Assembly: GCF_024519435.1 (NCBI RefSeq)
Contig: NZ_JALJRZ010000001.1
Location: 124,001 to 188,000, forward strand
Source: Terrabacter sp. Ter38
Lineage (GTDB): Bacteria; Actinomycetota; Actinomycetes; Actinomycetales; Dermatophilaceae
Direction: 5' to 3'
Length of the DNA stretch: 64,000 nucleotides
Part shown: piece after piece, positions 1 to 64,000 of the stretch
How the letters are laid out: each line of letters begins with the position of its first letter
Numbering within the stretch: position 1 is the stretch's first letter
Program-made: the position numbers and the translations under genes
The notes under the pieces: generated by a model
The model's input: the letters and a program-made list of their open reading frames with translations, nothing else
Told to the model about the DNA's origin: nothing
The model's database searches: none

Positions 1-372
1 GTGGCGCGTCGTAATCGGTTGCCATCTCGTTGTCTCACTTCTACTCGTCTGCGCCTTGCGGTCTGTGACGCGGAGAACGCTCGTGGGCCCGTGCTTGTTC
101 CCGAGAACCCGCGCGGTCAACGACGTTGTCAACAGCGACGAAACATGTCCGCGTGCGCGTATGGTGCCCGATCCCCACTGCGTTGTCACGTTGTCCGAGC
201 CAAGGCCTGAGACGCGGGCCCGCCTGCACCACTCACGCCTGCCCTTTTCGGACGAACAGTTCACCTGGGCTTTGCCATTCGTCGACCATCGCGGGTGCAC
301 ATTGGTGGTCCTACGGCGCGGTAGGGTCTCCGGACTCGACCGATCGACAACCCAGGCCCGGAGGTGGCACCC
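1..372. other. left-edge stretch without a supported gene
   Basis: I find no reading frame here with convincing protein character or a ribosome binding site. The short open frames are Arg-rich, as expected by chance in GC-rich DNA. It may carry the promoter of a gene to the left of the window and that of the small gene starting at 373, but I cannot define either. Confidence 0.5.
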
Positions 373-558
373 ATGACCGAGTTCGTCGACCAGATCAGGC
401 AACGTGTCCACGACGCGCTGGGCGACCTCGCCGACGCGCGACAGGCGGGTGACGACTACCGCGTGCAGGTGTACACCGGCGAACTGGAGTCGTTCGCCCG
501 TCTCGCCACGGAGAACGGCATCCGCGTCCCCGGGCTCGAGCCGTTCCAGGCTGCCTGA
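373..558 (+). CDS. small conserved hypothetical protein (61 aa)
   Basis: Acidic, probably helical protein beginning MTEFVDQIRQ. No family is recognised with certainty. The ATG at 373 is preceded by GGAGG at 360-364 with normal spacing, which favours it over the in-frame GTG nine bases upstream. Composition is balanced and unlike the Arg-rich antisense frames, so it looks like a real protein. The alternation of acidic and hydrophobic residues fits one or two amphipathic helices. No Cys, signal peptide or membrane segment is visible. It is followed by a strong hairpin and convergent with the phosphatase gene. Function unknown. Confidence 0.6.
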   Translation: MTEFVDQIRQRVHDALGDLADARQAGDDYRVQVYTGELESFARLATENGIRVPGLEPFQAA

Positions 559-621
559 ACGGCGTCCCAGCGACACACCACGACACGAGCGGGCGTATGC
601 CGTCCGCCGCCCAGGACGACA

Positions 622-654
622 GACGCCCCTCCCGGCACGGCCGGGTGGGGCGTC
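622..654. terminator. bidirectional hairpin terminator
   Basis: A 14-bp stem with one mismatch (622-635 pairing with 641-654) and a 5-base loop lies between two convergent genes. There is no clear U-tract, as is usual in GC-rich actinobacteria. It probably ends both the small gene at 373 and the phosphatase gene. Confidence 0.65.
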
Positions 655-675
655 GTCGTGCGTGCTCGCGCGCAC

Positions 676-700
676 GTGCGGTGCGGTGCGGTGCGGTGCG
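676..700. repeat. GTGCG pentanucleotide x5
   Basis: Five perfect GTGCG units end just before the stop codon of the inositol-phosphatase gene (705-707). This is a slippage-prone tract outside coding sequence. No function is implied. Confidence 0.85.
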
Positions 701-704
701 GTGA

Positions 705-1592
705 TCAGCCTGCTGCGCCCTCCGGCGCCACGAAGACGGCGCGGACCTGATCTACGAGGGCGGGCCCCGCGGCGACGGTGAGGGCGGTGCCGGGCGCAGA
801 GCCGGGGTCCTCTCCAGCGCCGACGACGACACCCCCGGCCTCCTCGACGACGAGCCAGCCGGCCGCGAGGTCCCAGGCGTTGAGCCCGGTCTCCGCGTAG
901 GCGTCCACGGACCCCTCGGCCACGCGCACGAGGTCGAGAGCGGCGCTGCCGATGCGTCGGATGTCGCGGACGAGGGGCAGGACCCGTAGGAGCACCTCGG
1001 CCTGCCGGGCGCGCACCTCGGGGGCGTAGCCGAAGCCGGTCGCGAGCAGGGTGCGGGCGAGGCGGTCCTCGCCCGAGACGGACAGACGGGCCGGCGCAAC
1101 GGACTCGGTCGGGTCCTCGGGGCTCGTCCAGGCGCCGGTGCCCCGACCCGCGTGGTGCACGAGGCGCCGGCACGAGTCGGCGACCGCACCCGCGACAGGG
1201 GTCCACCCGCCCTGGGAGTGGGCGTCGCCGACGACGACGGCCACGGACACGGCATACGCAGGGATCTCGTAGAGGTAGTTCACGGTGCCGTCGATGGGGT
1301 CGACGACCCACGTCAGGCCGGACGTCCCAGTGACGTCGACACCCTCCTCGCCGAGGATGCCGTCGTCGGGGCGGGCGGCCCGGATGAGCCGGTGCAGCAG
1401 CTCCTCGGAGCGTCGGTCCATGACGGTCACGATGTCGGTCTCGGTCGACTTCGTCGCGGCGACACCCATCCGGGGCGGCCGCTCGTCACGGATGAAGCGC
1501 GAGGCCTCGACGGCGACCTCGACGCAGAGCCGCTCGAGCTCCTCGACCGTGACGCCGTCGGGCAGCGCAGGAACGGGAGGTGTGGTGGTCAT
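705..1592 (-). CDS. inositol monophosphatase family protein
   Basis: 295-residue Mg2+-dependent phosphatase of the IMPase/FBPase/CysQ fold. Visible signatures are GEEG at residues 81-84, the metal-binding motif WVVDPIDGT at about 95-103, and the second motif LNAWDLAAG around 238-246, whose Asp is the third metal ligand. The family hydrolyses phosphate monoesters such as inositol-1-phosphate; some actinobacterial members act as histidinol-phosphatase or on NADP(H), so the substrate is open. I chose the ATG at 1592, which has a GAGGG-type site upstream. A GTG at 1610 would overlap the ferrochelatase stop. It is probably cotranscribed downstream of hemH. Confidence 0.9.
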   Translation of the reverse strand: MTTTPPVPALPDGVTVEELERLCVEVAVEASRFIRDERPPRMGVAATKSTETDIVTVMDRRSEELLHRLIRAARPDDGILGEEGVDVTGTSGLTWVVDPIDGTVNYLYEIPAYAVSVAVVVGDAHSQGGWTPVAGAVADSCRRLVHHAGRGTGAWTSPEDPTESVAPARLSVSGEDRLARTLLATGFGYAPEVRARQAEVLLRVLPLVRDIRRIGSAALDLVRVAEGSVDAYAETGLNAWDLAAGWLVVEEAGGVVVGAGEDPGSAPGTALTVAAGPALVDQVRAVFVAPEGAAG

Positions 1593-1602
1593 CGCGTCGC
1601 CC

Positions 1603-2730
1603 TCAGTCACTGCCGCACAGTGCCGGACGGGCCTGGCGCAGGTTGGGGCAGCAGCCGGGCGCGCACACCGACGGCATCCGCCCCTCGAACTGCGGCACGT
1701 CCTCGCCGCGGGCCTCCGCCGCGCGTTCGAGCAGGGCGTCGACGAGGTCGCGCACGAAGACCGCGTCGGTGCCGACCGTCGGGACGCGCACGTGGGTGAG
1801 GCCGAGCTCGTCGGCCGTCTCCTGCGCCTCCGTGTCGAGGTCGTAGACGACCTCCATGTGGTCGCTCACGAAGCCGATCGGGGCCGTGACGACCGTGCGG
1901 ACACCCGCGGCCGCGAGCTCCCGCATCCGGTCGTTGACGTCGGGCTCGAGCCACGGCTGGGTCGGCGGACCCGAGCGCGAGCAGAACACGAGCTCGCCCG
2001 TCAGGTCGCGGCCGAGGACGCGGTTGGCCTCCTCGGTCAGCTGCGACGCGAGCGCCAGGTGCTGGCGCTGGTAGAGGTTGCCCTCACCGTCGCCCGGTCC
2101 GGACGTGTCATCCATCGCGTCGGGGATCGAGTGCGTGACGAAGAGCAGCGCGATCTCCGCGTCCGGCGTTCCGTCGAGCGCCCGCAGCGAGCGGACGAGC
2201 TCGCCCGCGTTGGCGGCCGCGAACCCGGGACGCCGGGCGTACTGCGACACCTTGTCGATCTGCAGCTCGATGCCGTCCTCGGCCACCGCGGCCGCGGCGT
2301 CCGCGAGGTTCTCCCGGTACTGGCGACAGGAGGAGTAGCACGAGTAGGCGCTCGTCGTCAGGGCGACGACACGACGATGTCCGGCCGCGTGGCTCGCGCG
2401 CAGGGCGTCGTCGATGAAGGGCTCGCTGTTGCGGTTGCCCCAGACGATGGGCGTGCTGATGTCGCGCGCGTCGAGCTCGGCGCGCAGGGCTGCGATGAGC
2501 GCGCGGTTCTGGTCGTTGATCGGGCTGCGGCCACCGAAGTGGTGGTAGTGCTCGCCGACGGCCTCGAGACGCTCGTCGGGGATGCCGCGTCCGGCCGTGA
2601 CCCGCCGCAGGAAGGGCATCACCTCATCGGGGCCCTCGGGACCACCGAAGCCGAGGAGGAGCACGGCGTCGTACGGTTCGAGCGGCGAGGGCTGGGGCTC
2701 GTCGGGCGTTGGTGCTGCGTCAGGTGTCAT
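1603..2730 (-). CDS. hemH: ferrochelatase (coproporphyrin/protoporphyrin type)
   Basis: 375-residue ferrochelatase inserting Fe2+ into a porphyrin in haem synthesis; in Actinobacteria the enzyme generally acts on coproporphyrin III. Typical segments are LLLGFGGPEG near residue 24, HFGGRSPIN at 64-72 and the VTHSIP histidine motif. Cys131 and Cys135 (CYSSC) plus a C-terminal cluster at 356, 360, 361 and 372 match the pattern of ferrochelatases carrying a [2Fe-2S] cluster. The ATG has GGAG just upstream. It sits directly before the inositol-phosphatase gene. Haem made here serves the cytochrome bc1/aa3 branch at the other end of the window. Confidence 0.93.
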   Translation of the reverse strand: MTPDAAPTPDEPQPSPLEPYDAVLLLGFGGPEGPDEVMPFLRRVTAGRGIPDERLEAVGEHYHHFGGRSPINDQNRALIAALRAELDARDISTPIVWGNRNSEPFIDDALRASHAAGHRRVVALTTSAYSCYSSCRQYRENLADAAAAVAEDGIELQIDKVSQYARRPGFAAANAGELVRSLRALDGTPDAEIALLFVTHSIPDAMDDTSGPGDGEGNLYQRQHLALASQLTEEANRVLGRDLTGELVFCSRSGPPTQPWLEPDVNDRMRELAAAGVRTVVTAPIGFVSDHMEVVYDLDTEAQETADELGLTHVRVPTVGTDAVFVRDLVDALLERAAEARGEDVPQFEGRMPSVCAPGCCPNLRQARPALCGSD

Positions 2731-2788
2731 GTCTCCGCCATCGGTGGGTGAAAGGGCACGTGGGACGGTCGGCGGCGGTGCGTCGTCG

Positions 2789-3424
2789 TCAGGTCGGGTT
2801 GGAGCGCAAGGGGGTCGGGGCGTTGAGGTCGAGGCGGACGGCGAGGATCCGGAGGGCGAAGACCAGCCCCGCGGCGGTCCAGAGCACCCAGTCCTGGAGG
2901 GAGCCGAGCTGGGCGGCGACGACGACGAGGATCGACCCGAGCATGGCCGGGACGGCATACAGCTCGCGGCGCAGCACCTCGGGGACCTGGCCCGCGAGCA
3001 GGTCGCGCACGACCCCGCCCCCGACCGCCGTGATGACGCCGACGAGGACGGCCGCGATCGGCGAGACCCCGACGGTCGTCACGGCCTTGAGGCTGCCCGC
3101 GACCGCGAAGGCCGCGAGGCCGGCGGCGTCGAGGACCCGGACGAACCCGGTGATGCGTTCGACGCCAGGGTGGAAGAGGAACGTGACGAGACCGCCGAGC
3201 GCCGCAGCGGTCAGCAGCCGCCAGTCGCTGATGCCGACGGGCGGGATGTCGCCGATGAGCAGGTCGCGCACGATGCCGCCGCCGAGGGCCGCGGCACAGG
3301 CCAGCACGAGCACCCCGAAGAGGTCGAAGCGCTTCTTGACGGCCACGAGGCCGCCGGACAGCGCGAAGACGAACACGCCGACGAGGTCGAGGGCGAGCTG
3401 CGCGGACGCGAAAGAGGTAGGCAT
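2789..3424 (-). CDS. TRIC family (UPF0126) membrane channel protein
   Basis: 211-residue protein with about six to seven hydrophobic segments and two copies of the family motif: GGGIVRD (first half) and GGGVVRD (second half). This internal duplication is typical of bacterial trimeric intracellular cation channel homologues, which conduct K+ and other monovalent cations across the plasma membrane. A probable -10 element TACCGT (3435-3440 on the minus strand) lies only ten bases upstream of the ATG, implying a very short leader. It is divergent from sepH. Confidence 0.88.
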   Translation of the reverse strand: MPTSFASAQLALDLVGVFVFALSGGLVAVKKRFDLFGVLVLACAAALGGGIVRDLLIGDIPPVGISDWRLLTAAALGGLVTFLFHPGVERITGFVRVLDAAGLAAFAVAGSLKAVTTVGVSPIAAVLVGVITAVGGGVVRDLLAGQVPEVLRRELYAVPAMLGSILVVVAAQLGSLQDWVLWTAAGLVFALRILAVRLDLNAPTPLRSNPT

Positions 3425-3598
3425 GCCAGAGCAAACGGTACCCGTGCGGCGTGGTCGCTTTGGTGGGCACCCGGGCCGGTGGCATGCTCGACAGCACGGC
3501 GCACGGCCGGCCCCCGCGACGCGGCATCACCTCACGACGCGAGCCACCGGGCACCATCACGGCAGGACCACGCAGACTCGGTACCGGGAGACCCACCC

Positions 3599-5068
3599 AT
3601 GCAGCACCTCAGGCTCGTCGGCGTCCACGAGGACGGATTGCACCTGCTGCTGGCCGACGACGAGGGCCACCACTTCTCCGTCCCCCTCGACGACTCGCTC
3701 CGTGCCGCGGTGCGGCGGGACCGACCGCGGCTCGGCCAGCTCCAGATCGAGATCTCGGGCGGCCTGCGGCCCAAGGACGTCCAGGCGATGATCCGGGCCG
3801 GCCACTCCGCCGAGGAGGTCGCCGAGCGGGCCGGCTGGCCCGTCGAGAAGGTGCACCGCTACGAAGGGCCGATCCTGGCCGAGCGCGAGCACGTGGCCGG
3901 CCTCGCCCGTCAGGTCCGGCTGCGCCCGCGCGGCGGCTCGCACGGTGCTGCACCCACCCTCGAGGCGCGCGTCAGCGAGCGGCTGCGCACCCGCGAGATC
4001 GACACCGTCACGGCGCGTTGGGACTCCCGTCGCACCGACAAGGGCGCCTGGACCGTCCTGCTTCTCTTCACCGCCGGCGGGCGCGAACGCGAGGCCGCTT
4101 GGCAGTTCGACCCGCTCGCCCGGACCGTGTCGGCCGTCGACGACGAGGCCCGCTGGCTCAGCGAGGACGAGGACCAGCAGGCTCCCGGTCCGATCCCGGC
4201 GCCACACCTCAGCGCCTCGAGCCGTCCGAGCCGCGTCTACGACGTCGAGGCCGAGGGTGGTGTCGGCGCCTCGACGATGCGTCGCCGCGAGGGCGAGACC
4301 GTCGACCTCATGGCGGCCATGCGCGAGCGCAGCGCCCAGCGCGGTCGTCGCCGCCGACCCAAGTCCACCGAGGTTCCCGGACTCGACGAGGCACCCGAGG
4401 AGGCCCTGCCGCTGGAGGAGCTCGCCGGCGACCCCCGCGACGAGCTGCCTCCCCCCGCGCACACGCACCCGGAGGACGACCCCGAGGTCGTCAAGACCGG
4501 ATCCGTCGAGCAGCGCGTCGGGGTCGACGCCGCCCGCCGCAAGGCACGCCGTACCGAGCCCACCCAGCCGGTGCGACAGGCGCCCGAGCCGACGGCGACG
4601 GACCAGGACGGGTCCCAGGAGGCGGACCCGGCGCCGGCAGAGCCCGAGTCCGTCGGCACCCGCGAGCCCGAGCGCGCGCCGGCAGCCGAGCCGGAGTCGG
4701 GGGCCGAGCGCCACGGCAGCCACGAGGTCGACCTCGACGATGACGGGGCAGACATCGCAGACGACGTCGCGGACGAGGCGCCGGCGGAGCCTCTCCCCGC
4801 AGAGCAGCCGCTGCGTCCCGCCACGCGCCGACGCGAGGACTCCCGACGGCTGTCACGCGTCCCTGCGGCGCAGTCCGATCTCTCCTCCGAGGCCGACGAC
4901 CGCGACGAGTCCGCAGAGCTCGAGGACGAGGGCTACGACGTCGTGGAGCAGCGGGCCGCGGCCCCGGCGGCCAAACCGGCCCCCCGACCCGCCCCTCCGG
5001 CACGCAAGTCGGGACGGCCGAGCGTGCCGAGCTGGGACGACATCATGTTCGGCCGCAAGAACGACTGA
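3599..5068 (+). CDS. sepH: septation protein SepH (DUF3071)
   Basis: 489-residue cell-division protein. The N-terminal domain (about 1-180) begins MQHLRLVGVHEDG and includes the helix-turn-helix-like segment SAEEVAERAGWPVEKVHRYE. A long acidic, Pro/Ala-rich, probably disordered region follows, then the conserved C-terminal motif SWDDIMFGRK. In Streptomyces and mycobacteria SepH binds FtsZ and promotes filament assembly. GGGAG lies seven bases upstream of the ATG. Alternative longer starts would run through clearly noncoding sequence. Confidence 0.93.
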   Translation: MQHLRLVGVHEDGLHLLLADDEGHHFSVPLDDSLRAAVRRDRPRLGQLQIEISGGLRPKDVQAMIRAGHSAEEVAERAGWPVEKVHRYEGPILAEREHVAGLARQVRLRPRGGSHGAAPTLEARVSERLRTREIDTVTARWDSRRTDKGAWTVLLLFTAGGREREAAWQFDPLARTVSAVDDEARWLSEDEDQQAPGPIPAPHLSASSRPSRVYDVEAEGGVGASTMRRREGETVDLMAAMRERSAQRGRRRRPKSTEVPGLDEAPEEALPLEELAGDPRDELPPPAHTHPEDDPEVVKTGSVEQRVGVDAARRKARRTEPTQPVRQAPEPTATDQDGSQEADPAPAEPESVGTREPERAPAAEPESGAERHGSHEVDLDDDGADIADDVADEAPAEPLPAEQPLRPATRRREDSRRLSRVPAAQSDLSSEADDRDESAELEDEGYDVVEQRAAAPAAKPAPRPAPPARKSGRPSVPSWDDIMFGRKND

Positions 5069-5189
5069 CGGCGCCCCACCTCGCGCGCCCGGCTGCGTCC
5101 ACCAGTTCAGGGGCCGCAGCGCCCGGGTGAGCGCTCGTCGGAAGCCCGCTGGACGGCATACGCCATCGGTCGGCGTCGGCAGGTTCCGC

Positions 5190-5882
5190 TCAGTCGGCCT
5201 GGGTGATCGGCAGCGGCGGCAGGGGGCACACGTCGAGGTCGAAGGGCAGCACCTCGGGTGAGATCGCGGCGGCCCGCGCGGCGTGCGAGGTCATCCGGCG
5301 CATGTAGTGCCGCCTGCACAGCACCTCGTACTCGACGAGGCCGGTCGTGCCCGGCTTCGTGTCGCCGACGACGACCTGCTCGCCCTCGACGACCATGACG
5401 CCGTCCATGACGCGGGCGTTGGTCGTGGCCCGACGGCCGCACCAGCACAGCGCCTCCACCTGGAGCACCTGCACCTTGTCGGCGAGCTCGATGAGCCGCT
5501 TGCTGCCCGGGAAGAGCTCGGTGCGGAAGTCTGCGGTGATGCCGAAGGCGAAGACGTCGACGTCCATCTCGTCGACGATCCGCGCCAGCTGCTCCACCTG
5601 GTCGCTGGTGTAGAACTGGGCCTCGTCGCAGATGAGGTAGTCGATGCGGGTGCCCGCCGTGGCCCGTTCGACGATCGCCTCCCAGAAGTCCAGGTCGTCG
5701 CGGACCTCGAGCGCCCCGGTCGAGAGACCCAGCCGCGAGCTGAGGACGTTGGTGCCGGCGCGGTCCATCTTGGTGAAGATGAGACCGACGCGACCCCGTG
5801 CACCGTGGTTGTGGTCCATCTGGAGGGCGAGGGTCGACTTGCCGCAGTCCATGGTCCCGGAGAAGAAGACGAGCTCAGCCAC
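5190..5882 (-). CDS. tdk: thymidine kinase, type II
   Basis: 230-residue TK1-like enzyme phosphorylating thymidine with ATP for salvage. Walker A is GTMDCGKST near residues 9-17 and Walker B is LICDEAQF. Zinc-ribbon cysteines appear in CWCGRR and CRRHY. A C-terminal tail of about 30 residues makes it longer than the usual 190-200. The GTG at 5882 fits the conserved N-terminus; longer frames run into the neighbouring gene. It lies 11 bp downstream of the phosphodiesterase-like gene and is probably cotranscribed with it. Confidence 0.93.
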   Translation of the reverse strand: MAELVFFSGTMDCGKSTLALQMDHNHGARGRVGLIFTKMDRAGTNVLSSRLGLSTGALEVRDDLDFWEAIVERATAGTRIDYLICDEAQFYTSDQVEQLARIVDEMDVDVFAFGITADFRTELFPGSKRLIELADKVQVLQVEALCWCGRRATTNARVMDGVMVVEGEQVVVGDTKPGTTGLVEYEVLCRRHYMRRMTSHAARAAAISPEVLPFDLDVCPLPPLPITQAD

Positions 5883-5893
5883 GAGGCACCACC

Positions 5894-7054
5894 CTAGGCG
5901 CCGCGGCGGGGTGGCACCACGACCACCGGCACCGCGAGTTCCGCGTCGCTCGTTGAGCCGTGCAGCCCGAGCAGCGCGACCACCTCGCGGCGCATGAGCC
6001 CCGAGTGCACGACCGCGAAAGACCCCTCCGTCACGACGAGCAGGTCGCCGATGCGGCCCTCGACCCCCGCTCGGACCGGGCCGAACCACCCCTCGTCGAC
6101 AGCGCGCTCACGGGTGAGGATCCGGGCGCGGCCAGCGAGACGCGCCGCCCACGCCTGCTCGACATCCGCGGCGGCGCCCGGCTCGGCATACAGCTGGAGG
6201 TTGCGCGGCTCACCGCCGAGGTGGCGCACGCCCGCCATCAGACCGGGCTCGTGCACGAGGTCGATGCGGTCGTGGAAGGGCACGTCGACCATGCCGTGGT
6301 CCGCCGTGACGACGATCGAGGTGTCGTCCGGCACGCGCGCGGCGAGCTGTCGCAGGGCGGCGTCGACCGACTCGACCTCGTCACCCCACTGCCACGACTG
6401 GCAGCCGTGGACGTGGCCGATCTTGTCGACGTCGCCCCAGTAGAGGTAGACGAGGGCTCGTGGGGTGGCCCGCACCGCTGACGCAGCAGCGGACACGCGG
6501 TCGTCGAGCGTGCGTCCGGCGCGGAAGCGCCCGCCGCGCAGCGCCGCGATGGTCAGCCCCGACCCGTCGAAGTAGTGCGGACCCACCATCGTCACAGCGA
6601 CGCCGGCGTTCTCGGCGGCCTCGAAGACGGTCTCGTTCGGCTGCCAGGCCCGCGGGTCGGGACCGTCCTCCCAGGACAGCTCGTTGAGCAGCCGGTCGGT
6701 GGCCGGATCGAGCACCTGCATGCCGACGAGCCCGTGCGAACCGGGAGGCAGACCGGTGCCGAAGGTCCCCATCGAGGTCGCGGTCGTCGTCGGGAAGCCG
6801 CACGGCACGCGGTGAGCGGTGCCGAGGTGGCTGCGCAGGAAGGGTGCGTGTCCGCTGCGCTGGCGCAGCAGGTCGTGACCGAGCCCGTCGACGAGCACGA
6901 CGACGGTGCGCGGGACGGTGGGGAGGTCGAAGACGTCGCGGCCGGCATACGCGGGCACCCCGAGTCGGTCGGCGACCGACGGGAGCACGGAGGCGAGGGT
7001 GCCAGACGACCAGTCGGTCGGCGTCGGCGCGTGGGCGGTCACGTCGTCGGCCAC
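5894..7054 (-). CDS. alkaline phosphatase superfamily / nucleotide pyrophosphatase-phosphodiesterase family protein
   Basis: 386-residue metalloenzyme of the alkaline phosphatase superfamily. The metal-binding start VVVLVDGLG, the threonine nucleophile region GFPTTTATSMGTFGTG and the late motif VVTADHGMVD are all present. There is no signal peptide or membrane segment, so it is probably cytoplasmic. The substrate cannot be read from sequence; type I phosphodiesterases are the closest guess. The GTG start has only a weak ribosome binding site. It lies in a run with DUF5998 (10-bp gap) and tdk (11-bp gap). Confidence 0.88.
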   Translation of the reverse strand: MADDVTAHAPTPTDWSSGTLASVLPSVADRLGVPAYAGRDVFDLPTVPRTVVVLVDGLGHDLLRQRSGHAPFLRSHLGTAHRVPCGFPTTTATSMGTFGTGLPPGSHGLVGMQVLDPATDRLLNELSWEDGPDPRAWQPNETVFEAAENAGVAVTMVGPHYFDGSGLTIAALRGGRFRAGRTLDDRVSAAASAVRATPRALVYLYWGDVDKIGHVHGCQSWQWGDEVESVDAALRQLAARVPDDTSIVVTADHGMVDVPFHDRIDLVHEPGLMAGVRHLGGEPRNLQLYAEPGAAADVEQAWAARLAGRARILTRERAVDEGWFGPVRAGVEGRIGDLLVVTEGSFAVVHSGLMRREVVALLGLHGSTSDAELAVPVVVVPPRRGA

Positions 7055-7064
7055 GGAGCGCTGG

Positions 7065-7664
7065 TCAGCGAGCCGTGCCGCCGCCGATGCTCGCGGAGAG
7101 CACCCGGGCGAAGCTCATGGCCCGGCCCACGGCGTCCTCGCCGTCGGCGGCCGAGCTGATGCGCAGCGAGATGTCGTCGGAGGCGATGGTGCCCTCGAAG
7201 CCGTGGTCGGCCGTACAGTCGGGGTCGCCACAGGCGGCGGGGATCATGTCGAGCCGGCTCACTGCGCCCCACCCGAGCGTCAGGGTGAGGTCACGGCCGT
7301 GCGTGCCCTTCGCGAACGTGTCGGGCTTCGCCACGACGTGGGTCAGCATGACGCCCCGGACGGCGGCGAGCGGCACCGTCTCGGTCGTGGCCGTCGCCAT
7401 CAGCGTGTCCTCGGACTCGGCGTGGTCGTCGGCATGGGCGATGACGAGCCGCTGCGGGGTGACGACGAGCACGGTCACGTGACGGCGCACCGTCTCGTGG
7501 TCGAAGGTCGTCTCCTGGTGCACGAGGTGCGAGACGACCTCGTCGTCGGCGATCGCCGACTCGACGACGTCGCAGACGAGCGAGGGGTAGTAGCCGGCAC
7601 GGGTGATCGCCTCGGTGAGGTCTTCGGGAAGGGCTCGGCCGGTGCCCGGGGTGACGCGTCGCAT
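7065..7664 (-). CDS. DUF5998 family protein
   Basis: 199-residue conserved actinobacterial protein beginning MRRVTPGTGRALPED. It contains no membrane segments and no catalytic motif I recognise. Visible features are a conserved-looking middle part (TVLVVTPQRLVIAHADDH) that resembles a beta-rich pleckstrin-like fold, and a CGDPDCTADHGF segment with two Cys and a His that could bind metal. It is the first gene of the tdk/phosphodiesterase run. Function unknown. Confidence 0.83.
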   Translation of the reverse strand: MRRVTPGTGRALPEDLTEAITRAGYYPSLVCDVVESAIADDEVVSHLVHQETTFDHETVRRHVTVLVVTPQRLVIAHADDHAESEDTLMATATTETVPLAAVRGVMLTHVVAKPDTFAKGTHGRDLTLTLGWGAVSRLDMIPAACGDPDCTADHGFEGTIASDDISLRISSAADGEDAVGRAMSFARVLSASIGGGTAR

Positions 7665-7723
7665 GCCCCCATCCTTGCACCAGCGCGGGCGTGGCCACTC
7701 CGAGCGGTCCACACCGTGCTGCG

Positions 7724-10423
7724 TCAGGTCATCCGGCGACGGCCCGGGTCCTTGCGCACGAGGGCCGGTCGCACGACGACCTCGGCGCCGAGCACGTCGA
7801 CCCCGCCGGTCCAGGCATTGACCGGGTTGAGCTCGACCGAGGACAGCTCCGGGTGGTCGTCGGCGAGGACCGAGAGCCGGGCGATGAGGTCGGCGAGCGC
7901 CGCCCGGTGCACCGGAGCCGCGCCGCGGTGGCCGCTGAGGAGCGGCGCCGCCTTGACGCTGTCGATGAGGTCGGTGACGTCGACGTCGGTGAGCGGGGGG
8001 ATCCGGTGCGCGACGTCACCGAGCAGCTCTGTGGGCGGCCCGGCGACGGAGAAGCTGACCACCGGACCGAAGAGCGGGTCCTCGCTGGCGCGGATGACGC
8101 AGGACACGCCGGGCACGGCCATCCGCTGCACGACGAACCGGTCGGCCCCGAGCGGCCCCAGACGCTGGGTCAGCGACGTGTGCGCGTCGCGGACGGCCTC
8201 GGCGTCGACGAGGTCGCCACGCACCCCGACGAGGCCGGGCTGGTGGCGCACGACGGGCGAGGTCGACTTGAGGATGACGGGGTAGGTCAGCTCGTCTGCG
8301 GCGGCGACCGCCGCATCGACGCCCGCGACCTCCACGGCGGGCCAGACGCGTATGCCGTAGGCGCCCAGCAGGTCTCGCGCCTCCTCCCGCGTCAGCGCGC
8401 GTCCGTCGGGGCTGTCCGCCAGGTAGCCGTCGAGCAGCGACTCCGCACGGAGCCGGTCGATGCCCACCGGGGCGACCTGGGTGCCGCGGTCGCGTTGGCG
8501 CCAGAGGGCGTAGCGCGTGACCGCGTTGAGCGCCCGGATGCCGTCCTCAGGCATCGAGTACGCCGGCACCGACCTCCGGATGCCGTTCTGCTCGTAGGCG
8601 AGTCCGTCACCGACGCCGCGCATGCCGAGGAACGTCGCGACACAAGGCTTCTCGTGGTCGGCGACGATGGTGCGGACGGCCATGTGCACCTCTTCGTCCT
8701 GCGTCACGAGCGGCGGGATGAAGGCGGCGACGACGCTGTCGACCTCGGGGTCGGCGAAGGCCGCGTCGAGCGCGGCGGCGAACTCCTCGGCCGAGGCCTG
8801 CGGCGGCAGCGAGACGGGGCCGTGCGTCACGCGCAGCCCCCAGCTGACGCACGCGCTCGCACTCAGCGCCCCCAGGGCGTCGGAGTTGCCGACGATCGCG
8901 ACACGGTCGCCCTTCGGGAGCGGCTGGTGGAGCGTCAGCTGGGCGACGTCGAAGAGCTGGTGGACGTTCTCGACCCGGATGACGCCGGCCTGTCGCAGCA
9001 ACGCGTCGAACGCCTGCGGGGGCACGTTGGTGACACGGGTGCGGTGTCCGGGTGGGGCGGCGAAGCTCGACACCCCCGAGCTCACGACGACGACGGGCTT
9101 GACCGCCGCGAGCGCGCGGGCGATGCGCGAGAACTTGCGCGGGTTGCCCATCGACTCGAGGTAGAGGCCGACGGTGTCGGTCTCCTGGTCGTCGATCCAG
9201 TACTGCATGAGGTCGTTGCCCGAGACGTCGACGCGGTTGCCGGCCGACGCGAACACCGAGATGCCGAGGCCGCGGCGGGCCGCCGAGGCGAGCACCGCGA
9301 CGCCGAGCGCACCGCTCTGGGCGAAGAGGCCGAGGCGACCCGACTCGGGGATGACCGAGGCGAGCGTCGCGTTGAGGCGCACCGACGGGTCGTTGTTGAC
9401 GATCCCGAAGCTGTTGGGGCCCACGATGCGCATGCCGGCGCGGCGCACTCGACGACGGAGCTTCTCCTGCAGGCGGACTCCCTCATCGCCCGCCTCGGCG
9501 AAGCCCGCCGACATGACGAGGAGCGCCTTGACCCCCGCCTTGCCGCAGTCCTTGACGACCTCGATGGCCTGCGCCGCCGGGACGACGACGATGGCGAGGT
9601 CGACGGGCTCGGGCACGTCGTGGATGCTCGGGTAGGCCCTGAGGCCCTGGATCCGGTCGGCCACCCGGTGGATCGGGTAGAGCTGCCCCCGGTAGCCGGC
9701 GGCGAGGATGTTGCGCATGACGAGCGCGCCGATCGACTCCTCGCGCCGGCTCGCGCCGATGATCGCGACCCGCTCCGGGAAGAGGATGGTGTGCATGCTG
9801 CGGGACTCGGCGCGGTGCTCGCGCGAGAGCTGGACGGCCTTGCTCTGCTCGGTCGGCGAGATGTCGAAGGAGACCTCGACGACGCCGTCCTCGATGTGGT
9901 GGGTGACCTCGTAGCCCGCCTCCTTGAAGACGGTGAGCATCTTGCGGTTCTGCGGCAGCACCTCGGCGACGAACCGGTTGATGCCCATCTCCTGCGCGAT
10001 GGCGGCGAGGTGCTCGAGCATGACCGAGCCGATGCCCTTGCCCTGGTAGTGGTCCGAGATGTTGAAGGCGACCTCGGCAGACGTCTGGTCGATGCGGTCG
10101 TAGCGGCCGATGCCGATGATCTCGCCGTCGAGCGTCGCGACGAGGGCGACCCGGTCGTGGTGGTCGACGTGCGTGAAGCGGTGAAGGTCACGGGCGCTCA
10201 GCTCGCGCAGGGGCGCGAAGAAGCGCAGGTAGATCGACTCCTCCGACTGGAGGCTGTGGAAGTGGCGGATGCCGTCGGCGTCGTCGGGTGCGATCGGCCG
10301 GACGTGCGCCACGGTGCCGTCCCGGAGCACGACGTCCGCCTCCCACTCGACGGGGGCACCCGTGGCCTGCGCCGAGACCCGCTCGATCGCGCCGGTGTCG
10401 TCGCTGAGCTCGCCACCCTCCAT
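7724..10423 (-). CDS. GNAT acetyltransferase / NDP-forming acyl-CoA ligase fusion (protein-lysine acetyltransferase-like)
   Basis: 899-residue fusion. Residues about 30-190 form a GNAT domain with the acetyl-CoA-binding motif YQGKGIGS at 126-133. From about residue 215 there follow a CoA-binding Rossmann domain (VAIIGAS), the two succinyl-CoA-ligase-type domains and a C-terminal ATP-grasp domain. Enterobacterial PatZ has these parts in the opposite order; actinobacterial homologues carry GNAT first. The likely role is acetylation of lysines in acyl-CoA synthetases and other enzymes, or a true acyl-CoA synthetase activity. The start ATG at 10423 faces the nitroreductase gene across a 55-bp divergent promoter region. 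Confidence 0.9.
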   Translation of the reverse strand: MEGGELSDDTGAIERVSAQATGAPVEWEADVVLRDGTVAHVRPIAPDDADGIRHFHSLQSEESIYLRFFAPLRELSARDLHRFTHVDHHDRVALVATLDGEIIGIGRYDRIDQTSAEVAFNISDHYQGKGIGSVMLEHLAAIAQEMGINRFVAEVLPQNRKMLTVFKEAGYEVTHHIEDGVVEVSFDISPTEQSKAVQLSREHRAESRSMHTILFPERVAIIGASRREESIGALVMRNILAAGYRGQLYPIHRVADRIQGLRAYPSIHDVPEPVDLAIVVVPAAQAIEVVKDCGKAGVKALLVMSAGFAEAGDEGVRLQEKLRRRVRRAGMRIVGPNSFGIVNNDPSVRLNATLASVIPESGRLGLFAQSGALGVAVLASAARRGLGISVFASAGNRVDVSGNDLMQYWIDDQETDTVGLYLESMGNPRKFSRIARALAAVKPVVVVSSGVSSFAAPPGHRTRVTNVPPQAFDALLRQAGVIRVENVHQLFDVAQLTLHQPLPKGDRVAIVGNSDALGALSASACVSWGLRVTHGPVSLPPQASAEEFAAALDAAFADPEVDSVVAAFIPPLVTQDEEVHMAVRTIVADHEKPCVATFLGMRGVGDGLAYEQNGIRRSVPAYSMPEDGIRALNAVTRYALWRQRDRGTQVAPVGIDRLRAESLLDGYLADSPDGRALTREEARDLLGAYGIRVWPAVEVAGVDAAVAAADELTYPVILKSTSPVVRHQPGLVGVRGDLVDAEAVRDAHTSLTQRLGPLGADRFVVQRMAVPGVSCVIRASEDPLFGPVVSFSVAGPPTELLGDVAHRIPPLTDVDVTDLIDSVKAAPLLSGHRGAAPVHRAALADLIARLSVLADDHPELSSVELNPVNAWTGGVDVLGAEVVVRPALVRKDPGRRRMT

Positions 10424-10478
10424 GCCCTCATCGTGTCACGTCGGGCTGCACGGCCCCGGGAGATGGGAGGGTGGTCGC

Positions 10479-11099
10479 ATGGAGTTCACCGACGTCGTCC
10501 GCTCCCGACGCATGGTCCGCCGCTACGACCCCGACCGGGACGTCCCGCGCGAGGTCGTGGAGCGCTGCCTGGCCAACGCGGTGCGCTCCCCGAGCGCCGG
10601 GTTCAGCCAGGGCTGGGACTTCGTCGTGCTCACCACGCGGCCCGAGCGGGACGCCTTCTGGGCCGCCACGACGGAGCCCGGCGCCGCGAGCGACCCCTGG
10701 CTCGACGGCATACGCGCCGCTCCGGTGCTCGTGCTGTGTCTCTCGCACAAGGACGCCTACCTCGACCGCTACGCGGCGCCCGACAAGGGGTGGACCGACC
10801 GGGACGAGGCGCGTTGGCCCGTGCCCTACTGGGACGTCGACACCGGCATGGCTTCGCTCCTCATCCTGCTCACCGCCACCGACGAGGGTCTCGGCAGCCT
10901 CTTCTTCGGGGTGCCGCCGGAACGCCACGGCGCCGTCCACGAGGCGTTCGACATCCCCTCGACGCGCAGCATCGTGGGCGTCGTGTCGATCGGGTATGCC
11001 GTCCCGGGACCTCGGAGCCCGAGCCTCCGACGCCATCGGCGCACGGGTCCCGACGTGGCCCACTGGGGCCGTTTCGGCGTGGCAGGTGAGAAGCCGTGA
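10479..11099 (+). CDS. nitroreductase family protein
   Basis: 206-residue FMN-dependent oxidoreductase of the nitroreductase fold. The N-terminal SRRMVRRYDPD and the SPSAGFSQGWDF segment are the usual FMN-phosphate binding elements, and GLGSLFFGV lies in the later conserved helix. Substrate unknown; relatives reduce nitro compounds, quinones or enamides. GGGAGGG precedes the ATG by about seven bases. It is divergent from the GNAT/ligase gene and followed by parC. Confidence 0.88.
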   Translation: MEFTDVVRSRRMVRRYDPDRDVPREVVERCLANAVRSPSAGFSQGWDFVVLTTRPERDAFWAATTEPGAASDPWLDGIRAAPVLVLCLSHKDAYLDRYAAPDKGWTDRDEARWPVPYWDVDTGMASLLILLTATDEGLGSLFFGVPPERHGAVHEAFDIPSTRSIVGVVSIGYAVPGPRSPSLRRHRRTGPDVAHWGRFGVAGEKP

Positions 11100-11155
11100 T
11101 CACCCTGCGCGAAGATGGGGCGTTGACCCGCTAGCGGCAAGGAGCACCACCCGGC

Positions 11156-13696
11156 ATGGCCCGTGGAAAGACCCCCCCGCCTCCCCCGGAGGACTTCGAG
11201 GAGAAGATCGTCGGCATCGACGTCGAGGAGGAGATGCAGAACGCCTTCCTCGAGTACTCCTACAGCGTCATCTACAGTCGGGCCCTGCCCGACGCCCGGG
11301 ACGGGCTCAAGCCCGTCCAGCGACGCATCCTCTACGGGGCCAACGAGCTCGGGCTGCGTCCCGACCGGGGCCACGTCAAGAGCCAGCGCGTCGTCGGCGA
11401 GGTGATGGGCAAGTACCACCCGCACGGCGACCAGGCGATCTACGACGCGCTCGTGCGCATGGCGCAGCCGTTCACCCTGCGCCTGCCCCTGATCGACGGT
11501 CACGGCAACTTCGGCTCGCTCGACGACGGACCGGCCGCGGCCCGCTACACCGAGGCGCGCATGGCCAACGCCGCGCTGCTCATGGTCGCGGGCCTCGACG
11601 AGGACACCGTCGACTTCGTCCCGAACTACGACGACACCCAGCTCCAGCCCGGGGTCATGCCCGCGGCGTACCCCAACCTCCTCGTCAACGGCGCCGCCGG
11701 CATCGCGGTCGGCATGGCCACGAACATGCCCCCGCACAACCTCGTCGAGGTCATCGGCGCCGCGCGGCACCTCATCGCCAACCCGACCTGCTCGCTCGAG
11801 GACCTCATGAAGTTCGTCCCGGGGCCCGACCTGCCCTGTGGCGGCAAGATCGTCGGCCTCGAGGGCATCCGCGACGCCTACCTCACCGGGCGTGGCAGCT
11901 TCCGCACCCGCGCGACGGCACGCATCGAGTCGATCACGCCACGGCGCAAGGGTATCGTCGTCACCGAGCTGCCCTACCTCGTCGGACCCGAGAAGGTCAT
12001 CGACAAGGTCAAGGACCTCGTCCAGGGCAAGAAGCTGCAGGGCATCGCCGACCTCAAGGACCTCTCCGACCGCCAGCACGGCCTGCGGCTCGTCATCGAG
12101 ATCAAGAACGGCTTCAACCCCGACGCCGTCCTCGAGCAACTCTACAAGCTGACGCCGATGGAGGAGAACTTCGGCATCAACAACGTGGCGCTCGTCGAGG
12201 GCCAGCCGCGCACCATGGGCCTCAAGGACCTTCTCAAGGTCTACGTCGAGTTCCGCACCGACGTGGTACGCCGGCGCACCGCCCACCGCCTGGCCAAGCG
12301 GGAGGAGAGACTGCACCTCGTCGAGGGCCTGCTCATCGCCATCGTCGACATCGACGAGGTCATCCAGGTCATCCGCAGCTCCGACGACGCCGCCACGGCC
12401 CGGGCCCGCCTGATGGACGTCTTCGACCTGTCCGAGGCCCAGGCGACGTACATCCTCGACCTGCAGCTGCGCCGGCTCACGAAGTTCTCGCGCCTCGAGC
12501 TCGAGAACGAGAAGACCGAGCTCGAGCGAGCCATCGAGGAGCTGCGCGCCCTGCTCGACAACGAGAAGCTGCTGCTCAAGCTCGTGTCGACCGAGCTCGC
12601 CGACGTCGCCAAGGCGCACGGCACCCCGCGTCGCACGGTGCTCCTCGAGAGCTCGGGTGCCAGCGCGACCGCGACCGCGGCGTCGCCGCTCGAGATCGCC
12701 GACGACCCGTGCTGGGTCCTCCTGAGCTCGACCGGCCTGCTGGCCCGCACCGGCACGGCCGAGCCGGTCAGCGCCGAGGGCTCACGCTCGAAGCACGACG
12801 TCGTCATCGGTGCCGTCCGCACGACCGCACGCGGCGAGTTCGGGCTCGTGACGAGCGCCGGCCGGATGGTGCGCCTCTCGGCGCTCGACCTGCCGACGCT
12901 GCCGCCGACGAACGGCTCCCCCACCCTGTCGGGCGGTGCGCCGCTCGCGGCCTACGTCGACCTCGGCAAGGGCGAGGAGCCGGTGACGATCGTGCCGATC
13001 GGTGCCGACGCTCCGGTCTTCGCCGTGGGCACTGCGGCCGGTGTCGTCAAGCGGGTCACGTCCGAGGCGCCCAAGAGCAACGACTGGGACGTCATCAGCC
13101 TCAAGGACGGCGACCGCGTCGTCGGTGCCGGGGTTGCCGACCGTGAGGACCTCGACCTCGTCTTCGTCACGACCGACGCCCAGCTGCTGCGCTTTGCGGC
13201 GAAGTCCGTTCGCCCGCAGGGCCGCTCGGCTGGTGGCATGGCGGGCATCAAGCTCGCCGCCGGCGCCGGAGTCGCCTTCTTCGGCGTCACCGACCCCGCC
13301 CGCGAGGGTGTCGTCGTCACGTCGTCCGGCTCGTCGGGGGCGCTGCCCGGCACCGAGGGCGGGTCGCTCAAGGTGACGCCGTATGCCGAGTACCCCCCGA
13401 AGGGACGCGCGACCGGCGGCGTCCGCTGCCACCGTTTCCTCAAGGGCGAGGACACGCTCGTGCTCGCCTTCGCCGGCAACACCCCGGCCCGTGCCGCTGC
13501 TGCCAACGGTGTCGCCGTCGAGCTGCCGCCCGCCGACGGTCGCCGCGACGGCTCGGGCGTCCCGACGACCGCGGTCATCGCGCACGTCGCGGCTCCACCC
13601 GCCACGTCCCAGTCCACCGACGGGGAGTCGGAGGTCGCGGTAGCGACAGATGCCGTCGCCGATGACGACGCGCCGTCCGACGGCGGTGACGCGTGA
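11156..13696 (+). CDS. parC: DNA topoisomerase IV subunit A (GyrA/ParC-like)
   Basis: 846-residue type IIA topoisomerase breakage-rejoining subunit. The quinolone-pocket motif [10 protein letters not shown] lies near residue 88, and the catalytic tyrosine is Tyr131 in ARYTEARM. The C-terminal part is a degenerate beta-pinwheel with only a weak GyrA-box resemblance ([11 protein letters not shown]), which favours topoisomerase IV (decatenation) over gyrase. AAGGAG lies upstream of the ATG. Its partner ParE is encoded on the opposite strand at 20446-22578. The stop codon overlaps the next start by four bases. Confidence 0.92.
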
Positions 13697-14832
13697 CCCC
13701 GCCTCCCGGTGGCAAGGCCGCCCGTCGTGCTGCAGCTGCCGTGGCGGCAGCCACGGCAGCCGCCTCCGCGGCGTCCGCACCGGTGACGTCGGTCGTCGAC
13801 GCGATCGCCGGAACGCTGTCGTCGGAGGACGCCGAACGCGAGCACGCCGAACCCGAGCACGCCGAGCACCCCGCGACGACCGGCTACGGCACCCCGGCCT
13901 CCGACGCCTGCTCGGTCCTCTGGGACCACGACGGCACGAGCGCCTACGGCACGGCGGCCACGGCGCGCTTCTTCGTCATCGTCGAGCAGCCCGGCCCGTG
14001 GGGCCGCGACGCGGCACGCGAGTCGCACCTCGACCGGGAGCTCGGCGCCGAGCTGGAGAGCCGCACGAGCCGGGCAGGGGGGCGCTTCATGCTGATCCGG
14101 CGCCCTGGAGGGCACCCGGCGCACGACGGGCCCCGCCACGTCTTCGTCGCGCACGCCGGTGCGCGACCCGAGGACGCCTGGCTGCTCGTCGCCGAGGTCG
14201 ACGAGGTCGGAGACCTGCTCGGACTCGACTGGGGCGCCCTCGCCCGCGGCAGCCGCGCCCCCGTGCAGGCCTCTCTCCTCGGCGCACGCCCCGCTGAGCC
14301 GACCCTGCTCGTGTGCACGAACGGCCGCCGCGACGTCTGCTGCGCCGTCCGAGGACGCCCGCTCGCAGCCCACGCCGCGCGCGTCGCCCCTGGCCGGGCG
14401 TGGGAGGTGTCCCACACCGGCGGTCACCGCTTCGCGCCGACTGCGGTCCTCCTGCCCTGGGGACAGACCTTCGCGCGCGTCGACGAGCGGGCGTCGGAGT
14501 GGCTCCTCGGAGCGAGCGAGTCCGGGCACCTGCCGGTCGAGCTGCTCGGCCCACTCCACGACCGGGGCCGTTCCGGCGTCCCTGGTCCGTCGCAGTGCGC
14601 CGAGTCCCACGTGCGCGCCGAGACGGGCGAGACCCGCCTCGCCGCCCTGTGGGCCGACCTCCCCGAGGCGGTCGACGACGGCTGGGACGTCACCGTCACC
14701 CACGCCGACGGGCGCCGCTGGCACGTGCGCGTGACGCGCGGGCCGGCCGGTCGCACGCGCCCCGAGTCCTGCGGCAAGAAGGCGGTCGAGGTGCTCGAGC
14801 ACCGAGCCACGATCGTCGAGGCCTGGTTCTAG
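13693..14832 (+). CDS. sucrase ferredoxin-like family protein
   Basis: 379-residue protein with a thioredoxin-like ferredoxin domain of the Suc/Fer family. The segment LLVCTNGRRDVCC carries cysteines typical of this family, with THTGGHRFAP-like sequence (here HTGGHRFAPTAVLLPWG) following. An Ala-rich, poorly conserved N-terminus of about 60 residues precedes it. The GTG start overlaps the parC stop (GTGA), so translation is coupled to parC. The biochemical role is uncertain; a redox or iron-sulphur function is inferred from the family name only. Confidence 0.85.
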   Translation: MTPPPGGKAARRAAAAVAAATAAASAASAPVTSVVDAIAGTLSSEDAEREHAEPEHAEHPATTGYGTPASDACSVLWDHDGTSAYGTAATARFFVIVEQPGPWGRDAARESHLDRELGAELESRTSRAGGRFMLIRRPGGHPAHDGPRHVFVAHAGARPEDAWLLVAEVDEVGDLLGLDWGALARGSRAPVQASLLGARPAEPTLLVCTNGRRDVCCAVRGRPLAAHAARVAPGRAWEVSHTGGHRFAPTAVLLPWGQTFARVDERASEWLLGASESGHLPVELLGPLHDRGRSGVPGPSQCAESHVRAETGETRLAALWADLPEAVDDGWDVTVTHADGRRWHVRVTRGPAGRTRPESCGKKAVEVLEHRATIVEAWF

Positions 14833-14854
14833 CCACGCACCCGGACGGGGTCGC

Positions 14855-15697
14855 TCACCAGGGCTTGGGGACGGTCTGCGACCCGTCGCCGGGCACGGTG
14901 TCGTCGTTGCCCTGCTGCTGTTGCTGGTTGCGCTCGATGGTGTTCTGGCGCTGCTGCTCCTGGAGGTAGTCCTGCTCCTCCTGGCTCGGGGTGTTCCCGG
15001 GGTCGGGGGTCGGTGCGGGCTGCTGACCCGGGCCGGGCTGCTGCGGGTCGTCAGGGGGTTGCTGGTCAGGCGGGGTGTCGGAGTTCTTCTGCTCCATCCG
15101 CTGCTGCGCCTGCTGGAGCTGCTCGCCGGTCTGGCCGCCTTCGGGCGCGTCGCAGAGCGGCGGGCGCTCCTTGGTGATGGTGATGCCCTTGTCGTAGTAC
15201 TGCTTCCACTCGTCCGTGCGCTCGCGCGCCTTGGCAGCGTCGCCCAGGGCCTCGTAGGTCAGGCCGAGGTTGACCCGCACCCTGCAGTCGTCGATCCCGC
15301 CCTTGGGGACCTGCTCGAAGGCCTGCTCGAACCACGGACGCGCCAGCTCGAAGTGACCCGAGAGGACGTGGGCGTCACCGATCGCGAAGGGCGACCGGAA
15401 CTGCTCGACGACGTTGACCCAGCCCTGCCGCTCGCCCCAGGTCAGGGTGCGGGGCTTGTCGCCGGCCTCGTACGCGTCGAGCGTCTGTGCGTGCACGAGG
15501 TTGAGCGAGATGAGCCTGAGCGCCACGAGGACGAGCAGGACGACGACCGGAGCGGACGCGAGCAGCAGGCGCCGGCGTCGCCGACGCAGGTGCGGCGGGA
15601 GGGGGCGACGGTCACGTCGGCGCACGCGGAACCGGCTGCGTACGCCCTCGGCGGGGACACTGCCCGCGCGGGCCGGTCGCTCGTCGAGGATCGTCAT
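14855..15697 (-). CDS. single-pass membrane protein with TPR-like repeat, last gene of the MoxR/vWA operon
   Basis: 280-residue protein. A basic N-terminus (RRRRRR near residue 40) is followed by one hydrophobic membrane segment. The next part resembles tetratricopeptide helices (GHFELARPWFEQAFEQ and NLGLTYEALGDAAKARE). A Gln/Pro-rich low-complexity tail ends VPKPW. The layout recalls BatE/TPR partners of aerotolerance-type Bat operons. The ATG overlaps the upstream stop (ATGA) and has GGAGGGG before it. Confidence 0.8.
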   Translation of the reverse strand: MTILDERPARAGSVPAEGVRSRFRVRRRDRRPLPPHLRRRRRRLLLASAPVVVLLVLVALRLISLNLVHAQTLDAYEAGDKPRTLTWGERQGWVNVVEQFRSPFAIGDAHVLSGHFELARPWFEQAFEQVPKGGIDDCRVRVNLGLTYEALGDAAKARERTDEWKQYYDKGITITKERPPLCDAPEGGQTGEQLQQAQQRMEQKNSDTPPDQQPPDDPQQPGPGQQPAPTPDPGNTPSQEEQDYLQEQQRQNTIERNQQQQQGNDDTVPGDGSQTVPKPW

Positions 15698-16704
15698 GGG
15701 CGCGTCCCCCTCCGGCGGCGGGTCTGGACGAGCGCCGTGACGCCGGCGCCGACCTCCCACGCGGCGATCCCGGCCACTGCGAGCAGGAGCGGCCAGTAGA
15801 GCTCGCGACGGGCGATGACCTTCTGCTTCTCGATCTGCTCGCTCGTGCCGAAGCGCTCGAGGTCGATGCCGTCCACGACCGGACCGATCGCGTCGCCCGC
15901 CTCGCGGTGCAGGTAGCTGAGGCCCAGCTGGTCGCCGATCGTGCGCAACGTGTTCTCGCTGATGACCGAGCGGGCGTCCTCACCGGTCGTGGGGTCCTTG
16001 ATGTAGTCGCGTGTCGTGTCGAAACGCGACCGCGTGGCCTTCATCCGGCCGCCCTCGGTGGTCCCGTAGCCGAGGACCGCTCCACCGTTGATGAGCCGCT
16101 TGTCGATGTCGAAGGGTGCAGGAGGGTCCACTGCCGTCTGCTCGCCGTCGCCGAGGTAGAAGACGACCCGCCCGCGCTCTGGAGTGCGCGCGTCGGCCTG
16201 GTGGAGCAGCGTCTTGAGGCGGTCGTTGGCCTCGCTCACCGACGTGCCCCTGGAGACCTCGTAGGACTCGGGGAGCAACGTCTCGACGGCCGCGTCGAGG
16301 GCCGTCGTGTCGGTCGTCAGCGGTAGCCGCACCCGAGCCTCCTGGTCGAACGTCACGACGGAGTAGCGGGCGCCCGGAAGCGCCTCCGCGATGGCGGAGA
16401 TGTCCGCCGCGACGCCGTCGATGCGCGGGCGTCCGTCGCCGTAGTCCTCGGCGATGATGCTGCTCGTCGTGTCGACGACGAAGTAGACGTTGAGGTTGGC
16501 GGCGGTGGTGTCGACCTGTTCGCCCGCGACCGCCGGACGCAGCGCGGCGACCCCGAGGAGCACGACCGCACCCGTGAGTCGCCAGTGCGTCGCCCGCGAC
16601 TCCCCCGGCACCGAGCGCGACGACGGGTTCCACCACACGGCGGCCAGCGCCCCGACCGCGAGGACGAGCAGCACGGGCCACGGGGCGACAGGCAGGAGGG
16701 TCAC
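15694..16704 (-). CDS. von Willebrand A domain membrane protein (Bat-like)
   Basis: 336-residue protein with two N-terminal membrane segments, a vWA domain and a C-terminal membrane anchor (WPLLLAVAGIAAWEVG). The metal-site motif is degenerate: VVDTTSSI instead of DxSxS, so metal-dependent adhesion may differ from that of its neighbour. It follows the other vWA gene with a GTGA overlap and has GGAGGTGG before the GTG. It is probably an extracytoplasmic partner of the MoxR ATPase. Confidence 0.85.
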   Translation of the reverse strand: MTLLPVAPWPVLLVLAVGALAAVWWNPSSRSVPGESRATHWRLTGAVVLLGVAALRPAVAGEQVDTTAANLNVYFVVDTTSSIIAEDYGDGRPRIDGVAADISAIAEALPGARYSVVTFDQEARVRLPLTTDTTALDAAVETLLPESYEVSRGTSVSEANDRLKTLLHQADARTPERGRVVFYLGDGEQTAVDPPAPFDIDKRLINGGAVLGYGTTEGGRMKATRSRFDTTRDYIKDPTTGEDARSVISENTLRTIGDQLGLSYLHREAGDAIGPVVDGIDLERFGTSEQIEKQKVIARRELYWPLLLAVAGIAAWEVGAGVTALVQTRRRRGTRP

Positions 16705-17690
16705 GACGCCCACCTCCGGCTCGCACCGATGACGCCGATGAGCCCGATCCCGGCGAGCGTGATGGGCAACGTCGGGTTGTCGGAGTAGAGGGCGCGGGAG
16801 GCGGCGTCGATGAGCGTCGCCTCCTGGGCCTGGACCGCGTCGACGATGCCCTTGATCGCCGCCTGGTCGCTCATCGCGAAGTAGCGTCCGCCGGTGCCGG
16901 TGACGATGTCGCGCATCTCCACCGCCTCCTGGTCGGCCCCGTCCTCCTCCGGGTTGAGCCCGTAGACGCGGACCCCCTTGGCCTTGGCCAGTGCTCCGGC
17001 CTCGTCGACGTCGATGATCGGCCGCCCGGCGAGGTGGTTGTCGGTGGCGAAGACGACCGAGCGGGCGCGCTGGAGGTCGACCTTGTCGAAGCTGGAGACG
17101 CACGTGGCGAGGCCGTCGCCGATCAACGAGGTGCCGCGGCCGTTGAAGGTACCGGCGAAGAAGGAGTCGTACTCCGGGTCGCCCGTCAGCGCGCGACCCG
17201 CAGAGTCGAGCTCGCCGTTGATGAAGTCGTAGTCGTCGGTGAGCGGGAAGACCGTGGCGGCCGACGAGTTGAAGATGACGAGCCCGATCCGCTCCCCCTC
17301 GAAGCTCGAGACGAGCGTCTTGAACGTCGACACGAGCGTCGCGTCGTAGGCGGCCATCGAGCCGGAGATGTCGAGGCACAGCATGATGTCGCGACTGCGG
17401 GTCTGGGGCTTGTCGATGGTGGTGTCGAGCGGGCGGGCCGCGCCCACGAGAGCCGCCCCGCCGAGGAGCACGGCGCTGGACGCGAGCACGGCCATCCGGA
17501 TCCGGTGCAGTCGCAGCGCCCGGCGGTACTCCGGCAGCTCGGTCAGCGCGCTCGAGTTGGCGACCGCCGCCGACGCACGTGCCTGCCGGCGCGACATCAG
17601 GCGGAAGACGGCATACGCGAGCAGGACGGCGAGGAGCGTCCCGAGGCCGACCACGCCCGGCCACTTGAGGTCGAGGCCGTTCAGCTCCAT
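16701..17690 (-). CDS. von Willebrand A domain membrane protein (BatA-like)
   Basis: 329-residue protein with two N-terminal membrane segments, a vWA domain with an intact MIDAS motif DISGSM, and a C-terminal membrane segment (ITLAGIGLIGVIG). The Bat arrangement presents the vWA domain on one face of the membrane as a protein-binding platform. The ATG overlaps the end of the preceding gene by 10 bp. The pair of vWA proteins, one with intact and one with altered MIDAS, suggests a heterodimer. Confidence 0.87.
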   Translation of the reverse strand: MELNGLDLKWPGVVGLGTLLAVLLAYAVFRLMSRRQARASAAVANSSALTELPEYRRALRLHRIRMAVLASSAVLLGGAALVGAARPLDTTIDKPQTRSRDIMLCLDISGSMAAYDATLVSTFKTLVSSFEGERIGLVIFNSSAATVFPLTDDYDFINGELDSAGRALTGDPEYDSFFAGTFNGRGTSLIGDGLATCVSSFDKVDLQRARSVVFATDNHLAGRPIIDVDEAGALAKAKGVRVYGLNPEEDGADQEAVEMRDIVTGTGGRYFAMSDQAAIKGIVDAVQAQEATLIDAASRALYSDNPTLPITLAGIGLIGVIGASRRWAS

Positions 17691-18163
17691 CGCGCCACCA
17701 CCTGCTTGGCGACGGTTCCCGCCCCCACGAGGGTTGCAGTCTCCCGGGGGCCGAACTCGCCGGGATAGAGCGATCCGACGACCTCCGAGACCGGGGTCAG
17801 CCGAGACCCCGTCGCGTTGAGCTCGGTGAGCGTCATCGTCGGGGCGTGGATGCCGGACACCTCCTGGACGAAGTGGCGCACGAGGACGCTGAGCTGCTGG
17901 TGTGCTTGGCGCTGGCTGATCTCGCCCGCCGCGGCCCGGTCGAGCACGAGGTCGATCTGCCGGGTGTAGTCGGCGCGCAGCCGCGAGAGCCGGTCCGAGG
18001 TGATGCGTGGCGGGACGACGACCTTCTTCTCGCGCGTCGACCACCACACCCAGAGGTACCAGGCGGCGACGAGGACGAGCGCGCCGATGCCGATCCAGAG
18101 CCACTTCGCGGCATACGGGTCGGGGGCGTAGAAGCCCGGTGGCGGGGCGTCAGCGGCGCGCAC
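17681..18163 (-). CDS. small membrane protein of the MoxR/vWA operon
   Basis: 160-residue protein with one membrane helix near the N-terminus (WLWIGIGALVLVAAWYLWVWW), followed by a cytoplasmic helical domain. It resembles in position and layout the DUF4381-type proteins of MoxR operons, but I cannot assign the family firmly. The GTG at 18163 overlaps the end of the DUF58 gene by 14 bp; other starts slightly upstream are possible. Confidence 0.75.
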   Translation of the reverse strand: MRAADAPPPGFYAPDPYAAKWLWIGIGALVLVAAWYLWVWWSTREKKVVVPPRITSDRLSRLRADYTRQIDLVLDRAAAGEISQRQAHQQLSVLVRHFVQEVSGIHAPTMTLTELNATGSRLTPVSEVVGSLYPGEFGPRETATLVGAGTVAKQVVARWS

Positions 18164-19037
18164 GACGCTGCCTCTCGAGCAGCGCGAACATCGTCGCGAC
18201 GACCTCGTCGGACGACCCCAGACGGGCGTGGTTGATCCCGCGGCGGTCGAGCAGCTCGGTCGTGCGCTGCACGCGGTCGGCGACCGAGGCGGCGTACGCC
18301 GCGCGCACCCGCGGGTCGAGCCGCACCAGCGTCGGCAACGTGTACGTGTCGGCGACGTCGTATGCCGTCCGGTCCCCCTCGATGGCCGTGGGGTCGGCGT
18401 CCTCGACGGTGATCCACAGGATCTCGTGCTGGACGTGGAGACGGCGCAGCAGCTCGTCGAGCCCCGGGTCGAGCTCCTTGTCGTCGGCGACGACGAGCAG
18501 CACGAGTCGGCGACGGACGTTGCGGACGATCCAGCGCAGCTGCGTCGCGAGGTTGCTCTGGTCGCCGTCGAGGACGGTCGCCGCGTCGACGGCGCGCAGC
18601 AACAGCTCGAGGTGCGCCTCGCTACCGCGCAGGTCGTGCGCGACCGTCGAGCCGGCGGTACCGCGGACCAGCCCGACGAGGTCCCCGTGACGCTGCGCGA
18701 GATAGCCGACGAGGCCGGCCGCCGCGATGGCCACCGACTTCTTCGGCTCGCCGCTGCGGGTCGTGGCCGCCATCCCGCGACCGGTGTCGATGACGAGCAT
18801 GAGGTTCTGCTTGCGCGTCGCGACGTAGCGCTTGACGAGCGGAGACTGGCTGCGGGCGGTGGCACGCCAGTCGATGTCGCGGACCTCGTCGCCGGGGACG
18901 TAGTCGCGCAGGTCGTCGTAGTCGAGGCTGCGACCGTGGAACACGGAGGCGTACTCCCCCTCGAGCAGGCTGCGGGACTTGCGGCGCGCGTGGACGAAGA
19001 GCTTGCTCTTCACCTGCGTCAGCAGCGTCGTCGTCAT
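18150..19037 (-). CDS. DUF58 domain protein
   Basis: 295-residue cytoplasmic protein with the DUF58 signature: YASVFHGRSLDYDDLRDY then DIDWRATAR, and a vWA-like fold containing LMLVIDTGRGM. DUF58 proteins are near-universal partners of MoxR AAA+ ATPases. It lies 21 bp downstream of the moxR gene and starts the overlapping chain of four genes that follows. Confidence 0.9.
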   Translation of the reverse strand: MTTTLLTQVKSKLFVHARRKSRSLLEGEYASVFHGRSLDYDDLRDYVPGDEVRDIDWRATARSQSPLVKRYVATRKQNLMLVIDTGRGMAATTRSGEPKKSVAIAAAGLVGYLAQRHGDLVGLVRGTAGSTVAHDLRGSEAHLELLLRAVDAATVLDGDQSNLATQLRWIVRNVRRRLVLLVVADDKELDPGLDELLRRLHVQHEILWITVEDADPTAIEGDRTAYDVADTYTLPTLVRLDPRVRAAYAASVADRVQRTTELLDRRGINHARLGSSDEVVATMFALLERQRRARR

Positions 19038-19058
19038 GTCCGTCGTCCGGCTCCCCGC

Positions 19059-20315
19059 TCAGGGGGTGCGGATCCCGTTCACCATCGCGTCGATGATGCT
19101 CTCGACGGCGACCTCGTCGGCGGCCGCCTCGAAGCCGAGCGTGACGCGGTGCCGCAGCACCCGGTGCGTCAGCGCCTTGACGTCGTCGGGGACGACGTGG
19201 TTGCGGCCGTCGACGAGGGCGCGCGCCCGCGCCGCACTCGTGAAGGCGATGCTCGCTCGCGGGCTCGCCCCGAAGTCGACGTAGCCGGCGAGGCGAGGCT
19301 CGATGTAGTCACGCGGGTGCCGCGTGACGTAGCCGATGCCGACGACGTAGTTGACGATCGCCGGGTCGATGTAGACGCGGCCGACGAGCGCCTGCAGCCG
19401 CTTGACGTCGGCAACGGACACGACCGGCTCGGACGCCCTGAGGAAGATGCCGGAGTCGATGCGCCGCAGCACCTCGGCCTCCTCCGCCGGCGACGGGTAG
19501 TCGAGGACGTCTTTGAGCATGAAGCGATCCATCTGCGCCTCGGGCAGCGGGTAGGTGCCCTCCTGCTCGATGGGGTTCTGGGTGGCGAGGACGAGGAACG
19601 GGTCGGGCAGCGCGTAGCTACGGTCACCGATGGAGGTCTGGCGCTCCTGCATCGCCTCGAGCATCGCCGACTGCGTCTTGGCGCTGCTGCGGTTGATCTC
19701 GTCGAGGAGGACGAAGTTGGCGTGGACGGGACCGAGCTGGGTCTCGAACGTGCCTGAGTGCTGGTTGTAGACCTGCGTGCCGACGATGTCGCTCGGCAGC
19801 AGGTCCGGGGTGCACTGGATGCGGTGGAACGACCCGCCGACTGCCTGCGCGATCGTCTGCGCCGCCGTCGTCTTGGCCAGTCCGGGCACGCTCTCGAGGA
19901 GGACGTGACCGCCGGTCATCAGGGCGATGAGCAGTGTCTCCTGCAGACGTGTCTGGCCGACGACCTTCGAGGCGAAGGCCGTCGAGATGGATTCGATGGT
20001 CTCGGCGGCCCAGTGGAGCTCGTCGGGGGTGAGGTAGCGCGTCGGGGCCGGTGCGGTGCGGTCGGGGGCGACGTCGATGCCGGCCACCGCGACGTCCTCG
20101 TCCGGGGCGGCGGGCGAGCCCGAGAGCTGCTCCGGCTCGTCGGGGACCGCCGCGACGTCCGGTACGGCAGGTCTCGGGAGCGCGACGGTGAAGCTCTCTC
20201 CGTCGACCTCGTCCGACGGGGTGCCCTGATGCGTGTCGGGCTGCGCGCCCGGCTCGTCGAGCACGCCGGAGCGATCGCCCGCGACCGACTCCTCGGCGTT
20301 GACGTTGCCCACCAT
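19059..20315 (-). CDS. MoxR family AAA+ ATPase
   Basis: 418-residue ATPase. About 95 N-terminal residues are acidic and low-complexity, then comes the AAA+ core with Walker A SVPGLAKT at about 142-149, Walker B VLLDEINR and sensor segment ATQNPIEQEGTYPLPEAQMDRF. The first glycine of the more usual GVPGLAKT is Ser here. The ATG at 20315 has AAGGGGAA five bases upstream. It heads a six-gene operon (MoxR, DUF58, small membrane protein, two vWA proteins, TPR protein). Such operons serve as chaperone-like maturation systems or envelope stress responses; the client here is unknown. Confidence 0.92.
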   Translation of the reverse strand: MVGNVNAEESVAGDRSGVLDEPGAQPDTHQGTPSDEVDGESFTVALPRPAVPDVAAVPDEPEQLSGSPAAPDEDVAVAGIDVAPDRTAPAPTRYLTPDELHWAAETIESISTAFASKVVGQTRLQETLLIALMTGGHVLLESVPGLAKTTAAQTIAQAVGGSFHRIQCTPDLLPSDIVGTQVYNQHSGTFETQLGPVHANFVLLDEINRSSAKTQSAMLEAMQERQTSIGDRSYALPDPFLVLATQNPIEQEGTYPLPEAQMDRFMLKDVLDYPSPAEEAEVLRRIDSGIFLRASEPVVSVADVKRLQALVGRVYIDPAIVNYVVGIGYVTRHPRDYIEPRLAGYVDFGASPRASIAFTSAARARALVDGRNHVVPDDVKALTHRVLRHRVTLGFEAAADEVAVESIIDAMVNGIRTP

Positions 20316-20445
20316 CGATTCCCCTTCTCGACGCGTACCGGCGGAGGGAGTCGCGCCGGCAGGGACACATCGTAAGCACGGACGGCTGTGCCGCGCCGGT
20401 GGTCCCGTCACCCCTCAGACAACCCAGGGGCCTCGAACGCTCCTG

Positions 20446-22578
20446 TCAGGCGTCGATCCGCTCGCGGTCGACCTCGGCTGCGGACTCGATGATGAAGTCC
20501 TTGCGCGGCGCGACCTCGTTGCCCATGAGAAGCTCGAAGACGCGCTCGGCGGCCTCGAGGTCGCGCATCGTCACCTTGCGCAGGGTGCGGTGGCGCGGGT
20601 CCATCGTCGTGTCGGCGAGCTGGTCGGCGTCCATCTCACCGAGACCCTTGTAGCGCTGCATCGGCTGCTTGATCTTCTTGCCCGACTTCTCGAGGCGGGC
20701 CAGCGTGCGCCGCATCTCCGGCTCGTTGAAGGTGTAGATCAGCTCGTTCTTCTTGGCGCCGGCGTTGATGACCTCGAGCCGGTGCAGCGGCGGCATGGCC
20801 GCGTAGACGCGACCGGCGTCGACGAGGGGGCGCATGTAGCGGAAGAAGAGCGTCAGCAGCAGCGTGCGGATGTGGGCGCCGTCGACGTCAGCGTCGGTCA
20901 TGATGATGACCTTGCCGTAGCGGGCGGCGCCCAGGTCGAAGCTGCGGCCCGAGCCGGCGCCGATCACCTGGATGATCGAGGCGCACTCGGCGTTCTTGAG
21001 CATGTCAGAGACGGACGCCTTCTGGACGTTGAGGATCTTGCCCCGGATCGGCAGCAGCGCCTGGAACTCGGAGTTGCGGGCCTCCTTGGCGGTGCCCATG
21101 GCCGAGTCACCCTCGACGATGAACAGCTCGGAGCGCTCGACGTCGGTGGTGCGGCAGTCACGCAGCTTCGACGGGAGCGTCGAGCTCTCGAGGGCGTTCT
21201 TGCGCCGCTGGGTCTCCTTGTGCAGCCGGGCGCTGATGCGCGACTTCATCTCGGAGACGACCTTCTCGAGCAGCAGGGCCGCCTGCGCCTTGTCGCCGCG
21301 CTTGGTCGACGTGAGCCGGTCGGTCAGCTCCGTCTCGACGACCTTGGCCACGATGGCGCGCACGGCGTTGGTGCCGAGGACCTCCTTGGTCTGGCCCTCG
21401 AACTGCGGCTCGGCCAGGCGCACGGTGACGACGGCCGTCATCCCGGCGAGGATGTCGTCCTTCTCCGGCTTGTCGTTGCCGACCTTGAGCCGCCGCGCGT
21501 TGACCTCGAGCTGCTTGCGGAACACCTTGACGATGGACTGCTCGAAGCCGGCGACGTGGGTGCCGCCCTTGGGCGTCGTGATGATGTTGACGAAGGACTG
21601 GACCTTCGTGTCGTAGCCCTGGCCCCACCGCAGGGCGACCTCGACACCACACTCCCGCTCGAGCTCGGTCGGGGTCATGTGGCCGTTGACGTCGAGGACC
21701 GGGACGGTCTCGGTGAACGTGCCGGAGCCCTCGAGGCGCCACACGTCGGTGATCGGGGTGTCGGGCGCGAGGTACTCCACGAAGTCGGTGATGCCGCCGT
21801 GGTGCTGGAAGACCTCCTCGACGGGGCCCTCCTCGCCCGGGGTGCCCTTGAGACGCCGCTCGTCACGGATGACGAGGCGCAGGCCGGGGACGAGGAAGGA
21901 GGTCTGGCGGGCGCGACCGAGGATGGCGTCGTAGTCGAGCTCGGCGTCCTTGAGGAAGATCTGCCGGTCGGGCCAGAAGCGCACGCGCGAGCCGGTGACG
22001 CCTCGTCTGGCCTTGCCGACGACGGGCAGCGCGCTCTTCTTCTCGTAGGGGGTGAACTCCGAGTCGGGCGAGTGGATCGCCGTGCGGTCGCCGAAGGTGC
22101 CGGGCTCGCCCCGCCGGAAGCTCATGCCGTAGGTCTTGCCGCCGCGGTCGACGGCGACGTCGAGTCGCGCTGACAAGGCGTTGACGACGGACGCGCCGAC
22201 GCCGTGGAGGCCACCGGTGGCGGCATACGACGCTCCGCCGAACTTGCCGCCCGCGTGCAGCTTGGTGAAGACGACCTCGACACCGGACAGGCCCGTGCGG
22301 GGCTCGATGTCGACGGGGATGCCGCGACCGTTGTCGCGCACCTCGATGGACCCGTCGCCGCTGAGGATGACCTCGATATCGGTGCAGACGCCGGCCAGGG
22401 CCTCGTCGACCGCGTTGTCGATGATCTCCCACAGGCAGTGCATCAGGCCGCGCTGGTCGGTCGAGCCGATGTACATGCCGGGGCGCTTGCGCACGGCCTC
22501 GAGGCCCTCGAGGACCTGGAGGTGGCGGGCGGTGTAGTCGCCGTTGCCGGAGGGAGCGGGTCGTGAGGCGGAGGCCAC
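20446..22578 (-). CDS. parE: DNA topoisomerase IV subunit B (ParE, GyrB-like)
   Basis: 710-residue ATPase subunit of the type IIA topoisomerase. The GHKL ATPase domain has EIIDNAVDEAL, VRDNGRGIP and GGLHGVGASVVNALS. The TOPRIM domain has ELFIVEGDSAMG and DADVDGAHI. EGDSAMG followed by TAKEARNSEFQALLPIRG is the actinobacterial topoisomerase IV form rather than gyrase (EGDSAGG). I chose the GTG at 22578, preceded by an AAAGAGAA purine run. Its partner ParC is at 11156-13696. Confidence 0.92.
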   Translation of the reverse strand: MASASRPAPSGNGDYTARHLQVLEGLEAVRKRPGMYIGSTDQRGLMHCLWEIIDNAVDEALAGVCTDIEVILSGDGSIEVRDNGRGIPVDIEPRTGLSGVEVVFTKLHAGGKFGGASYAATGGLHGVGASVVNALSARLDVAVDRGGKTYGMSFRRGEPGTFGDRTAIHSPDSEFTPYEKKSALPVVGKARRGVTGSRVRFWPDRQIFLKDAELDYDAILGRARQTSFLVPGLRLVIRDERRLKGTPGEEGPVEEVFQHHGGITDFVEYLAPDTPITDVWRLEGSGTFTETVPVLDVNGHMTPTELERECGVEVALRWGQGYDTKVQSFVNIITTPKGGTHVAGFEQSIVKVFRKQLEVNARRLKVGNDKPEKDDILAGMTAVVTVRLAEPQFEGQTKEVLGTNAVRAIVAKVVETELTDRLTSTKRGDKAQAALLLEKVVSEMKSRISARLHKETQRRKNALESSTLPSKLRDCRTTDVERSELFIVEGDSAMGTAKEARNSEFQALLPIRGKILNVQKASVSDMLKNAECASIIQVIGAGSGRSFDLGAARYGKVIIMTDADVDGAHIRTLLLTLFFRYMRPLVDAGRVYAAMPPLHRLEVINAGAKKNELIYTFNEPEMRRTLARLEKSGKKIKQPMQRYKGLGEMDADQLADTTMDPRHRTLRKVTMRDLEAAERVFELLMGNEVAPRKDFIIESAAEVDRERIDA

Positions 22579-22983
22579 GGTGTGTCGTTCTCTTTCCGTC
22601 GGTGTGCGGCCAGCGGTCGGGCTGTGGAGGGCTGGCAGGGGAAGCCTAGCCACCGCCACCGACCGCCCCCGGGAGGCTCGCGGCTCCCCGGGCGACGGAC
22701 TCCACGGACGAGCGGGGCACCAGCCCCGGTGGCCCCTCGAGCCCCCGTCCGGAGCCGCCGGCCAATCCGTATCTGGGGGGCGTGGCGAATCACTGACTCG
22801 TAACGATGTTGGTCCGGAGGTGTCTCACTGACCGAGCCTCACCATCGGGAAGGTTTCGACGTGATTCACTGTTGGAACGTCCACGAGGCGCGAGAGGTCC
22901 ACCCGATGGACCGGTCGGGCGTCGTAGGTACATGGCAGGGTTTCCCTCCGGGGGACCCCCGAGGGAGGAAAGAGGCGAAATAG
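22579..22983. promoter_or_regulatory. divergent intergenic region between parE and the DUF7455 gene
   Basis: About 400 bases without a gene, which must hold the promoters of both flanking genes. I see three copies of TCACTG (22790, 22825, 22866), two of them extended as TCACTGAC, and a TAACGAT that could be a -10 at 22801. No convincing -35 pairs with it, so the promoters remain unplaced. Confidence 0.4.
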
Positions 22984-23208
22984 ATGACGACAGCACTGGC
23001 ACCCGAACTGACTGCTGCTGACCGCTGCGACCGATGTGGGGCTCAGGCCTACATCCGCGCCCGCCTCGTTTCCGGCGGAGAGTTGCTCTTCTGCGCGCAC
23101 CACGGACGGGAGCACCTCCCGGCGCTGAAGGACAAGGCTCTCGACATCCGCGACGAGACGGAACGGCTCACCGAGGTTCCGGGGTCCGGCCCCGTGGACG
23201 AACGCTGA
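22984..23208 (+). CDS. DUF7455 zinc-ribbon-like small protein
   Basis: 74-residue conserved actinobacterial protein beginning MTTALAPELTAADRCDRC. The pair CDRC near residues 16-19 and a later CAHHGREH supply Cys/His ligands for a probable zinc site. No enzymatic motif. GGAGG and a further AGAGG lie upstream of the ATG. It is divergent from parE. Function unknown. Confidence 0.82.
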   Translation: MTTALAPELTAADRCDRCGAQAYIRARLVSGGELLFCAHHGREHLPALKDKALDIRDETERLTEVPGSGPVDER

Positions 23209-23278
23209 GCCCAGAGGCGATCTCCGACCCGGCCCCTCCTGACCCCATCCCGATCCGCACGCCGCCGACGGCTGCCCC

Positions 23279-23767
23279 GTGATCACTGCGACGAACGTCC
23301 TCGTTCTGCTCGCGATGCTCGTGGGTACCGTCGGCATCGTCGTCCCGGTGCTCCCGGGGCTGCTGCTGGTCTGGGGTGCGACGCTCGTCTGGGCGTTGGA
23401 GCGTCAGGACGGGCCGGGTTGGCTCGTCTTCGGCATCTCGACCCTGGTGTATGTCATGGGCCTCGTCGCGAAGTACCTCGTCCCGGGGCGACGGATGAAG
23501 ACCGCGGGCGTGGACGGAGTCTTCGTCGCGGTGGCGCTGGCCGTCGCCGTGGTGGGCTTCTTCGTCGTGCCCGTCGTGGGCGGGCCCCTCGGGTTCGTCC
23601 TGACGATCTACGTCCTCGAGCGGATCAAGCACCGTTCCCACGCACCGGCCTGGCACGCGACGACCCAGGCCCTGCGGGCGGTGGCCCTCAACATCGGCAT
23701 CGAGCTCGTCACGGCGTTCGCGATGATCGCGACGTGGGCCGTCGGCGTCTACGCGACGCGCCCCTGA
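23279..23767 (+). CDS. DUF456 membrane protein
   Basis: 162-residue integral membrane protein with four or five hydrophobic segments and the Gly/Pro-rich start GIVVPVLPGLLLVWGA and later VPVVGGPLGFVLTIYVLE, which is the DUF456 pattern. Function unknown. The GTG start lies 70 bp after the DUF7455 gene, so cotranscription is likely. It is followed by a terminator shared with the convergent DUF3040 gene. Confidence 0.85.
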   Translation: MITATNVLVLLAMLVGTVGIVVPVLPGLLLVWGATLVWALERQDGPGWLVFGISTLVYVMGLVAKYLVPGRRMKTAGVDGVFVAVALAVAVVGFFVVPVVGGPLGFVLTIYVLERIKHRSHAPAWHATTQALRAVALNIGIELVTAFAMIATWAVGVYATRP

Positions 23768-23819
23768 GCTTCGGCGCTCGACCTCACGGCGGGCTGCCTC
23801 ACCACCTCGACACGCGCGA

Positions 23820-23848
23820 AGGACCCCGACGGCTTCCGGCGGGGTCCT
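23820..23848. terminator. bidirectional hairpin terminator
   Basis: A 9-bp perfect stem (23820-23828 with 23840-23848) lies between the convergent DUF456 and DUF3040 genes. Confidence 0.65.
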
Positions 23849-23883
23849 GTCTGCGTTCGTGCGCGGGTGCCGTCAGGGGTGCG

Positions 23884-24282
23884 TCACCACTGGTCGCGGC
23901 GGCGCTTCTCCCACCGCTCCTCGAGACGCTCCATGAAGCTGGCCTGCTTGGCGGAGGCGGCCTTGGCCTTGCCGGCCCGGGGCTTGGTGGTGCCGTCGCC
24001 GGCGACGGCTGCGAGCTTCGTCTTCGACGGGGTGATCGCGTAGACGATGCCCGCGACCATGATGGCGAAGCCGACCGCACCGAGCCAGATGCTGCTGCTC
24101 ATCGCCGAGAAGACGACGAGGGCCAGACCGACGACCGCGGCCACCACACCGGCGACGAGGCGTCCACGGCCGAGGCCGCGCGACTTCGTCTTCTCGATGC
24201 GCGACGCGAATCGAGGGTCTTCGGCGTAGAGGGCTTCCTCCATCTGCTGGAGGAGGGCTTCCTCGTGTTCCGAGAGCGCCAC
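23884..24282 (-). CDS. DUF3040 membrane protein
   Basis: 132-residue protein beginning MALSEHEEALLQQMEEALYAEDPRF, the DUF3040 signature. Two adjacent membrane helices follow, then a basic C-terminal tail (KAKAASAKQ, EKRRRDQW). GGGAGG lies seven bases before the GTG. A probable -10 TACGAT is on the minus strand at 24319-24324. The family is often found near cell-division and mutagenesis genes in actinobacteria; its role is unknown. Confidence 0.88.
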   Translation of the reverse strand: MALSEHEEALLQQMEEALYAEDPRFASRIEKTKSRGLGRGRLVAGVVAAVVGLALVVFSAMSSSIWLGAVGFAIMVAGIVYAITPSKTKLAAVAGDGTTKPRAGKAKAASAKQASFMERLEERWEKRRRDQW

Positions 24283-24356
24283 CGGGCACCTCCCTGGTGC
24301 GAGATCGACTGTGCCCGAATCGTATGTCGGAAACGGCCGACGCGGACTTCTTTCCC

Positions 24357-25616
24357 TCAGGATAGGTCGCGCCGACCGCGTTGGGAACCCGAGGGTCGGT
24401 CAGGCATGAGTGAGGCTGGACGCACCGACCCGGCACCGAATCTGGCGCTCGCCCGGTCGACCGCGCGGTCGGCCTCGCGCCACCCGTGCTCGGGCTCGTC
24501 GAGGGTGGCCTGGATGGGGGCGACAGCCGACGGGACGAGCCCCTCGAGGCGGACCCCGACGAGCCGGATGCGGGCACGTTGGAGGCCGAGGCGGTCGTAG
24601 AGCTCGCGGGCTGTCGCGAAGATGTCGCGGGACACGTCGGTGTGGTGGCGCAGCGTCTTGGCACGGGTGATCGTCGTGAAGTCGGCGAAGCGGACCTTGA
24701 TCGAGACGGTGCGCCCCGTCATGCCCGCGGACCGGGCCCGGGCCGCGGTGCGGTCGGCGAGGCGCAGCAGCTCGCGGTGGATGCGGACGGGGTCGTCGAT
24801 GTCGTGGGCGAAGGTCTCGTCGGCGCCGATCGACTTCTCGCGTCGCTCCGGCACGACGGACCGGGGGTCACGCCCCCACGCGAGGTCGTGCAGGCTCCTG
24901 CCGGCGACGTCGCCGAGGGCGCGCTGGAGGGTCTCGACGGGCGTGTGCGCGAGGTCGGCCACGGTGCGCAGGCCGAGGCGGTGCAGGTGCTCCTCGGTCT
25001 TGTCGCCGACGCCCCAGATCGCGCCGACCGGCAGCTGGTGCAGGAACGAGACGACCTCCTCGCGCGGCACGACGATGAGCCCGTCGGGCTTGGCGAGGTT
25101 GGAGGCGAGCTTGGCGACGAACTTCGTCGAGGCGACGCCCACCGAGCACGTGATGCCCTGCTCGTCGGCGATCGTGTCGCGCAGCTGCTCAGCGATCTGG
25201 GTCGGACGGCCCAGGCGGCGCACGGCCCCGGAGACGTCGAGGAAGGCCTCGTCGAGCGAGAGTGGCTCGACGCTGTCGGTGATCGTCGCGAACGTCGCCA
25301 TGACGGCCTCGGAGATGGCGGCGTAGCGGCGGTGGTCGGGCTCGATGATGACCGCCTGCGGGCACAGCCGCTGGGCCCGGGCCATCGGCATCGCCGAGGT
25401 GACCCCGAAGGCCCGCGCCTCGTAGGTGGCCGAGAGCACCACGGACCGCCCGCTCGCGCCGCCGATGATGACGGGTCTGCCCCGCAGCTCGGGGCGCGAG
25501 ATGAGCGAGGCGGACGCGTAGAAGGCGTCCATGTCGACGTGCAGGACGGTGCAACCGGTGTCGTCGGGTGGCTCGGAGCCGGCCCGGGTCGGCGCGGTGA
25601 ACTGGCGGCGACTCAT
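24357..25616 (-). CDS. dinB: DNA polymerase IV (Y family)
   Basis: 419-residue translesion polymerase. Motifs: HVDMDAFYASA (first catalytic Asp), YEARAFGVTSAMP, SLDEAFLDVSG (second catalytic acidic pair), SVGVASTKFVAKLASNLAKPDG and the helix-hairpin-helix GAIWGVGDKTEEHL. I do not see a canonical beta-clamp motif at the extreme C-terminus; QATLDEP is a weak internal candidate. It lies 42 bp after the methyltransferase gene and may be the last gene of the SOS-controlled transcript that includes dnaE2. Confidence 0.93.
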   Translation of the reverse strand: MSRRQFTAPTRAGSEPPDDTGCTVLHVDMDAFYASASLISRPELRGRPVIIGGASGRSVVLSATYEARAFGVTSAMPMARAQRLCPQAVIIEPDHRRYAAISEAVMATFATITDSVEPLSLDEAFLDVSGAVRRLGRPTQIAEQLRDTIADEQGITCSVGVASTKFVAKLASNLAKPDGLIVVPREEVVSFLHQLPVGAIWGVGDKTEEHLHRLGLRTVADLAHTPVETLQRALGDVAGRSLHDLAWGRDPRSVVPERREKSIGADETFAHDIDDPVRIHRELLRLADRTAARARSAGMTGRTVSIKVRFADFTTITRAKTLRHHTDVSRDIFATARELYDRLGLQRARIRLVGVRLEGLVPSAVAPIQATLDEPEHGWREADRAVDRASARFGAGSVRPASLMPDRPSGSQRGRRDLS

Positions 25617-25658
25617 CGTCGGCCCGCCCGACGGGTCGACGCGCTCACGAGGGCGCGG

Positions 25659-26423
25659 TCAGTCGCGGCGCGCGACGACGTGGAGGGCATTGCCGAGGGT
25701 CCGGAGGAACTCGCGCCCCGGACCGGTGACGAGCAGCTCGTCGAGCTCGGCCAGGGCGACGCGGTCGGCCTCGGAGTCGATGAGCGAGGCCGGGACGAGG
25801 TGGCCGAGGATGTTGGTGCCGCGCACCCGCACGTCGGTGAAGCCGGCGTCGGCGAGGAGCGTCTCGAGCTGCTCGACGTCGAAGCGGCGCGGCAGTGGGT
25901 CGGTGCTCCCCCAGCGACCGGAGGGGTCGACGAGAGCGGCGCGGGCCTGGCCGAACTCACCGGCGATGGCCTTGGCGAAGACGACGGACAGCCGGCCGGA
26001 GACGAGCAGGGACAGGACGCCGCCCTCGCCCAGCGCCTGCGCGACGGCGTGGAGCGTCGCCGCGGGGTCGTCGACGAACTCGAGCGTGCCGTGGCAGCAG
26101 GCGAGGTCGACGTGGCGCCCGGCCAGGACGGAGCCGAGGGAGTCGCCGTCGCCCTGGACCGCCGTGATGCGGTCGACGATGCCGGCCTCGCGGGCCCGGC
26201 GACCGAGCGAGGCGAGGGCGTCGGGGCTCGGGTCGACGACGGTGACGTGGTGACCGGCCTCGGCGAGCGGGACGGCGACGCCACCGGTGCCCCCACCGAG
26301 GTCGAGCACCTCGAGCGGCCGGCCGAGGCGCTGCGAGCACTCGTCTGCGAGGTGGCCCACGGCCGAGACGACGGCCGACGGCCGGACCCCTCCACGTCGC
26401 TGGGGGCGCTGCTCGTCGGGCAC
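25659..26423 (-). CDS. class I SAM-dependent methyltransferase
   Basis: 254-residue protein with the SAM-binding motif VLDLGGGTGGVAVPLAE, acidic motif VTVVDPSP and the later ACCHGTLEFV. The substrate is unknown; a tRNA or small-molecule methyltransferase is possible. GGAGG lies five bases before the GTG start. It lies between dnaE2 (63-bp gap) and dinB (42-bp gap), so it is probably transcribed with the mutagenesis genes. Confidence 0.87.
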   Translation of the reverse strand: MPDEQRPQRRGGVRPSAVVSAVGHLADECSQRLGRPLEVLDLGGGTGGVAVPLAEAGHHVTVVDPSPDALASLGRRAREAGIVDRITAVQGDGDSLGSVLAGRHVDLACCHGTLEFVDDPAATLHAVAQALGEGGVLSLLVSGRLSVVFAKAIAGEFGQARAALVDPSGRWGSTDPLPRRFDVEQLETLLADAGFTDVRVRGTNILGHLVPASLIDSEADRVALAELDELLVTGPGREFLRTLGNALHVVARRD

Positions 26424-26486
26424 GGGATCCTCCGTCTGGGAACGTGGTACGCGTGGTGCCGCGTGTGGTTCGTGTGCGTCATCACC

Positions 26487-29400
26487 CTAGTGCCCCGAGC
26501 TTCCCGGACTCGCGTGCCACAGCTTGCGTGGCGGGCCGCCCACCGTCTCGGTGGGCACGAGCCCGCTCGTGCCACGCGGGCCCCGGACGTCGTCGCCCGC
26601 CGGCTTGATGTCGGCGTAGGGCGACTGCTTGAACCCGGAGGCGTGGACGAGCACCCGCCGACCGTCCGGACCCTCACCGACGCCGGACCGGGCCCCGTCG
26701 GGTCCGGCGAGCGCGGTGGCGCGCTCCCACGCCGACCGGTCGGCTGCCTCGAGCGCGTCGCGGACGGCGGTGATGCCCCCGGAGGTCCACGCGTCCTGCA
26801 GGGCGGAGAGCTCCCACGCACCGGTGGCCCGGATGGAGACGCCGCGGGGACCGGTGCGCCGCACGACCCCCCGGCAGAGCAGCAGCCACGAGTGGAAGAC
26901 GGTGGCGGCATACGGGCCCTGGACGTCCTCGAAGAAGGTGAGGTCGGCCGGACCGGTGGCGTCGTCGAGCGTGAGGAAGACGACGCGGCGTCCGGTGCGG
27001 ATCGGCGGGGTCTGGGTCGCGACCTTGACCCCCGCGACGAGGACCTCGCGGCCGCTGCGACCGGAGAGCAGGTCGCGCGCCCGGGTCACGCCGAGCGCGT
27101 CGAGCAGCGGGCCGTAGAAGTCGACGACGTGACCGCTCGCGTCGAGGCCGAGCACCTCGAGCTCGGCCCGGACCTGCTCGGGCCCGGTCATCTCCGGCAG
27201 TCCGCTCGTCGCGGAGAGCCGGGGCGTGTCACCGAGGTCGAGCGTCAGCTGGGTCGCGATCTGCTCGGGCGCCCCGGCAGAGCCCTGCGACTGGGCGGCG
27301 GCGAGGGCCCGGATGTCCCCCGTGGCGGAGACGGACGTGACGCGACCCCGCGAGGAGCCCGGTCCCCACGACCGGCTCGCGGCCGAGACCCGATGGGAGC
27401 GGCGCGACGACCGCTGCGAGGAGGACCAGCGGTCGAGCTCGGCGACGTGGAGCAGCAGGTCGCGTCGGGTGACCCGACCACGACGGCCGAGACCGCCCCG
27501 AGCCCGGCCCACGAGCCCGGACCCGCTCTCGTCGAGACGGGACGGGCCACCGAGGTCGATGTCGTGCAACGCGTCGAATCCCCCTGCGAGCACGAGCTTC
27601 TCGGCGATGGGGCGTGACACGTGGGCGCGCTGCCAGAAGTCGGAGAGGCTGGAGTAGGGCTGTCCGGCGACGATCTGCGCGACCTCGGCCTCGCTGATGC
27701 CGTGGACGTCGGCGAGCGAGAGCCGGATGGCCTCGCCCCCGTCGTCGGTGCGTTCGAAGCGGTAGGCGCCGGTCGAGACGTTGACGTCGAGCCCGAGGAT
27801 CGCGATGCCGAAGGTGCGGGCGTCGTCGAGGATGAGGCGCTTGGGGTACATCCCGGGGTCGTGGGTGAGCACCCCGGCGAGGAAGGCTGCCGGGTGGTGC
27901 GTCTTGAGCCACGCCGACTGGTAGGTGGGCAGCGCGAAGGCCGCGGCGTGCGCCTTGCAGAAACCGAACGAGGCGAACGCCTTGAGGACCTCCCAGATCT
28001 TGTCGGCGACCTCCGGCGCGTAGCCGCGGTCGCGGGCCGCGGGTCGCCACCACGCCTCGATCCGTTTCTGCCCGTCGGGTGTGCCGAGCGTGCGGCGCAC
28101 CTCGTCGGCCTGGGCGAGGGTCACCCCGGTGGTCTCGGCGACGATCATGAGCACCTGCTCGTGGAAGACGACGACGCCCTCGGTCTCCTCGAGCGCCGGG
28201 ACGAGCGACGGGTGGAGGTAGGACGGGTCCTTCCATCCCTGCCTCGCGTTGAGGAACGGGATGATCATGTCGCTCTTGACCGGGCCGGGCCGGAAGAGCG
28301 AGATGTCGATGATGAGGTCGTCGAAGGTGCGCGGCCCGAACTTGCCGATGAGCTCGCGTTGTCCGGGGCTCTCGATCTGGAAGCAGCCGAGGGTCTTCGT
28401 CGAGCGGACGAGCTCGAAGGTCGGCTCGTCGTCGAAGGGCACCTGCGACTCGTCGTCGAGGTCGACGTGGTCGCCGTCGACGCGCTCGACCTCCTCGATC
28501 GCGTGCGCCATCGCAGACTGCATCCGGATGCCGAGGACGTCGAGCTTGAGCAGTCCCATCTCCTCGACGTCGTCCTTGTCGAACTGGCTCATCGGGAAGC
28601 CGAGCCAGCTCGCCTCGACGGGAGTGCGGTCGAGCAGGACGGAGTCGGACAGCACGACCCCGCACGGGTGCAGCGCGATGTGTCGGGGCAGGCCGTCGAG
28701 GCGTTCGACGATGTCGAACATCAGCTGCAGGCGCGGCACGTCGAGGCCGCTCGCGCGGAGCTCGGGCAGCTCGGCCAGGGCGTTGCGGACGTTGCGGGCG
28801 GCGATGTGCGGGAAGGCCTTGGCCATGGCGTCGACCTCGGGCGGCGGCAGTCCGAGCGCAGCCCCGGCGTCGCGGATCGCATGGCGCACCCGGTAGGTGT
28901 CCATCATCGAGACGCACGTGACCCGGTCGCCCCCGAAGTGGTCGAGGATGCGCTCGTAGATCTCGGTGCGTCGGGCCGACTCGACGTCGATGTCGATGTC
29001 GGGCAGCTCGGCCCGCAACGGCGAGCAGAAGCGCTCCATGAGCAGCCCGTGCCGCATCGGGTCGACGCCGGAGATGCCGAGGAGGTAGTTGACGAGCGAC
29101 CCGGCCCCGGAACCGCGGGCGGCGACCCGCACGCCCATCTCGCGGATGAGGTCGCAGACCTGGGCGACGGTGAGGAAGTACGTCGCATAGCCGAGCGTCT
29201 CGATGACACCGAGCTCGTCCTCGAGCCGGTCGCTGACGGCGACGAGCTCGCTCTCGGTGCGGCCGGGGTAGCGGGTCGGGATGGACTCGCGGCACCGGCG
29301 CGCGAGGACGCGGTGCGGGTTGGTGCCGGGCCGGATGCCGAGGACGCCCGGCTCGGGCAGGTGGACCGAGCCGATGCCGAGGTCGGCCCGTGGGTCCTGG

Positions 29401-30533
29401 ACGCATTCGGCGGCGAGCGCCGTCGTGCGGGCGAGCAGCTCGCGGGCCTGCTCGCGGGCCAGCGACCCGCCGCCGACGAGCCCCGGGCCGGAGACCTGGA
29501 CGACGTCGAGGGCGAGCGCGTGCATGAGGGGCGTCGGCGAGAGGTGCCCGGCCGTCGTGACGCGGTCGAGGTGGCGCGCGTCGAGCGCGACGAGCCGCCG
29601 GGCGGCGTCGAGGACGTCGACGATGGCGGCGTCCTGCGGGTCGGCGTGACGCACCGCGGCCGTGATGACGCTCGGCACGCCGACCTCGCGGGCGAGCGCG
29701 AGCATGCGTCCGGCCTGGCCGAGGCTGCCGGGCAGGTGCTCGGGCCCGCCGTGGCACACGACCTCGACGACGACGGCGCCCCGCGGCAGCAGCGCGACCC
29801 AGCGCTCGAGCGCCGCCCGGGCGTGGTCGCGCCGCTTGGCGAGCACCGCGCGACCGACGTCGGAGTCGGGCCCGAGGAGCACGACGAGCGGGGACGTCCT
29901 ACCGTCCACCACCGACGGGGTATGCCGTCCGCCTCGTCGATCGGGTCCTCCCCGGCCCTCGGGCCCGCCCGGCCGGTCGTCCTCCGCTGCGGACGGGACG
30001 GGCGGGGTGGGCAACAGGCGCGCGTGCTCTGCGACGAGGGCCGCGGTCGTGACCGGGTTGCCGCGCTCGCCGCGCAGGTGGGTCGCGGTGACGAGACGAC
30101 AGAGCGCCGCCCACCCAGCACCCGGGGCGAGGCCGGTGCTGCTGCCCCGGGCCAGCACCGTGACACGCGGGAGCCGCGGATCGACGAGGGCGCCGCCACG
30201 GACCGGGGTGCGCACGGGACGGCTGCGCTGGCGCTCGGGGTGCTCGGGGCCGAGGGCGAGGTCGACGCCGAGGACCGGCGCGACGTCGTGCTCCATGCAG
30301 GAACGGACGAACTTCACGGCGCCGTAGAGCCCATCGCGGTCGGTCAGGGCGAGCGCCGGCTGCCCGAACGCCGCGGCGCGCTCGACGAGCTGGTGCGGCT
30401 TGGCCGTCCCGTAGCGCATGGAGTAGCCGGACGCGACGTGCAGGTGCACGAAGCTCTCGGTGTTGCCGGCCGCGCTGCTCGTGCGGCCGCTGGTGATGAT
30501 GGTGGTGGTGGTGGTGGTCATGCCCGTCGTCAC
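26487..30533 (-). CDS. dnaE2: error-prone DNA polymerase III alpha subunit DnaE2
   Basis: 1348-residue C-family polymerase. The PHP domain starts FVHLHVASGYSMRYG; catalytic residues lie in PDIDIDVES and GLLKLDVLGI; the fingers include LGCFQIESPGQRELIGKFGP; a C-terminal OB domain contains VLVAGVKVATQTPPIRTG. QLTLDL could be a beta-clamp motif. It is longer than the usual 1050-1100 residues because of Arg/Gly/Ser-rich inserts in the PHP region and before the OB domain. DnaE2 performs SOS mutagenic translesion synthesis. The GTG at 30533 overlaps the HEPN gene stop (GTGA); an ATG four codons later is an alternative. Confidence 0.92.
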   Translation of the reverse strand: MTTGMTTTTTTIITSGRTSSAAGNTESFVHLHVASGYSMRYGTAKPHQLVERAAAFGQPALALTDRDGLYGAVKFVRSCMEHDVAPVLGVDLALGPEHPERQRSRPVRTPVRGGALVDPRLPRVTVLARGSSTGLAPGAGWAALCRLVTATHLRGERGNPVTTAALVAEHARLLPTPPVPSAAEDDRPGGPEGRGGPDRRGGRHTPSVVDGRTSPLVVLLGPDSDVGRAVLAKRRDHARAALERWVALLPRGAVVVEVVCHGGPEHLPGSLGQAGRMLALAREVGVPSVITAAVRHADPQDAAIVDVLDAARRLVALDARHLDRVTTAGHLSPTPLMHALALDVVQVSGPGLVGGGSLAREQARELLARTTALAAECVQDPRADLGIGSVHLPEPGVLGIRPGTNPHRVLARRCRESIPTRYPGRTESELVAVSDRLEDELGVIETLGYATYFLTVAQVCDLIREMGVRVAARGSGAGSLVNYLLGISGVDPMRHGLLMERFCSPLRAELPDIDIDVESARRTEIYERILDHFGGDRVTCVSMMDTYRVRHAIRDAGAALGLPPPEVDAMAKAFPHIAARNVRNALAELPELRASGLDVPRLQLMFDIVERLDGLPRHIALHPCGVVLSDSVLLDRTPVEASWLGFPMSQFDKDDVEEMGLLKLDVLGIRMQSAMAHAIEEVERVDGDHVDLDDESQVPFDDEPTFELVRSTKTLGCFQIESPGQRELIGKFGPRTFDDLIIDISLFRPGPVKSDMIIPFLNARQGWKDPSYLHPSLVPALEETEGVVVFHEQVLMIVAETTGVTLAQADEVRRTLGTPDGQKRIEAWWRPAARDRGYAPEVADKIWEVLKAFASFGFCKAHAAAFALPTYQSAWLKTHHPAAFLAGVLTHDPGMYPKRLILDDARTFGIAILGLDVNVSTGAYRFERTDDGGEAIRLSLADVHGISEAEVAQIVAGQPYSSLSDFWQRAHVSRPIAEKLVLAGGFDALHDIDLGGPSRLDESGSGLVGRARGGLGRRGRVTRRDLLLHVAELDRWSSSQRSSRRSHRVSAASRSWGPGSSRGRVTSVSATGDIRALAAAQSQGSAGAPEQIATQLTLDLGDTPRLSATSGLPEMTGPEQVRAELEVLGLDASGHVVDFYGPLLDALGVTRARDLLSGRSGREVLVAGVKVATQTPPIRTGRRVVFLTLDDATGPADLTFFEDVQGPYAATVFHSWLLLCRGVVRRTGPRGVSIRATGAWELSALQDAWTSGGITAVRDALEAADRSAWERATALAGPDGARSGVGEGPDGRRVLVHASGFKQSPYADIKPAGDDVRGPRGTSGLVPTETVGGPPRKLWHASPGSSGH
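30501..30518. repeat. (GGT)6 microsatellite at the dnaE2 start
   Basis: Six GGT units (Thr codons on the coding strand) lie immediately after the start region of dnaE2. Length change would add or remove Thr without shifting the frame. Confidence 0.9.
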
Positions 30534-30982
30534 GCCCCGCTCGCCCGGCTCCTCGAGACCGGGGTGATCGACTGCGGCAGCGGGATCGTCGCGGGGACGC
30601 CGAGGAGGTCCTGGACGATCTCGAGGAACATCTCGGCCTGGCGCAGCAGGTCGTCGGACTCGCGGGCGCTGATGTGACCGCCGCGGTCGATGACCGACCG
30701 GTGCGCCGAGCAGGCAGCGAAGAAGGCGGCCCACTCCCCCAGCTCCGGGGCGACCCCGGGCAGCACCTGCCACACGCTGCGCGGTCGCGAACGTGGCGAC
30801 GGCACGGTGCGGGCGGCGACGAGGGCCGCAGCGGCGCGCAGCGCCCCGAGGTGGGCGTCGCGGTAGCGCTCGGACGCGTCGCTCGTGCGGCACGCGGTCT
30901 CGAGGGTGGCCCGGCCCCGCTCGAGCAGGTCGAGCACGGCGACCGAGATGGGTGGGCGACGCAGGTCGTGTGCGGTGGTCAT
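30530..30982 (-). CDS. SAV_6107-type HEPN domain protein
   Basis: 150-residue all-helical protein of the SAV_6107-like HEPN family, recognised by position before dnaE2 and by segments such as VAVLDLLERGRATLETACRT and LLRQAEMFLEIVQDLLG. RYRDAH fits the HEPN R-x4-H pattern, although it lies in the N-terminal half. HEPN proteins include RNases and toxins; whether this one is catalytic is unknown. AGGAGAGGAA precedes the ATG. Its stop overlaps the dnaE2 start, so the two are translationally coupled. Confidence 0.82.
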   Translation of the reverse strand: MTTAHDLRRPPISVAVLDLLERGRATLETACRTSDASERYRDAHLGALRAAAALVAARTVPSPRSRPRSVWQVLPGVAPELGEWAAFFAACSAHRSVIDRGGHISARESDDLLRQAEMFLEIVQDLLGVPATIPLPQSITPVSRSRASGA

Positions 30983-31013
30983 GGTGGTTCCTCTCCTCTC
31001 TCGTCTCATGGGC

Positions 31014-31517
31014 TCAGTCGGCCACCCGGACGAGCGACCAGTGGTCGCCGCGCGGGGACTCGTCGTGGGCGAGGTCGTAGACCCCGGGCGTGAACGACCA
31101 TCCCGGGCTCGCCTCGACGCGCCAGACGTGCTGCTCGCTCGCCGCGGCGACGAGCGTCTCGCCGGGACGGACCTGCGCCTCGTCGGCCTCGAGCGCGTCG
31201 TGCCACCAGGCCCGCCGCTCGCGCCACTGGGCGAGGACGCCACGCACGACGTAGAGGCGCCCGCGCCAGATGAACGCCTCGGGTGGCGCCTCGACGGATC
31301 CGGCCTCGGAACCCGAGGGTCCCGAGGGTCCCGACGACCCGAAGTCCACTGAGGATCCCGAGTCTCGTGAGGATCCCGTGGAACCCGTGGACCCGGGCGG
31401 ACGGATCGACCTTCCGGCCGGACCGCCGGACCGGCCCACGACGGACTGCTCCTGCTGCTCCTGCTGCTCCCGCTCGCGCACTCTCACCTGCACGGCGTCA
31501 CTGAACCTGCGCACCAC
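31014..31517 (-). CDS. DUF6504 family protein
   Basis: 167-residue protein. A short N-terminal part (RRFSDAVQVRVRERE) is followed by a Gln/Gly/Ser/Thr-rich linker with simple repeats, then the conserved domain PEAFIWRGRLYVVRGVLAQW and WRVEAS...GVYDLAHD. DUF6504 proteins usually sit beside translesion-polymerase genes in actinobacteria. The GTG at 31517 has GGGAG eight bases upstream. It is the first gene after the LexA box and starts the dnaE2 operon. Biochemical role unknown. Confidence 0.82.
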   Translation of the reverse strand: MVRRFSDAVQVRVREREQQEQQEQSVVGRSGGPAGRSIRPPGSTGSTGSSRDSGSSVDFGSSGPSGPSGSEAGSVEAPPEAFIWRGRLYVVRGVLAQWRERRAWWHDALEADEAQVRPGETLVAAASEQHVWRVEASPGWSFTPGVYDLAHDESPRGDHWSLVRVAD

Positions 31518-31690
31518 GACACGTCTCCCTCGGACACGTCGAGGCCGGACATCACGACCCAGACCACCCGCGCCCCACACGAGCGGTCCGACACCAACCG
31601 ACGACTGAACTGACAACTGACTGACAACTGACTGGCTCGGACACGGGCTCGGACCCCACCTACCGGGCACCTCACCCGGAAAGACGACGT

Positions 31691-31706
31691 TCGAACACCT
31701 GTTCGA
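31691..31706. promoter_or_regulatory. LexA (SOS) box
   Basis: TCGAACACCTGTTCGA matches the mycobacterial/actinobacterial LexA consensus TCGAAC-N4-GTTCGA in all defined positions. It lies eight bases downstream of the predicted -10 of the DUF6504-HEPN-dnaE2 operon, an ideal position for repression relieved by DNA damage. Confidence 0.92.
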
Positions 31707-31713
31707 TACTCGA

Positions 31714-31744
31714 AGCCTAACCCCTGGCGCCGACAGCCTGTCAA
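31714..31744 (-). promoter_or_regulatory. predicted sigma-70 promoter of the SOS operon
   Basis: On the minus strand a perfect TTGACA (31739-31744) and TAGGCT (31714-31719) are separated by 19 bp. The start point would fall inside or next to the LexA box. The untranslated leader is then about 190 bases. Confidence 0.65.
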
Positions 31745-32094
31745 GACGGTCCGCGGGTCACGTCCACGCGATCAGGAGCCGACACGGCTGACTCTCCCCA
31801 TGCGTCCGTTCCGTCCCGCTCCGGACCGATCTGAGTACCGGTGCTCAGGCCCCTGCGGCGCGCCTGGCGACAGAGTGATGGCGCGGGTTCGGTCCGCGAA
31901 CGGAGGGGCACAGGGGTCCCGTCCGCTCACGGATCGGACCCGTTCCGCTACCCCCTCTCACCACGTGCAGCGCGCCCCGTTGCGCCACCCCCGGGAATAC
32001 GGGAGCGTCAGGAACGTTGGACCTGGGCTCGGCCGACCGGTCGGGCCACAGCCGCACCGGCGCACCGCGACCGGCGCACGACCGAAGGGGTGTC
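31745..32094. other. intergenic stretch upstream of the DUF4126 gene
   Basis: About 350 bases between the divergent SOS operon and the DUF4126 gene. I see no supported gene. There is a short inverted pair GTCCG...CGGAC near 31920-31940 but no recognisable RNA family. Confidence 0.4.
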
Positions 32095-32817
32095 GTGGGC
32101 GCCGAGCTCATCCCCATGGCCTTCACCACCGGGTGGGGCAGCGGCATCAACGCGTACGCCGTCGTGCTCGTCCTCGGGCTGGCCGACAAGATCTTCAACC
32201 TGAGCCAGATCCCGAACGCCCTGGCTCGCACCGACGTGCTCATCGGGGCAGGCGTCCTCTTCGTCGTCGAGATGCTCGCCGACAAGATCCCCTACGTCGA
32301 CTCCGCCTGGGACTCCGTGCACACCGTCGTCAGACCGGCGGTCGGGGCGACGATCGGCTACCTCATCGGCCACGACACGGCGACCCTCGACGCCGCCGTC
32401 GGCGCGGCGACCGGTGGTGTCACGGCCCTCATCTCGCACGGGATCAAGGCCGGCCTGCGCGCCGCCGTCAACACCTCCCCCGAACCAGCGAGCAACGTCC
32501 TCGTCAGCACCACCGAGGACGTGACCGTCACCGGCGTCACCGCCCTCGCCATCGCGCACCCGTGGTGGGCCGCGGCCATCGCCCTGCTCTTCCTCGTGCT
32601 CGGCGCGTTTTTCGTCTACAAGCTGGCCGGACGCATCCGCCGCTACAAGCGCCGCTACGACGCATGGGGCGAACGCGTCGGCATCGCCGTGCCCTCCGAG
32701 CGCCGGGAGCACCGGGAGCACCGGGAGCACCGGGGGCGTCGCGGGACCGCTGCTCCACCGCCGACGTCGGCCCGGACCGACGAGCGTCTCGAGCGACCCT
32801 TCGACCAGGAGACCTGA
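32095..32817 (+). CDS. DUF4126 membrane protein
   Basis: 240-residue integral membrane protein with the DUF4126 start AFTTGWGSGINAYAVVLVLGL and LADKIPYVDSAWD. About five hydrophobic segments are followed by a basic cytoplasmic tail (RRYKRRYDAWG) holding three perfect 9-bp repeats encoding R-E-H. The GTG at 32095 is preceded by AAGGGG; an in-frame ATG seven codons on is the alternative. Function unknown. Confidence 0.83.
   Translation: MGAELIPMAFTTGWGSGINAYAVVLVLGLADKIFNLSQIPNALARTDVLIGAGVLFVVEMLADKIPYVDSAWDSVHTVVRPAVGATIGYLIGHDTATLDAAVGAATGGVTALISHGIKAGLRAAVNTSPEPASNVLVSTTEDVTVTGVTALAIAHPWWAAAIALLFLVLGAFFVYKLAGRIRRYKRRYDAWGERVGIAVPSERREHREHREHRGRRGTAAPPPTSARTDERLERPFDQET
32704..32730. repeat. 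9-bp tandem repeat x3 in the DUF4126 tail
   Basis: CGGGAGCAC repeated three times without change, encoding Arg-Glu-His triplets in the cytoplasmic tail. Confidence 0.9.
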
Positions 32818-32882
32818 CCGGCCGTCCCGGTGGCGCCCGACCCCGGACCTGGGCCACACAGGTTCGCAGACCGCTCACAGCA

Positions 32883-32910
32883 CCTCCCCGCCCTGACGAG
32901 GGCGTGGAGG
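32883..32910. terminator. bidirectional hairpin terminator
   Basis: A 12-bp stem with one 1x1 mismatch (32883-32894 with 32899-32910) and a GACG tetraloop lies between the convergent DUF4126 and metF genes. Confidence 0.65.
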
Positions 32911-32987
32911 CAGGTCATCCTCGTGCCGCCGCAGTGGCTCCGCACCCCAGTCGGCTCGCCCCCTCGGACTCCGAGGCTCCCCGCCGG

Positions 32988-33896
32988 TCAGAGGTTGCCG
33001 AAGACCTCGAGCGTCGCCGACGACCGGTTCATCGTGATGAAGTGGATGCCGGGGGCACCCTCGTCGAGCAGGCGGCGCGACGACTCCGTGGCGATCGCCA
33101 TGCCCTCGGCGCGGACCCCTGCGGCGTCGTCGCCGTGCCGCTCGAGCCGGTCCGTGACCGCCGTTGGCATCGGCTGCCCCGCGAGCTGAGCCATGCGCAC
33201 CACCTGACGAGCGTTGGTGATCGGCATGATGGCCGGGACGACGGGCAGCCGCGACCCGCGCCGGGCGAGCTCGTCGCGCAGCCGGAGGTAGTGGTCGACG
33301 TCGAAGACCATCTGGGTGATCGCGAACTCGGCGCCGGCGCGCTCCTTGCGGATCAGCGTCTCAGCGTCCTCGCTGATGTCGCCCGACTCGGGGTGGCCGT
33401 CGGGGAAGGCCGCGACCCCGACGGTGAAGTCGCCGAGCCCGCGGACCAGCGCGACGAGCTCGTCGGCGTGGTCGAGGCCCTCGGGGTGCGCGACCCACGT
33501 CTGGCCGAGGCCGCCCTGGGGGTCACCGCGCAGGGCCAGGATGTTGCGGACCCCCGCGGCGGCATACGACCCCACGATGCCGCGCAGCTCGGCGACGGAG
33601 TGCCCGACGCACGTCAGGTGCGCCATCGGCGTCAGCGAGGTCGCCTCGAGGACGCGCTGGGTGAGTCGGACGGTGCGGTCGCGGGTGCCGCCGCCGGCGC
33701 CGTAGGTGATGGAGACGAAGCTCGGTGACACCTTCTCGAGGCGTCGGATGGCGTCCCAGAGCTGCGCCTCGGACGCGTCGTCCTTGGGCGGGAAGAACTC
33801 GAAGCTGTACGTCGGGGTCTCGGCCTCGATCATCGCCGGGATGGACCGCGTGAACCGCTCCGCCCGCGCCATCGAGGATGCCGTGCCGTGTGCCAT
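32988..33896 (-). CDS. metF: methylenetetrahydrofolate reductase
   Basis: 302-residue FAD-containing reductase converting 5,10-methylene- to 5-methyl-tetrahydrofolate for methionine synthesis. Motifs: YSFEFFPPK, SITYGAGGGTRDRT, LALRGDPQGG, and the TQMVFD segment. A -10 element TATGGT (minus strand, 33904-33909) lies seven bases from the ATG at 33896, so the mRNA is probably leaderless, which supports this start over an in-frame ATG eight codons later. It is divergent from the polyprenyl synthase gene, as in M. tuberculosis (Rv2172c/Rv2173). Confidence 0.93.
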   Translation of the reverse strand: MAHGTASSMARAERFTRSIPAMIEAETPTYSFEFFPPKDDASEAQLWDAIRRLEKVSPSFVSITYGAGGGTRDRTVRLTQRVLEATSLTPMAHLTCVGHSVAELRGIVGSYAAAGVRNILALRGDPQGGLGQTWVAHPEGLDHADELVALVRGLGDFTVGVAAFPDGHPESGDISEDAETLIRKERAGAEFAITQMVFDVDHYLRLRDELARRGSRLPVVPAIMPITNARQVVRMAQLAGQPMPTAVTDRLERHGDDAAGVRAEGMAIATESSRRLLDEGAPGIHFITMNRSSATLEVFGNL

Positions 33897-34002
33897 GCCG
33901 CACACCATAAGCCGCGCGCGGGCGCGGTGTCCGGGCTGTTCACGGGCGCACCCGCGCGCCGCGTAGGCTGACCTCGATTCCCGCGACTCGATGGAGGACC
34001 CC

Positions 34003-35097
34003 GTGCAGACCCCCACCGACCTCGATGTGCTGCGCCGTCGGGTGCAGCAGGCGATCGACGGGCAGATCGCCGGGGCCACGCAGTCGCTGGCCGCGATCGG
34101 AGAGGAGACTGCCCCGCTCGTCTCGGCCGTGTCCGGCCTGCTGACCGGCGGCAAGGGTCTGCGCGCCGGCTTCCTCTACTGGGGCTACCGCGCCGCGGGC
34201 GGCGCCGACTCCGACGCGCTCGTGCGCCTGGCCGCGAGCATGGAGTTCTTCCAGGGCGCCGCCCTGCTCCACGACGACGTCATGGACCGCAGCGACACGA
34301 GACGGGGTATGCCGTCCGCGCACCGGGCCCTCGCCTCGCTGCACCAGGCGCGTGGCTGGGCGGGTGACGCCGACCGCTTCGGCGAGGGCACCGCGATCCT
34401 CGCCGGCGACCTGTGCCTGACCTGGTGCGACGAGCTCTACGCGACGTGCGGCCTGCCCGCCGAGGAGCTGGCCCGCGGCCGGCAGCTCTTCGACTCCATG
34501 CGCACGCAGCTCATGGGCGGCCAGTTCCTCGACCTGCTCGAGTCAGCCCGCGGCTGGGACGGCCTCGACCTCGACGCCCGGATCGCCTCGGCGCGCAAGG
34601 TGATCCGCTTCAAGAGCGCCAAGTACACCATCGAGCACCCGCTGCTCATCGGGGCGCTCGTCGGCGGCGCGCCGGACGGGTCGCTGGCTCCCCTGTCGGA
34701 CTACGGCCTCGCCCTCGGGGAGGCGTTCCAGCTGCGTGACGACCTGCTCGGCGTCTTCGGAGACCCCGAGGCCACCGGCAAGCCCGCAGGGGACGACCTG
34801 CGCGAGGGCAAGCGCACCGTCCTCGTGGCCCACGCCCTCGACGCGGCGTCCGACGCCGACCGCGACACGGTCGAGAGCCTCCTGGGGCGCGACGACCTCG
34901 AGCTCGCGGGCGTCGAGGCGATCCGCAGGGTGCTGCTCGACACCGGGGCGGTCGACCGGGTCGAGAGCCTCATCGCCGCCCTGGCCGACGAGGCCTGCCG
35001 AGCCGTCGACCGGGCCCGGGCGACGGGCTCCTACGACACGTCGGCGCTCGACGTCCTCGAGGCGCTCGTCGCGGTCTCGACGGCCCGCAGGTCCTGA
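34003..35097 (+). CDS. polyprenyl diphosphate synthase (short-chain, IdsA-type)
   Basis: 364-residue trans-prenyltransferase. The first Asp-rich motif is LLHDDVMDRSDTRRG and the second is QLRDDLLGVFGD; GGKGLRAG and KSAKYTIEHP are also typical. It condenses isopentenyl diphosphate with allylic diphosphates to give farnesyl- or geranylgeranyl-diphosphate; chain length cannot be fixed by eye. GGAGG five bases before the GTG at 34003 decides the start over ATG 33991. A -10 TAGGCT lies at 33964-33969. Confidence 0.9.
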   Translation: MQTPTDLDVLRRRVQQAIDGQIAGATQSLAAIGEETAPLVSAVSGLLTGGKGLRAGFLYWGYRAAGGADSDALVRLAASMEFFQGAALLHDDVMDRSDTRRGMPSAHRALASLHQARGWAGDADRFGEGTAILAGDLCLTWCDELYATCGLPAEELARGRQLFDSMRTQLMGGQFLDLLESARGWDGLDLDARIASARKVIRFKSAKYTIEHPLLIGALVGGAPDGSLAPLSDYGLALGEAFQLRDDLLGVFGDPEATGKPAGDDLREGKRTVLVAHALDAASDADRDTVESLLGRDDLELAGVEAIRRVLLDTGAVDRVESLIAALADEACRAVDRARATGSYDTSALDVLEALVAVSTARRS

Positions 35098-35141
35098 CGG
35101 CCTGCAGATCCTGACGACCCCGCGGTCCTGACGACCCGGCC
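35091..35141. repeat. 17-bp imperfect tandem repeat x3 spanning a stop codon
   Basis: Units at 35091, 35108 and 35125 each begin RTCCTGACG. The first unit contains the stop codon of the polyprenyl synthase gene. It looks like a local duplication at the gene end. Confidence 0.75.
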
Positions 35142-35170
35142 GGACGGCATACGCCCTCGGCCGTCAGGCC
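35138..35170. terminator. bidirectional hairpin with CGGCATAC in its loop
   Basis: A 10-bp stem with one mismatch (35138-35147 with 35161-35170) lies between the convergent polyprenyl synthase and Rv2175c-like genes. The dispersed word CGGCATAC begins at the stem-loop junction. Confidence 0.55.
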
Positions 35171-35183
35171 GCGGCAGGACGCG

Positions 35184-35582
35184 TCAGAAGGCGAGCTCCT
35201 GCGCTCGACGCCGGATCTCGGTCTTGTGACCGGCCAGCATGGCGTCGATGGGAGCACCCTCGACGGGCAGCGTCTCGTCGGGGGTGTGCAGCCACTCGAT
35301 GATCTCGTCGTCGTTCATGCCACCGTCGGCCAGCACGGTGAAGGTGCCGCGCAGCTCGGGCCGCGGGCCGGTCTCGTCGAAGAACTTCGCTGGGATCGCG
35401 ACGACGCGCCGCGCACCGATGCGGGCCGCGAGGACCTCACGGTCGGCGATCAGCTGCCGCACCTGCGACAGCTGCAGACCGAGCCGCTCGGCGGCGTCGG
35501 GAACGGTCAGCCACTCCCCGACGAGCGACTCGAGGTCATGGGTGGTGGGCACGTCGGGCTGCGGTTCAGGGGTCTCGCTCAC
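35184..35582 (-). CDS. Rv2175c-like winged-helix DNA-binding protein
   Basis: 132-residue protein with an N-terminal winged-helix domain (GEWLTVPDAAERLGLQLSQVRQLIADREVLAAR) and a C-terminal Rv2175c-type domain (LRGTFTVLADGGMNDDEIIEWL). In M. tuberculosis Rv2175c is a substrate of the adjacent kinase PknL; the Thr/Ser-containing N-terminus here (SETPEPQPDVPTTHD) could be the matching phosphorylation site. The GTG start has only a weak ribosome binding site. The kinase gene lies 1.6 kb away. Confidence 0.87.
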   Translation of the reverse strand: MSETPEPQPDVPTTHDLESLVGEWLTVPDAAERLGLQLSQVRQLIADREVLAARIGARRVVAIPAKFFDETGPRPELRGTFTVLADGGMNDDEIIEWLHTPDETLPVEGAPIDAMLAGHKTEIRRRAQELAF

Positions 35583-35674
35583 AGGACGAGAGTCTGCCAC
35601 CGTCCCGACCCGTCCGCGCACACCCGCCGACCGCGATGGGCTGGAGCAGATCGGACGAATTACACGGGTGTATT

Positions 35675-35739
35675 TATACTTTAGTGCTCAATTATGCGCT
35701 ATCGTCACAGGCGCCACTCCGCTCACAAGCGTCACAAAG
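35675..35739 (+). promoter_or_regulatory. AT-rich promoter island with GTCACA repeats
   Basis: A conspicuous AT-rich patch (about 35655-35700) includes TATACT at 35675-35680, the best -10 here; no -35 is evident. Just downstream are GTCACAGGC (35704), CTCACAAGC (35722) and GTCACAAAG (35731), the last two being adjacent 9-bp direct repeats. GTCACA direct repeats are reported sites for the response regulator MtrA, which controls peptidoglycan hydrolases; that link is inferred. Confidence 0.5.
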
Positions 35740-35844
35740 CACCTGCGCAGCACCAGAGCACCCTCCAGCACCTCACCGACCCCTTCCGAACGCCCCTCCA
35801 CGCTTCTCGAACTCAGCCCGGGCTCCAGGAAAGGACTCCACCCC

Positions 35845-37029
35845 ATGCCCTTCGCCGACGTCGCCGCGCTCGCGCTGCCCGCACACGCCGCCGTGGCCCC
35901 CGTGGCCGCCACCCCGTGGCAGACCGTCACGGTTCGCCCGGGTGACACGATCTGGCACCTCGCCCTCGCCAACCACACGACCGTCCAGGCGATCGTCGAG
36001 AAGAACCGGCTCACCGCACGCGGATCGGTGATCCGCCCGGGGCAGAAGCTGCTCGTGCCCGGTCGTCCCTCGGCGACCCCGGCCCGGTCCGCTGCGGCGA
36101 CGGCGGCACCCGTCCGCCCCGCGAGCACGACCGCGACCGTCATCCACGTGGTGCGCTCGGGCGAGACGATGAGCGGGATCGCCCAGCGTTACGGGGTCTC
36201 ACTGACCAAGCTCCTCGCCGCGAACCGGCTCCCCAACGCAGGCCTCATCTTCGTCGGGCAGCGGATCAGCGTGCCAGGTGCGAAGGCACCGGCCACGCCG
36301 TCGGCGCCCACGCCCGCCACGCCGACGCCCGCGAAGCCGACGACGGGACCGACCACCCCGAGCGGTGCCGGCACGATCTACGTCGTCAAGGCCGGCGACA
36401 GCATGAGCGTCATCGCCCAGCGCTTCGGCGTCTCGCTGACCAAGCTGCTCGCCGCCAACAAGCTGGCCGACGCGAGTCGGATCTACGTGGGCCAGAAGAT
36501 CGTCATCCCCGGCACCGTCTCAGCCCCCACGCCGACGACGCCGGCCCCCGCCCCGGCGCCTGCGCCGGGCTACCAGTACCCCAGCAAGACCGCGCAGGCC
36601 GTCGCCGAGAGCAAGGCGAAGCTCGCGGCCATGGACGTGCCCAGCCGCACCGACACTGCTGCGATGATCCGCGCGACCGCGACCCGCCAGGGCGTCGACC
36701 CGAAGCTCGCGCTCGCCATCGGCTACCTCGAGTCCGGGTGGTACCAGCGCGCTGTCTCCTACACCGACGCCGTGGGCGTCATGCAGCTCATGCCGGTGGC
36801 CCAGACGTGGGCCTCGCAGCTCGCGGGCCGGACGCTCGACCGCTACGACACGCAGGACAACATCACCGGCGGCGTCCTCATCATCCGCGCCCTGCAGGCC
36901 AGCGCCGACTCGCGCGAGCAGGCCATCGCCGGCTACTACCAGGGCCTCTACTCGGTCCGCACCAAGGGCATGTACGAGGACACGAAGCGCTACGTGGCCA
37001 ACGTCATGGCCGTCTACGACCGCCTCTGA
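35845..37029 (+). CDS. LysM-repeat lytic transglycosylase
   Basis: 394-residue cell-wall enzyme. Three LysM domains (TVTVRPGDTIWHLA..., IHVVRSGETMSGIAQRYG..., IYVVKAGDSMSVIAQRFG...) are separated by Ala/Pro/Thr linkers and followed by a C-terminal SLT transglycosylase domain with catalytic Glu in GYLESGWY and GVMQLMPVAQ. The short Ala-rich N-terminus could be an atypical signal peptide, so an upstream start is not excluded; ATG 35845 has AGGAAAGG about ten bases before it. It is probably secreted or wall-bound and cleaves glycan strands. It is next to a PASTA kinase that senses the same polymer. Confidence 0.85.
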   Translation: MPFADVAALALPAHAAVAPVAATPWQTVTVRPGDTIWHLALANHTTVQAIVEKNRLTARGSVIRPGQKLLVPGRPSATPARSAAATAAPVRPASTTATVIHVVRSGETMSGIAQRYGVSLTKLLAANRLPNAGLIFVGQRISVPGAKAPATPSAPTPATPTPAKPTTGPTTPSGAGTIYVVKAGDSMSVIAQRFGVSLTKLLAANKLADASRIYVGQKIVIPGTVSAPTPTTPAPAPAPAPGYQYPSKTAQAVAESKAKLAAMDVPSRTDTAAMIRATATRQGVDPKLALAIGYLESGWYQRAVSYTDAVGVMQLMPVAQTWASQLAGRTLDRYDTQDNITGGVLIIRALQASADSREQAIAGYYQGLYSVRTKGMYEDTKRYVANVMAVYDRL

Positions 37030-37210
37030 CGGGGTGCCGCTCCGCGTCCCGGGAGCCCGACGGGGAGGTCGTCGGACGGCCCCCGGCGGGGAGCGCAGGC
37101 GGAGGTCTCGCGGTGCGCCTGACCCGCGCGCCCGTCAGGGCGGGGAGCGCGCCTGCACCGCGAGAGACCACGACGCGGCTGGCCTGCACCGGATGCGCGG
37201 ACCCAGCCCG

Positions 37211-37216
37211 TAAACT
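37211..37216 (+). promoter_or_regulatory. -10 element for a leaderless kinase mRNA
   Basis: TAAACT lies seven bases before the GTG at 37224, the spacing expected if transcription starts at or next to the start codon. No ribosome binding site is seen. Confidence 0.65.
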
Positions 37217-37223
37217 GCGGGGC

Positions 37224-39215
37224 GTGACGTCCAGCGTGGCGGACGCCCTCGTCGGTCGGGTGATCGACGGCCGGTACCGCATCCTCTCCCACCTCGCAGA
37301 CGGAGGCATGGCCTCTGTCTACGTGGCGCTGGACGGGCGGCTCGACCGGGAGGTGGCGCTCAAGATCATGCGCCCCGGACTCGCCACCGACGACGTCTTC
37401 GTCGAGCGCTTCCGCGCCGAGGCCCGGTCCGCGGCCCGGCTCAGCCACCCCAACGTCGTGGCCGTCTTCGACCAGGGCGAGGACGCCGGGGAGGTCTTCC
37501 TCGCGATGGAGCTCGTCGAGGGCAAGACGTTGCGCGACGTCATCCACGAGGAGGCACCCCTCACGGCCCGCGAGGCGCTCGCCATCCTCGAGCCCATCCT
37601 CTTGGCGCTGAGAGCGGCCCACGTGGCCGGCATGATCCACCGCGACGTCAAGCCCGAGAACGTCATCGTGCGGCGGGACGGCGAGGTCAAGGTCGCCGAC
37701 TTCGGCCTCGCGCGCGCGATCACCAACCAGGCCGCGACGAGCCAGACGGGCGTCCTGCTCGGCACGGTCTCCTACCTCTCCCCCGAGCAGGTCGAGCGCG
37801 GAGTCGCCGACACCCGCAGCGACGTGTATGCCGCGGGCCTGCTCCTCTTCGAGATGCTCACCGGGCGCAAGGCCGTCACCGGCGGCACCCCGATCCAGAT
37901 CGCGTACAACCACGTCCACGGATCGATCGTCACGCCGAGCTCCGTCGTCCCCGGCGTCCCCGGCGCGCTCGACGAGCTCGTCGCCCGTGCGACAGCCGTC
38001 GAGCCCGAGGACCGCTTCGAGTCGGCCGCCGCGTTCGTCGCCGCCCTGCGGGCGGTGCGTCGCGGTCTCTCGTCCGACGAGCTCGAACGGCGCGGGATCG
38101 CGCTCGCGACCGACCCTGCGGCCACCTCGGCGCTGTCGCCCGTGTCGTCGACGACGCACCTGCCCGCACCGGCTCGACCGGAGCGGTCCGACCTGCCCAG
38201 CTCCCCCGAGCGACACCGCACCCGACCCAACGAGGTCGGACGTGCGGCCCTGGCCGGGATGCCCGTCCACGACGACGGCCCCGCCCTCGAGCACACCGCA
38301 GCCATGCCGATCGACCGGCGGGCCGGCCGCCGACGGCGGTGGCCCCTGTGGGTCGCGGCCCTCCTCGTCGTCGGCGGTGTGGGGTTCGGCGGCTGGTGGT
38401 TCACGGCCGGCCCGGCAGGCTCGACCGTCGTGCCGGCCGTCGTCGGTCAGCCGGTCGCGCAGGCCGAGGGCGCGATCGAACAGGCCGCCCTGACGGCCGA
38501 GACCGTCGAGGAGTTCTCCGAGGCGAAGGCCAAGGGCGTCGTGCTCCGTGTCGAGCCCGGCGCGGGCAGCGAGCTCGGCAAGGAGTCGACCGTCCGTCTC
38601 GTCGTCTCCAAGGGCAAGGAGCGGTATGCCGTGCCGAAGCTCGTCGGGGTCAGGCTCGGCGACGTCGGGGCGACCCTGTCACCCCTGACGCTCCGTCTCG
38701 GCGACCGCTCCGAGAAGTGGAGCGAGACGGTGGCCAAGGGCCTCGTCATCTCCCAGGACCCCGCTGCCGGCGCGTCGGTCAGGCGCAGCACCTCCGTGTC
38801 CGTCGTCGTCTCCAGGGGCCGCGAGCCGATCGAGGTGCCCACGGTCACCGGCGCACCGTTCGACGCGGCTTCGGCAGCCATCACGAAGGCCGGGCTCACG
38901 GTGTCTCGGGGCGAGGACGTCAACAGCGACGCCGTGCCCGCCGGTCAGGTCGTCTCCCAGTCACCCGACAAGGGCACGCTGCACCGGGGCGACCCCGTCA
39001 CGGTCGTCGTGTCGAAGGGCCCGGTGCTGGTGCCGGTGCCCAACGTCGTCGACCAGCAGGACACCGCCGCCGAGAAGACGCTGACCGACCTCGGCTTCAC
39101 GGTCGACAAGCAGTACCCCTTCGGCGCGCTCTTCGAGAAGAAGGTCCGGGCTCAGGACCCTGCGGCGGGCACGCCTGTGCCCAAGGGCACGACGATCCAC
39201 CTGACGATCGTCTGA
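37224..39215 (+). CDS. Ser/Thr protein kinase with four PASTA domains (pknL position)
   Basis: 663-residue transmembrane kinase. Kinase domain (about 1-275): glycine loop HLADGGMASVYVA, ATP lysine VALKIM, catalytic HRDVKPENV, DFG in VADFGLA and activation-segment GTVSYLSPEQV. A linker leads to one membrane helix (LWVAALLVVGGVGFGGWW) and four extracellular PASTA repeats to the C-terminus. PASTA domains bind muropeptides and control division and wall synthesis. It occupies the place of M. tuberculosis pknL, which lacks PASTA domains, so it resembles PknB in structure. The GTG start appears leaderless. Confidence 0.92.
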   Translation: MTSSVADALVGRVIDGRYRILSHLADGGMASVYVALDGRLDREVALKIMRPGLATDDVFVERFRAEARSAARLSHPNVVAVFDQGEDAGEVFLAMELVEGKTLRDVIHEEAPLTAREALAILEPILLALRAAHVAGMIHRDVKPENVIVRRDGEVKVADFGLARAITNQAATSQTGVLLGTVSYLSPEQVERGVADTRSDVYAAGLLLFEMLTGRKAVTGGTPIQIAYNHVHGSIVTPSSVVPGVPGALDELVARATAVEPEDRFESAAAFVAALRAVRRGLSSDELERRGIALATDPAATSALSPVSSTTHLPAPARPERSDLPSSPERHRTRPNEVGRAALAGMPVHDDGPALEHTAAMPIDRRAGRRRRWPLWVAALLVVGGVGFGGWWFTAGPAGSTVVPAVVGQPVAQAEGAIEQAALTAETVEEFSEAKAKGVVLRVEPGAGSELGKESTVRLVVSKGKERYAVPKLVGVRLGDVGATLSPLTLRLGDRSEKWSETVAKGLVISQDPAAGASVRRSTSVSVVVSRGREPIEVPTVTGAPFDAASAAITKAGLTVSRGEDVNSDAVPAGQVVSQSPDKGTLHRGDPVTVVVSKGPVLVPVPNVVDQQDTAAEKTLTDLGFTVDKQYPFGALFEKKVRAQDPAAGTPVPKGTTIHLTIV

Positions 39216-39222
39216 GGCGTCT

Positions 39223-40122
39223 GTGACTCCTGCGGCGCGTACGCGCCTGGCAACGCTGCTCCTCGTCGCGCTCACAGCCGTGTGGGGCTCGACGTTCTTC
39301 CTCATCCGCGATCTCGTCGAGACCGTCCCGCCCGTCGACTTCCTCGCGGTGCGTTTCAGCCTGTCGGCCGTCATCATGCTCCTGGTGTTCTGGCGGCCGG
39401 TGCGGGCCCTGAGCCGCCGTCAGGTCCTCGTCGGTGTCGGTCTCGGCGCGCTCTACGGACTGGCCCAGATCTTCCAGACGCAGGGTCTCGCGACAACACC
39501 GGCCTCCGTGTCGGGCTTCATCACCGGCACCTACGTCGTGCTCACCCCGGTCTTCACCGCCGTCCTGCTGCGCGAGCGCGTGGCCGGATCCACCTGGGCT
39601 GCAGTCGGGCTCGCGACCGTGGGCCTCGCCCTGCTGTCGCTCAACGGCTTCTCCGTCGGGGTCGGCGAGGCCCTCACCCTGCTCGCCGCCGCCCTCTACG
39701 CCCTGCACATCGTCGGCCTCGGCCGCTACAGCGCCTCCGAGATCGCGACCGGTCTGTCCGTCGTGCAGATGGTCGTCATCGCCGTGCTCTGCGTCGGCGG
39801 CGCGCTGCCCGGTGGCGTCATCCTGCCGAGCGGACCGGGCCAGTGGGCGTCCGTGCTCTACATGGTCGTCTTCGCCAGCATCCTGGCCCTGTGGGTCCAG
39901 ACGTGGGCGCAGGCTCACATGCCCGCCACGCGGGCGGCCATCGTCATGACGCTCGAGCCGGTCTTCGCGGCGTTCTTCGCCGTGACCCTGGGTGACGAGT
40001 CAGCCACCCTGCGGATGGTCGTCGGCGGCGCGCTCGTGCTCACCGCGATGTTTGCCGTCGAGCTCCTCGCGCGGCGACGCCCGGGTGAGCTGCCCGCCGA
40101 GGCCCTCCACCACGAGGTCTGA
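39223..40122 (+). CDS. DMT superfamily (EamA) transporter
   Basis: 299-residue membrane protein with ten predicted helices in two EamA repeats. The first half includes AVWGSTFFLIRDLVE and the second LEPVFAAFFAVTLGDE, both family-typical. It probably exports amino acids or other small metabolites; the substrate cannot be told. The GTG start lies seven bases after the kinase stop, so they are likely one transcript. Confidence 0.88.
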   Translation: MTPAARTRLATLLLVALTAVWGSTFFLIRDLVETVPPVDFLAVRFSLSAVIMLLVFWRPVRALSRRQVLVGVGLGALYGLAQIFQTQGLATTPASVSGFITGTYVVLTPVFTAVLLRERVAGSTWAAVGLATVGLALLSLNGFSVGVGEALTLLAAALYALHIVGLGRYSASEIATGLSVVQMVVIAVLCVGGALPGGVILPSGPGQWASVLYMVVFASILALWVQTWAQAHMPATRAAIVMTLEPVFAAFFAVTLGDESATLRMVVGGALVLTAMFAVELLARRRPGELPAEALHHEV

Positions 40123-40129
40123 CCCCGGG

Positions 40130-40225
40130 CACGGTCCCAACGAGCCGCCACGTGCGCCAAGGCGGAGTTGGCGCACCGGAACACGGTCCCAACGAGCCGC
40201 CACGTGCGCCAAGGCGGAGTTGGCG
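40130..40225. repeat. 44-bp direct repeat, two copies, each with a hairpin
   Basis: Copies at 40130-40173 and 40182-40225 are identical over 44 bases and separated by eight. Each contains the inverted pair CGCCAA/TTGGCG around a GGCGGAG loop; in the first copy the stem extends to a perfect 9 bp (40152-40160 with 40168-40176). They lie between the convergent transporter and threonine aldolase genes, so they may act as a double terminator. Confidence 0.9.
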
Positions 40226-40250
40226 GGTCGTTGGCGCGGGGTGGTCGGGG

Positions 40251-41318
40251 TCAGGCTGCCGCGGGCGCCGAGCGCAGCAGGCCGGTGAGGACGTCGATCG
40301 CGACGTCCGTGCCGGCGTCGTCGACATCGAGGTGCCACACGAGGCGCACGGCGCCGGGCCCGACGGCATACGTCCTCACGCCGGCGGCGAGGGCTGCGTC
40401 GACGAAGGCGGCGGAGGTCCACCCGACCGCGGCCACGTCGACGATGACGATGTTGGTCTCGACCGTGGCCAGGTCGACGGCGCTGGGTGCCGCCTCCGCC
40501 ATCGCCTCGGCGGCGCGTCGCGCCCGGGCGTGGTCGTCAGCGAGGCGCTCGACGTTGTGGTCGAGGGCGAAAAGCCCTGCGGCGGCGAGGATGCCGGCCT
40601 GTCTCATGCCGCCCCCGAAGCGCTTGCGCCAGATGCGCGACTCGGCCATGGCGTCAGCCGAGCCCGCGAGCACGCTGCCGACCGGGGCGCCGAGACCCTT
40701 GCTCAGACAGATCGAGACGGTGTCGAACTCACGGCCGTAGTCACCGACCGGTACGGCGGAGGCGACGTGCGCGTTGAAGAGCCTCGCCCCGTCGAGGTGC
40801 ATGGCGACCCCGCGCCCGCGCGTCACCTCGCGCGCGCGGCGGATCTCGTCGAGCGACTGCACGGTGCCGCCCCCGAAGTTGTGGGTGTTCTCGACGATCA
40901 CGAGCGACGTGCAGACCTGGTACGGCCCGACGCCGGTGATCATGAGGGACGCGGCGTCGTCGGCGCGGAAGCGGCCGCGCTCGGAGACCCAGGTCCGCGA
41001 CGAGATGCCGGAGAGCACCGCGGCGGCACCGAGCTCGGCCCGCACGACGTGGGCGAGCGAGTCGCCGATGAGCTCCTCGCCCGGCTTGACGTGCAGCCGC
41101 ACGCCGAGCTGGTTGGCCATCGAGCCAGAGGGCGTGAAGAGCGCGCCCTCGTGTCCGAGCATCCCCGCCACGCGCTCCTCGAGGGCGCGCAGCGTCGGGT
41201 CCTCACCGAAGACGTCGTCGCCGACCTCCGCGCGCGCCATGGCATCGCGCATGCCCTCGGAGGGCTGGGTCAGGGTGTCGCTGAGCAGGTCTGCCCGGAA
41301 GGGACTCGTCGCTGCCAC
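40251..41318 (-). CDS. ltaE: low-specificity L-threonine aldolase
   Basis: 355-residue PLP enzyme cleaving L-threonine and allo-threonine to glycine and acetaldehyde. Start FRADLLSDTLTQPSEGMRDAM is typical; the PLP lysine lies in SICLSKGLGAPVGS and HLDGARLFNA is the co-factor-binding Asp motif. The GTG start is three bases after the aroG stop, so it is probably expressed with aroG. Confidence 0.92.
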   Translation of the reverse strand: MAATSPFRADLLSDTLTQPSEGMRDAMARAEVGDDVFGEDPTLRALEERVAGMLGHEGALFTPSGSMANQLGVRLHVKPGEELIGDSLAHVVRAELGAAAVLSGISSRTWVSERGRFRADDAASLMITGVGPYQVCTSLVIVENTHNFGGGTVQSLDEIRRAREVTRGRGVAMHLDGARLFNAHVASAVPVGDYGREFDTVSICLSKGLGAPVGSVLAGSADAMAESRIWRKRFGGGMRQAGILAAAGLFALDHNVERLADDHARARRAAEAMAEAAPSAVDLATVETNIVIVDVAAVGWTSAAFVDAALAAGVRTYAVGPGAVRLVWHLDVDDAGTDVAIDVLTGLLRSAPAAA

Positions 41319-41321
41319 CGC

Positions 41322-42710
41322 TCAGGCCTGGCCGAGCATCTCGGCGACGAGGAACGCGAGCTCCAGCGACTGCTGGTGGTTCAGGCGCGGGTCGCACACG
41401 GACTCGTAGCGCTTCTCGAGATCGGAGTCGATGATCTTCTCCGCGCCGCCGAGGCACTCGGTGACGTCGTTGCCGGTGAGCTCGACGTGGATGCCGCCGG
41501 GGATCGTGCCGAGGGACCGGTGCACCTCGAAGAAGCCGCGCACCTCCTCGACGATGTCCTCGAAGTCACGCGTCTTGTAGCCGGACGGGCTCTCGAACGT
41601 GTTGCCGTGCATCGGGTCGCAGATCCACGTCACGGTCGCGCCGGACGCCGTCACCTTGTCGACGAGTGCCGGCAGGGCGTCGCGGATCGTGCCCGCGCCC
41701 ATGCGGGTGATGAAGGTCAGTCGGCCCGGGGTGCGGTTCGGGTCGACCGTGTCGATGAGGCGCAGCACCTCGTCGATGTCGGCCTTGGGCCCGAGCTTGA
41801 CGCCGATGGGGTTGCTGATGCGCGCGACGAAGTCGACGTGGGCGCCGTCGAGCTGCCGGGTGCGCTCGCCGACCCAGACGAAGTGGCCGGACGTGTCGTA
41901 GAGGCGCCCGGAGCGGGAGTCGATGCGCGTCAGCGGGCGCTCGTAGTCGAGCAGGAGCGCCTCGTGGGCGGCGTAGAACTCGACGGTGCGCATGGCGTCG
42001 AAGTCGGCACCACAGGCCCACATGAAGCGCATCGCCTTGTCGATGTCCTTGGCGATCTTCTCGTAGCGCTGGTTGGCCGAGTTGGCGACGAAGCCACGGT
42101 TCCAGTCGTGGACGTGCCGCAGGTCGGCGAATCCTCCGGTCGTGAAGGCGCGCACGAGGTTGAGGGTCGCCGAGCTCGCGTGGTACGCCCGGACGAGGCG
42201 CTGCGGGTCGGGGATGCGGGCGGTCTCGTGGAACGCGAAGTCGTTGACCATGTCGCCGCGGAAGGCGGGCAGGGTCACGCCCTCGCGGGTCTCGACGGTC
42301 GAGCTGCGCGGCTTGGCGTACTGCCCTGCCATGCGCCCGATCTTGATGACGGGCACCGACGCGCCGTAGGTCAGGACCGCGGCCATCTGGAGGATCGTCT
42401 TGATGCGGTCGCGGATGTTGTCGGCGGTCGCCGAGGCGAAGGTCTCGGCGCAGTCGCCGCCCTGGAGCACGAAGGCCTCGCCGACGGCGGCCTTGGCCAT
42501 CCGGTCGGTGAGGATGTCGCACTCGCCCGCGAAGACGAGCGGAGGATACGACGCGAGGGTCTCGATGACCTCGGCCAGGGCGGCCGTGTCAGGCCAGGCA
42601 GGCTGCTGCTGGGCCTCGAGCTCGGTGGCCGCGGCCGTGAGGGCGGCGAGGGCCTCGGACCCGTCAACGGGGTCGAGACCGGCATCGGCGGTGGCGGTCC
42701 TCGTGTTCAC
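41322..42710 (-). CDS. aroG: class II DAHP synthase
   Basis: 462-residue plant/mycobacterial-type 3-deoxy-D-arabino-heptulosonate 7-phosphate synthase, first step of the shikimate pathway. Motifs: FVLQGGDCAETF, GRMAGQYAKPRSS, VWVGERTRQLDGAHVDF and TWICDPMHGNT; the length equals that of the M. tuberculosis enzyme. TACGCT (minus strand, 42717-42722) six bases before the GTG suggests a leaderless mRNA. Allosteric inhibition by aromatic amino acids, alone or with chorismate mutase, is known in the family. Confidence 0.95.
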   Translation of the reverse strand: MNTRTATADAGLDPVDGSEALAALTAAATELEAQQQPAWPDTAALAEVIETLASYPPLVFAGECDILTDRMAKAAVGEAFVLQGGDCAETFASATADNIRDRIKTILQMAAVLTYGASVPVIKIGRMAGQYAKPRSSTVETREGVTLPAFRGDMVNDFAFHETARIPDPQRLVRAYHASSATLNLVRAFTTGGFADLRHVHDWNRGFVANSANQRYEKIAKDIDKAMRFMWACGADFDAMRTVEFYAAHEALLLDYERPLTRIDSRSGRLYDTSGHFVWVGERTRQLDGAHVDFVARISNPIGVKLGPKADIDEVLRLIDTVDPNRTPGRLTFITRMGAGTIRDALPALVDKVTASGATVTWICDPMHGNTFESPSGYKTRDFEDIVEEVRGFFEVHRSLGTIPGGIHVELTGNDVTECLGGAEKIIDSDLEKRYESVCDPRLNHQQSLELAFLVAEMLGQA

Positions 42711-42845
42711 TCCGCCAGCGTAGACGTCGCACAGGGGTGCCCCCGCGCGGGTCCGCATCCCGAAACCTGCGAGTGCCCCTGCTCGCGCCGCCGCTGACGT
42801 GTGCCGGGCAGCCGGCGGAGCCGGGTCAGCCCGGGTCCACACCGG

Positions 42846-43538
42846 TCACGTCTGGTCGCCGAGGTCGAGACCGCGCTCCATCGCGAAGCGGACGAGCTCG
42901 ACGCGGTTGTGCATCTGGAGCTTGCCGAAGATGTTCTGCACGTGGTTCTGCACGGTGCGGTGCGAGAGGAACAGCGTCGCTGCGATCTCCTTGTAGCCCA
43001 TGCCCGTCGCGACGTACTTGAGGATCTCGGTCTCGCGGTCGGTCAGCTCCGGGACGGGCCGCTCCGAGGTGCCTCCACCCGCGGCCTTGACGCGCCGGAA
43101 CTCGCCGAGGACGAGACCCGCGAGGCCGGCGGTGAAGACCGGCTCCCCTGCGGCCGTGGCCCGCACCGCGGCGAGGAACTCCTCACGTCCGGCCGACTTG
43201 ACGAGGTAGCCGAGCGCGCCGGCCTTGACCGCGTCGAGGACGTCCTGGTGGTCCCCGCTCGCCGAGAGGATGAGGATGCGGGTCGGCACCTGCGCCGCGG
43301 CGAGGGCGGCGCAGACCTCGGCGCCGGACAGGCCCGGGAGGTTGAGGTCGAGGACGAGGACGTCGGGGACCGTGGCCCGGGTGCGTGCCACGGCGGACCG
43401 GCCGTCGTCGGCGGTCGCGAGGACCTCGAATCCGGCGTCGGCGAGGTCACGGGCGACGGCGTCGCGCCACATCGGGTGGTCGTCGGCGACGACGACCCGG
43501 ACGTGCTCGGGCGGCGTGCTGCTCCCCTGCTGCGGCAT
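42846..43538 (-). CDS. LuxR-family response regulator (MacR-like)
   Basis: 230-residue NarL-type regulator. The receiver domain has acidic pair VVADDHP, phosphorylated Asp in VLVLDLNLPG and conserved Lys in YLVKSAG. The C-terminal LuxR helix-turn-helix is LTDRETEILKYVATGMGYKEIA...SHRTVQNHVQNIF. The ATG at 43538 has a strong AGGAGG, better than GTG 43559 which overlaps the kinase stop. It pairs with the histidine kinase immediately upstream. Confidence 0.92.
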   Translation of the reverse strand: MPQQGSSTPPEHVRVVVADDHPMWRDAVARDLADAGFEVLATADDGRSAVARTRATVPDVLVLDLNLPGLSGAEVCAALAAAQVPTRILILSASGDHQDVLDAVKAGALGYLVKSAGREEFLAAVRATAAGEPVFTAGLAGLVLGEFRRVKAAGGGTSERPVPELTDRETEILKYVATGMGYKEIAATLFLSHRTVQNHVQNIFGKLQMHNRVELVRFAMERGLDLGDQT

Positions 43539-43555
43539 GGCGTCCTCCTGATCCC

Positions 43556-44989
43556 TCACGATGCTCCTCGTCCCTGGGTGCGGGCCTGCGGCCCGCGTTC
43601 GGTCGTCGCGGGCGTCCGGCGTCCATGGTGCCGGTTGGTGAGACGTGTCGTCCGGCGATTGGGGATCCGCAGCTCGACGGTCGTCCCACCGGAAGCCCCG
43701 GACGTGACGGTCGCGGTGCCCCCCAGGTCGGCGAGGCGTCCGAGGATGCTCGACGAGACACCGAGACGGCCCTGCCCGACGGCCTCCTCGAGGCGACCGT
43801 GCGCAACACCTCGACCGGAGTCGCGGATCGTCACGGCGACCACGTCACCGTCGTCGTCGAGCAGCACCCACGCCCGGGCGTCGTCACCGGCGTGCTGCCG
43901 GACGTTGTCGAGGGCTGCCTCGACGGCGGCGACGACCTCGTCGGCGACCCTTCGTGGCAGGAGGACGGCGTCGGCGGGTGAGACGAGCTGGACGCCGTCG
44001 CCCTCGACGTGGCGCAGCAGGGCGCGCAGGTCGGCGTCACCGCTGACGGCGCGGTCCACCTCGGCGAGGTCCGTCTGGCTCACGAGAGTGCGCAGGATCC
44101 GCTCCTGCTCGCCGGCCATCGCACCGAGCCGCGCCGCCTCCCCGCCGAGGTCGGTCGCCCGGCGGTTGATGAAGGCGAGGGTCTGGAGCACCCCGTCGTG
44201 CACGGTCCGCGCGAGCCGGTCCCGCTCGGCGCGGGCGGCGTCGAGCCGCATGGCCTCGGCGAGCGCCGCGTGGCTCGAGCGGGCCAGGTCGACGCAGTAG
44301 CCGATGCAGCCGCCGAGCAGGAGCCCGAAGATCGAGTTGCTGATCGTGTTGGGAGTCGGCTCGACCACCTCGACGAAGGAGCACGCGGCGACGAGGGAGG
44401 CGGCGGCAAGACCGCCCCGCCAGCCCCGCAGCACCGCGAACCCGATGACGGCCGCGGTCGGCCAGATCGAGGGGATGGTCTTGGCGCCGGCGGTGATGAC
44501 GTCGGGGTCGTCGACGAGCCGGGTCGCGAGGATCGCGGAGCAGCCGATGGCGAGCTCGACGGTGTAGGCGCGGACGGTGCGCACCGGCCTCAGCGTGACG
44601 GCAAGCGTCCAGCCGGCGAGGACCCCGAGGACGGCGACCGCCCCGTCGAGGTGCGCGATCTCCTCGTGACGCTCCCAGACCGACCACACGGCATACGCCA
44701 GGGCGAGGCACCGGAAGACGTCGATACCGCGCCACAGCCCGCGCACGATGGCGTGCTCGTCGTCGAGCACGGCCACCGTCGGCGCCGAGACGACGGCCGG
44801 GAGCTCGTTGTCGGACAGCGGCGCCGGAGCCGGGATCAGGTCGGTGTCCGGGCCTCCGGGCATCCCGCCCTGCCTACGGTCTGGCACGCCGCTCGGCACA
44901 CCGTGAGGGTCACCGTCAGCGTCACCGTCGGGGTCACCGTCGGGGTCACCGTCATGCTCCGGGCCGGCGCCGTGGCGCGTGCGCGCCAT
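43556..44989 (-). CDS. MacS-like sensor histidine kinase
   Basis: 477-residue membrane kinase. An N-terminal tail with Asp/Gly/Pro repeats (DGDPDGDPDGDADGDP) precedes several membrane helices, then a HisKA_3 dimerisation helix with the phosphoaccepting His in LARTVHDGVLQTL, and an HATPase domain (ALDNVRQHAG, RDSGRGV). It lies directly before its response-regulator gene. The signal is unknown; MacRS systems in Streptomyces control membrane proteins and antibiotics. Confidence 0.88.
   Translation of the reverse strand: MARTRHGAGPEHDGDPDGDPDGDADGDPHGVPSGVPDRRQGGMPGGPDTDLIPAPAPLSDNELPAVVSAPTVAVLDDEHAIVRGLWRGIDVFRCLALAYAVWSVWERHEEIAHLDGAVAVLGVLAGWTLAVTLRPVRTVRAYTVELAIGCSAILATRLVDDPDVITAGAKTIPSIWPTAAVIGFAVLRGWRGGLAAASLVAACSFVEVVEPTPNTISNSIFGLLLGGCIGYCVDLARSSHAALAEAMRLDAARAERDRLARTVHDGVLQTLAFINRRATDLGGEAARLGAMAGEQERILRTLVSQTDLAEVDRAVSGDADLRALLRHVEGDGVQLVSPADAVLLPRRVADEVVAAVEAALDNVRQHAGDDARAWVLLDDDGDVVAVTIRDSGRGVAHGRLEEAVGQGRLGVSSSILGRLADLGGTATVTSGASGGTTVELRIPNRRTTRLTNRHHGRRTPATTERGPQARTQGRGAS
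44907..44954. repeat. 12-bp tandem repeat x4 in the histidine kinase N-terminus
   Basis: Four near-identical 12-bp units of GGGTCACCGTCG type encode D-G-D-P-like tetrads ahead of the first membrane helix. Confidence 0.85.
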
Positions 44990-44993
44990 GACG

Positions 44994-45869
44994 TCAGGAC
45001 GCCGCCACGACGGGAGCGTCGCCGTCGTCGTCGGCGCCGTCGTCGTCGGAGGCCGAGGCGGCTCCGCCCGATTCGGTGGCCCGGGCCGACCGAGCCTTGC
45101 CCTCGGCGGCGTCGAGCGCCTCTTCCAGCTCAGGTGCGGCGCTACCGGGCTTGGCGGCCTCCTGCAGCTCCCGGGCCTTGGCTCGGGCCGCGGAGACGAG
45201 CCGGTCCTTCATCGACGTGGCGTACATGTCGACGTACTCCTGGCCCGACAGGAGCATCAGCTCGTACATGATCTCGTCGGTGATCGAGCGCAGGACGAAG
45301 CGGTCGTCCTCCATGCCCTCGTAGCGCGAGAAGTCGAGCGGCTTGCCGACGCGCACGCCGACCCGCATGATCCGCGGGATGACCTTGCCGGTGGGCTGCG
45401 CCTTGTCGGTGCCGATCATCGCGACGGGGATGACCGTGACCTTGCCCTCGAGCGCCATCCGGGCCACGCCGGTGCGGCCGCGGTAGAGGCGGCCGTCGGG
45501 CGAGCGGGTGCCTTCGGGGTAGATGCCGAGCAGGTCACCGCGGCGCAGGACCTTCAGGCCCGACGTCAGCGCCGCGTTGCTCGCCTTGCCGCCCGACCGG
45601 TCGACGGGCAGCTGCCCCACGCCCTTGAAGAACGCCGCGGTGAGGCGGCCCTTGATGCCGCGCCCGGTGAAGTAGTCGCTCTTGGCGAGGAACGTGACAC
45701 GGCGGGACACGACGAGCGGGAGGAAGATCGAGTCGGAGAAGGACAGATGGTTGCTCGCGAAGATCGCGGCACCCTCCTCGGGGATGTTCTCCTCCCCCTC
45801 CACCCACGGACGGAAGAGGAGCTTGATGATCGGCCCGATGACGATCGTCTTGAGGAACCAGTAGAACAA
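44994..45869 (-). CDS. 1-acyl-glycerol-3-phosphate acyltransferase family protein
   Basis: 291-residue PlsC-like acyltransferase. Motif I is NHLSFSDS, motif III YPEGTRSPDG, with IPVAMIGTDKAQP (motif IV) following. An acidic Ala/Asp-rich tail ends the protein. It probably acylates lysophosphatidic acid or a glycolipid precursor at the membrane. I favour the TTG at 45869: homologues begin at this point (LFYWFLKT) and GGAAGG lies nine bases upstream. A GTG at 45920 would add 17 unconserved residues. Confidence 0.87.
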   Translation of the reverse strand: MFYWFLKTIVIGPIIKLLFRPWVEGEENIPEEGAAIFASNHLSFSDSIFLPLVVSRRVTFLAKSDYFTGRGIKGRLTAAFFKGVGQLPVDRSGGKASNAALTSGLKVLRRGDLLGIYPEGTRSPDGRLYRGRTGVARMALEGKVTVIPVAMIGTDKAQPTGKVIPRIMRVGVRVGKPLDFSRYEGMEDDRFVLRSITDEIMYELMLLSGQEYVDMYATSMKDRLVSAARAKARELQEAAKPGSAAPELEEALDAAEGKARSARATESGGAASASDDDGADDDGDAPVVAAS

Positions 45870-46059
45870 CCGTGTCCGCCTTCCGTCTGTGACGGCTCGA
45901 ACTCTACGACACTCGCGCACTGACAGCGGCGCATGCGAGGATCAAGCAGGTCCAGCCGCTTCGCCCGAGGAGCCCCACCGTGACGGTCCGTCCCGACGCC
46001 CCAGCGGGCTTCGGCATGTCCTCCCGGCACCGCAGCACGACGGTCGCCCGGAGCCGACG

Positions 46060-46782
46060 ATGAGTGACCGCGACCTGGACGCGGAGTTCGCGCGGATCAT
46101 CGCGGGGTGGGACGACGAGGCCCCCGAGCCGCAGCGTCGTGACCCCGCCGCGTCGTCCGACCACGGGGCAGACCACGGGGCAGACCAGGGGGCAGACCAG
46201 TCGGCAGACCAGGCGGCAGACCAGGCGGCAGACCAGGCAGCCGAGCAGGTCGCCGACCCCGCGCCACCGTCGGTCTCGCTGACGGAGGCCGACACGGCCG
46301 ACGAGCCCGGTCCGCCGTCGGCACCGGACGCCCCACCCTCGTCCGTGGAGCCCTCGTCCGTGGAGCGCCCGCAGGCCGGCCGGGGCACCGACCCGGCGGC
46401 GCCGCCGCAACAGCCCGGGGCCGGCGCGTCGAACCCATCGGGGTCGTCCGGTCTGCTCGAGCTGCCGATCGCCCCGACGACGTCCCACGAGTGGCGCGGG
46501 CCCACGTCCCGCCGCGCCGACGACGCGTCCGACGGCGACGACCACTTCGTCCCACCCTCCGAGATCGACCTCCCGTCGGCCGAGACCGACCCGATGTTCT
46601 GGGCGATCGTCGGCGGTCTCGTCGGTGGCCCGCTGCTGCTGCTCTACGTCCTCTTCTTCGACCGTGACGGCAGCGGCTGGTGGGTCGTGACGGCCCTGAC
46701 CATGGTCGTCGTCGGCTTCGTGCTGCTCGTCCTGCGGGGCGGCACCGAGCGCGACCCGTTCGACGACGGCACCCGCGTCTGA
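46060..46782 (+). CDS. hypothetical membrane protein with Ala-Asp-Gln repeats
   Basis: 240-residue protein. The N-terminus MSDRDLDAEFARIIAGW looks conserved; a long disordered acidic segment follows with seven 12-bp units encoding A-D-Q-x tetrads, then two membrane helices (AIVGGLVGGPLLLLYVLFF and TALTMVVVGFVLLVL) and a short tail. No known family. GGAG lies six bases before the ATG. It is divergent from the acyltransferase and convergent with the nuclease-fold gene. Confidence 0.72.
   Translation: MSDRDLDAEFARIIAGWDDEAPEPQRRDPAASSDHGADHGADQGADQSADQAADQAADQAAEQVADPAPPSVSLTEADTADEPGPPSAPDAPPSSVEPSSVERPQAGRGTDPAAPPQQPGAGASNPSGSSGLLELPIAPTTSHEWRGPTSRRADDASDGDDHFVPPSEIDLPSAETDPMFWAIVGGLVGGPLLLLYVLFFDRDGSGWWVVTALTMVVVGFVLLVLRGGTERDPFDDGTRV
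46159..46242. repeat. 12-bp minisatellite x7 in a membrane-protein gene
   Basis: Seven in-frame units of the form GACCAGGCGGCA, drifting gradually along the array. Copy number is likely to vary between strains. Confidence 0.9.
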
Positions 46783-46806
46783 CCGCTCGCGAGGCGGTCC
46801 GACGCG

Positions 46807-47535
46807 TCAGTCGGACCCGAGGTCCAGGTCGACCCAGACCGGTCGGTGGTCCGACCCCACTTCGAGGTCAGCCTCGTCCACGACGGTCTCGGCCGATTCG
46901 ACGACCCGGAGTCCCGGCCCGGCGAAGACGACGTCGAGGGAGGTCGTCGGGCCGAGCGCGGGAAACGTCGGCACGGCGCCGGACACCGGTGGGTGGTGCT
47001 CGGCGAACATCGCGTATGCCGTCCCGCCGGGTCCCTCGTTGAGGTCCCCTGCGATGACGGCCCGGTCGTCGAGCCCACCGAGTCGGGTGAGACCGGCGAG
47101 CACGGCGGCCGCATGCCGCTCCCGCTCGGAGGCGCGCAGCCCGAGGTGCACGCTGACGACGGTGACGGCACGACGCGACGGACCGCCTGCCGGGATCGAG
47201 ACGGTCGCGGCGGCATACCCTCGCGTGCGGTCGGGGAACCGGACCGACAGACGGCCACGCGCCGTGCCGTGGACGACCACCCGTTCGGCCGTCAGGACCG
47301 CGGTCCCACCCGTGCCGAGGCGCCCCCGGTGCCAGTGCAGCCGGCAGTCACGCGCGAACGGCGGGAGGCGGAGCTCCGTCGTGAGCCGGCGCGGGACCTC
47401 CTGGAGGCACAGCACGTCAGGGGCGACCGCACGCACCACCCGTGCCGCGGCTGCCCGGTCGTCGAGCAGGTCGTGGACGTTGTAGCTCATGACCCGCAGC
47501 ACGTGCTCCGGTCGGCCCCCGGGCCGCGCGGCCAT
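46807..47535 (-). CDS. endonuclease/exonuclease/phosphatase family protein
   Basis: 242-residue EEP-fold protein. Visible metal and catalytic signatures are VMSYNVHDLLDD, CLQEVP, VIAGDLNEGP and the C-terminal GSDHRPVWV. Substrate unknown: DNA repair nuclease, phosphodiesterase or sphingomyelinase-like activities all use this fold. The start ATG lies three bases after the glucokinase stop, so it ends the SRPBCC/hypothetical/glucokinase run. Confidence 0.87.
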   Translation of the reverse strand: MAARPGGRPEHVLRVMSYNVHDLLDDRAAAARVVRAVAPDVLCLQEVPRRLTTELRLPPFARDCRLHWHRGRLGTGGTAVLTAERVVVHGTARGRLSVRFPDRTRGYAAATVSIPAGGPSRRAVTVVSVHLGLRASERERHAAAVLAGLTRLGGLDDRAVIAGDLNEGPGGTAYAMFAEHHPPVSGAVPTFPALGPTTSLDVVFAGPGLRVVESAETVVDEADLEVGSDHRPVWVDLDLGSD

Positions 47536-47538
47536 GGC

Positions 47539-48507
47539 TCAGCGGCCGGCGCGCGCGAGCTCGGCGGCGCCGATGAGACCCGCGTCGCTGCCGAGCACGG
47601 CGCGCACGATCCGCGCCTCCGGCCGGTAGCCGCGACCCGGGAGCTGCCGACGGAAGGCCTCGCGGGCCGGACCGATGAGCATCTCGTCGGCCGCGCTCAC
47701 GCCGCCGCCGATGACGAAGAGGCCCGGATCGAAGGCCGAGGCCAGGTTGGCCATTCCGATGCCGAGCCATTCGCCGATGTCGGCGAGCAGCTCGCGCGCG
47801 GTGGGGTCGCCCTCGCGGGCGGCCTCGGTGATGAAGGGACCGGTCAGCGCGTTGGCGTCGCCGCCGAGGCGGGCGAGCAGGTCGGCGACGACGGGCGACC
47901 CAGCCTCGATCATGGCGCGAGCCTCGCGCACGAGCGCGTTGCCGCTGGCGTACTGCTCCCAACAGCCCCGGTTGCCGCACTCGCAGCGTGCGCCGCCCGG
48001 CACGATCTGCATGTGGCCGAACTCGCCGGCGATGCCGTGCCGCCCGCGTTGGACGTTGCCGTCGATGATGAGGGCGCCGCCGATGCCCGTGCCGAGCGTG
48101 ATGACGACGACGTGCGACTCACCGCGGGCGGCACCGAAGGTCGCCTCGGCCCACGCCGCCGCATTGGCGTCGTTGTCGACGGTGATCGGCAGGGCGATGC
48201 GCTGTGACAGCGCGTCACGCAGGGGCTCGTTGCGCCAGGACAGGTGCGGCGCGAAGACGACGGTCGCGCGGTCCTCGGCGACGAAGCCCGCGGCGCCGAT
48301 GCCGACGGCCACGACGTCGTCGGCGTCCACGTGGCCGAGCAGCTCCTCGACCGACTCGACGATGGTGTTCTCGACGACGGCCGGAGACGTGGAGCGGTGG
48401 GGGGTGTCACGACGCGTGCGATGGGTGATGACGCCCGACTCGTCGACGACGCCACCTGCGACCTTCGTGCCGCCGATGTCGATGCCGATCGCGAGACGCC
48501 TGCTCAC
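47539..48507 (-). CDS. ROK family glucokinase
   Basis: 322-residue sugar kinase. ATP-binding start IGIDIGGTKVAGG, VDNDANAAAWAE with the catalytic Asp, GTGIGGALI and the ROK zinc motif around GRHGIAGEFGHM...CECGNRGCWEQYASG. It phosphorylates glucose with ATP (or polyphosphate, which cannot be excluded). The GTG start overlaps the upstream stop (GTGA). Confidence 0.9.
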   Translation of the reverse strand: MSRRLAIGIDIGGTKVAGGVVDESGVITHRTRRDTPHRSTSPAVVENTIVESVEELLGHVDADDVVAVGIGAAGFVAEDRATVVFAPHLSWRNEPLRDALSQRIALPITVDNDANAAAWAEATFGAARGESHVVVITLGTGIGGALIIDGNVQRGRHGIAGEFGHMQIVPGGARCECGNRGCWEQYASGNALVREARAMIEAGSPVVADLLARLGGDANALTGPFITEAAREGDPTARELLADIGEWLGIGMANLASAFDPGLFVIGGGVSAADEMLIGPAREAFRRQLPGRGYRPEARIVRAVLGSDAGLIGAAELARAGR

Positions 48508-49112
48508 GCGCTGCCTCCGGGGCCGTTGTCGTCGGCGCCGTTGTCGTCGGCGTCGATGTCGTCGGCGTCGATGTCGGTGTCGGTGCTCGGGCGTGCGTCG
48601 TCGCTGTCGCTGTCACCCTCGGGCGCAGGCTCGGCGTGCCGCTCCCGCTGCGCCGTCGCGAGGTCGCGCAGGGCCGTGGCCGCGAAGCCGACGAAGTCGG
48701 CGACCTTCTCGATGGTGTCGGGATTGACCTGTTGGACGAAGGCGATGAGCTGGCAGACGGGGCACGCGCGGCACGCGGCGGGCGTCGTGCCCCCGCACGT
48801 GCACTCCCCCACCGGCCCGTCGGCTCGACGCGCTGCCTCCGGGCCCGTCTGGTCACGCGTCGCCGACGCCGGGCCTGGGGCGTGCCCGTGGCCGTGCGCT
48901 GCACCGCCCGCACGCTCAGCGCGGGAGTCACCGGACGGCATACGCGAGCCTCCCGACCAGGTGCGGCGGGAGAGCAGGTCGACGAGCAGCGCAGCCTCTG
49001 CCGCGACGCTGCCGGGAGGCGCGTCGGCAGGGCGCGACGTCCCGTCGGCGTCGGGCCGGTGGGGCTGGTCGGGGGCGGCAGGGGCCGCGTCGGGACCGTC
49101 GTTCGGGGTCAC
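48504..49112 (-). CDS. Cys-rich conserved hypothetical protein
   Basis: 202-residue protein with disordered ends and a central conserved-looking segment: CTCGG, then CRACPVCQLIAFVQQVNPDTIEKVADF. The cysteines could bind zinc. The C-terminal tail has 15-bp repeats encoding D-x-D-A-D. It lies between glucokinase (4-bp overlap) and the SRPBCC gene (6-bp gap). I recognise it only as an actinobacterial neighbour of glucokinase. Function unknown. Confidence 0.75.
   Translation of the reverse strand: MTPNDGPDAAPAAPDQPHRPDADGTSRPADAPPGSVAAEAALLVDLLSRRTWSGGSRMPSGDSRAERAGGAAHGHGHAPGPASATRDQTGPEAARRADGPVGECTCGGTTPAACRACPVCQLIAFVQQVNPDTIEKVADFVGFAATALRDLATAQRERHAEPAPEGDSDSDDARPSTDTDIDADDIDADDNGADDNGPGGSA
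48523..48567. repeat. 15-bp tandem repeat x3 in the Cys-rich protein tail
   Basis: Three in-frame 15-bp units (first two identical) encode an Asp/Ala-rich acidic tail; a fourth, decayed unit follows. Confidence 0.85.
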
Positions 49113-49118
49113 GGTCCG

Positions 49119-49562
49119 TCAGGCCTCGACGCGCTTCTTCAGCTCCTTGAGCGCGGTGTCGACGATGACCTTCTCCGCCTTGCGCTTGAGCAGCCCGATC
49201 ATGGGGATCTTGACGTCGACGGAAAGACGGTACGTGACCTTCGTGCCGTCGCCGTCGCCGGCGAGGGTGTAGGAGCCGTTCATCGCCTTGAGCACCTGCG
49301 CGGAGACGAGCGACCACGAGACGACGCCGGTGCCGTCCTCGACGACGTCCCACTCGTAGTCCAGGACGTAGGTGTCCTTGATGGCCCCCGCGTCGAGCGT
49401 GAACTGGACCTGGTCGGCCCAGCCGTCGCCCTCCTCGGCGAGCACGGTGACGTCCTTCACCTCGCCCGCCCACTCGGGGTAGGCCTCGAAGTCCGCGATG
49501 ACGTCGAGCACCTCGCCGGGCGGGGCGTCGATGACGATGGAGGACTCGGTGCGATCGGCCAT
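49119..49562 (-). CDS. SRPBCC (START-like) family protein
   Basis: 147-residue ligand-binding fold protein starting TESSIVIDAPPGEVLDVIADFEAYPEWAG, the usual polyketide-cyclase/dehydrase pattern; M. tuberculosis has a homologue in the same place (Rv2185c). It probably binds a lipid-like ligand. TAGCCT (minus strand, 49570-49575) seven bases before the ATG suggests a leaderless mRNA and the promoter of the SRPBCC-hypothetical-glucokinase-EEP run. Confidence 0.88.
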   Translation of the reverse strand: MADRTESSIVIDAPPGEVLDVIADFEAYPEWAGEVKDVTVLAEEGDGWADQVQFTLDAGAIKDTYVLDYEWDVVEDGTGVVSWSLVSAQVLKAMNGSYTLAGDGDGTKVTYRLSVDVKIPMIGLLKRKAEKVIVDTALKELKKRVEA

Positions 49563-49728
49563 GCGCCGAAGGCTATCGCGTCGCCAGCAGGCCGACCGCG
49601 GTTGTCAACGCCGGTGTCACCCCGTGTCGGCCGCGTGCCAAGATGGGGACGACGGCAGCCCTGCGCCGAGGGGCGGCACGCCCGACCGCGGAGCCCGCCC
49701 TGTGATCATGCTGACGTGGTCCGCGCGG

Positions 49729-49742
49729 TTACCGATCGGTAA
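49729..49742. promoter_or_regulatory. palindromic operator candidate upstream of the acyl-CoA ligase
   Basis: TTACCGATCGGTAA is a perfect 14-bp palindrome, 39 bp before the start of the long-chain acyl-CoA ligase. Size and symmetry fit a TetR-family repressor site. No regulator gene is adjacent. Confidence 0.6.
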
Positions 49743-49780
49743 GGTGCAGCACAGTTCCCGCCCCGCCATCAGGAGTGACA

Positions 49781-51571
49781 GTGAAGGACAACGTCGTCGC
49801 ACCACTCGCCCCCGTCACGACGGAGGGAAGCCTCGCCGACCTCCCCGTGCGCAACGCCGCGGAGAACGCGAGCGAGACCGCGTTCTCCCGGAAGACTCCC
49901 TCCGGGGGCTGGACGCACGTGACGTGGTCCCAGTTCGCCGACGACGTCGCGGCCGTCGCCAAGGGGCTCATCGCCGACGGCCTCCAGCCCGGCGACCGGG
50001 TGGCCCTCATGTCGCGCACGCGCTACGAGTGGACCCTCGTCGACTTCGCCACGTGGAGCGCCGGTGCCGTGGTCGTGCCGATCTACGAGACCTCCTCCGC
50101 CGAGCAGGTCCAGTGGATCCTCTCGGACTCCGACGCGCACGTCGTCGTCGTCGAGACCGACGCGCACCGCTCGGTCGTCGACCAGGTCCGGGGCGAGCTA
50201 CCGTCGCTCCGCGACGTGGTCACCATCGACGCCGGAGGTCTCGACGCCCTCCGCGAGAAGGGCCGCGAGGTCTCGGACGCCGATCTGGCGGCCCGCCGCG
50301 CCGGACTCGACCGCGCGGCCGTCGCCACGATCATCTACACCTCCGGCACGACGGGCCGGCCCAAGGGTTGCGAGCTGACCCACGGCAACTTCCTCGACCT
50401 CGCCGAGAACGCCATCGAGAAGCTCGGCCCGGTCGTCCTCACCGAGAACGCCTCCACCCTGCTCTTCCTGCCTCTCGCGCACGTCTTCGCGCGCTTCATC
50501 GAGGTGCTCTGCGTCGAGGGTCGCGCACGGATGGGCCACTCGGCCGACATCAAGACGCTGCTCGACGACTTCGCCGGCTTCCAGCCGACCTTCGTGCTCG
50601 CCGTCCCCCGCGTCTTCGAGAAGATCTTCAACTCGGCCGAGGCCAAGGCGTCCTCCGAGGGCAAGGGCAAGATCTTCCTGCGCGCGGCCACCGTCGCGAT
50701 CGCCTACAGCGAGGCCCTCGACGCCGGCCGACCCGGCCTCGGGCTGCGGGTCCAGCACGCGGTCTTCGACCGTCTCGTCTACGGCAAGCTGCGCGCAGCC
50801 ATGGGCGGGCACGTGCGCTACGCCGTGTCCGGCGGGGCGCCCCTCGGCACGCGCCTCGGCCACTTCTACCGGGGCATCGGGGTCGTCATCCTCGAGGGCT
50901 ACGGCCTCACCGAGACGACTGCGCCCGTCGCGGTCAACACGCCCGACAAGATCAAGATCGGCACCGTAGGACCGCCGTTGCCGGGCACGGGCGTCCGGAT
51001 CGCCGAGGACGGCGAGATCCTCCTCAAGGGTGTCGGCGTCTTCTCCGCCTACCACGACAACCCGACCGCGACCGCAGACGCCATCGTCGACGGATGGTTC
51101 CACACCGGCGACCTCGGCGAGATGGACGACGACGGCTACCTGCGGATCACCGGCCGCAAGAAGGAGATCCTCGTGACGGCGGGCGGCAAGAACGTCGCCC
51201 CCGCTGTGCTCGAGGACCGCCTCCGCGCGCACCCGCTCGTCTCGCAGTGCATCGTCGTCGGCGACCAGAAGCCCTTCGTCGCCGTCCTCGTGACGCTCGA
51301 CGACGAGATGTGGCCGCTCTGGGCCAAGACGCACGGCGTCGAGGGAGTGTCGCTCGACCAGGCCCGCACCGACCCGAAGGTGCTCGAGGCGCTGCAGGAG
51401 GCCGTCGACCGGGCCAACGAGGCGGTCTCCAAGGCCGAGTCGATCCGCAAGTTCGCGGTGCTCCCCGGCGACTTCACCGAGGCCAACGGCTACCTGACGC
51501 CGTCGCTCAAGCTCAAGCGCAACGTCGTCATGAAGGACTACGCCGACGAGGTCGAGAAGCTCTACGCCTGA
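49781..51571 (+). CDS. long-chain fatty-acid-CoA ligase (FadD15-like)
   Basis: 596-residue AMP-forming ligase activating fatty acids with ATP and CoA. P-loop motif IIYTSGTTGRPKGCELTH, second motif GYGLTETTAPVAVN, hinge motif GWFHTGDLGEMDDDGYLRITGRKKE and the C-terminal lysine region near LKLKRNVVMKDY. Gene order corresponds to Rv2187 (fadD15). AGGAG five bases before the GTG at 49781 decides the start; a GTG six bases upstream overlaps the ribosome binding site. A palindromic operator precedes it. Confidence 0.93.
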   Translation: MKDNVVAPLAPVTTEGSLADLPVRNAAENASETAFSRKTPSGGWTHVTWSQFADDVAAVAKGLIADGLQPGDRVALMSRTRYEWTLVDFATWSAGAVVVPIYETSSAEQVQWILSDSDAHVVVVETDAHRSVVDQVRGELPSLRDVVTIDAGGLDALREKGREVSDADLAARRAGLDRAAVATIIYTSGTTGRPKGCELTHGNFLDLAENAIEKLGPVVLTENASTLLFLPLAHVFARFIEVLCVEGRARMGHSADIKTLLDDFAGFQPTFVLAVPRVFEKIFNSAEAKASSEGKGKIFLRAATVAIAYSEALDAGRPGLGLRVQHAVFDRLVYGKLRAAMGGHVRYAVSGGAPLGTRLGHFYRGIGVVILEGYGLTETTAPVAVNTPDKIKIGTVGPPLPGTGVRIAEDGEILLKGVGVFSAYHDNPTATADAIVDGWFHTGDLGEMDDDGYLRITGRKKEILVTAGGKNVAPAVLEDRLRAHPLVSQCIVVGDQKPFVAVLVTLDDEMWPLWAKTHGVEGVSLDQARTDPKVLEALQEAVDRANEAVSKAESIRKFAVLPGDFTEANGYLTPSLKLKRNVVMKDYADEVEKLYA

Positions 51572-51575
51572 GGGC

Positions 51576-52934
51576 TCAGCGGAGCAGGTCGCGGATGCGC
51601 GCCTGCCAGTCCTCCACGAGGGCTGCTCGGGTCGTCCCGGTCATGCTGTGCAGGGCGGCGTCGACGGCTGCCTCCCGGTCCTCGAGCCGGGAGGTCGGGA
51701 CGTCGAGCCCGCCGGCCGCGGCCCGGTAGAGACGGACGACGGCCTGGGTGCCGTGCGCGTCCGCGAGGGTGCGCAGGGCCAGCAGCGAGAGGCCGTATGC
51801 CGCCGCGAGCGCGTGGGTGCCCGGGTCGAAGTCCGCGTCTGCCGGCAGTGCCTGAGGCAGGCCGGATGCTCGCACACGATCGAGCGCGGGAGCGACGATG
51901 GTCGCCTCCGGCAGGTCGACGGGCTCGTACGCGACGAGCTCGGCGAACCCCTCGGACAGCCAGAGGGGTACGGCCCGTGTCGTGGAGGCCCGCACGGCGA
52001 CATGGGTCAGCTCGTGCGTCATGACGACGTCGCGGCCTTCCGGACGAAGGGAGGCCCACGCTCCCGGGACGAGGACGATGCGGTCTGCGCCGGCTCTCTC
52101 CCCCGGCGTCAGCGGACCGTCCGTGGCGGCGGCGACGCCGTCGAGGTCGCCGGCCGTGCGTCCGAGCAACCGGGCGGCGTCGGCATCGGTGGCCGGGGCG
52201 ATCCAGACCGCCGGCCGCACCTCTCCCCACACGCTCGCGACCCGCGAGGCCGCCGTGCGCGCCCGACGGACGACCTCCTGCACCCGGTCGGCGTCGCCGA
52301 CGGCCAGCACCAGCGCGGTGTCCGACCTCCGGACGACGAGGCCCGCGAGATCCCAGGGCTGCGGGCGCCCGGAGGGGCTTGACGCCGTGATGGCCAGACC
52401 TCCGGGGCGGCCGGGGTCAGCCTTGAAGGTGAGGTCGAGGTCGAAGGACCGCGGACGCGCGTCGAAGCCGCGAAGCCGGTAGGTGAGGCTCGCCCTGACG
52501 TCCCACTCGACCGTGGTCCCCCGCGATGCCGGAACCGGCGCAGTGGTCTCGCGGACGCCGACGAGCCGGATGCTCTCCACCGCCATGCGCGTCATGCGGT
52601 CGAGAACGGCGGCCTGTGTCAGGCGCAACGCCCCGGACGACGCCTCCTGCAGGGGTGCCAGCCAGCCGCTCTCGTCGGACCGCGCCGCCGCGGCGAAGCG
52701 GGCGCGCAGCAGCTGCGTCACCGCCCGCTGACGGGTGGCCGCCCACGCCTCCGGACTGACCTCGGTGTCGGCACCGACGTCGCCGCTCGGGGACGTCGCG
52801 CCCGGTGCTGCGGTGGGTGGGTGTCCCGAGTCCGGAGCGGCCGTCGTGCACGCCGTGAGGGTCAGGGCCAGCAGCGCGGCCAACGCCGCCGAGGCGGCCT
52901 CCTGCGCAGGTCCACGACGACGGGTGCTCGACAC
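51576..52934 (-). CDS. lipoprotein with gluzincin-like metallopeptidase domain
   Basis: 452-residue predicted lipoprotein: an N-terminal hydrophobic segment ends in the lipobox LTAC. The C-terminal half holds HELTH (zinc-binding HExxH) followed by WLSEGFAELVAY with the third ligand Glu, as in gluzincins and peptidase MA family enzymes. The middle part has no recognised domain. It is probably membrane-anchored outside the cell. Substrate unknown. The GTG start has no clear ribosome binding site. It is convergent with fadD, with only four bases between stops. Confidence 0.8.
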   Translation of the reverse strand: MSSTRRRGPAQEAASAALAALLALTLTACTTAAPDSGHPPTAAPGATSPSGDVGADTEVSPEAWAATRQRAVTQLLRARFAAAARSDESGWLAPLQEASSGALRLTQAAVLDRMTRMAVESIRLVGVRETTAPVPASRGTTVEWDVRASLTYRLRGFDARPRSFDLDLTFKADPGRPGGLAITASSPSGRPQPWDLAGLVVRRSDTALVLAVGDADRVQEVVRRARTAASRVASVWGEVRPAVWIAPATDADAARLLGRTAGDLDGVAAATDGPLTPGERAGADRIVLVPGAWASLRPEGRDVVMTHELTHVAVRASTTRAVPLWLSEGFAELVAYEPVDLPEATIVAPALDRVRASGLPQALPADADFDPGTHALAAAYGLSLLALRTLADAHGTQAVVRLYRAAAGGLDVPTSRLEDREAAVDAALHSMTGTTRAALVEDWQARIRDLLR

Positions 52935-52990
52935 CGCGACATCGTGTCACGCGGACCTGCTGCGCCGGCCCGTCCGGTGACCCGGGTGGG

Positions 52991-53311
52991 TCAGACGGCG
53001 TGGCGCGCTCGGTGGTGCGTCACCACCTCAGCGGGCTCGATCTCGGCCCGGGCCGTGTTGGCCGTGGACACGGAGACGAGTCCCGCAGCGACGAATGCCG
53101 ACACGGCTCGTCGCTCCGCGCGGTCGAGGGGTGCGGTCATGACCCCGTCGACCTCACGGCGGTCGTCGAGCGGGCGCGGTCGGTCGGGCCGCGTGTCGGC
53201 GCCGGGCGCGGTGACGCCCTGACGCAGCGGGATCGCCGTCAGCGCGGTCACCATGCAGTCTGCGCAGTGGACGTCCCGCACCGGGCAGGTCTGGCAGTCG
53301 ACGAGCATCAT
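52991..53311 (-). CDS. small Cys-rich conserved protein
   Basis: 106-residue protein whose N-terminus carries two CxxC pairs: CQTCPVRDVHCADC at about residues 6-19, a likely zinc or iron-sulphur site. A disordered stretch and a helical C-terminal part (RAERRAVSAFVAAGLVS) follow. AAGGGG lies about 11 bases before the ATG, and TAGCGT (minus strand, 53356-53361) is a probable -10. It is divergent from the nuclease fusion gene. Function unknown. Confidence 0.75.
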   Translation of the reverse strand: MMLVDCQTCPVRDVHCADCMVTALTAIPLRQGVTAPGADTRPDRPRPLDDRREVDGVMTAPLDRAERRAVSAFVAAGLVSVSTANTARAEIEPAEVVTHHRARHAV

Positions 53312-53573
53312 CGTGGTCCAACCCCTTCATCTCTCGTTGCGATCTGTCGTGAAAGACGCTAGGTGGCCCCACTGACACTGCCCCGGGACGCTCGGTCGTC
53401 GACTCGCCTCCGGGCGTCCTCCGGATGATCGCGGGACCGCGTCGAGCCCTGCCGGACGAGAACGCAGCGGGGCACCGCGATGCGCGGATGCCGTCCGACC
53501 CCCTTGTCCCAGAAGGGCTTGCGGCCGACGCGCCTCCGAGGCATTGTCGGCGCCCCGGCATACGGTCGGGGTC

Positions 53574-55373
53574 ATGCAGGCGATCCAGGCGACGTTCGAC
53601 GACCTCGGCACCCCCCTTGCCGGCGTCACGTTCGTCGTCGTGGACCTCGAGACCACCGGTGGCTCACCCGCCCAGTGCGGCATCACCGAGATCGGCGCCG
53701 TCAAGGTGCGCGGCGGCGAGGTGCTCGGCGAGTTCCAGACCCTCGTCAACCCGGCCGAGCCCATCCCGGCGTTCATCTCCGTGCTGACGGGCATCACCGA
53801 CTCCATGGTGCGCGACGCACCGCGCATCGAGAGCGCCCTGCCCGCGTTCCTCGAGTTCGCCGCCGGCAGCGTCCTCGTCGCCCACAACGCGGGGTTCGAC
53901 ATCGGCTTCCTCAAGGCCGCAGCAGCCCGGGTCGGCGCTCCCTGGCCCGGCTTCCCGGTCCTCGACACGCTCCAGCTGGCCCGGCAGCTCGTCGTGCGCG
54001 ACGAGTCGCCCAACCACCGCCTCTCGTCGCTCGCCCAGGTCTTCGGCGCCACGACGGCACCCGACCACCGGGCTCTGCACGACGCCCGAGCCACGGTCGA
54101 CGTCCTCCACGGACTCATCGAACGCGTCGGCAACCTCGGCGTGCACACGCTCGAGGAGCTGTCGAGCTACAGCTCTCGGGTCACCCCGTCGCAGCGACGC
54201 AAGCGCTTCCTCGCCGATCCTCTGCCCAGCGCCCCCGGCGTCTACCTCTTCAAGGACGGCAACGACCGCGTCCTCTACGTCGGCACGAGTCGCGACATCC
54301 GCACCCGCGTGCGCACCTACTTCACGGCCTCGGAGCAACGCAGCCGGATGGCCGAGATGGTGCGTCTCGCCCATGTCGTCCACCCGGTCGTCTGCCAGAC
54401 CTCGCTCGAGGCCCAGGTGCGCGAGCTGCGGCTCATCGACGAGCACAAGCCGCGGTTCAACCGGCGGTCCAAGGACGGCCGCAAGGTCATCTGGGTCAAG
54501 CTCACCCAGGAGCGCTTCCCCCGCCTGTCGATCGTCAAGCAGGTCCGCGACGACGACGCCCACTACATCGGGCCGTTCCGGTCCCGGGCCACGGCCCAGG
54601 CGGCCATCGACGCCGTCCACGAGGTCGTCCCGTTGCGCCAGTGCACCGGCAGGCTCACGGGCCGGGGCACCGCCTGCGCCCTCGCCGACATGGGCAGGTG
54701 CGGCGCCCCATGCACCGGCGCGCAGTCAGAGGGGGACTACGCCGTCGTCGTCGCCGAGTGCCGCGCCATCTTCACCGGCAACGCCCGACCCAGCGCCGAG
54801 CTGCTCCGGGTCCGCCTCGAGGAGCTGGCCTCGCAGGAACGGTTCGAGGATGCGGCGCGGGTGCGCGACCGCTTCCTTCAGCTCGTCCGCGGAGCCGCTC
54901 GCGCCCAGCGGCTGGCCCCGCTGGTCCGCTCTCCCGAGATCATCGCCGCGCGCCGCAGCGACGTCGGCGGGTGGGAGCTCGTGTCCGTCCGCCATGGCCG
55001 TCTCGCCGGCGTCGTGGTGAGCCCTCGCGGCGCCGACCCGATGCCCTACGTCAGATCGATGCAGGCCACGGCCGAGGTCGTGCCTGCACCGACACCCGAC
55101 CGCCCGTCCGCGCTCACCGAGGAGACGGAGATCCTGCTCCGCTGGCTCGAGGCGCCGGGCGTGCGCATCGTCGAGCTCGAGGGGACCTGGACGTGCCCCG
55201 TCGGGGGCGCAGGTTCCGTACGCAGCGAGCTCGAGCCCGCCGTCGCATCGGCGCACGACGTCGTCGGGTTCGACCACGACGTGCCCGGACCGCGTGCCGG
55301 CGCCCCGCGCGGCGACCGGCCCGGCGGTGCCGGTCGCCCGGGCCGGGGCGGCGGCCTGCGTCGCGCGGGGTAG
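53574..55373 (+). CDS. DEDD exonuclease / GIY-YIG (UvrC N-terminal-like) fusion, Rv2191 type
   Basis: 599-residue fusion. Residues about 10-190 are a DnaQ-type 3'-5' exonuclease (VVDLETTGG, VAHNAGFDIGFL, HRALHDARAT). Residues about 215-300 are a GIY-YIG nuclease (PGVYLFKDGNDRVLYVGTS and NRRSKDGRK), then a UvrC-like central part with a Cys cluster (CTGRLTGRGTACALADMGRCGAPC) and a UVR-like helical motif (RLEELASQERFEDAARVRD). It lacks the UvrC C-terminal nuclease. A repair role, similar to Cho plus proofreading, is inferred. A -10 TACGGT (53561-53566) seven bases before the ATG suggests a leaderless mRNA. Confidence 0.9.
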   Translation: MQAIQATFDDLGTPLAGVTFVVVDLETTGGSPAQCGITEIGAVKVRGGEVLGEFQTLVNPAEPIPAFISVLTGITDSMVRDAPRIESALPAFLEFAAGSVLVAHNAGFDIGFLKAAAARVGAPWPGFPVLDTLQLARQLVVRDESPNHRLSSLAQVFGATTAPDHRALHDARATVDVLHGLIERVGNLGVHTLEELSSYSSRVTPSQRRKRFLADPLPSAPGVYLFKDGNDRVLYVGTSRDIRTRVRTYFTASEQRSRMAEMVRLAHVVHPVVCQTSLEAQVRELRLIDEHKPRFNRRSKDGRKVIWVKLTQERFPRLSIVKQVRDDDAHYIGPFRSRATAQAAIDAVHEVVPLRQCTGRLTGRGTACALADMGRCGAPCTGAQSEGDYAVVVAECRAIFTGNARPSAELLRVRLEELASQERFEDAARVRDRFLQLVRGAARAQRLAPLVRSPEIIAARRSDVGGWELVSVRHGRLAGVVVSPRGADPMPYVRSMQATAEVVPAPTPDRPSALTEETEILLRWLEAPGVRIVELEGTWTCPVGGAGSVRSELEPAVASAHDVVGFDHDVPGPRAGAPRGDRPGGAGRPGRGGGLRRAG

Positions 55374-55392
55374 GCCCGGCTAGGGTGGTCCC

Positions 55393-55677
55393 GTGATCAC
55401 CGCCATCGTCATGATCAGCTGCGAGGTCGACCGCATCCCGGAGGTGGCCGAGGCCATCGCCGACATCCCGGCCGTGTCGGAGGTCTACTCGGTGACGGGC
55501 GACGCCGACCTCATCGCCATGGTGCGGGTCAAGGCGCACGAGGAGTTCGCCGACGTCATCGCCGACCGGCTCAACAAGGTGCAGGGCATCGTCGGCACGT
55601 CGACCCACATCGCCTTCCGCACCTACTCCTCGCACGACCTCGAGGCCGCCTTCAGTCTCGGGCTCGAGGGCGAGTAG
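55393..55677 (+). CDS. stand-alone Lrp/AsnC ligand-binding (RAM) domain protein
   Basis: 94-residue protein equal to the C-terminal effector domain of Lrp/AsnC regulators, without the DNA-binding half: ITAIVMISCEVDRIPEVAEAI, SVTGDADLIAMVRV, then the conserved GIVGTSTHIAF. Such RAM proteins form oligomers that bind amino acids. TAGGGT (55381-55386) six bases before the GTG suggests a leaderless mRNA. It lies between the nuclease fusion and trpD, to which it is convergent. Confidence 0.9.
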   Translation: MITAIVMISCEVDRIPEVAEAIADIPAVSEVYSVTGDADLIAMVRVKAHEEFADVIADRLNKVQGIVGTSTHIAFRTYSSHDLEAAFSLGLEGE

Positions 55678-55766
55678 CAGACCGACGCGGGCCTGGTCTC
55701 GGGGCCCCGTCTCGTCGAGGGTCCCGGCCGAGACGGCCCAGTGGACGCCTGACCCGGCCGACCGAC

Positions 55767-56816
55767 TCAGCGTCGGGTGGCCGCCACCCAGCGTTCGACG
55801 AGGCCGGTCGCGGCACCGCTGTCGATGGCCTCGGCCGCACGGTCCATCCCGGCATGCACGTCGCCGTCGAAGTCAGCCTCCGACGCTCCCGAGTCCGGGC
55901 GCGTCAGCGCGAGGGCGATCCCGGCGTTGAGGAGTACGGCGTCCCGGACGGCTCCCGTCGCGCCGGCGAAGACGTCACGGACCACAGCGGCGTTGTGCGC
56001 CGCATCGCCGCCCCGCAGCTCCTCGATCGGGTGCAGCTCGAGGCCGAGGCGCGTGGGATCGAGGGAGTGTTCGGTGACCGAGCCTCCGCGGACCCACCAG
56101 ACGTGCGTCGTCGTCGAGACGGTGACCTCGTCGAGACCGTCGTCGCCGCGGAACACCGCAGCGTCCTTGCCGCGGTGCGCGAAGACGCCGGCCAGCAACG
56201 GGGCCATGCGGGCGTCCGCGCAGCCCACGGCGGCATACGTCGGCTGGGCCGGGTTGGTCAGCGGACCGAGGAAGTTGAACGCCGTCCCGATGCCGAGGTC
56301 CCGGCGCGGCACCGCCGTGTGACGGAACGAGGGGTGGAAGGTCTGGGCGAAGCAGAAGGTGATGCCGGCCTCGGACGCCACCTCCACCACACGCTCAGGA
56401 GGCAGGGACAGGTCCACACCGAGGGCCTCGAGCACGTCCGCCGAGCCGGACGACGACGACGCGGCCCGGTTGCCGTGCTTGACGAGACGCACGCCGGCAG
56501 CCGCCGCCACCATCGCGGACATCGTCGAGATGTTGACCGTGTGGGCCCGGTCGCCGCCGGTGCCGACGATGTCGAGGCTCGGCCCCGGCACCTCGATCCG
56601 CCGCGCATGAGCCAGCATCTGCTCGGACAGGCCCCGCATCTCCTCGATGCTCTCGCCCTTGGCCCGCAGGCCGATGAGGAAGCCCGCGACCTGAGAGGGC
56701 GTGGCCTCCCCGCTCATGATCTGGCCCATGGCCCACTCGGCCGTCGGCCGGTCGAGGTCACGACCGGCGATGAGGTCGGTCAGCAGGGCAGGCCAGGTCG
56801 TCGCGTCGGACGCCAT
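55767..56816 (-). CDS. trpD: anthranilate phosphoribosyltransferase
   Basis: 349-residue enzyme transferring phosphoribosyl from PRPP to anthranilate in tryptophan synthesis. Motifs: [18 protein letters not shown] and [22 protein letters not shown], and [12 protein letters not shown]. It is isolated from other trp genes, as is Rv2192c. It follows the receiver-like gene with a three-base gap and is probably cotranscribed with it. Confidence 0.94.
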
Positions 56817-56819
56817 GCG

Positions 56820-57290
56820 TCAGGCCGTGGGCACGCCCGAACGCGCGAGCGTGGCGATGGCCGACGTCAGCGCGATCGGGTCGAGCGGGTGCGGGACGGC
56901 CAGGTCGGCCTGGGACCAGGCGGCGAGCCAGCTGTCCTGCGGGCGGCCCGTGAGCACGACGATCGGGGGGCAGTCGAAGATCTCGTTCTTGAGCTGCTTG
57001 GCCAGTCCGAGGCCGCCGACCTTGGCGGCCTCGCCGTCCAGGACCAGGATGTCGAAGTGCTCGGACTCGACCGAGCTGATGACGGCGTCGGCCGTCGCGC
57101 ACTCGTGCCAGCGGACGACCTCGACGTCCCTGGCGGGGCGACGGCCGACCGCCGCGCGCACCGCGTCACGGGTCGTGATGTCGTCGCTGTAGAGCAGCAC
57201 GCTGACCCGCGCCACCGGCCGCTGCGCACCGGTCGTCGTCGCGATGTCGGTGGACGTGGCCTGCGCTGCGCTGTCGTTCGAGGCGGTCAT
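56820..57290 (-). CDS. receiver-like (response-regulator fold) protein without output domain
   Basis: 156-residue protein with a CheY-like fold. VSVLLYSDD supplies acidic residues, [15 protein letters not shown] has an Asp at the phosphorylation position, and [11 protein letters not shown] takes the place of the usual Thr region; the conserved Lys is not evident. A 30-residue flexible N-terminus precedes it. TAGCAT (minus strand, 57298-57303) seven bases before the ATG suggests a leaderless mRNA. It is joined to trpD. Regulatory role unknown. Confidence 0.8.
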
Positions 57291-57455
57291 GCGACCGATG
57301 CTACCGGGCGGGTCGCGACCGACCGCACGGACCTCCCCACCCGCGAGACGACGCGTCAGACGGACGTGGGAGGGTGGTCCCGGACGGCCCCCGACACGGC
57401 TGTTCAGGGTTCATGTCGGAATGGTCACGAATCCTCTACACCCGCGCGAGAAAAG

Positions 57456-57470
57456 CCCCCGAAGCGGGGG
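57456..57470. terminator. short GC hairpin in the leader of the oxidase/bc1 operon
   Basis: CCCCCG-AAG-CGGGGG forms a 6-bp stem with a three-base loop, 35 bp upstream of ctaE. It might be an attenuator-like or mRNA-stabilising element rather than a true terminator. Confidence 0.4.
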
Positions 57471-57504
57471 GTCCCTCGCACAGCCGGACAGGAATGTGGG
57501 AATA

Positions 57505-58167
57505 ATGTCCAACGTGGCGACAGCATCGGCAGTTCCTCCAAGCGCAGTAGCGAATCCGGCCCACCACGGGCCGGCGACCCGCCCCAACATGGTTGCCGTC
57601 GGCACCATCGTGTGGCTCTCCAGCGAGCTCATGTTCTTCGCGGGTCTCTTCGCGGTCTACTTCCAGCTCAGGTCGGTCCGCGGCGACCTCTGGGCCGTGC
57701 AGACCGAGAAGCTCAACCTGCCCTTCGCGAGCGTCAACTGCCTCGTGCTCGTCATCTCCTCCGTGTGGTGCCAGCTCGGCGTCTGGAAGGCCGAGCGCGG
57801 CCAGAAGGCCCGCACCGGCAAGCTGCTCGACATCAAGGGCTGGGGCATGCGCGAGTGGTACGTCCTGACGTACCTCTTCGGCGCCTTCTTCATCGCCGGC
57901 CAGGTCATGGAGTACTCCGAGCTCGTCCACGAGAACGTCACGCTGAGCTCTGACGCCTACGGCTCGGTCTTCTACATGGCGACCGGCTTCCACGGCCTGC
58001 ACGTGACCGGCGGTCTGATCGCCTTCCTGCTCATCATCGCCCGCACCTTCACGACGCGGCGCTACACGCACGCCAACGCCACGGGCGCCGTCGTGACGTC
58101 GTACTACTGGCACTTCGTCGACGTCGTGTGGATCGCGCTCTTCGCGACCATCTACATCCTGCGCTGA
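57505..58167 (+). CDS. ctaE: cytochrome c oxidase subunit III
   Basis: 220-residue membrane protein with about five helices, shorter than mitochondrial subunit III as usual in actinobacteria. Typical segments are [48 protein letters not shown] and the end [21 protein letters not shown]. It belongs to the aa3 oxidase that forms a supercomplex with the bc1 complex encoded next. GGGAATA precedes the ATG. Confidence 0.95.
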
Positions 58168-58228
58168 ACCCCGGCATGAGCGCGCAGCTGCACCCGACCC
58201 CCACCTCCATGGACGACAGGAACCCACA

Positions 58229-59038
58229 GTGAACGCCTTGGCCGCCCGACGCCGACACCCCGCCGCGATCGCGGTGCTGCTGCTGCTCGGCCTCCTCGTG
58301 ACCGGTGGCGCCTACTCCTTCCTCGCCCCCAAGGACGCCAACGCGTCGGCGCCCACGGCGGCCGCCGACGACGTCGCCCACGGCAAGGACCTCTTCATCG
58401 CCAACTGCGCCACCTGCCACGGCGTCGGCGCCCAGGGCACGAAGTCCGGCCCGTCGCTCGTCGGCGTGGGGGCCGCGTCGGTCGACTTCCAGGTCGGCAC
58501 CGGACGTATGCCGCTCGCCGGCCCGAACGTCCAGGCGCCCCAGAACAAGGTGAAGTTCGACGACGCCCAGATCTCCGCCCTCGCGGCCTACGTCGCCTCG
58601 CTCGCCCCCGGCCCGGCGATCCCGGAGGAGAAGTACACGACGGTCATCGAGCCGGGCACGCCGGAGAACAACAAGGCCATCGCCGAGGGTGGCCAGATCT
58701 TCCGCGTCAACTGCGCGATGTGCCACAACTTCGCCGGCGCGGGCGGCGCCCTGACCCGGGGCAAGTACGCTCCGGCGCTCGATGGCACCACACCGAAGCA
58801 CATCTACGAGGCCATGGTGACCGGGCCGCAGTCGATGCCGGTCTTCAACGACATGAACCTGACGCCCGAGGCGAAGCAGAAGGTCATCTCCTACCTCAAG
58901 GCGCAGGAGAACGAGACGAACGTCGGCGGCCTCACGCTGGGCAACCTCGGCCCGGTGTCCGAGGGGCTCTTCGCGTGGGTGTTCGCGCTCGGCATCCTCA
59001 TCGGCTGCGCCGTCTGGCTCGGCAAGAAGGCAGCATGA
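58229..59038 (+). CDS. qcrC: bc1 complex dihaem cytochrome c subunit
   Basis: 269-residue actinobacterial cytochrome cc. An N-terminal membrane segment is followed by two haem c sites, CATCH at 60-64 and CAMCH at 162-166, and a C-terminal membrane anchor (WVFALGILIGCAVWLG). It replaces a soluble cytochrome c by passing electrons directly to the aa3 oxidase. GTG start with AGGA upstream. Second gene of ctaE-qcrCAB. Confidence 0.95.
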   Translation: MNALAARRRHPAAIAVLLLLGLLVTGGAYSFLAPKDANASAPTAAADDVAHGKDLFIANCATCHGVGAQGTKSGPSLVGVGAASVDFQVGTGRMPLAGPNVQAPQNKVKFDDAQISALAAYVASLAPGPAIPEEKYTTVIEPGTPENNKAIAEGGQIFRVNCAMCHNFAGAGGALTRGKYAPALDGTTPKHIYEAMVTGPQSMPVFNDMNLTPEAKQKVISYLKAQENETNVGGLTLGNLGPVSEGLFAWVFALGILIGCAVWLGKKAA

Positions 59039-59087
59039 GCCCGCGCCGCACCGCCTCGATCACGAACGACGACAGGACCACGACCCG

Positions 59088-60197
59088 ATGAACGAGAACG
59101 ACACCACGGACCGCGGGACCAGCACGTCCCTCGTCCCGGCGTCCAACGCCGGAACCGAGCGGCTGCCGGCCTCGCTGATCAGGGGGGTGGACCAGTTCGA
59201 GAACCCCGGTCTGCCGCCACACGTGCACCGCGCCGCTGACGACGACCCCGCGGCGGCCAAGCGCGCCGAGCGCCAGGTCGCGACGATGTTCGGTCTGTCG
59301 ATGCTGGCCACGCTCGTCTTCCTGGTCAGCTACTTCGCCATCCCCGACGAGGCGACCTTCTTCTTCCCGGGTATCGGCATCGCCAAGACCCAGAACATCG
59401 TGCTCGGCCTGTCTCTCGGCTTCGCCATCTTCCTCATCGGCATCGGCGCCGTGCACTGGGCCAAGACGCTGATGTCCGACGAGGAGATCGTCGAGGAGCG
59501 CCACGAGCAGGCCTCGACGCCCGAACAGCGCGCCAAGTCCGTCGCCGTCGTCAACGAGGGTGTCGCGTCGACGCAGCTCAACCGCCGCCCGCTCCTGAAG
59601 TACTCCCTCGGCGGGGCGCTCGGCCTCTTCGCACTCCCCCTCGGCCTGCAGGTCGCCGGCTCGCTCGGCCCGACCAACATCGAGGAGCTCAAGCACACCA
59701 TCTGGGACCCGAAGGACAACGGCGGCAAGCCGATCCGGCTCATGCGTGACCCCGAGATGACGCCCATCCGCTTCGACGAGGTCACGTCCGGCTCGGTCTT
59801 CCACGTGATGCCCGAGACGCTCCAGAAGTACATCGACGAGGGCAAGCACGTCCTCGAGGCCAAGGCCAAGGCCGCGGTCATCCTGATCCGCCTCGACCCC
59901 GACCTGATCAAGGTGCAGAAGGCCAAGGACTGGGGCGTCGACGGCGTCGTCGCCTACTCCAAGATCTGCACCCACGTGGGCTGCGCGGTCGGCCTGTACG
60001 AGCAGCAGACGCACCACCTGCTGTGCCCGTGCCACCAGTCGACCTTCGACCTCACCGAGGACTGCGCCGTCATCTTCGGCCCGGCCAAGCGGCCGCTGCC
60101 GCAACTCAAGATCACCGTCGACGACGCGGGCTACCTCGTCGCCCCCGCAGGCTTCGCAGAGCCCGTGGGACCGAGCTTCTGGGAGCGTGCGCGATGA
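59088..60197 (+). CDS. qcrA: bc1 complex Rieske iron-sulphur subunit
   Basis: 369-residue Rieske protein with three membrane helices in the N-terminal half, as in actinobacterial QcrA. The [2Fe-2S] ligands are in CTHVGC (Cys294, His296) and CPCH (Cys313, His316), with Cys299 and Cys315 as the probable disulphide. It transfers electrons from menaquinol to QcrC. The stop codon overlaps the qcrB start (ATGA). Confidence 0.95.
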   Translation: MNENDTTDRGTSTSLVPASNAGTERLPASLIRGVDQFENPGLPPHVHRAADDDPAAAKRAERQVATMFGLSMLATLVFLVSYFAIPDEATFFFPGIGIAKTQNIVLGLSLGFAIFLIGIGAVHWAKTLMSDEEIVEERHEQASTPEQRAKSVAVVNEGVASTQLNRRPLLKYSLGGALGLFALPLGLQVAGSLGPTNIEELKHTIWDPKDNGGKPIRLMRDPEMTPIRFDEVTSGSVFHVMPETLQKYIDEGKHVLEAKAKAAVILIRLDPDLIKVQKAKDWGVDGVVAYSKICTHVGCAVGLYEQQTHHLLCPCHQSTFDLTEDCAVIFGPAKRPLPQLKITVDDAGYLVAPAGFAEPVGPSFWERAR

Positions 60198-61957
60198 GCA
60201 CCATCAACGAGACTCGTCCTGCGGACGCACTCCGCGCCGGCGACCGCCAGGCCGACGAGCACGCGTCCGCCACCAAGCCGCTCGGCGGCATCGCGGGGTG
60301 GATGGATGACCGCCTCGGCGGTGCGAAGGGTGTCTCCTTCCTCGCCAAGAAGGTCTTCCCCGACCACTGGTCGTTCATGCTCGGCGAGATCGCGATGTAC
60401 TCGATGATCGTCTGCCTGCTGACCGGCGCGTTCCTCACCTTCTGGTTCGTGCCTAGCGCCAGCCAGGTCGTCTACGACGGCTCCTACGTCCCGCTCCAGG
60501 GCGTGACGATGTCGGACGCCTACCGTTCGACGCTCGGGATCTCCTTCGACATCCGCGGTGGTCTGCTCATCCGTCAGATCCACCACTGGGCCGCCTTGAT
60601 CTTCGTCGTGTCGGTCTTCGTCCACATGGCTCGCGTCTTCTTCACGGGCGCCTTCCGCAAGCCGCGTGAGATCAACTGGGTCTTCGGCACCATCCTGTCG
60701 CTGCTCGCCTGCATCGAGGGCTTCGCGGGCTACTCGCTCCCCGACGACCTGCTCTCGGGCACCGGTATCCGCGCCATGAACGGCTTCATCCAGTCGGCGC
60801 CGGTCATCGGCTCCTACATGTCGTACTTCATCTTCGGCGGCGCCTTCCCGGGCGAGGCGATCATCCCGCGCCTCTACTCCGCGCACGTGCTCCTCATCCC
60901 GGCCATCCTCGTGGGCCTGTTCACGGCGCACATCCTGCTCGTCTTCCTGCACAAGCACACGCAGTTCCCCGGACCGGGCCGCACCAACAAGAACGTCGTC
61001 GGCTACCCGCTCCTGCCGGTGTACATCGCCAAGGCCGGTGGCTTCTTCTTCATCGTGTTCGGCGTCATCGCCCTCATCTCGGCCGTCGTGACGATCAACC
61101 CGATCTGGGCCTACGGTCCCTACGACCCCTCCCCCATCACCGCGGGCTCCCAGCCCGACTGGTACATGGGCTTCGCCGACGGTGCGCTGCGACTGCTGCC
61201 CGGCTTCCTCGAGTTCGAGACGTTCGGCTTCACGTGGAGCATGAACATCTTCCCGGGCTCGCTCGTCCTGCTGCCGCTCATGTGGACGATCATCGGCGTC
61301 TACCCCTTCGTCGAGGCGTGGGTGACCGGTGACAAGCGCGAGCACCACCTGCTCGACCGCCCGCGCAACGCGCCGACGCGCACTGCCATCGGCATCGCCG
61401 GGATCTCGATGTACGTCGTGCTCTTCCTCGCTGCCGGCAACGACCTCATGGCGATCAAGCTGCACCTGTCGATCAACGACATCACGCAGACGCTGCGTGT
61501 GCTCTTCTTCGTCGCACCGCCGGTCGCCTTCTGGATCACCAAGCGCATCTGCCTCAGCCTGCAGCGCGCCGACCGCCAGAAGGTCCTCCACGGCCGCGAG
61601 ACGGGCACCATCTGGCGGCACGCTGACGGTCGCTTCGAGGAGATCCACGCTCCGCTCACCCCCGACGAGCGCTGGGCCCTGGTCCAGCACGAGTCCCACC
61701 AGCCGCTCGAGCTCACGGCGGGCAAGGACGTCAACGGCGTCGACAGCCCTGTCGCCCGCAAGGAGCGCCTCCGGGCGAAGTTCTCGAACTTCTACTTCCG
61801 CGACCGCGTCCCCCCGGCCACCCCGTCCGAGCTCGAGGCGGCCCACCACGAGCACGACGCCCACGCGGCCGCGCCCGAGGGTGGTCACGAGGCCATCGAG
61901 CCCGCAGGGGCCAGCCAGGAGCGAGAGACGATCAAGGCCGACAAGCAGCCCGGCTGA
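60194..61957 (+). CDS. qcrB: bc1 complex cytochrome b subunit
   Basis: 587-residue cytochrome b. Helices with haem-b histidines include RQIHHWAALIFVVSVFVHMARVFF and HVLLIPAILVGLFTAHILLVFLHKH. The quinol site is represented by the PDW motif (here SQPDWYMGF). A hydrophilic C-terminal extension of roughly 50 residues rich in His/Glu ends the protein; similar tails occur in actinobacteria. Target family of menaquinol-site inhibitors. The operon ends in a strong hairpin 30 bp later. Confidence 0.95.
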   Translation: MSTINETRPADALRAGDRQADEHASATKPLGGIAGWMDDRLGGAKGVSFLAKKVFPDHWSFMLGEIAMYSMIVCLLTGAFLTFWFVPSASQVVYDGSYVPLQGVTMSDAYRSTLGISFDIRGGLLIRQIHHWAALIFVVSVFVHMARVFFTGAFRKPREINWVFGTILSLLACIEGFAGYSLPDDLLSGTGIRAMNGFIQSAPVIGSYMSYFIFGGAFPGEAIIPRLYSAHVLLIPAILVGLFTAHILLVFLHKHTQFPGPGRTNKNVVGYPLLPVYIAKAGGFFFIVFGVIALISAVVTINPIWAYGPYDPSPITAGSQPDWYMGFADGALRLLPGFLEFETFGFTWSMNIFPGSLVLLPLMWTIIGVYPFVEAWVTGDKREHHLLDRPRNAPTRTAIGIAGISMYVVLFLAAGNDLMAIKLHLSINDITQTLRVLFFVAPPVAFWITKRICLSLQRADRQKVLHGRETGTIWRHADGRFEEIHAPLTPDERWALVQHESHQPLELTAGKDVNGVDSPVARKERLRAKFSNFYFRDRVPPATPSELEAAHHEHDAHAAAPEGGHEAIEPAGASQERETIKADKQPG

Positions 61958-61985
61958 CGTCTCATCGCCTCCGGCGACACCGACA

Positions 61986-62020
61986 CGAGAGGGACCTCCC
62001 GCCGCGGGAGGTCCCTCTCG
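61986..62020 (+). terminator. terminator of the ctaE-qcrCAB operon
   Basis: A perfect 16-bp stem (61986-62001 with 62005-62020) with a three-base loop begins 28 bases after the qcrB stop. It is among the longest uninterrupted stems noticed in the window. Confidence 0.88.
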
Positions 62021-62259
62021 GCGTCCGGTGACGCACCACGACCCGAGAGGTCGGCCTGAGAACGGCCTGAGACGCCGTCGAGGGCAGCTGGGCGCACCAC
62101 CCGTGCCCCCGTGTGCCCGAACGACAATGCCGCCCTGTCCGTCCCCACGATGGTCATCACTCCCCTGTCGACCGCGTCGGAGTGAGTCCTCGAGCGTCGC
62201 ATCGAGCGGGCCACGCCTACCCTTCGGGTCCGGCATGACCCGCGTGACAGACTCGGGTC

Positions 62260-62610
62260 ATGCACCTGTCGGAGGCGGAGTTCGAGGAGGCGGTCGGGGA
62301 CGCCCTCGACTCGATCCCCGAGGACCTCGCCCGCGCGATGGACAACGTCGTCGTCCTCGTCGAGCAGGAGCCCCCGCCCGATGATCCCGACCTGCTCGGG
62401 GTCTATGACGGGATCCCGTTGACGGAGCGGGACGGCTGGTGGGACGCGGGCTCGCTCCCTGACCGCATCACGATCTTCCAGGGCCCGCTCGAGCGCATGT
62501 GTGACACTGCGGCCGCGCTGCGCGAGGAGATCGCCATCACCGTCGTCCACGAGGTGGCCCACCACTTCGGCATCGACGACGACCATCTCCACGAGCTGGG
62601 CTGGGGCTGA
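62260..62610 (+). CDS. metallopeptidase family protein (zincin)
   Basis: 116-residue small zincin. The family pattern is visible: an acidic N-terminal half with VYDGIPLTERDGW, then VVHEVAHHFGIDDDHLHELG, where His97, Glu98 and His101 form the HExxH site and a downstream Asp/His may complete it. The role is unknown; such proteins are widespread in actinobacteria. It has no signal peptide and no clear ribosome binding site. About 300 bases upstream hold only the operon terminator and no other gene I can support. Confidence 0.87.
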   Translation: MHLSEAEFEEAVGDALDSIPEDLARAMDNVVVLVEQEPPPDDPDLLGVYDGIPLTERDGWWDAGSLPDRITIFQGPLERMCDTAAALREEIAITVVHEVAHHFGIDDDHLHELGWG

Positions 62611-62703
62611 GGTCCCTCAGCGCACCTCGCGGCGCCCTGCGGCGTCCGACAGCGCGACGTCTCGCACCCGGGACAGTTTGTCCGCTCCACCCGGGAGCGC
62701 CCC

Positions 62704-62732
62704 TTGTCGTCGCCGCCGGCCGGGGATACCGT
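62704..62732 (+). promoter_or_regulatory. predicted promoter of the 14-codon transcription unit
   Basis: TTGTCG (62704-62709) and TACCGT (62727-62732) are separated by the optimal 17 bp. The predicted start is near 62739, 30 bases before the small ORF. Confidence 0.55.
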
Positions 62733-62769
62733 CGAGGAACCGTTCAACCGATCGGATGGAGGTGCTCAG

Positions 62770-62814
62770 ATGTTCTCTCCCACACGATCGCACTGCGAGC
62801 CGCTCGGACCGTGA
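62770..62814 (+). CDS. 14-residue small ORF with its own signals
   Basis: ATG at 62770 with GGAGG seven bases upstream encodes MFSPTRSHCEPLGP and stops at 62812-62814. A predicted promoter precedes it and a perfect 14-bp hairpin follows 15 bases later. The whole unit would give a transcript of about 125 nt. It may be a small protein, a leader-type peptide or simply a small RNA; no downstream gene on this strand exists for it to attenuate within the window. Confidence 0.45.
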   Translation: MFSPTRSHCEPLGP

Positions 62815-62829
62815 AGGTCAGGGTCGGAT

Positions 62830-62859
62830 CGAAGGGGAAGGCCACGGCCTTCCCCTTCG
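62830..62859 (+). terminator. terminator of the small transcription unit
   Basis: A perfect 14-bp inverted repeat (62830-62843 with 62846-62859) with only two bases between the arms, so the tip will open in RNA. It follows the 14-codon ORF. Confidence 0.75.
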
Positions 62860-62980
62860 CGCTGTCCGGGGCCCGGAAGCCCGCGTCGTCACGTGCGCGA
62901 TGACGTCTCCTCACCGCTGCACGTCGCACGGCTGGCAGGGGGTCTTGCCGGCCCGATGCGCTCCGGCCGGGCACGACGAA

Positions 62981-63005
62981 GGGCCCCGGTGGACGACCGG
63001 GGCCC
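62981..63005 (-). terminator. terminator of the ctaD-ctaF transcript
   Basis: A perfect 10-bp stem (62981-62990 with 62996-63005) and five-base loop lie 21 bases beyond the ctaF stop. Confidence 0.75.
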
Positions 63006-63026
63006 GTGCGACGTCAGGCTGGTCGA

Positions 63027-63428
63027 TCAGATGGAGTACTCGCCCGAGAAGGACTCGAAGACCCACAGGCACACGGCGACGACCGCGAAGACCGCGCCGA
63101 TGATGAAGAGCCACCAGCCGATCGCCAGGCCGGCGAACATGATGGCACCCGAGCCGGCCAGCCACAGCGGCGTCCAGGAGCTGGCGACGAAGTAGCCGTA
63201 GTTGCCCTCGGCGTCCTCGATCTCACCGGAGACGTTGTCCTCGGGACGCAGCGGCAGCTTCTTGCCGGTCATCCAGAGGTAGAAGCCGGTGAGCGCGAAC
63301 AGCAGGGCGGTCAGGATCAGCGCCGTGACGCCGATCGGCTCCTCCCACTTGGACCAGAAGCCGTACATGAGCACGACGGGGACGAAGAAGACGAAGAGGT
63401 AGAGGAAGAGCTTGGTCTCGACGCGCAT
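63027..63428 (-). CDS. ctaF: actinobacterial cytochrome c oxidase subunit IV
   Basis: 133-residue membrane protein with four helices: an N-terminal pair beginning MRVETKLFLYLFVFFVPV and LILTALLFALTGFYLWM, then a C-terminal pair. EDAEGNYGYFVASSWTPLWLAG is typical of CtaF. It is the fourth subunit of the aa3 oxidase. Its ATG lies five bases after the ctaD stop. Confidence 0.95.
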   Translation of the reverse strand: MRVETKLFLYLFVFFVPVVLMYGFWSKWEEPIGVTALILTALLFALTGFYLWMTGKKLPLRPEDNVSGEIEDAEGNYGYFVASSWTPLWLAGSGAIMFAGLAIGWWLFIIGAVFAVVAVCLWVFESFSGEYSI

Positions 63429-63433
63429 CGGGG

Positions 63434-64000
63434 TCAGTCCTCACGCTTCTGGGTGCTGGCGGTGGCCTTCTCGGAACCGGCCACGTCGGCCGGCCCCATG
63501 ACCTGGACGAGGGTGCCCTGGTCGGCGACGGGAGCGACACCCGTTGCGGACTCGGGGTGGTGCAGGTCGAACGCGGGGCGCTCGGACCGGATGCGTGGCA
63601 GCGACGTGAAGTTGTGCCGGGGCGGCGGGCACGAGGTGGCCCACTCGAGCGACGCGCCGTAGCCCCACGGGTCGTCGGACTCGACGAGCGGCGCCGTGCG
63701 CCACGTCTTCCAGACGTTGTAGACGAACGGGATCATCGAGGCACCGAGCAGGAACGCGCCCACGCTCGAGACGATGTTCGCGAGCTGGAAGCCCTCCTCG
63801 GGCAGGTAGTCGGCGTAGCGACGGGCCATGCCCTCGACTCCGAGCCAGTGCTGGATGAGGAACGTCATGTGGAAGCCGATGAAGAGCATCCAGAAGTGGA
63901 TCTTGCCGAGCGTCTCGTCGAGCATCCGGCCGGTCAGCTTGGGCCACCAGAAGTAGTAGCCGGAGAACATCGCGAAGACGACGGTGCCGAAGACGGTGTA
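63434..64000 (-). CDS. ctaD: cytochrome c oxidase subunit I, C-terminal part (runs off the window)
   Basis: The last 188 residues of subunit I: helices with [38 protein letters not shown] and [23 protein letters not shown], then the conserved tail [15 protein letters not shown]. The catalytic haem and CuB histidines lie upstream, outside the window. The gene continues past base 64000; ctaC is expected further on by analogy with other actinobacteria. Confidence 0.95.

Follow-up and report, generated by a model that had tools for sequence, protein, structure and literature searches.

The window (the whole 64,000-nucleotide stretch of Terrabacter sp. Ter38 DNA that was analyzed) includes genes for DNA gyrase/topoisomerase IV subunit A, a gyrase subunit B type protein, a DNA polymerase III alpha type protein and a PASTA-domain protein kinase. 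Spread through it, from 595 to 58513, are 30 exact copies of the word CGGCATAC, 18 on the plus strand and 12 on the minus strand (Table 1). Scanning the window for Rfam families and tRNAs returned no matches. Our own crude gene caller places 5 of the 30 copies between genes; 17 are read in the direction of the gene as G-TAT-GCC-G (Tyr-Ala), and the other 8 fall in different frames. The initial annotation had also described the copies as mostly Tyr-Ala in the coding direction; it had listed four intergenic copies, one fewer than our count, and correctly placed three of them between convergent genes.

Table 1. Copies of the iterated word in the window, with strand and gene context.
Word	Position	Strand	Context
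CGGCATAC	595..602	-	intergenic, convergent genes
CGGCATAC	1250..1257	+	genic, Tyr-Ala on gene strand
CGGCATAC	2953..2960	+	genic, Tyr-Ala
CGGCATAC	5154..5161	+	intergenic, convergent
CGGCATAC	6184..6191	+	genic, Tyr-Ala
CGGCATAC	6943..6950	+	genic, Tyr-Ala
CGGCATAC	8350..8357	-	genic, sense frame 2
CGGCATAC	10706..10713	+	genic, sense frame 2
CGGCATAC	10994..11001	-	genic, Tyr-Ala
CGGCATAC	13381..13388	-	DNA gyrase/topoisomerase IV subunit A gene, Tyr-Ala
CGGCATAC	17609..17616	+	genic, Tyr-Ala
CGGCATAC	18109..18116	+	genic, Tyr-Ala
CGGCATAC	18360..18367	-	genic, sense frame 1
CGGCATAC	22221..22228	+	gyrase subunit B type gene, Tyr-Ala
CGGCATAC	26906..26913	+	DNA polymerase III alpha type gene, Tyr-Ala
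CGGCATAC	29920..29927	-	DNA polymerase III alpha type gene (as copy 26906..26913), sense frame 0
CGGCATAC	33560..33567	+	genic, Tyr-Ala
CGGCATAC	34307..34314	-	genic, antisense frame 1
CGGCATAC	35145..35152	+	intergenic, convergent
CGGCATAC	37826..37833	-	PASTA-domain protein kinase gene, Tyr-Ala
CGGCATAC	38624..38631	-	PASTA-domain protein kinase gene (as copy 37826..37833), Tyr-Ala
CGGCATAC	40364..40371	+	genic, Tyr-Ala
CGGCATAC	44689..44696	+	genic, Tyr-Ala
CGGCATAC	47014..47021	-	genic, sense frame 1
CGGCATAC	47211..47218	+	genic, Tyr-Ala
CGGCATAC	48936..48943	+	intergenic, tandem genes
CGGCATAC	51795..51802	-	genic, sense frame 1
CGGCATAC	53556..53563	+	intergenic, divergent genes
CGGCATAC	56231..56238	+	genic, Tyr-Ala
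CGGCATAC	58506..58513	-	genic, antisense frame 1

Chance would place far fewer copies in the window, as 100 dinucleotide shuffles gave a mean of 0.76 and a maximum of 4. The initial annotation had reported 30 copies of GGCATAC, 18 plus and 12 minus, and our recount returned the same figures; its claim of an excess over chance stands, and its expectation of about six was too generous to chance (1.58 by computation). GCATAC, GGCATAC and CGGCATAC each occur 30 times in the window, so that every GCATAC there is extended to CGGCATAC, as had been noted, and a further G directly follows in 22 of the 30 copies. The genome-wide count that had been proposed as a check bore out the excess, with 2,069 copies of CGGCATAC in 4.83 Mb against 210 of the reversed word. 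In 448 kb of the genome there were 193 copies, compared to 9.0 under a third-order Markov model, and 193 of 203 GGCATAC were extended to the full word.

A codon, codon-pair or mutational by-product would be the simplest source of such a word, and 96 of the 143 genic copies in the 448 kb do read Tyr-Ala in one frame. When codons were shuffled, only 7.9 of those 143 genic copies were left, which indicates that codon usage does not explain the abundance of CGGCATAC, in agreement with the initial annotation's view that more than a codon effect is involved. Sequencing-adapter contamination was weighed as well, and a common sequencing primer does contain the word (PMC4763429). Both explanations are contradicted by the codon shuffling, by flanks that vary between copies in the window and by related families that have the word at background counts; we give them next to no credence. 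The primer is presumably the Illumina P7 end.

Comparison with relatives indicated that the word itself, and not only the encoded protein, has been kept. Among six congeners, aligned CGGCATAC was intact in 114 of 154 comparisons, against 78.8 expected from all 8-mers. Across seven relatives, TAT was retained in 74 of 95 comparisons within words and in 16 of 39 outside them, and GCA in 14 of 19 within words and 184 of 716 outside. In these alignments CGGCATAC is conserved at orthologous synonymous sites, and the conservation beyond encoded amino acids that had been named as a check was found. Having come through both the codon shuffle and the orthologous comparison, the initial annotation's description of an iterated DNA-level word resembling uptake sequences is retained.

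Its alternative suggestion of a chromosome-orienting site did not hold. Chi (recombination) and KOPS (FtsK) are likewise short and occur hundreds to a thousand times in a genome, and in that respect a polar, replication-oriented signal would resemble the word studied here. Polarity was judged on the sequence itself, in another family genome (G011) and in parts of the Terrabacter genome. Strand balance in G011 was 105 plus to 101 minus in 20 stretches over 2.3 Mb of a 2.47-Mb contig, which contradicts a polar site for that genome, and the first 200 kb of contig C1 of the Terrabacter genome had 60 plus and 49 minus copies of CGGCATAC. We regard a polar role as highly improbable. The GC skew changes along the G011 contig that was used for the strand count. 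The word also differs from its own reverse complement. CGGCATAC is, overall, a genome-wide, non-palindromic, unpolarised DNA-level signal.

Copies are scarce in some types of DNA. In the mobile elements of five word-rich genomes (those in the tad locus, with borders drawn by eye) we counted 3 words over 43.7 kb where 18.8 were expected; low-GC blocks of the Terrabacter genome had 0.67 words per 10 kb compared to 4.8. Close pairs in 505 kb of Terrabacter were in minus-then-plus order in 8 of 10 cases, and each of these eight folds into a hairpin whose stem contains the words. This orientation bias was absent from G011, where close pairs numbered 28 plus-minus, 18 minus-plus, 20 minus-minus and 8 plus-plus.

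The word was abundant, by our own cut, in 109 of 186 family genomes, and 66 were classed as word-poor. The maximum in other families of the order was at most 180 copies (362 sampled genomes, 19 families), and among the families sampled in the order CGGCATAC is confined to one. Other forms of the word, or dialects, were found within the family: CGNCATAC in G011 and G046, CGGCATCC in G194 and GSTCTACG in G045. GSTCTACG has 1,924 copies in G045 against 448 of its reverse, stays at or below 833 copies in each of the remaining 185 family genomes, and takes the place of CGGCATAC in that one species, whose sisters G042–G044 and G046 are word-rich. Dialects in word-poor genomes were sought with a six-frame codon-shuffle score, which gave clear results for G045 and G194. 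By this score no convincing dialect was found in samples from G140 (91 kb), G114 (73 kb), G009/G186/G189 (88 kb), G010 and G016 (53 kb each), G022 (40 kb), G018 (53 kb, or 70 kb pooled with part of G199), G017 (62 kb with L138), G084 (33 kb) and G072 (20 kb), or in loci L118 and L129 (22 kb each). The best score in four codon-shuffled nulls was 9 and a true 50-kb Terrabacter sample scored 15–18; a 40-kb piece of the window failed to rank CGGCATAC in its lists. The word-poor samples reached 12–32 on codon-like words or on words also raised in word-rich genomes, such as CGGTGA (G140), GCAGCA (g11), GCATCC (g2), CGAGCA (G114) and CGACGC (L118). Because the window piece was missed and the word-poor samples reach such scores, weak dialects may hide in these samples, and further word-poor genera may hold hidden ones.

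We also looked for machinery that could take up DNA. The comEA-comEC pair is present, ComEC was found in 37 of 38 genomes including that of Terrabacter sp. Ter38, and the tad locus is conserved. In several genomes the tad locus is split by recombinase-bearing elements; mobile elements have been reported to interrupt competence genes (PMC4774983). In Terrabacter sp. Root85 it is tadC that is split. A type IVa pilus was considered as the machine in this family and rejected, as PilM was found in 0 of 24 family genomes and N-methyl pilins in 1 of 24 (G013). With these markers missing, the known Neisseria reader ComP is missing too, and a reader of the ComP type known from Neisseria is not expected, the N-methyl pilins of G013 being the only exception among the markers. 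ComEC, comEA, TadE and TadA were also tried as predictors of the word and did not discriminate. ComEC, TadE and a conserved TadA also occur in word-poor genomes, as does flp (49 of the 60 that are at least 90% complete, with G194 counted as poor, leaving 11 without it), and hence the presence of the machine is no guide to that of the word.

The presence of flp tends to go with word richness, which we weigh as slight support. Among word-rich genomes at least 90% complete, 92 had flp and 1 did not; compared with the 49 and 11 word-poor genomes, this gave a Fisher value of 1.5e-4, or 0.0019 at genus level, neither corrected for descent and both with 10 intermediate genomes (9 with flp, 1 without) left out; when G194, which has no flp and its own dialect, was reclassified, these values weakened to 0.0014 and 0.020. 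The word-rich genomes of any completeness without an flp match were G105, which is 99% complete, and G002, G148 and G197. The last three are only 68–75% complete. G114 has 19 copies of the word, and its pilin genes are seemingly whole and its tad locus split. The predicted structure of a TadF-like minor pilin (mean pLDDT 89) has, besides three strands, one long helix close to its N-terminus; a Foldseek search of this model against the PDB gave nothing at E 0.001 or better and speaks neither for nor against a role in binding DNA.

Micrococcus luteus, also an actinobacterium, belongs to the same NCBI order. Its tad genes are needed for transformation, and it has comEA/comEC and tad genes and no type IVa pilus (PMC4322843). 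We found no report of an uptake sequence for M. luteus, with no mention in the portion of PMC4322843 consulted, and the terms "uptake sequence" and "DUS" do not occur in PMC8467076. The word-bearing family shares comEA/comEC and tad loci with M. luteus, and by analogy its tad genes may have a comparable role.

Based on these data, we propose that CGGCATAC is a putative self-recognition word, that is, a DNA uptake sequence, of natural transformation in the Intrasporangiaceae/Dermatophilaceae, to which we assign a probability of roughly 70%. In this scheme, some DNA-binding component of the uptake apparatus would favor fragments bearing the word, ComEA and ComEC would import the DNA, and recombination would afterwards spread words through the core genome and maintain them there. 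The pilus would most likely be Tad/Flp, given that PilM was found in 0 of 24 genomes, that N-methyl pilins were absent from 23 of 24 and that transformation of M. luteus needs tad. Shifts in dialect would represent shifts in the taste of the receptor. Our literature searches found no report of natural transformation of any word-bearing species, and we know of none.

A close parallel is the DUS of the Neisseriaceae, whose dialects have 2,245 to 5,918 copies, with eight dialects that track lineages, inverted pairs capable of forming stem-loops, high conservation and absence from recently acquired genes (PMC3630211, PMC2397512). CGGCATAC has in common with them that it is a short asymmetric word with thousands of copies, dialects and conservation, that it is scarce in the mobile DNA and low-GC blocks examined and, in Terrabacter but not in G011, that its close pairs are mostly inverted. 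It differs in being an unrelated word in monoderm actinobacteria in which type IVa markers are absent, except for the N-methyl pilins in G013, and in that its uptake role is deduced from genomes. The USS of the Pasteurellaceae shows an orientation bias within genes (PMC2346458), and in H. influenzae USS pairs serve as terminator stems (PMC5217627); both are iterated words with such a bias inside genes, but the word, phylum and envelope differ, and uptake through CGGCATAC is our inference. HIP1 (GCGATCGC), to which the initial annotation had likened the word, is a palindrome of very high copy number in one cyanobacterial clade, with exceptions (PMC4390886). CGGCATAC is likewise very high in copy number genome-wide in one clade with exceptions. 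The likeness fails in that HIP1 is palindromic with methyltransferase sites, whereas CGGCATAC lacks symmetry and needs a pair of copies to form a hairpin.

HIP1 does show that an iterated genome-wide word can accompany orphan methyltransferases (PMC4390886), and CGGCATAC could similarly be the putative target of a methyltransferase, either orphan or BREX/Type III-like, acting on one strand of an asymmetric site; the word would then be kept for what the modification contributes to regulation, repair or protection, as suggested for HIP1. Altered specificity of such an enzyme could also yield dialects. However, palindromic Type II restriction sites are often avoided rather than enriched (PMC4687349), CGGCATAC is not a palindrome, and modification predicts neither the pairing into hairpins nor the low number of words in mobile DNA, although it is compatible with both, so that we consider it unlikely. 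Binding of a putative abundant, unpolarised chromosome-organising or repair protein, such as a nucleoid-associated, recombination or damage-response factor, would fit the occurrence of the word on both strands in all normal-GC stretches with near-random spacing (CV 0.93, contig C1). Replacement of the word at the level of species and the hairpin pairs would not be predicted, we know of no dense, unpolarised protein site with dialects, and we judge this explanation to be a little less likely still.

Most known self labels of this type come from two Gram-negative families, and why a preference for labelled DNA evolved is still debated. That preference has been described in the Neisseriaceae and Pasteurellaceae (PMC1939737). 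Pursuing the uptake-sequence explanation further, we lean towards regarding the word and its dialects as a third family of DNA uptake sequences that arose independently and is the first to be found in monoderm actinobacteria, read by a Tad/Flp competence pilus instead of a ComP-bearing type IVa pilus, with core genomes marked by CGGCATAC or by CGNCATAC, CGGCATCC or GSTCTACG, and with pilus genes repeatedly interrupted by mobile elements. If so, actinobacteria of soil, sludge and marine habitats are predicted to be naturally transformable. Among them is the phosphorus-removing Tetrasphaera/Phycicoccus group, on which a literature search that did not proceed genus by genus found no report of transformation. 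This could aid genetic work with laboratory strains of these actinobacteria. Should a Tad pilin turn out to read the word, it would count as a novel type of sequence-specific DNA receptor. A case of this sort, independent and outside the phylum of the known ones, would allow real comparative tests of drive versus selection and of repair versus barrier, the material for them being the 186 surveyed genomes with their graded copy numbers, their absences and the four word forms.

Within the window, CGGCATAC was found 30 times (18 copies on the plus strand and 12 on the minus), in comparison to 0.76 expected from 100 dinucleotide shuffles. The nested words GCATAC and GGCATAC were each also counted 30 times, which bears out the statement in the initial annotation that every GCATAC is extended to the full word. 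The window corresponds to C11:124001-188000 of the draft genome of strain Ter38, which spans 4.83 Mb in 54 contigs. This genome has 2,069 copies (1,033 and 1,036 per strand) versus 210 copies of the reversed word, and in 448 kb of it CGGCATAC was the top-scoring over-represented 8-mer, with 193 copies versus 9.0 under a third-order Markov model. The excess first noticed in the window thus holds genome-wide. In the same 448 kb, A or G was favoured 5' of the word and G 3' of it, and no single-base variant had a comparable excess, the commonest being CGGCATCC (85 versus 48). Three of the window's genes that contain the word are listed in the table; the two topoisomerase subunit genes lie ~7 kb apart, with the polymerase III alpha type gene close by.

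Features discussed in the text (C1, C3 and C11 are contigs of the Ter38 genome, G000)
Feature	Position	Remark
Topoisomerase A subunit gene	window:11156-13696	at least one copy of the word inside
Topoisomerase B subunit gene	window:20446-22578	at least one copy of the word inside
Polymerase III alpha type gene	window:26487-30533	at least one copy of the word inside
tadA-tadB-tadC-flp-tadE-tadF-tadG locus	G000:C3:108888 onwards (to 113700)	adjoins putative prfB
Second Tad/Flp cluster	G000:C1:90365-98877 (L005:10365-18877)	two classical Flp pilins (one tested: Flp_Fap)
Low-GC, word-poor stretch	G000:C11:1-60000 (L011-L013)	GC 0.667-0.68; 5 words in 60 kb

The abundance of CGGCATAC is not a codon effect. 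When synonymous codons were shuffled across the genes of the 448 kb, with proteins and codon usage held constant, 7.9 genic copies were obtained versus 143 actual ones, in keeping with what had been claimed from the window. The Tyr-Ala frame accounted for 96 genic copies versus 3.5 shuffled, and three further frames for 27 versus 2.4, 9 versus 1.6 and 8 versus 0.2; in the two remaining frames the excess is based on just 2 and 1 copies. The remaining 50 copies were intergenic, representing 26% of the copies in 17% of the DNA as delimited by a crude gene caller. Copies were also conserved beyond the amino acids they encode. Among six congeners, aligned words were intact in 114 of 154 cases, versus 78.8 expected from the average 8-mer. 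In seven relatives, including Intrasporangium calvum, TAT was kept as TAT in 74 of 95 comparisons within words versus 16 of 39 outside, and GCA in 14 of 19 versus 184 of 716 (Fisher tests, uncorrected for shared descent, 8e-5 and 2e-5); rare codons are retained where they form the word. I. calvum, with a genome given as 4,024,382 bp (PMC3035309), had Terrabacter words intact at just 1 of 13 aligned sites and a weaker genome-wide excess (1,142 versus 453 reversed). A first sample of 40 kb had no excess over codon shuffling (7 versus 6.6), with copies mostly outside called genes, but 180 kb had 18 genic copies versus about 2.

Among 186 genomes of the family Intrasporangiaceae/Dermatophilaceae (53 genera, Ter38 included), 109 were word-rich by our cut (340 or more copies, and 2.4 or more times the control), 11 intermediate and 66 poor. 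None of 362 genomes from 19 other families, out of 396 drawn from the order, exceeded 180 copies. The closest named relative by ComEC was Terrabacter sp. Root85 (88%). A survey of 80 named ComEC loci gave 6 to 22 copies in 14-22 kb for Terrabacter, Humibacillus, Knoellia remsis, Arsenicicoccus bolidensis, three Ornithinimicrobium, two Phycicoccus records, a Tetrasphaera and I. oryzae, and 3 copies in 13 kb for a fourth Ornithinimicrobium. No copies were present at the loci of I. flavum (22 kb, L118), Janibacter indicus (12 kb only), one Phycicoccus record and Dermacoccus abyssi, and 0 to 3 at those of organisms that, from their names, we take to belong to other families. At the I. flavum locus ACGCGTC, part of the palindrome GACGCGTC, was raised in several frames, and is possibly a different motif.

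Several relatives use variants of the word, which we refer to as dialects. Genome G011 has CGNCATAC, at which N was G 206, T 145, C 136 and A 113 times in 400 kb, with 484 genic copies versus about 50 codon-shuffled; G046 has CGNCATAC too, with G preferred at N. A second repeated word, ACGGCATTGT / GACAATGCCG, occurs alongside it in G011 (L077-L096; 21-26 copies in 400 kb). Genome G045, placed in the genus of G046, has just 37 copies of CGGCATAC, yet 1,924 of GSTCTACG versus 448 of the reversed pattern, with no more than 833 in any other of the 186 genomes surveyed. In 140 kb of G045, GSTCTAC exceeded the shuffle in five frames (observed/expected 23/2.9, 4/0.8, 3/0.03, 3/0.1 and 91/28) and had 21 intergenic copies in 16 kb, whereas in G046 it was much nearer to codon use (33 versus 18 and 2 versus 1.2, with no copies in other frames). 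Genome G194 has 40 copies of CGGCATAC in total and 82 of CGGCATCC in 93 kb (51 genic copies, with about 8.5 expected from shuffling, plus 31 intergenic copies within 13.6 kb). None of 11 other samples had a like excess; that in G011 was milder (34 versus 13 and 10 versus 2.7 in two frames). Composition does not readily explain how individual species came to exchange one word for another, an outcome that a changed recognition specificity would leave.

Words showed no strand polarity in 20 stretches of a 2.47-Mb G011 contig along which GC skew changes sign (105 plus, 101 minus), nor in the first 200 kb of Ter38 contig C1 (60 versus 49). Spacing along C1 was close to random (CV 0.93). Ten neighbouring pairs in 505 kb of the Ter38 genome were no more than 100 bp apart, and eight of these were minus-then-plus, with about 2.1 expected per orientation. 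All eight fold into hairpins whose stems contain both words (-31.6 to -53.5 kcal/mol), at three convergent, three tandem and one divergent intergenic site and one called genic. Blocks of 10 kb with GC below 0.69 had 0.67 words per block (6 blocks) versus 4.8 per block in 43 blocks. Mobile elements of five word-rich genomes, with borders placed by eye, had 3 words in 43.7 kb versus 18.8 expected at the density of the Ter38 genome; these figures omit a sixth element, with 1 word in 10.9 kb, as its genome, G040, has few words. The low-GC, word-poor start of contig C11 is presumably a genomic island.

This pattern appears to match that of the Neisseria DNA uptake sequences (DUS), which are described as having eight dialects, strong conservation, absence from recently acquired genes, and inverted pairs in every DUS-harbouring genome (PMC3630211, PMC2397512). 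The counterparts here are the dialects among relatives, the words kept in congeners, and their scarcity in mobile and low-GC DNA. Hairpin pairs are clear in Terrabacter, but G011 had no minus-then-plus bias (+- 28, -+ 18, -- 20, ++ 8). Among the matches listed, titles and abstract starts on uptake sequences with actinobacteria, the family's genera or M. luteus gave no report of CGGCATAC or of an actinobacterial uptake sequence, subscription journals being mostly outside coverage. Uptake-sequence terms had no match in PMC8467076, and listed matches to the letters CGGCATAC were dominated by printed primers and barcodes, and so uninformative on a prior report.

The Ter38 genome has comEC with an adjoining comEA-type gene, a pair common to most family loci; SLBB and HhH domains were confirmed in the Root85 protein. 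PilM was found in none of 24 family genomes searched and N-methyl pilins had no match in 23 of 24, while TadE was present in 181 of 186 genomes and a flp-like gene in 166 of 186. In the conserved tad locus on contig C3, TadA, TadC, TadE and TadG had Pfam matches, and the flp-like and tadF-like genes, which had none, were named from position and likeness. A separate Tad/Flp cluster on contig C1 lies in a word-poor, lower-GC stretch. Since the family has Tad, and tad genes are reported to be needed for Micrococcus luteus transformation (PMC4322843), the best inference is that the word would be recognised during Tad-dependent DNA uptake. By analogy, a candidate for its reader is the TadF-like pilin, which has two invariant cysteines across 19 sequences and the lowest identity within the locus in 9 of 10 comparable genome pairs; its model had no significant match in the PDB.

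The distribution of the machinery counts against this reading. Word-poor genomes of good completeness had flp in 49 of 60 cases (G194 counted as poor). Five word-poor genomes had an intact-looking tad locus (G009, G084, G018, G016, G140) and another, G010, all of its genes but tadG by our own gene calls, and none of the six had a trusted dialect. Conversely, the word-rich G105 had no flp match. With word-poor genomes mostly retaining the whole machine and a word-rich one lacking flp, therefore, either recognition specificity was lost with uptake retained, or the link to Tad is wrong.

We inspected the tad locus in nine genomes, which were picked for a large tadA-flp distance or a cut tadA match and so yield no rate. 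An insert splits or cuts tadA in G001, G007, G006 and G189, and tadC in G008 (Root85), G176, G199 and G114. These inserts span about 5 to 37 kb (L235, L236, L237, L238, L240, L241, L244 and L242-L243), and a recombinase gene lies within seven of the eight; all four of the seven recombinases that were tested were Resolvase/Recombinase serine recombinases. The insertion codons within tadA and tadC differ between genera. In G040, tadC is followed by a gap in which no recombinase was recognised. Genome G194 (L233:1-13215) has unrelated DNA in place of the tadC end, the genes flp, tadE and tadF, and most of tadG; a remnant resembling the final 43 residues of TadG persists, and the dialect CGGCATCC is still in the genome. 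Competence genes, among them comYC, comFA, comK and comM, are reported as mobile-element targets (PMC4774983). That the same genes were struck at different codons points to tad as a locus worth disabling, and the conserved tad locus of this family is likely a focal point of conflict over the uptake of DNA.
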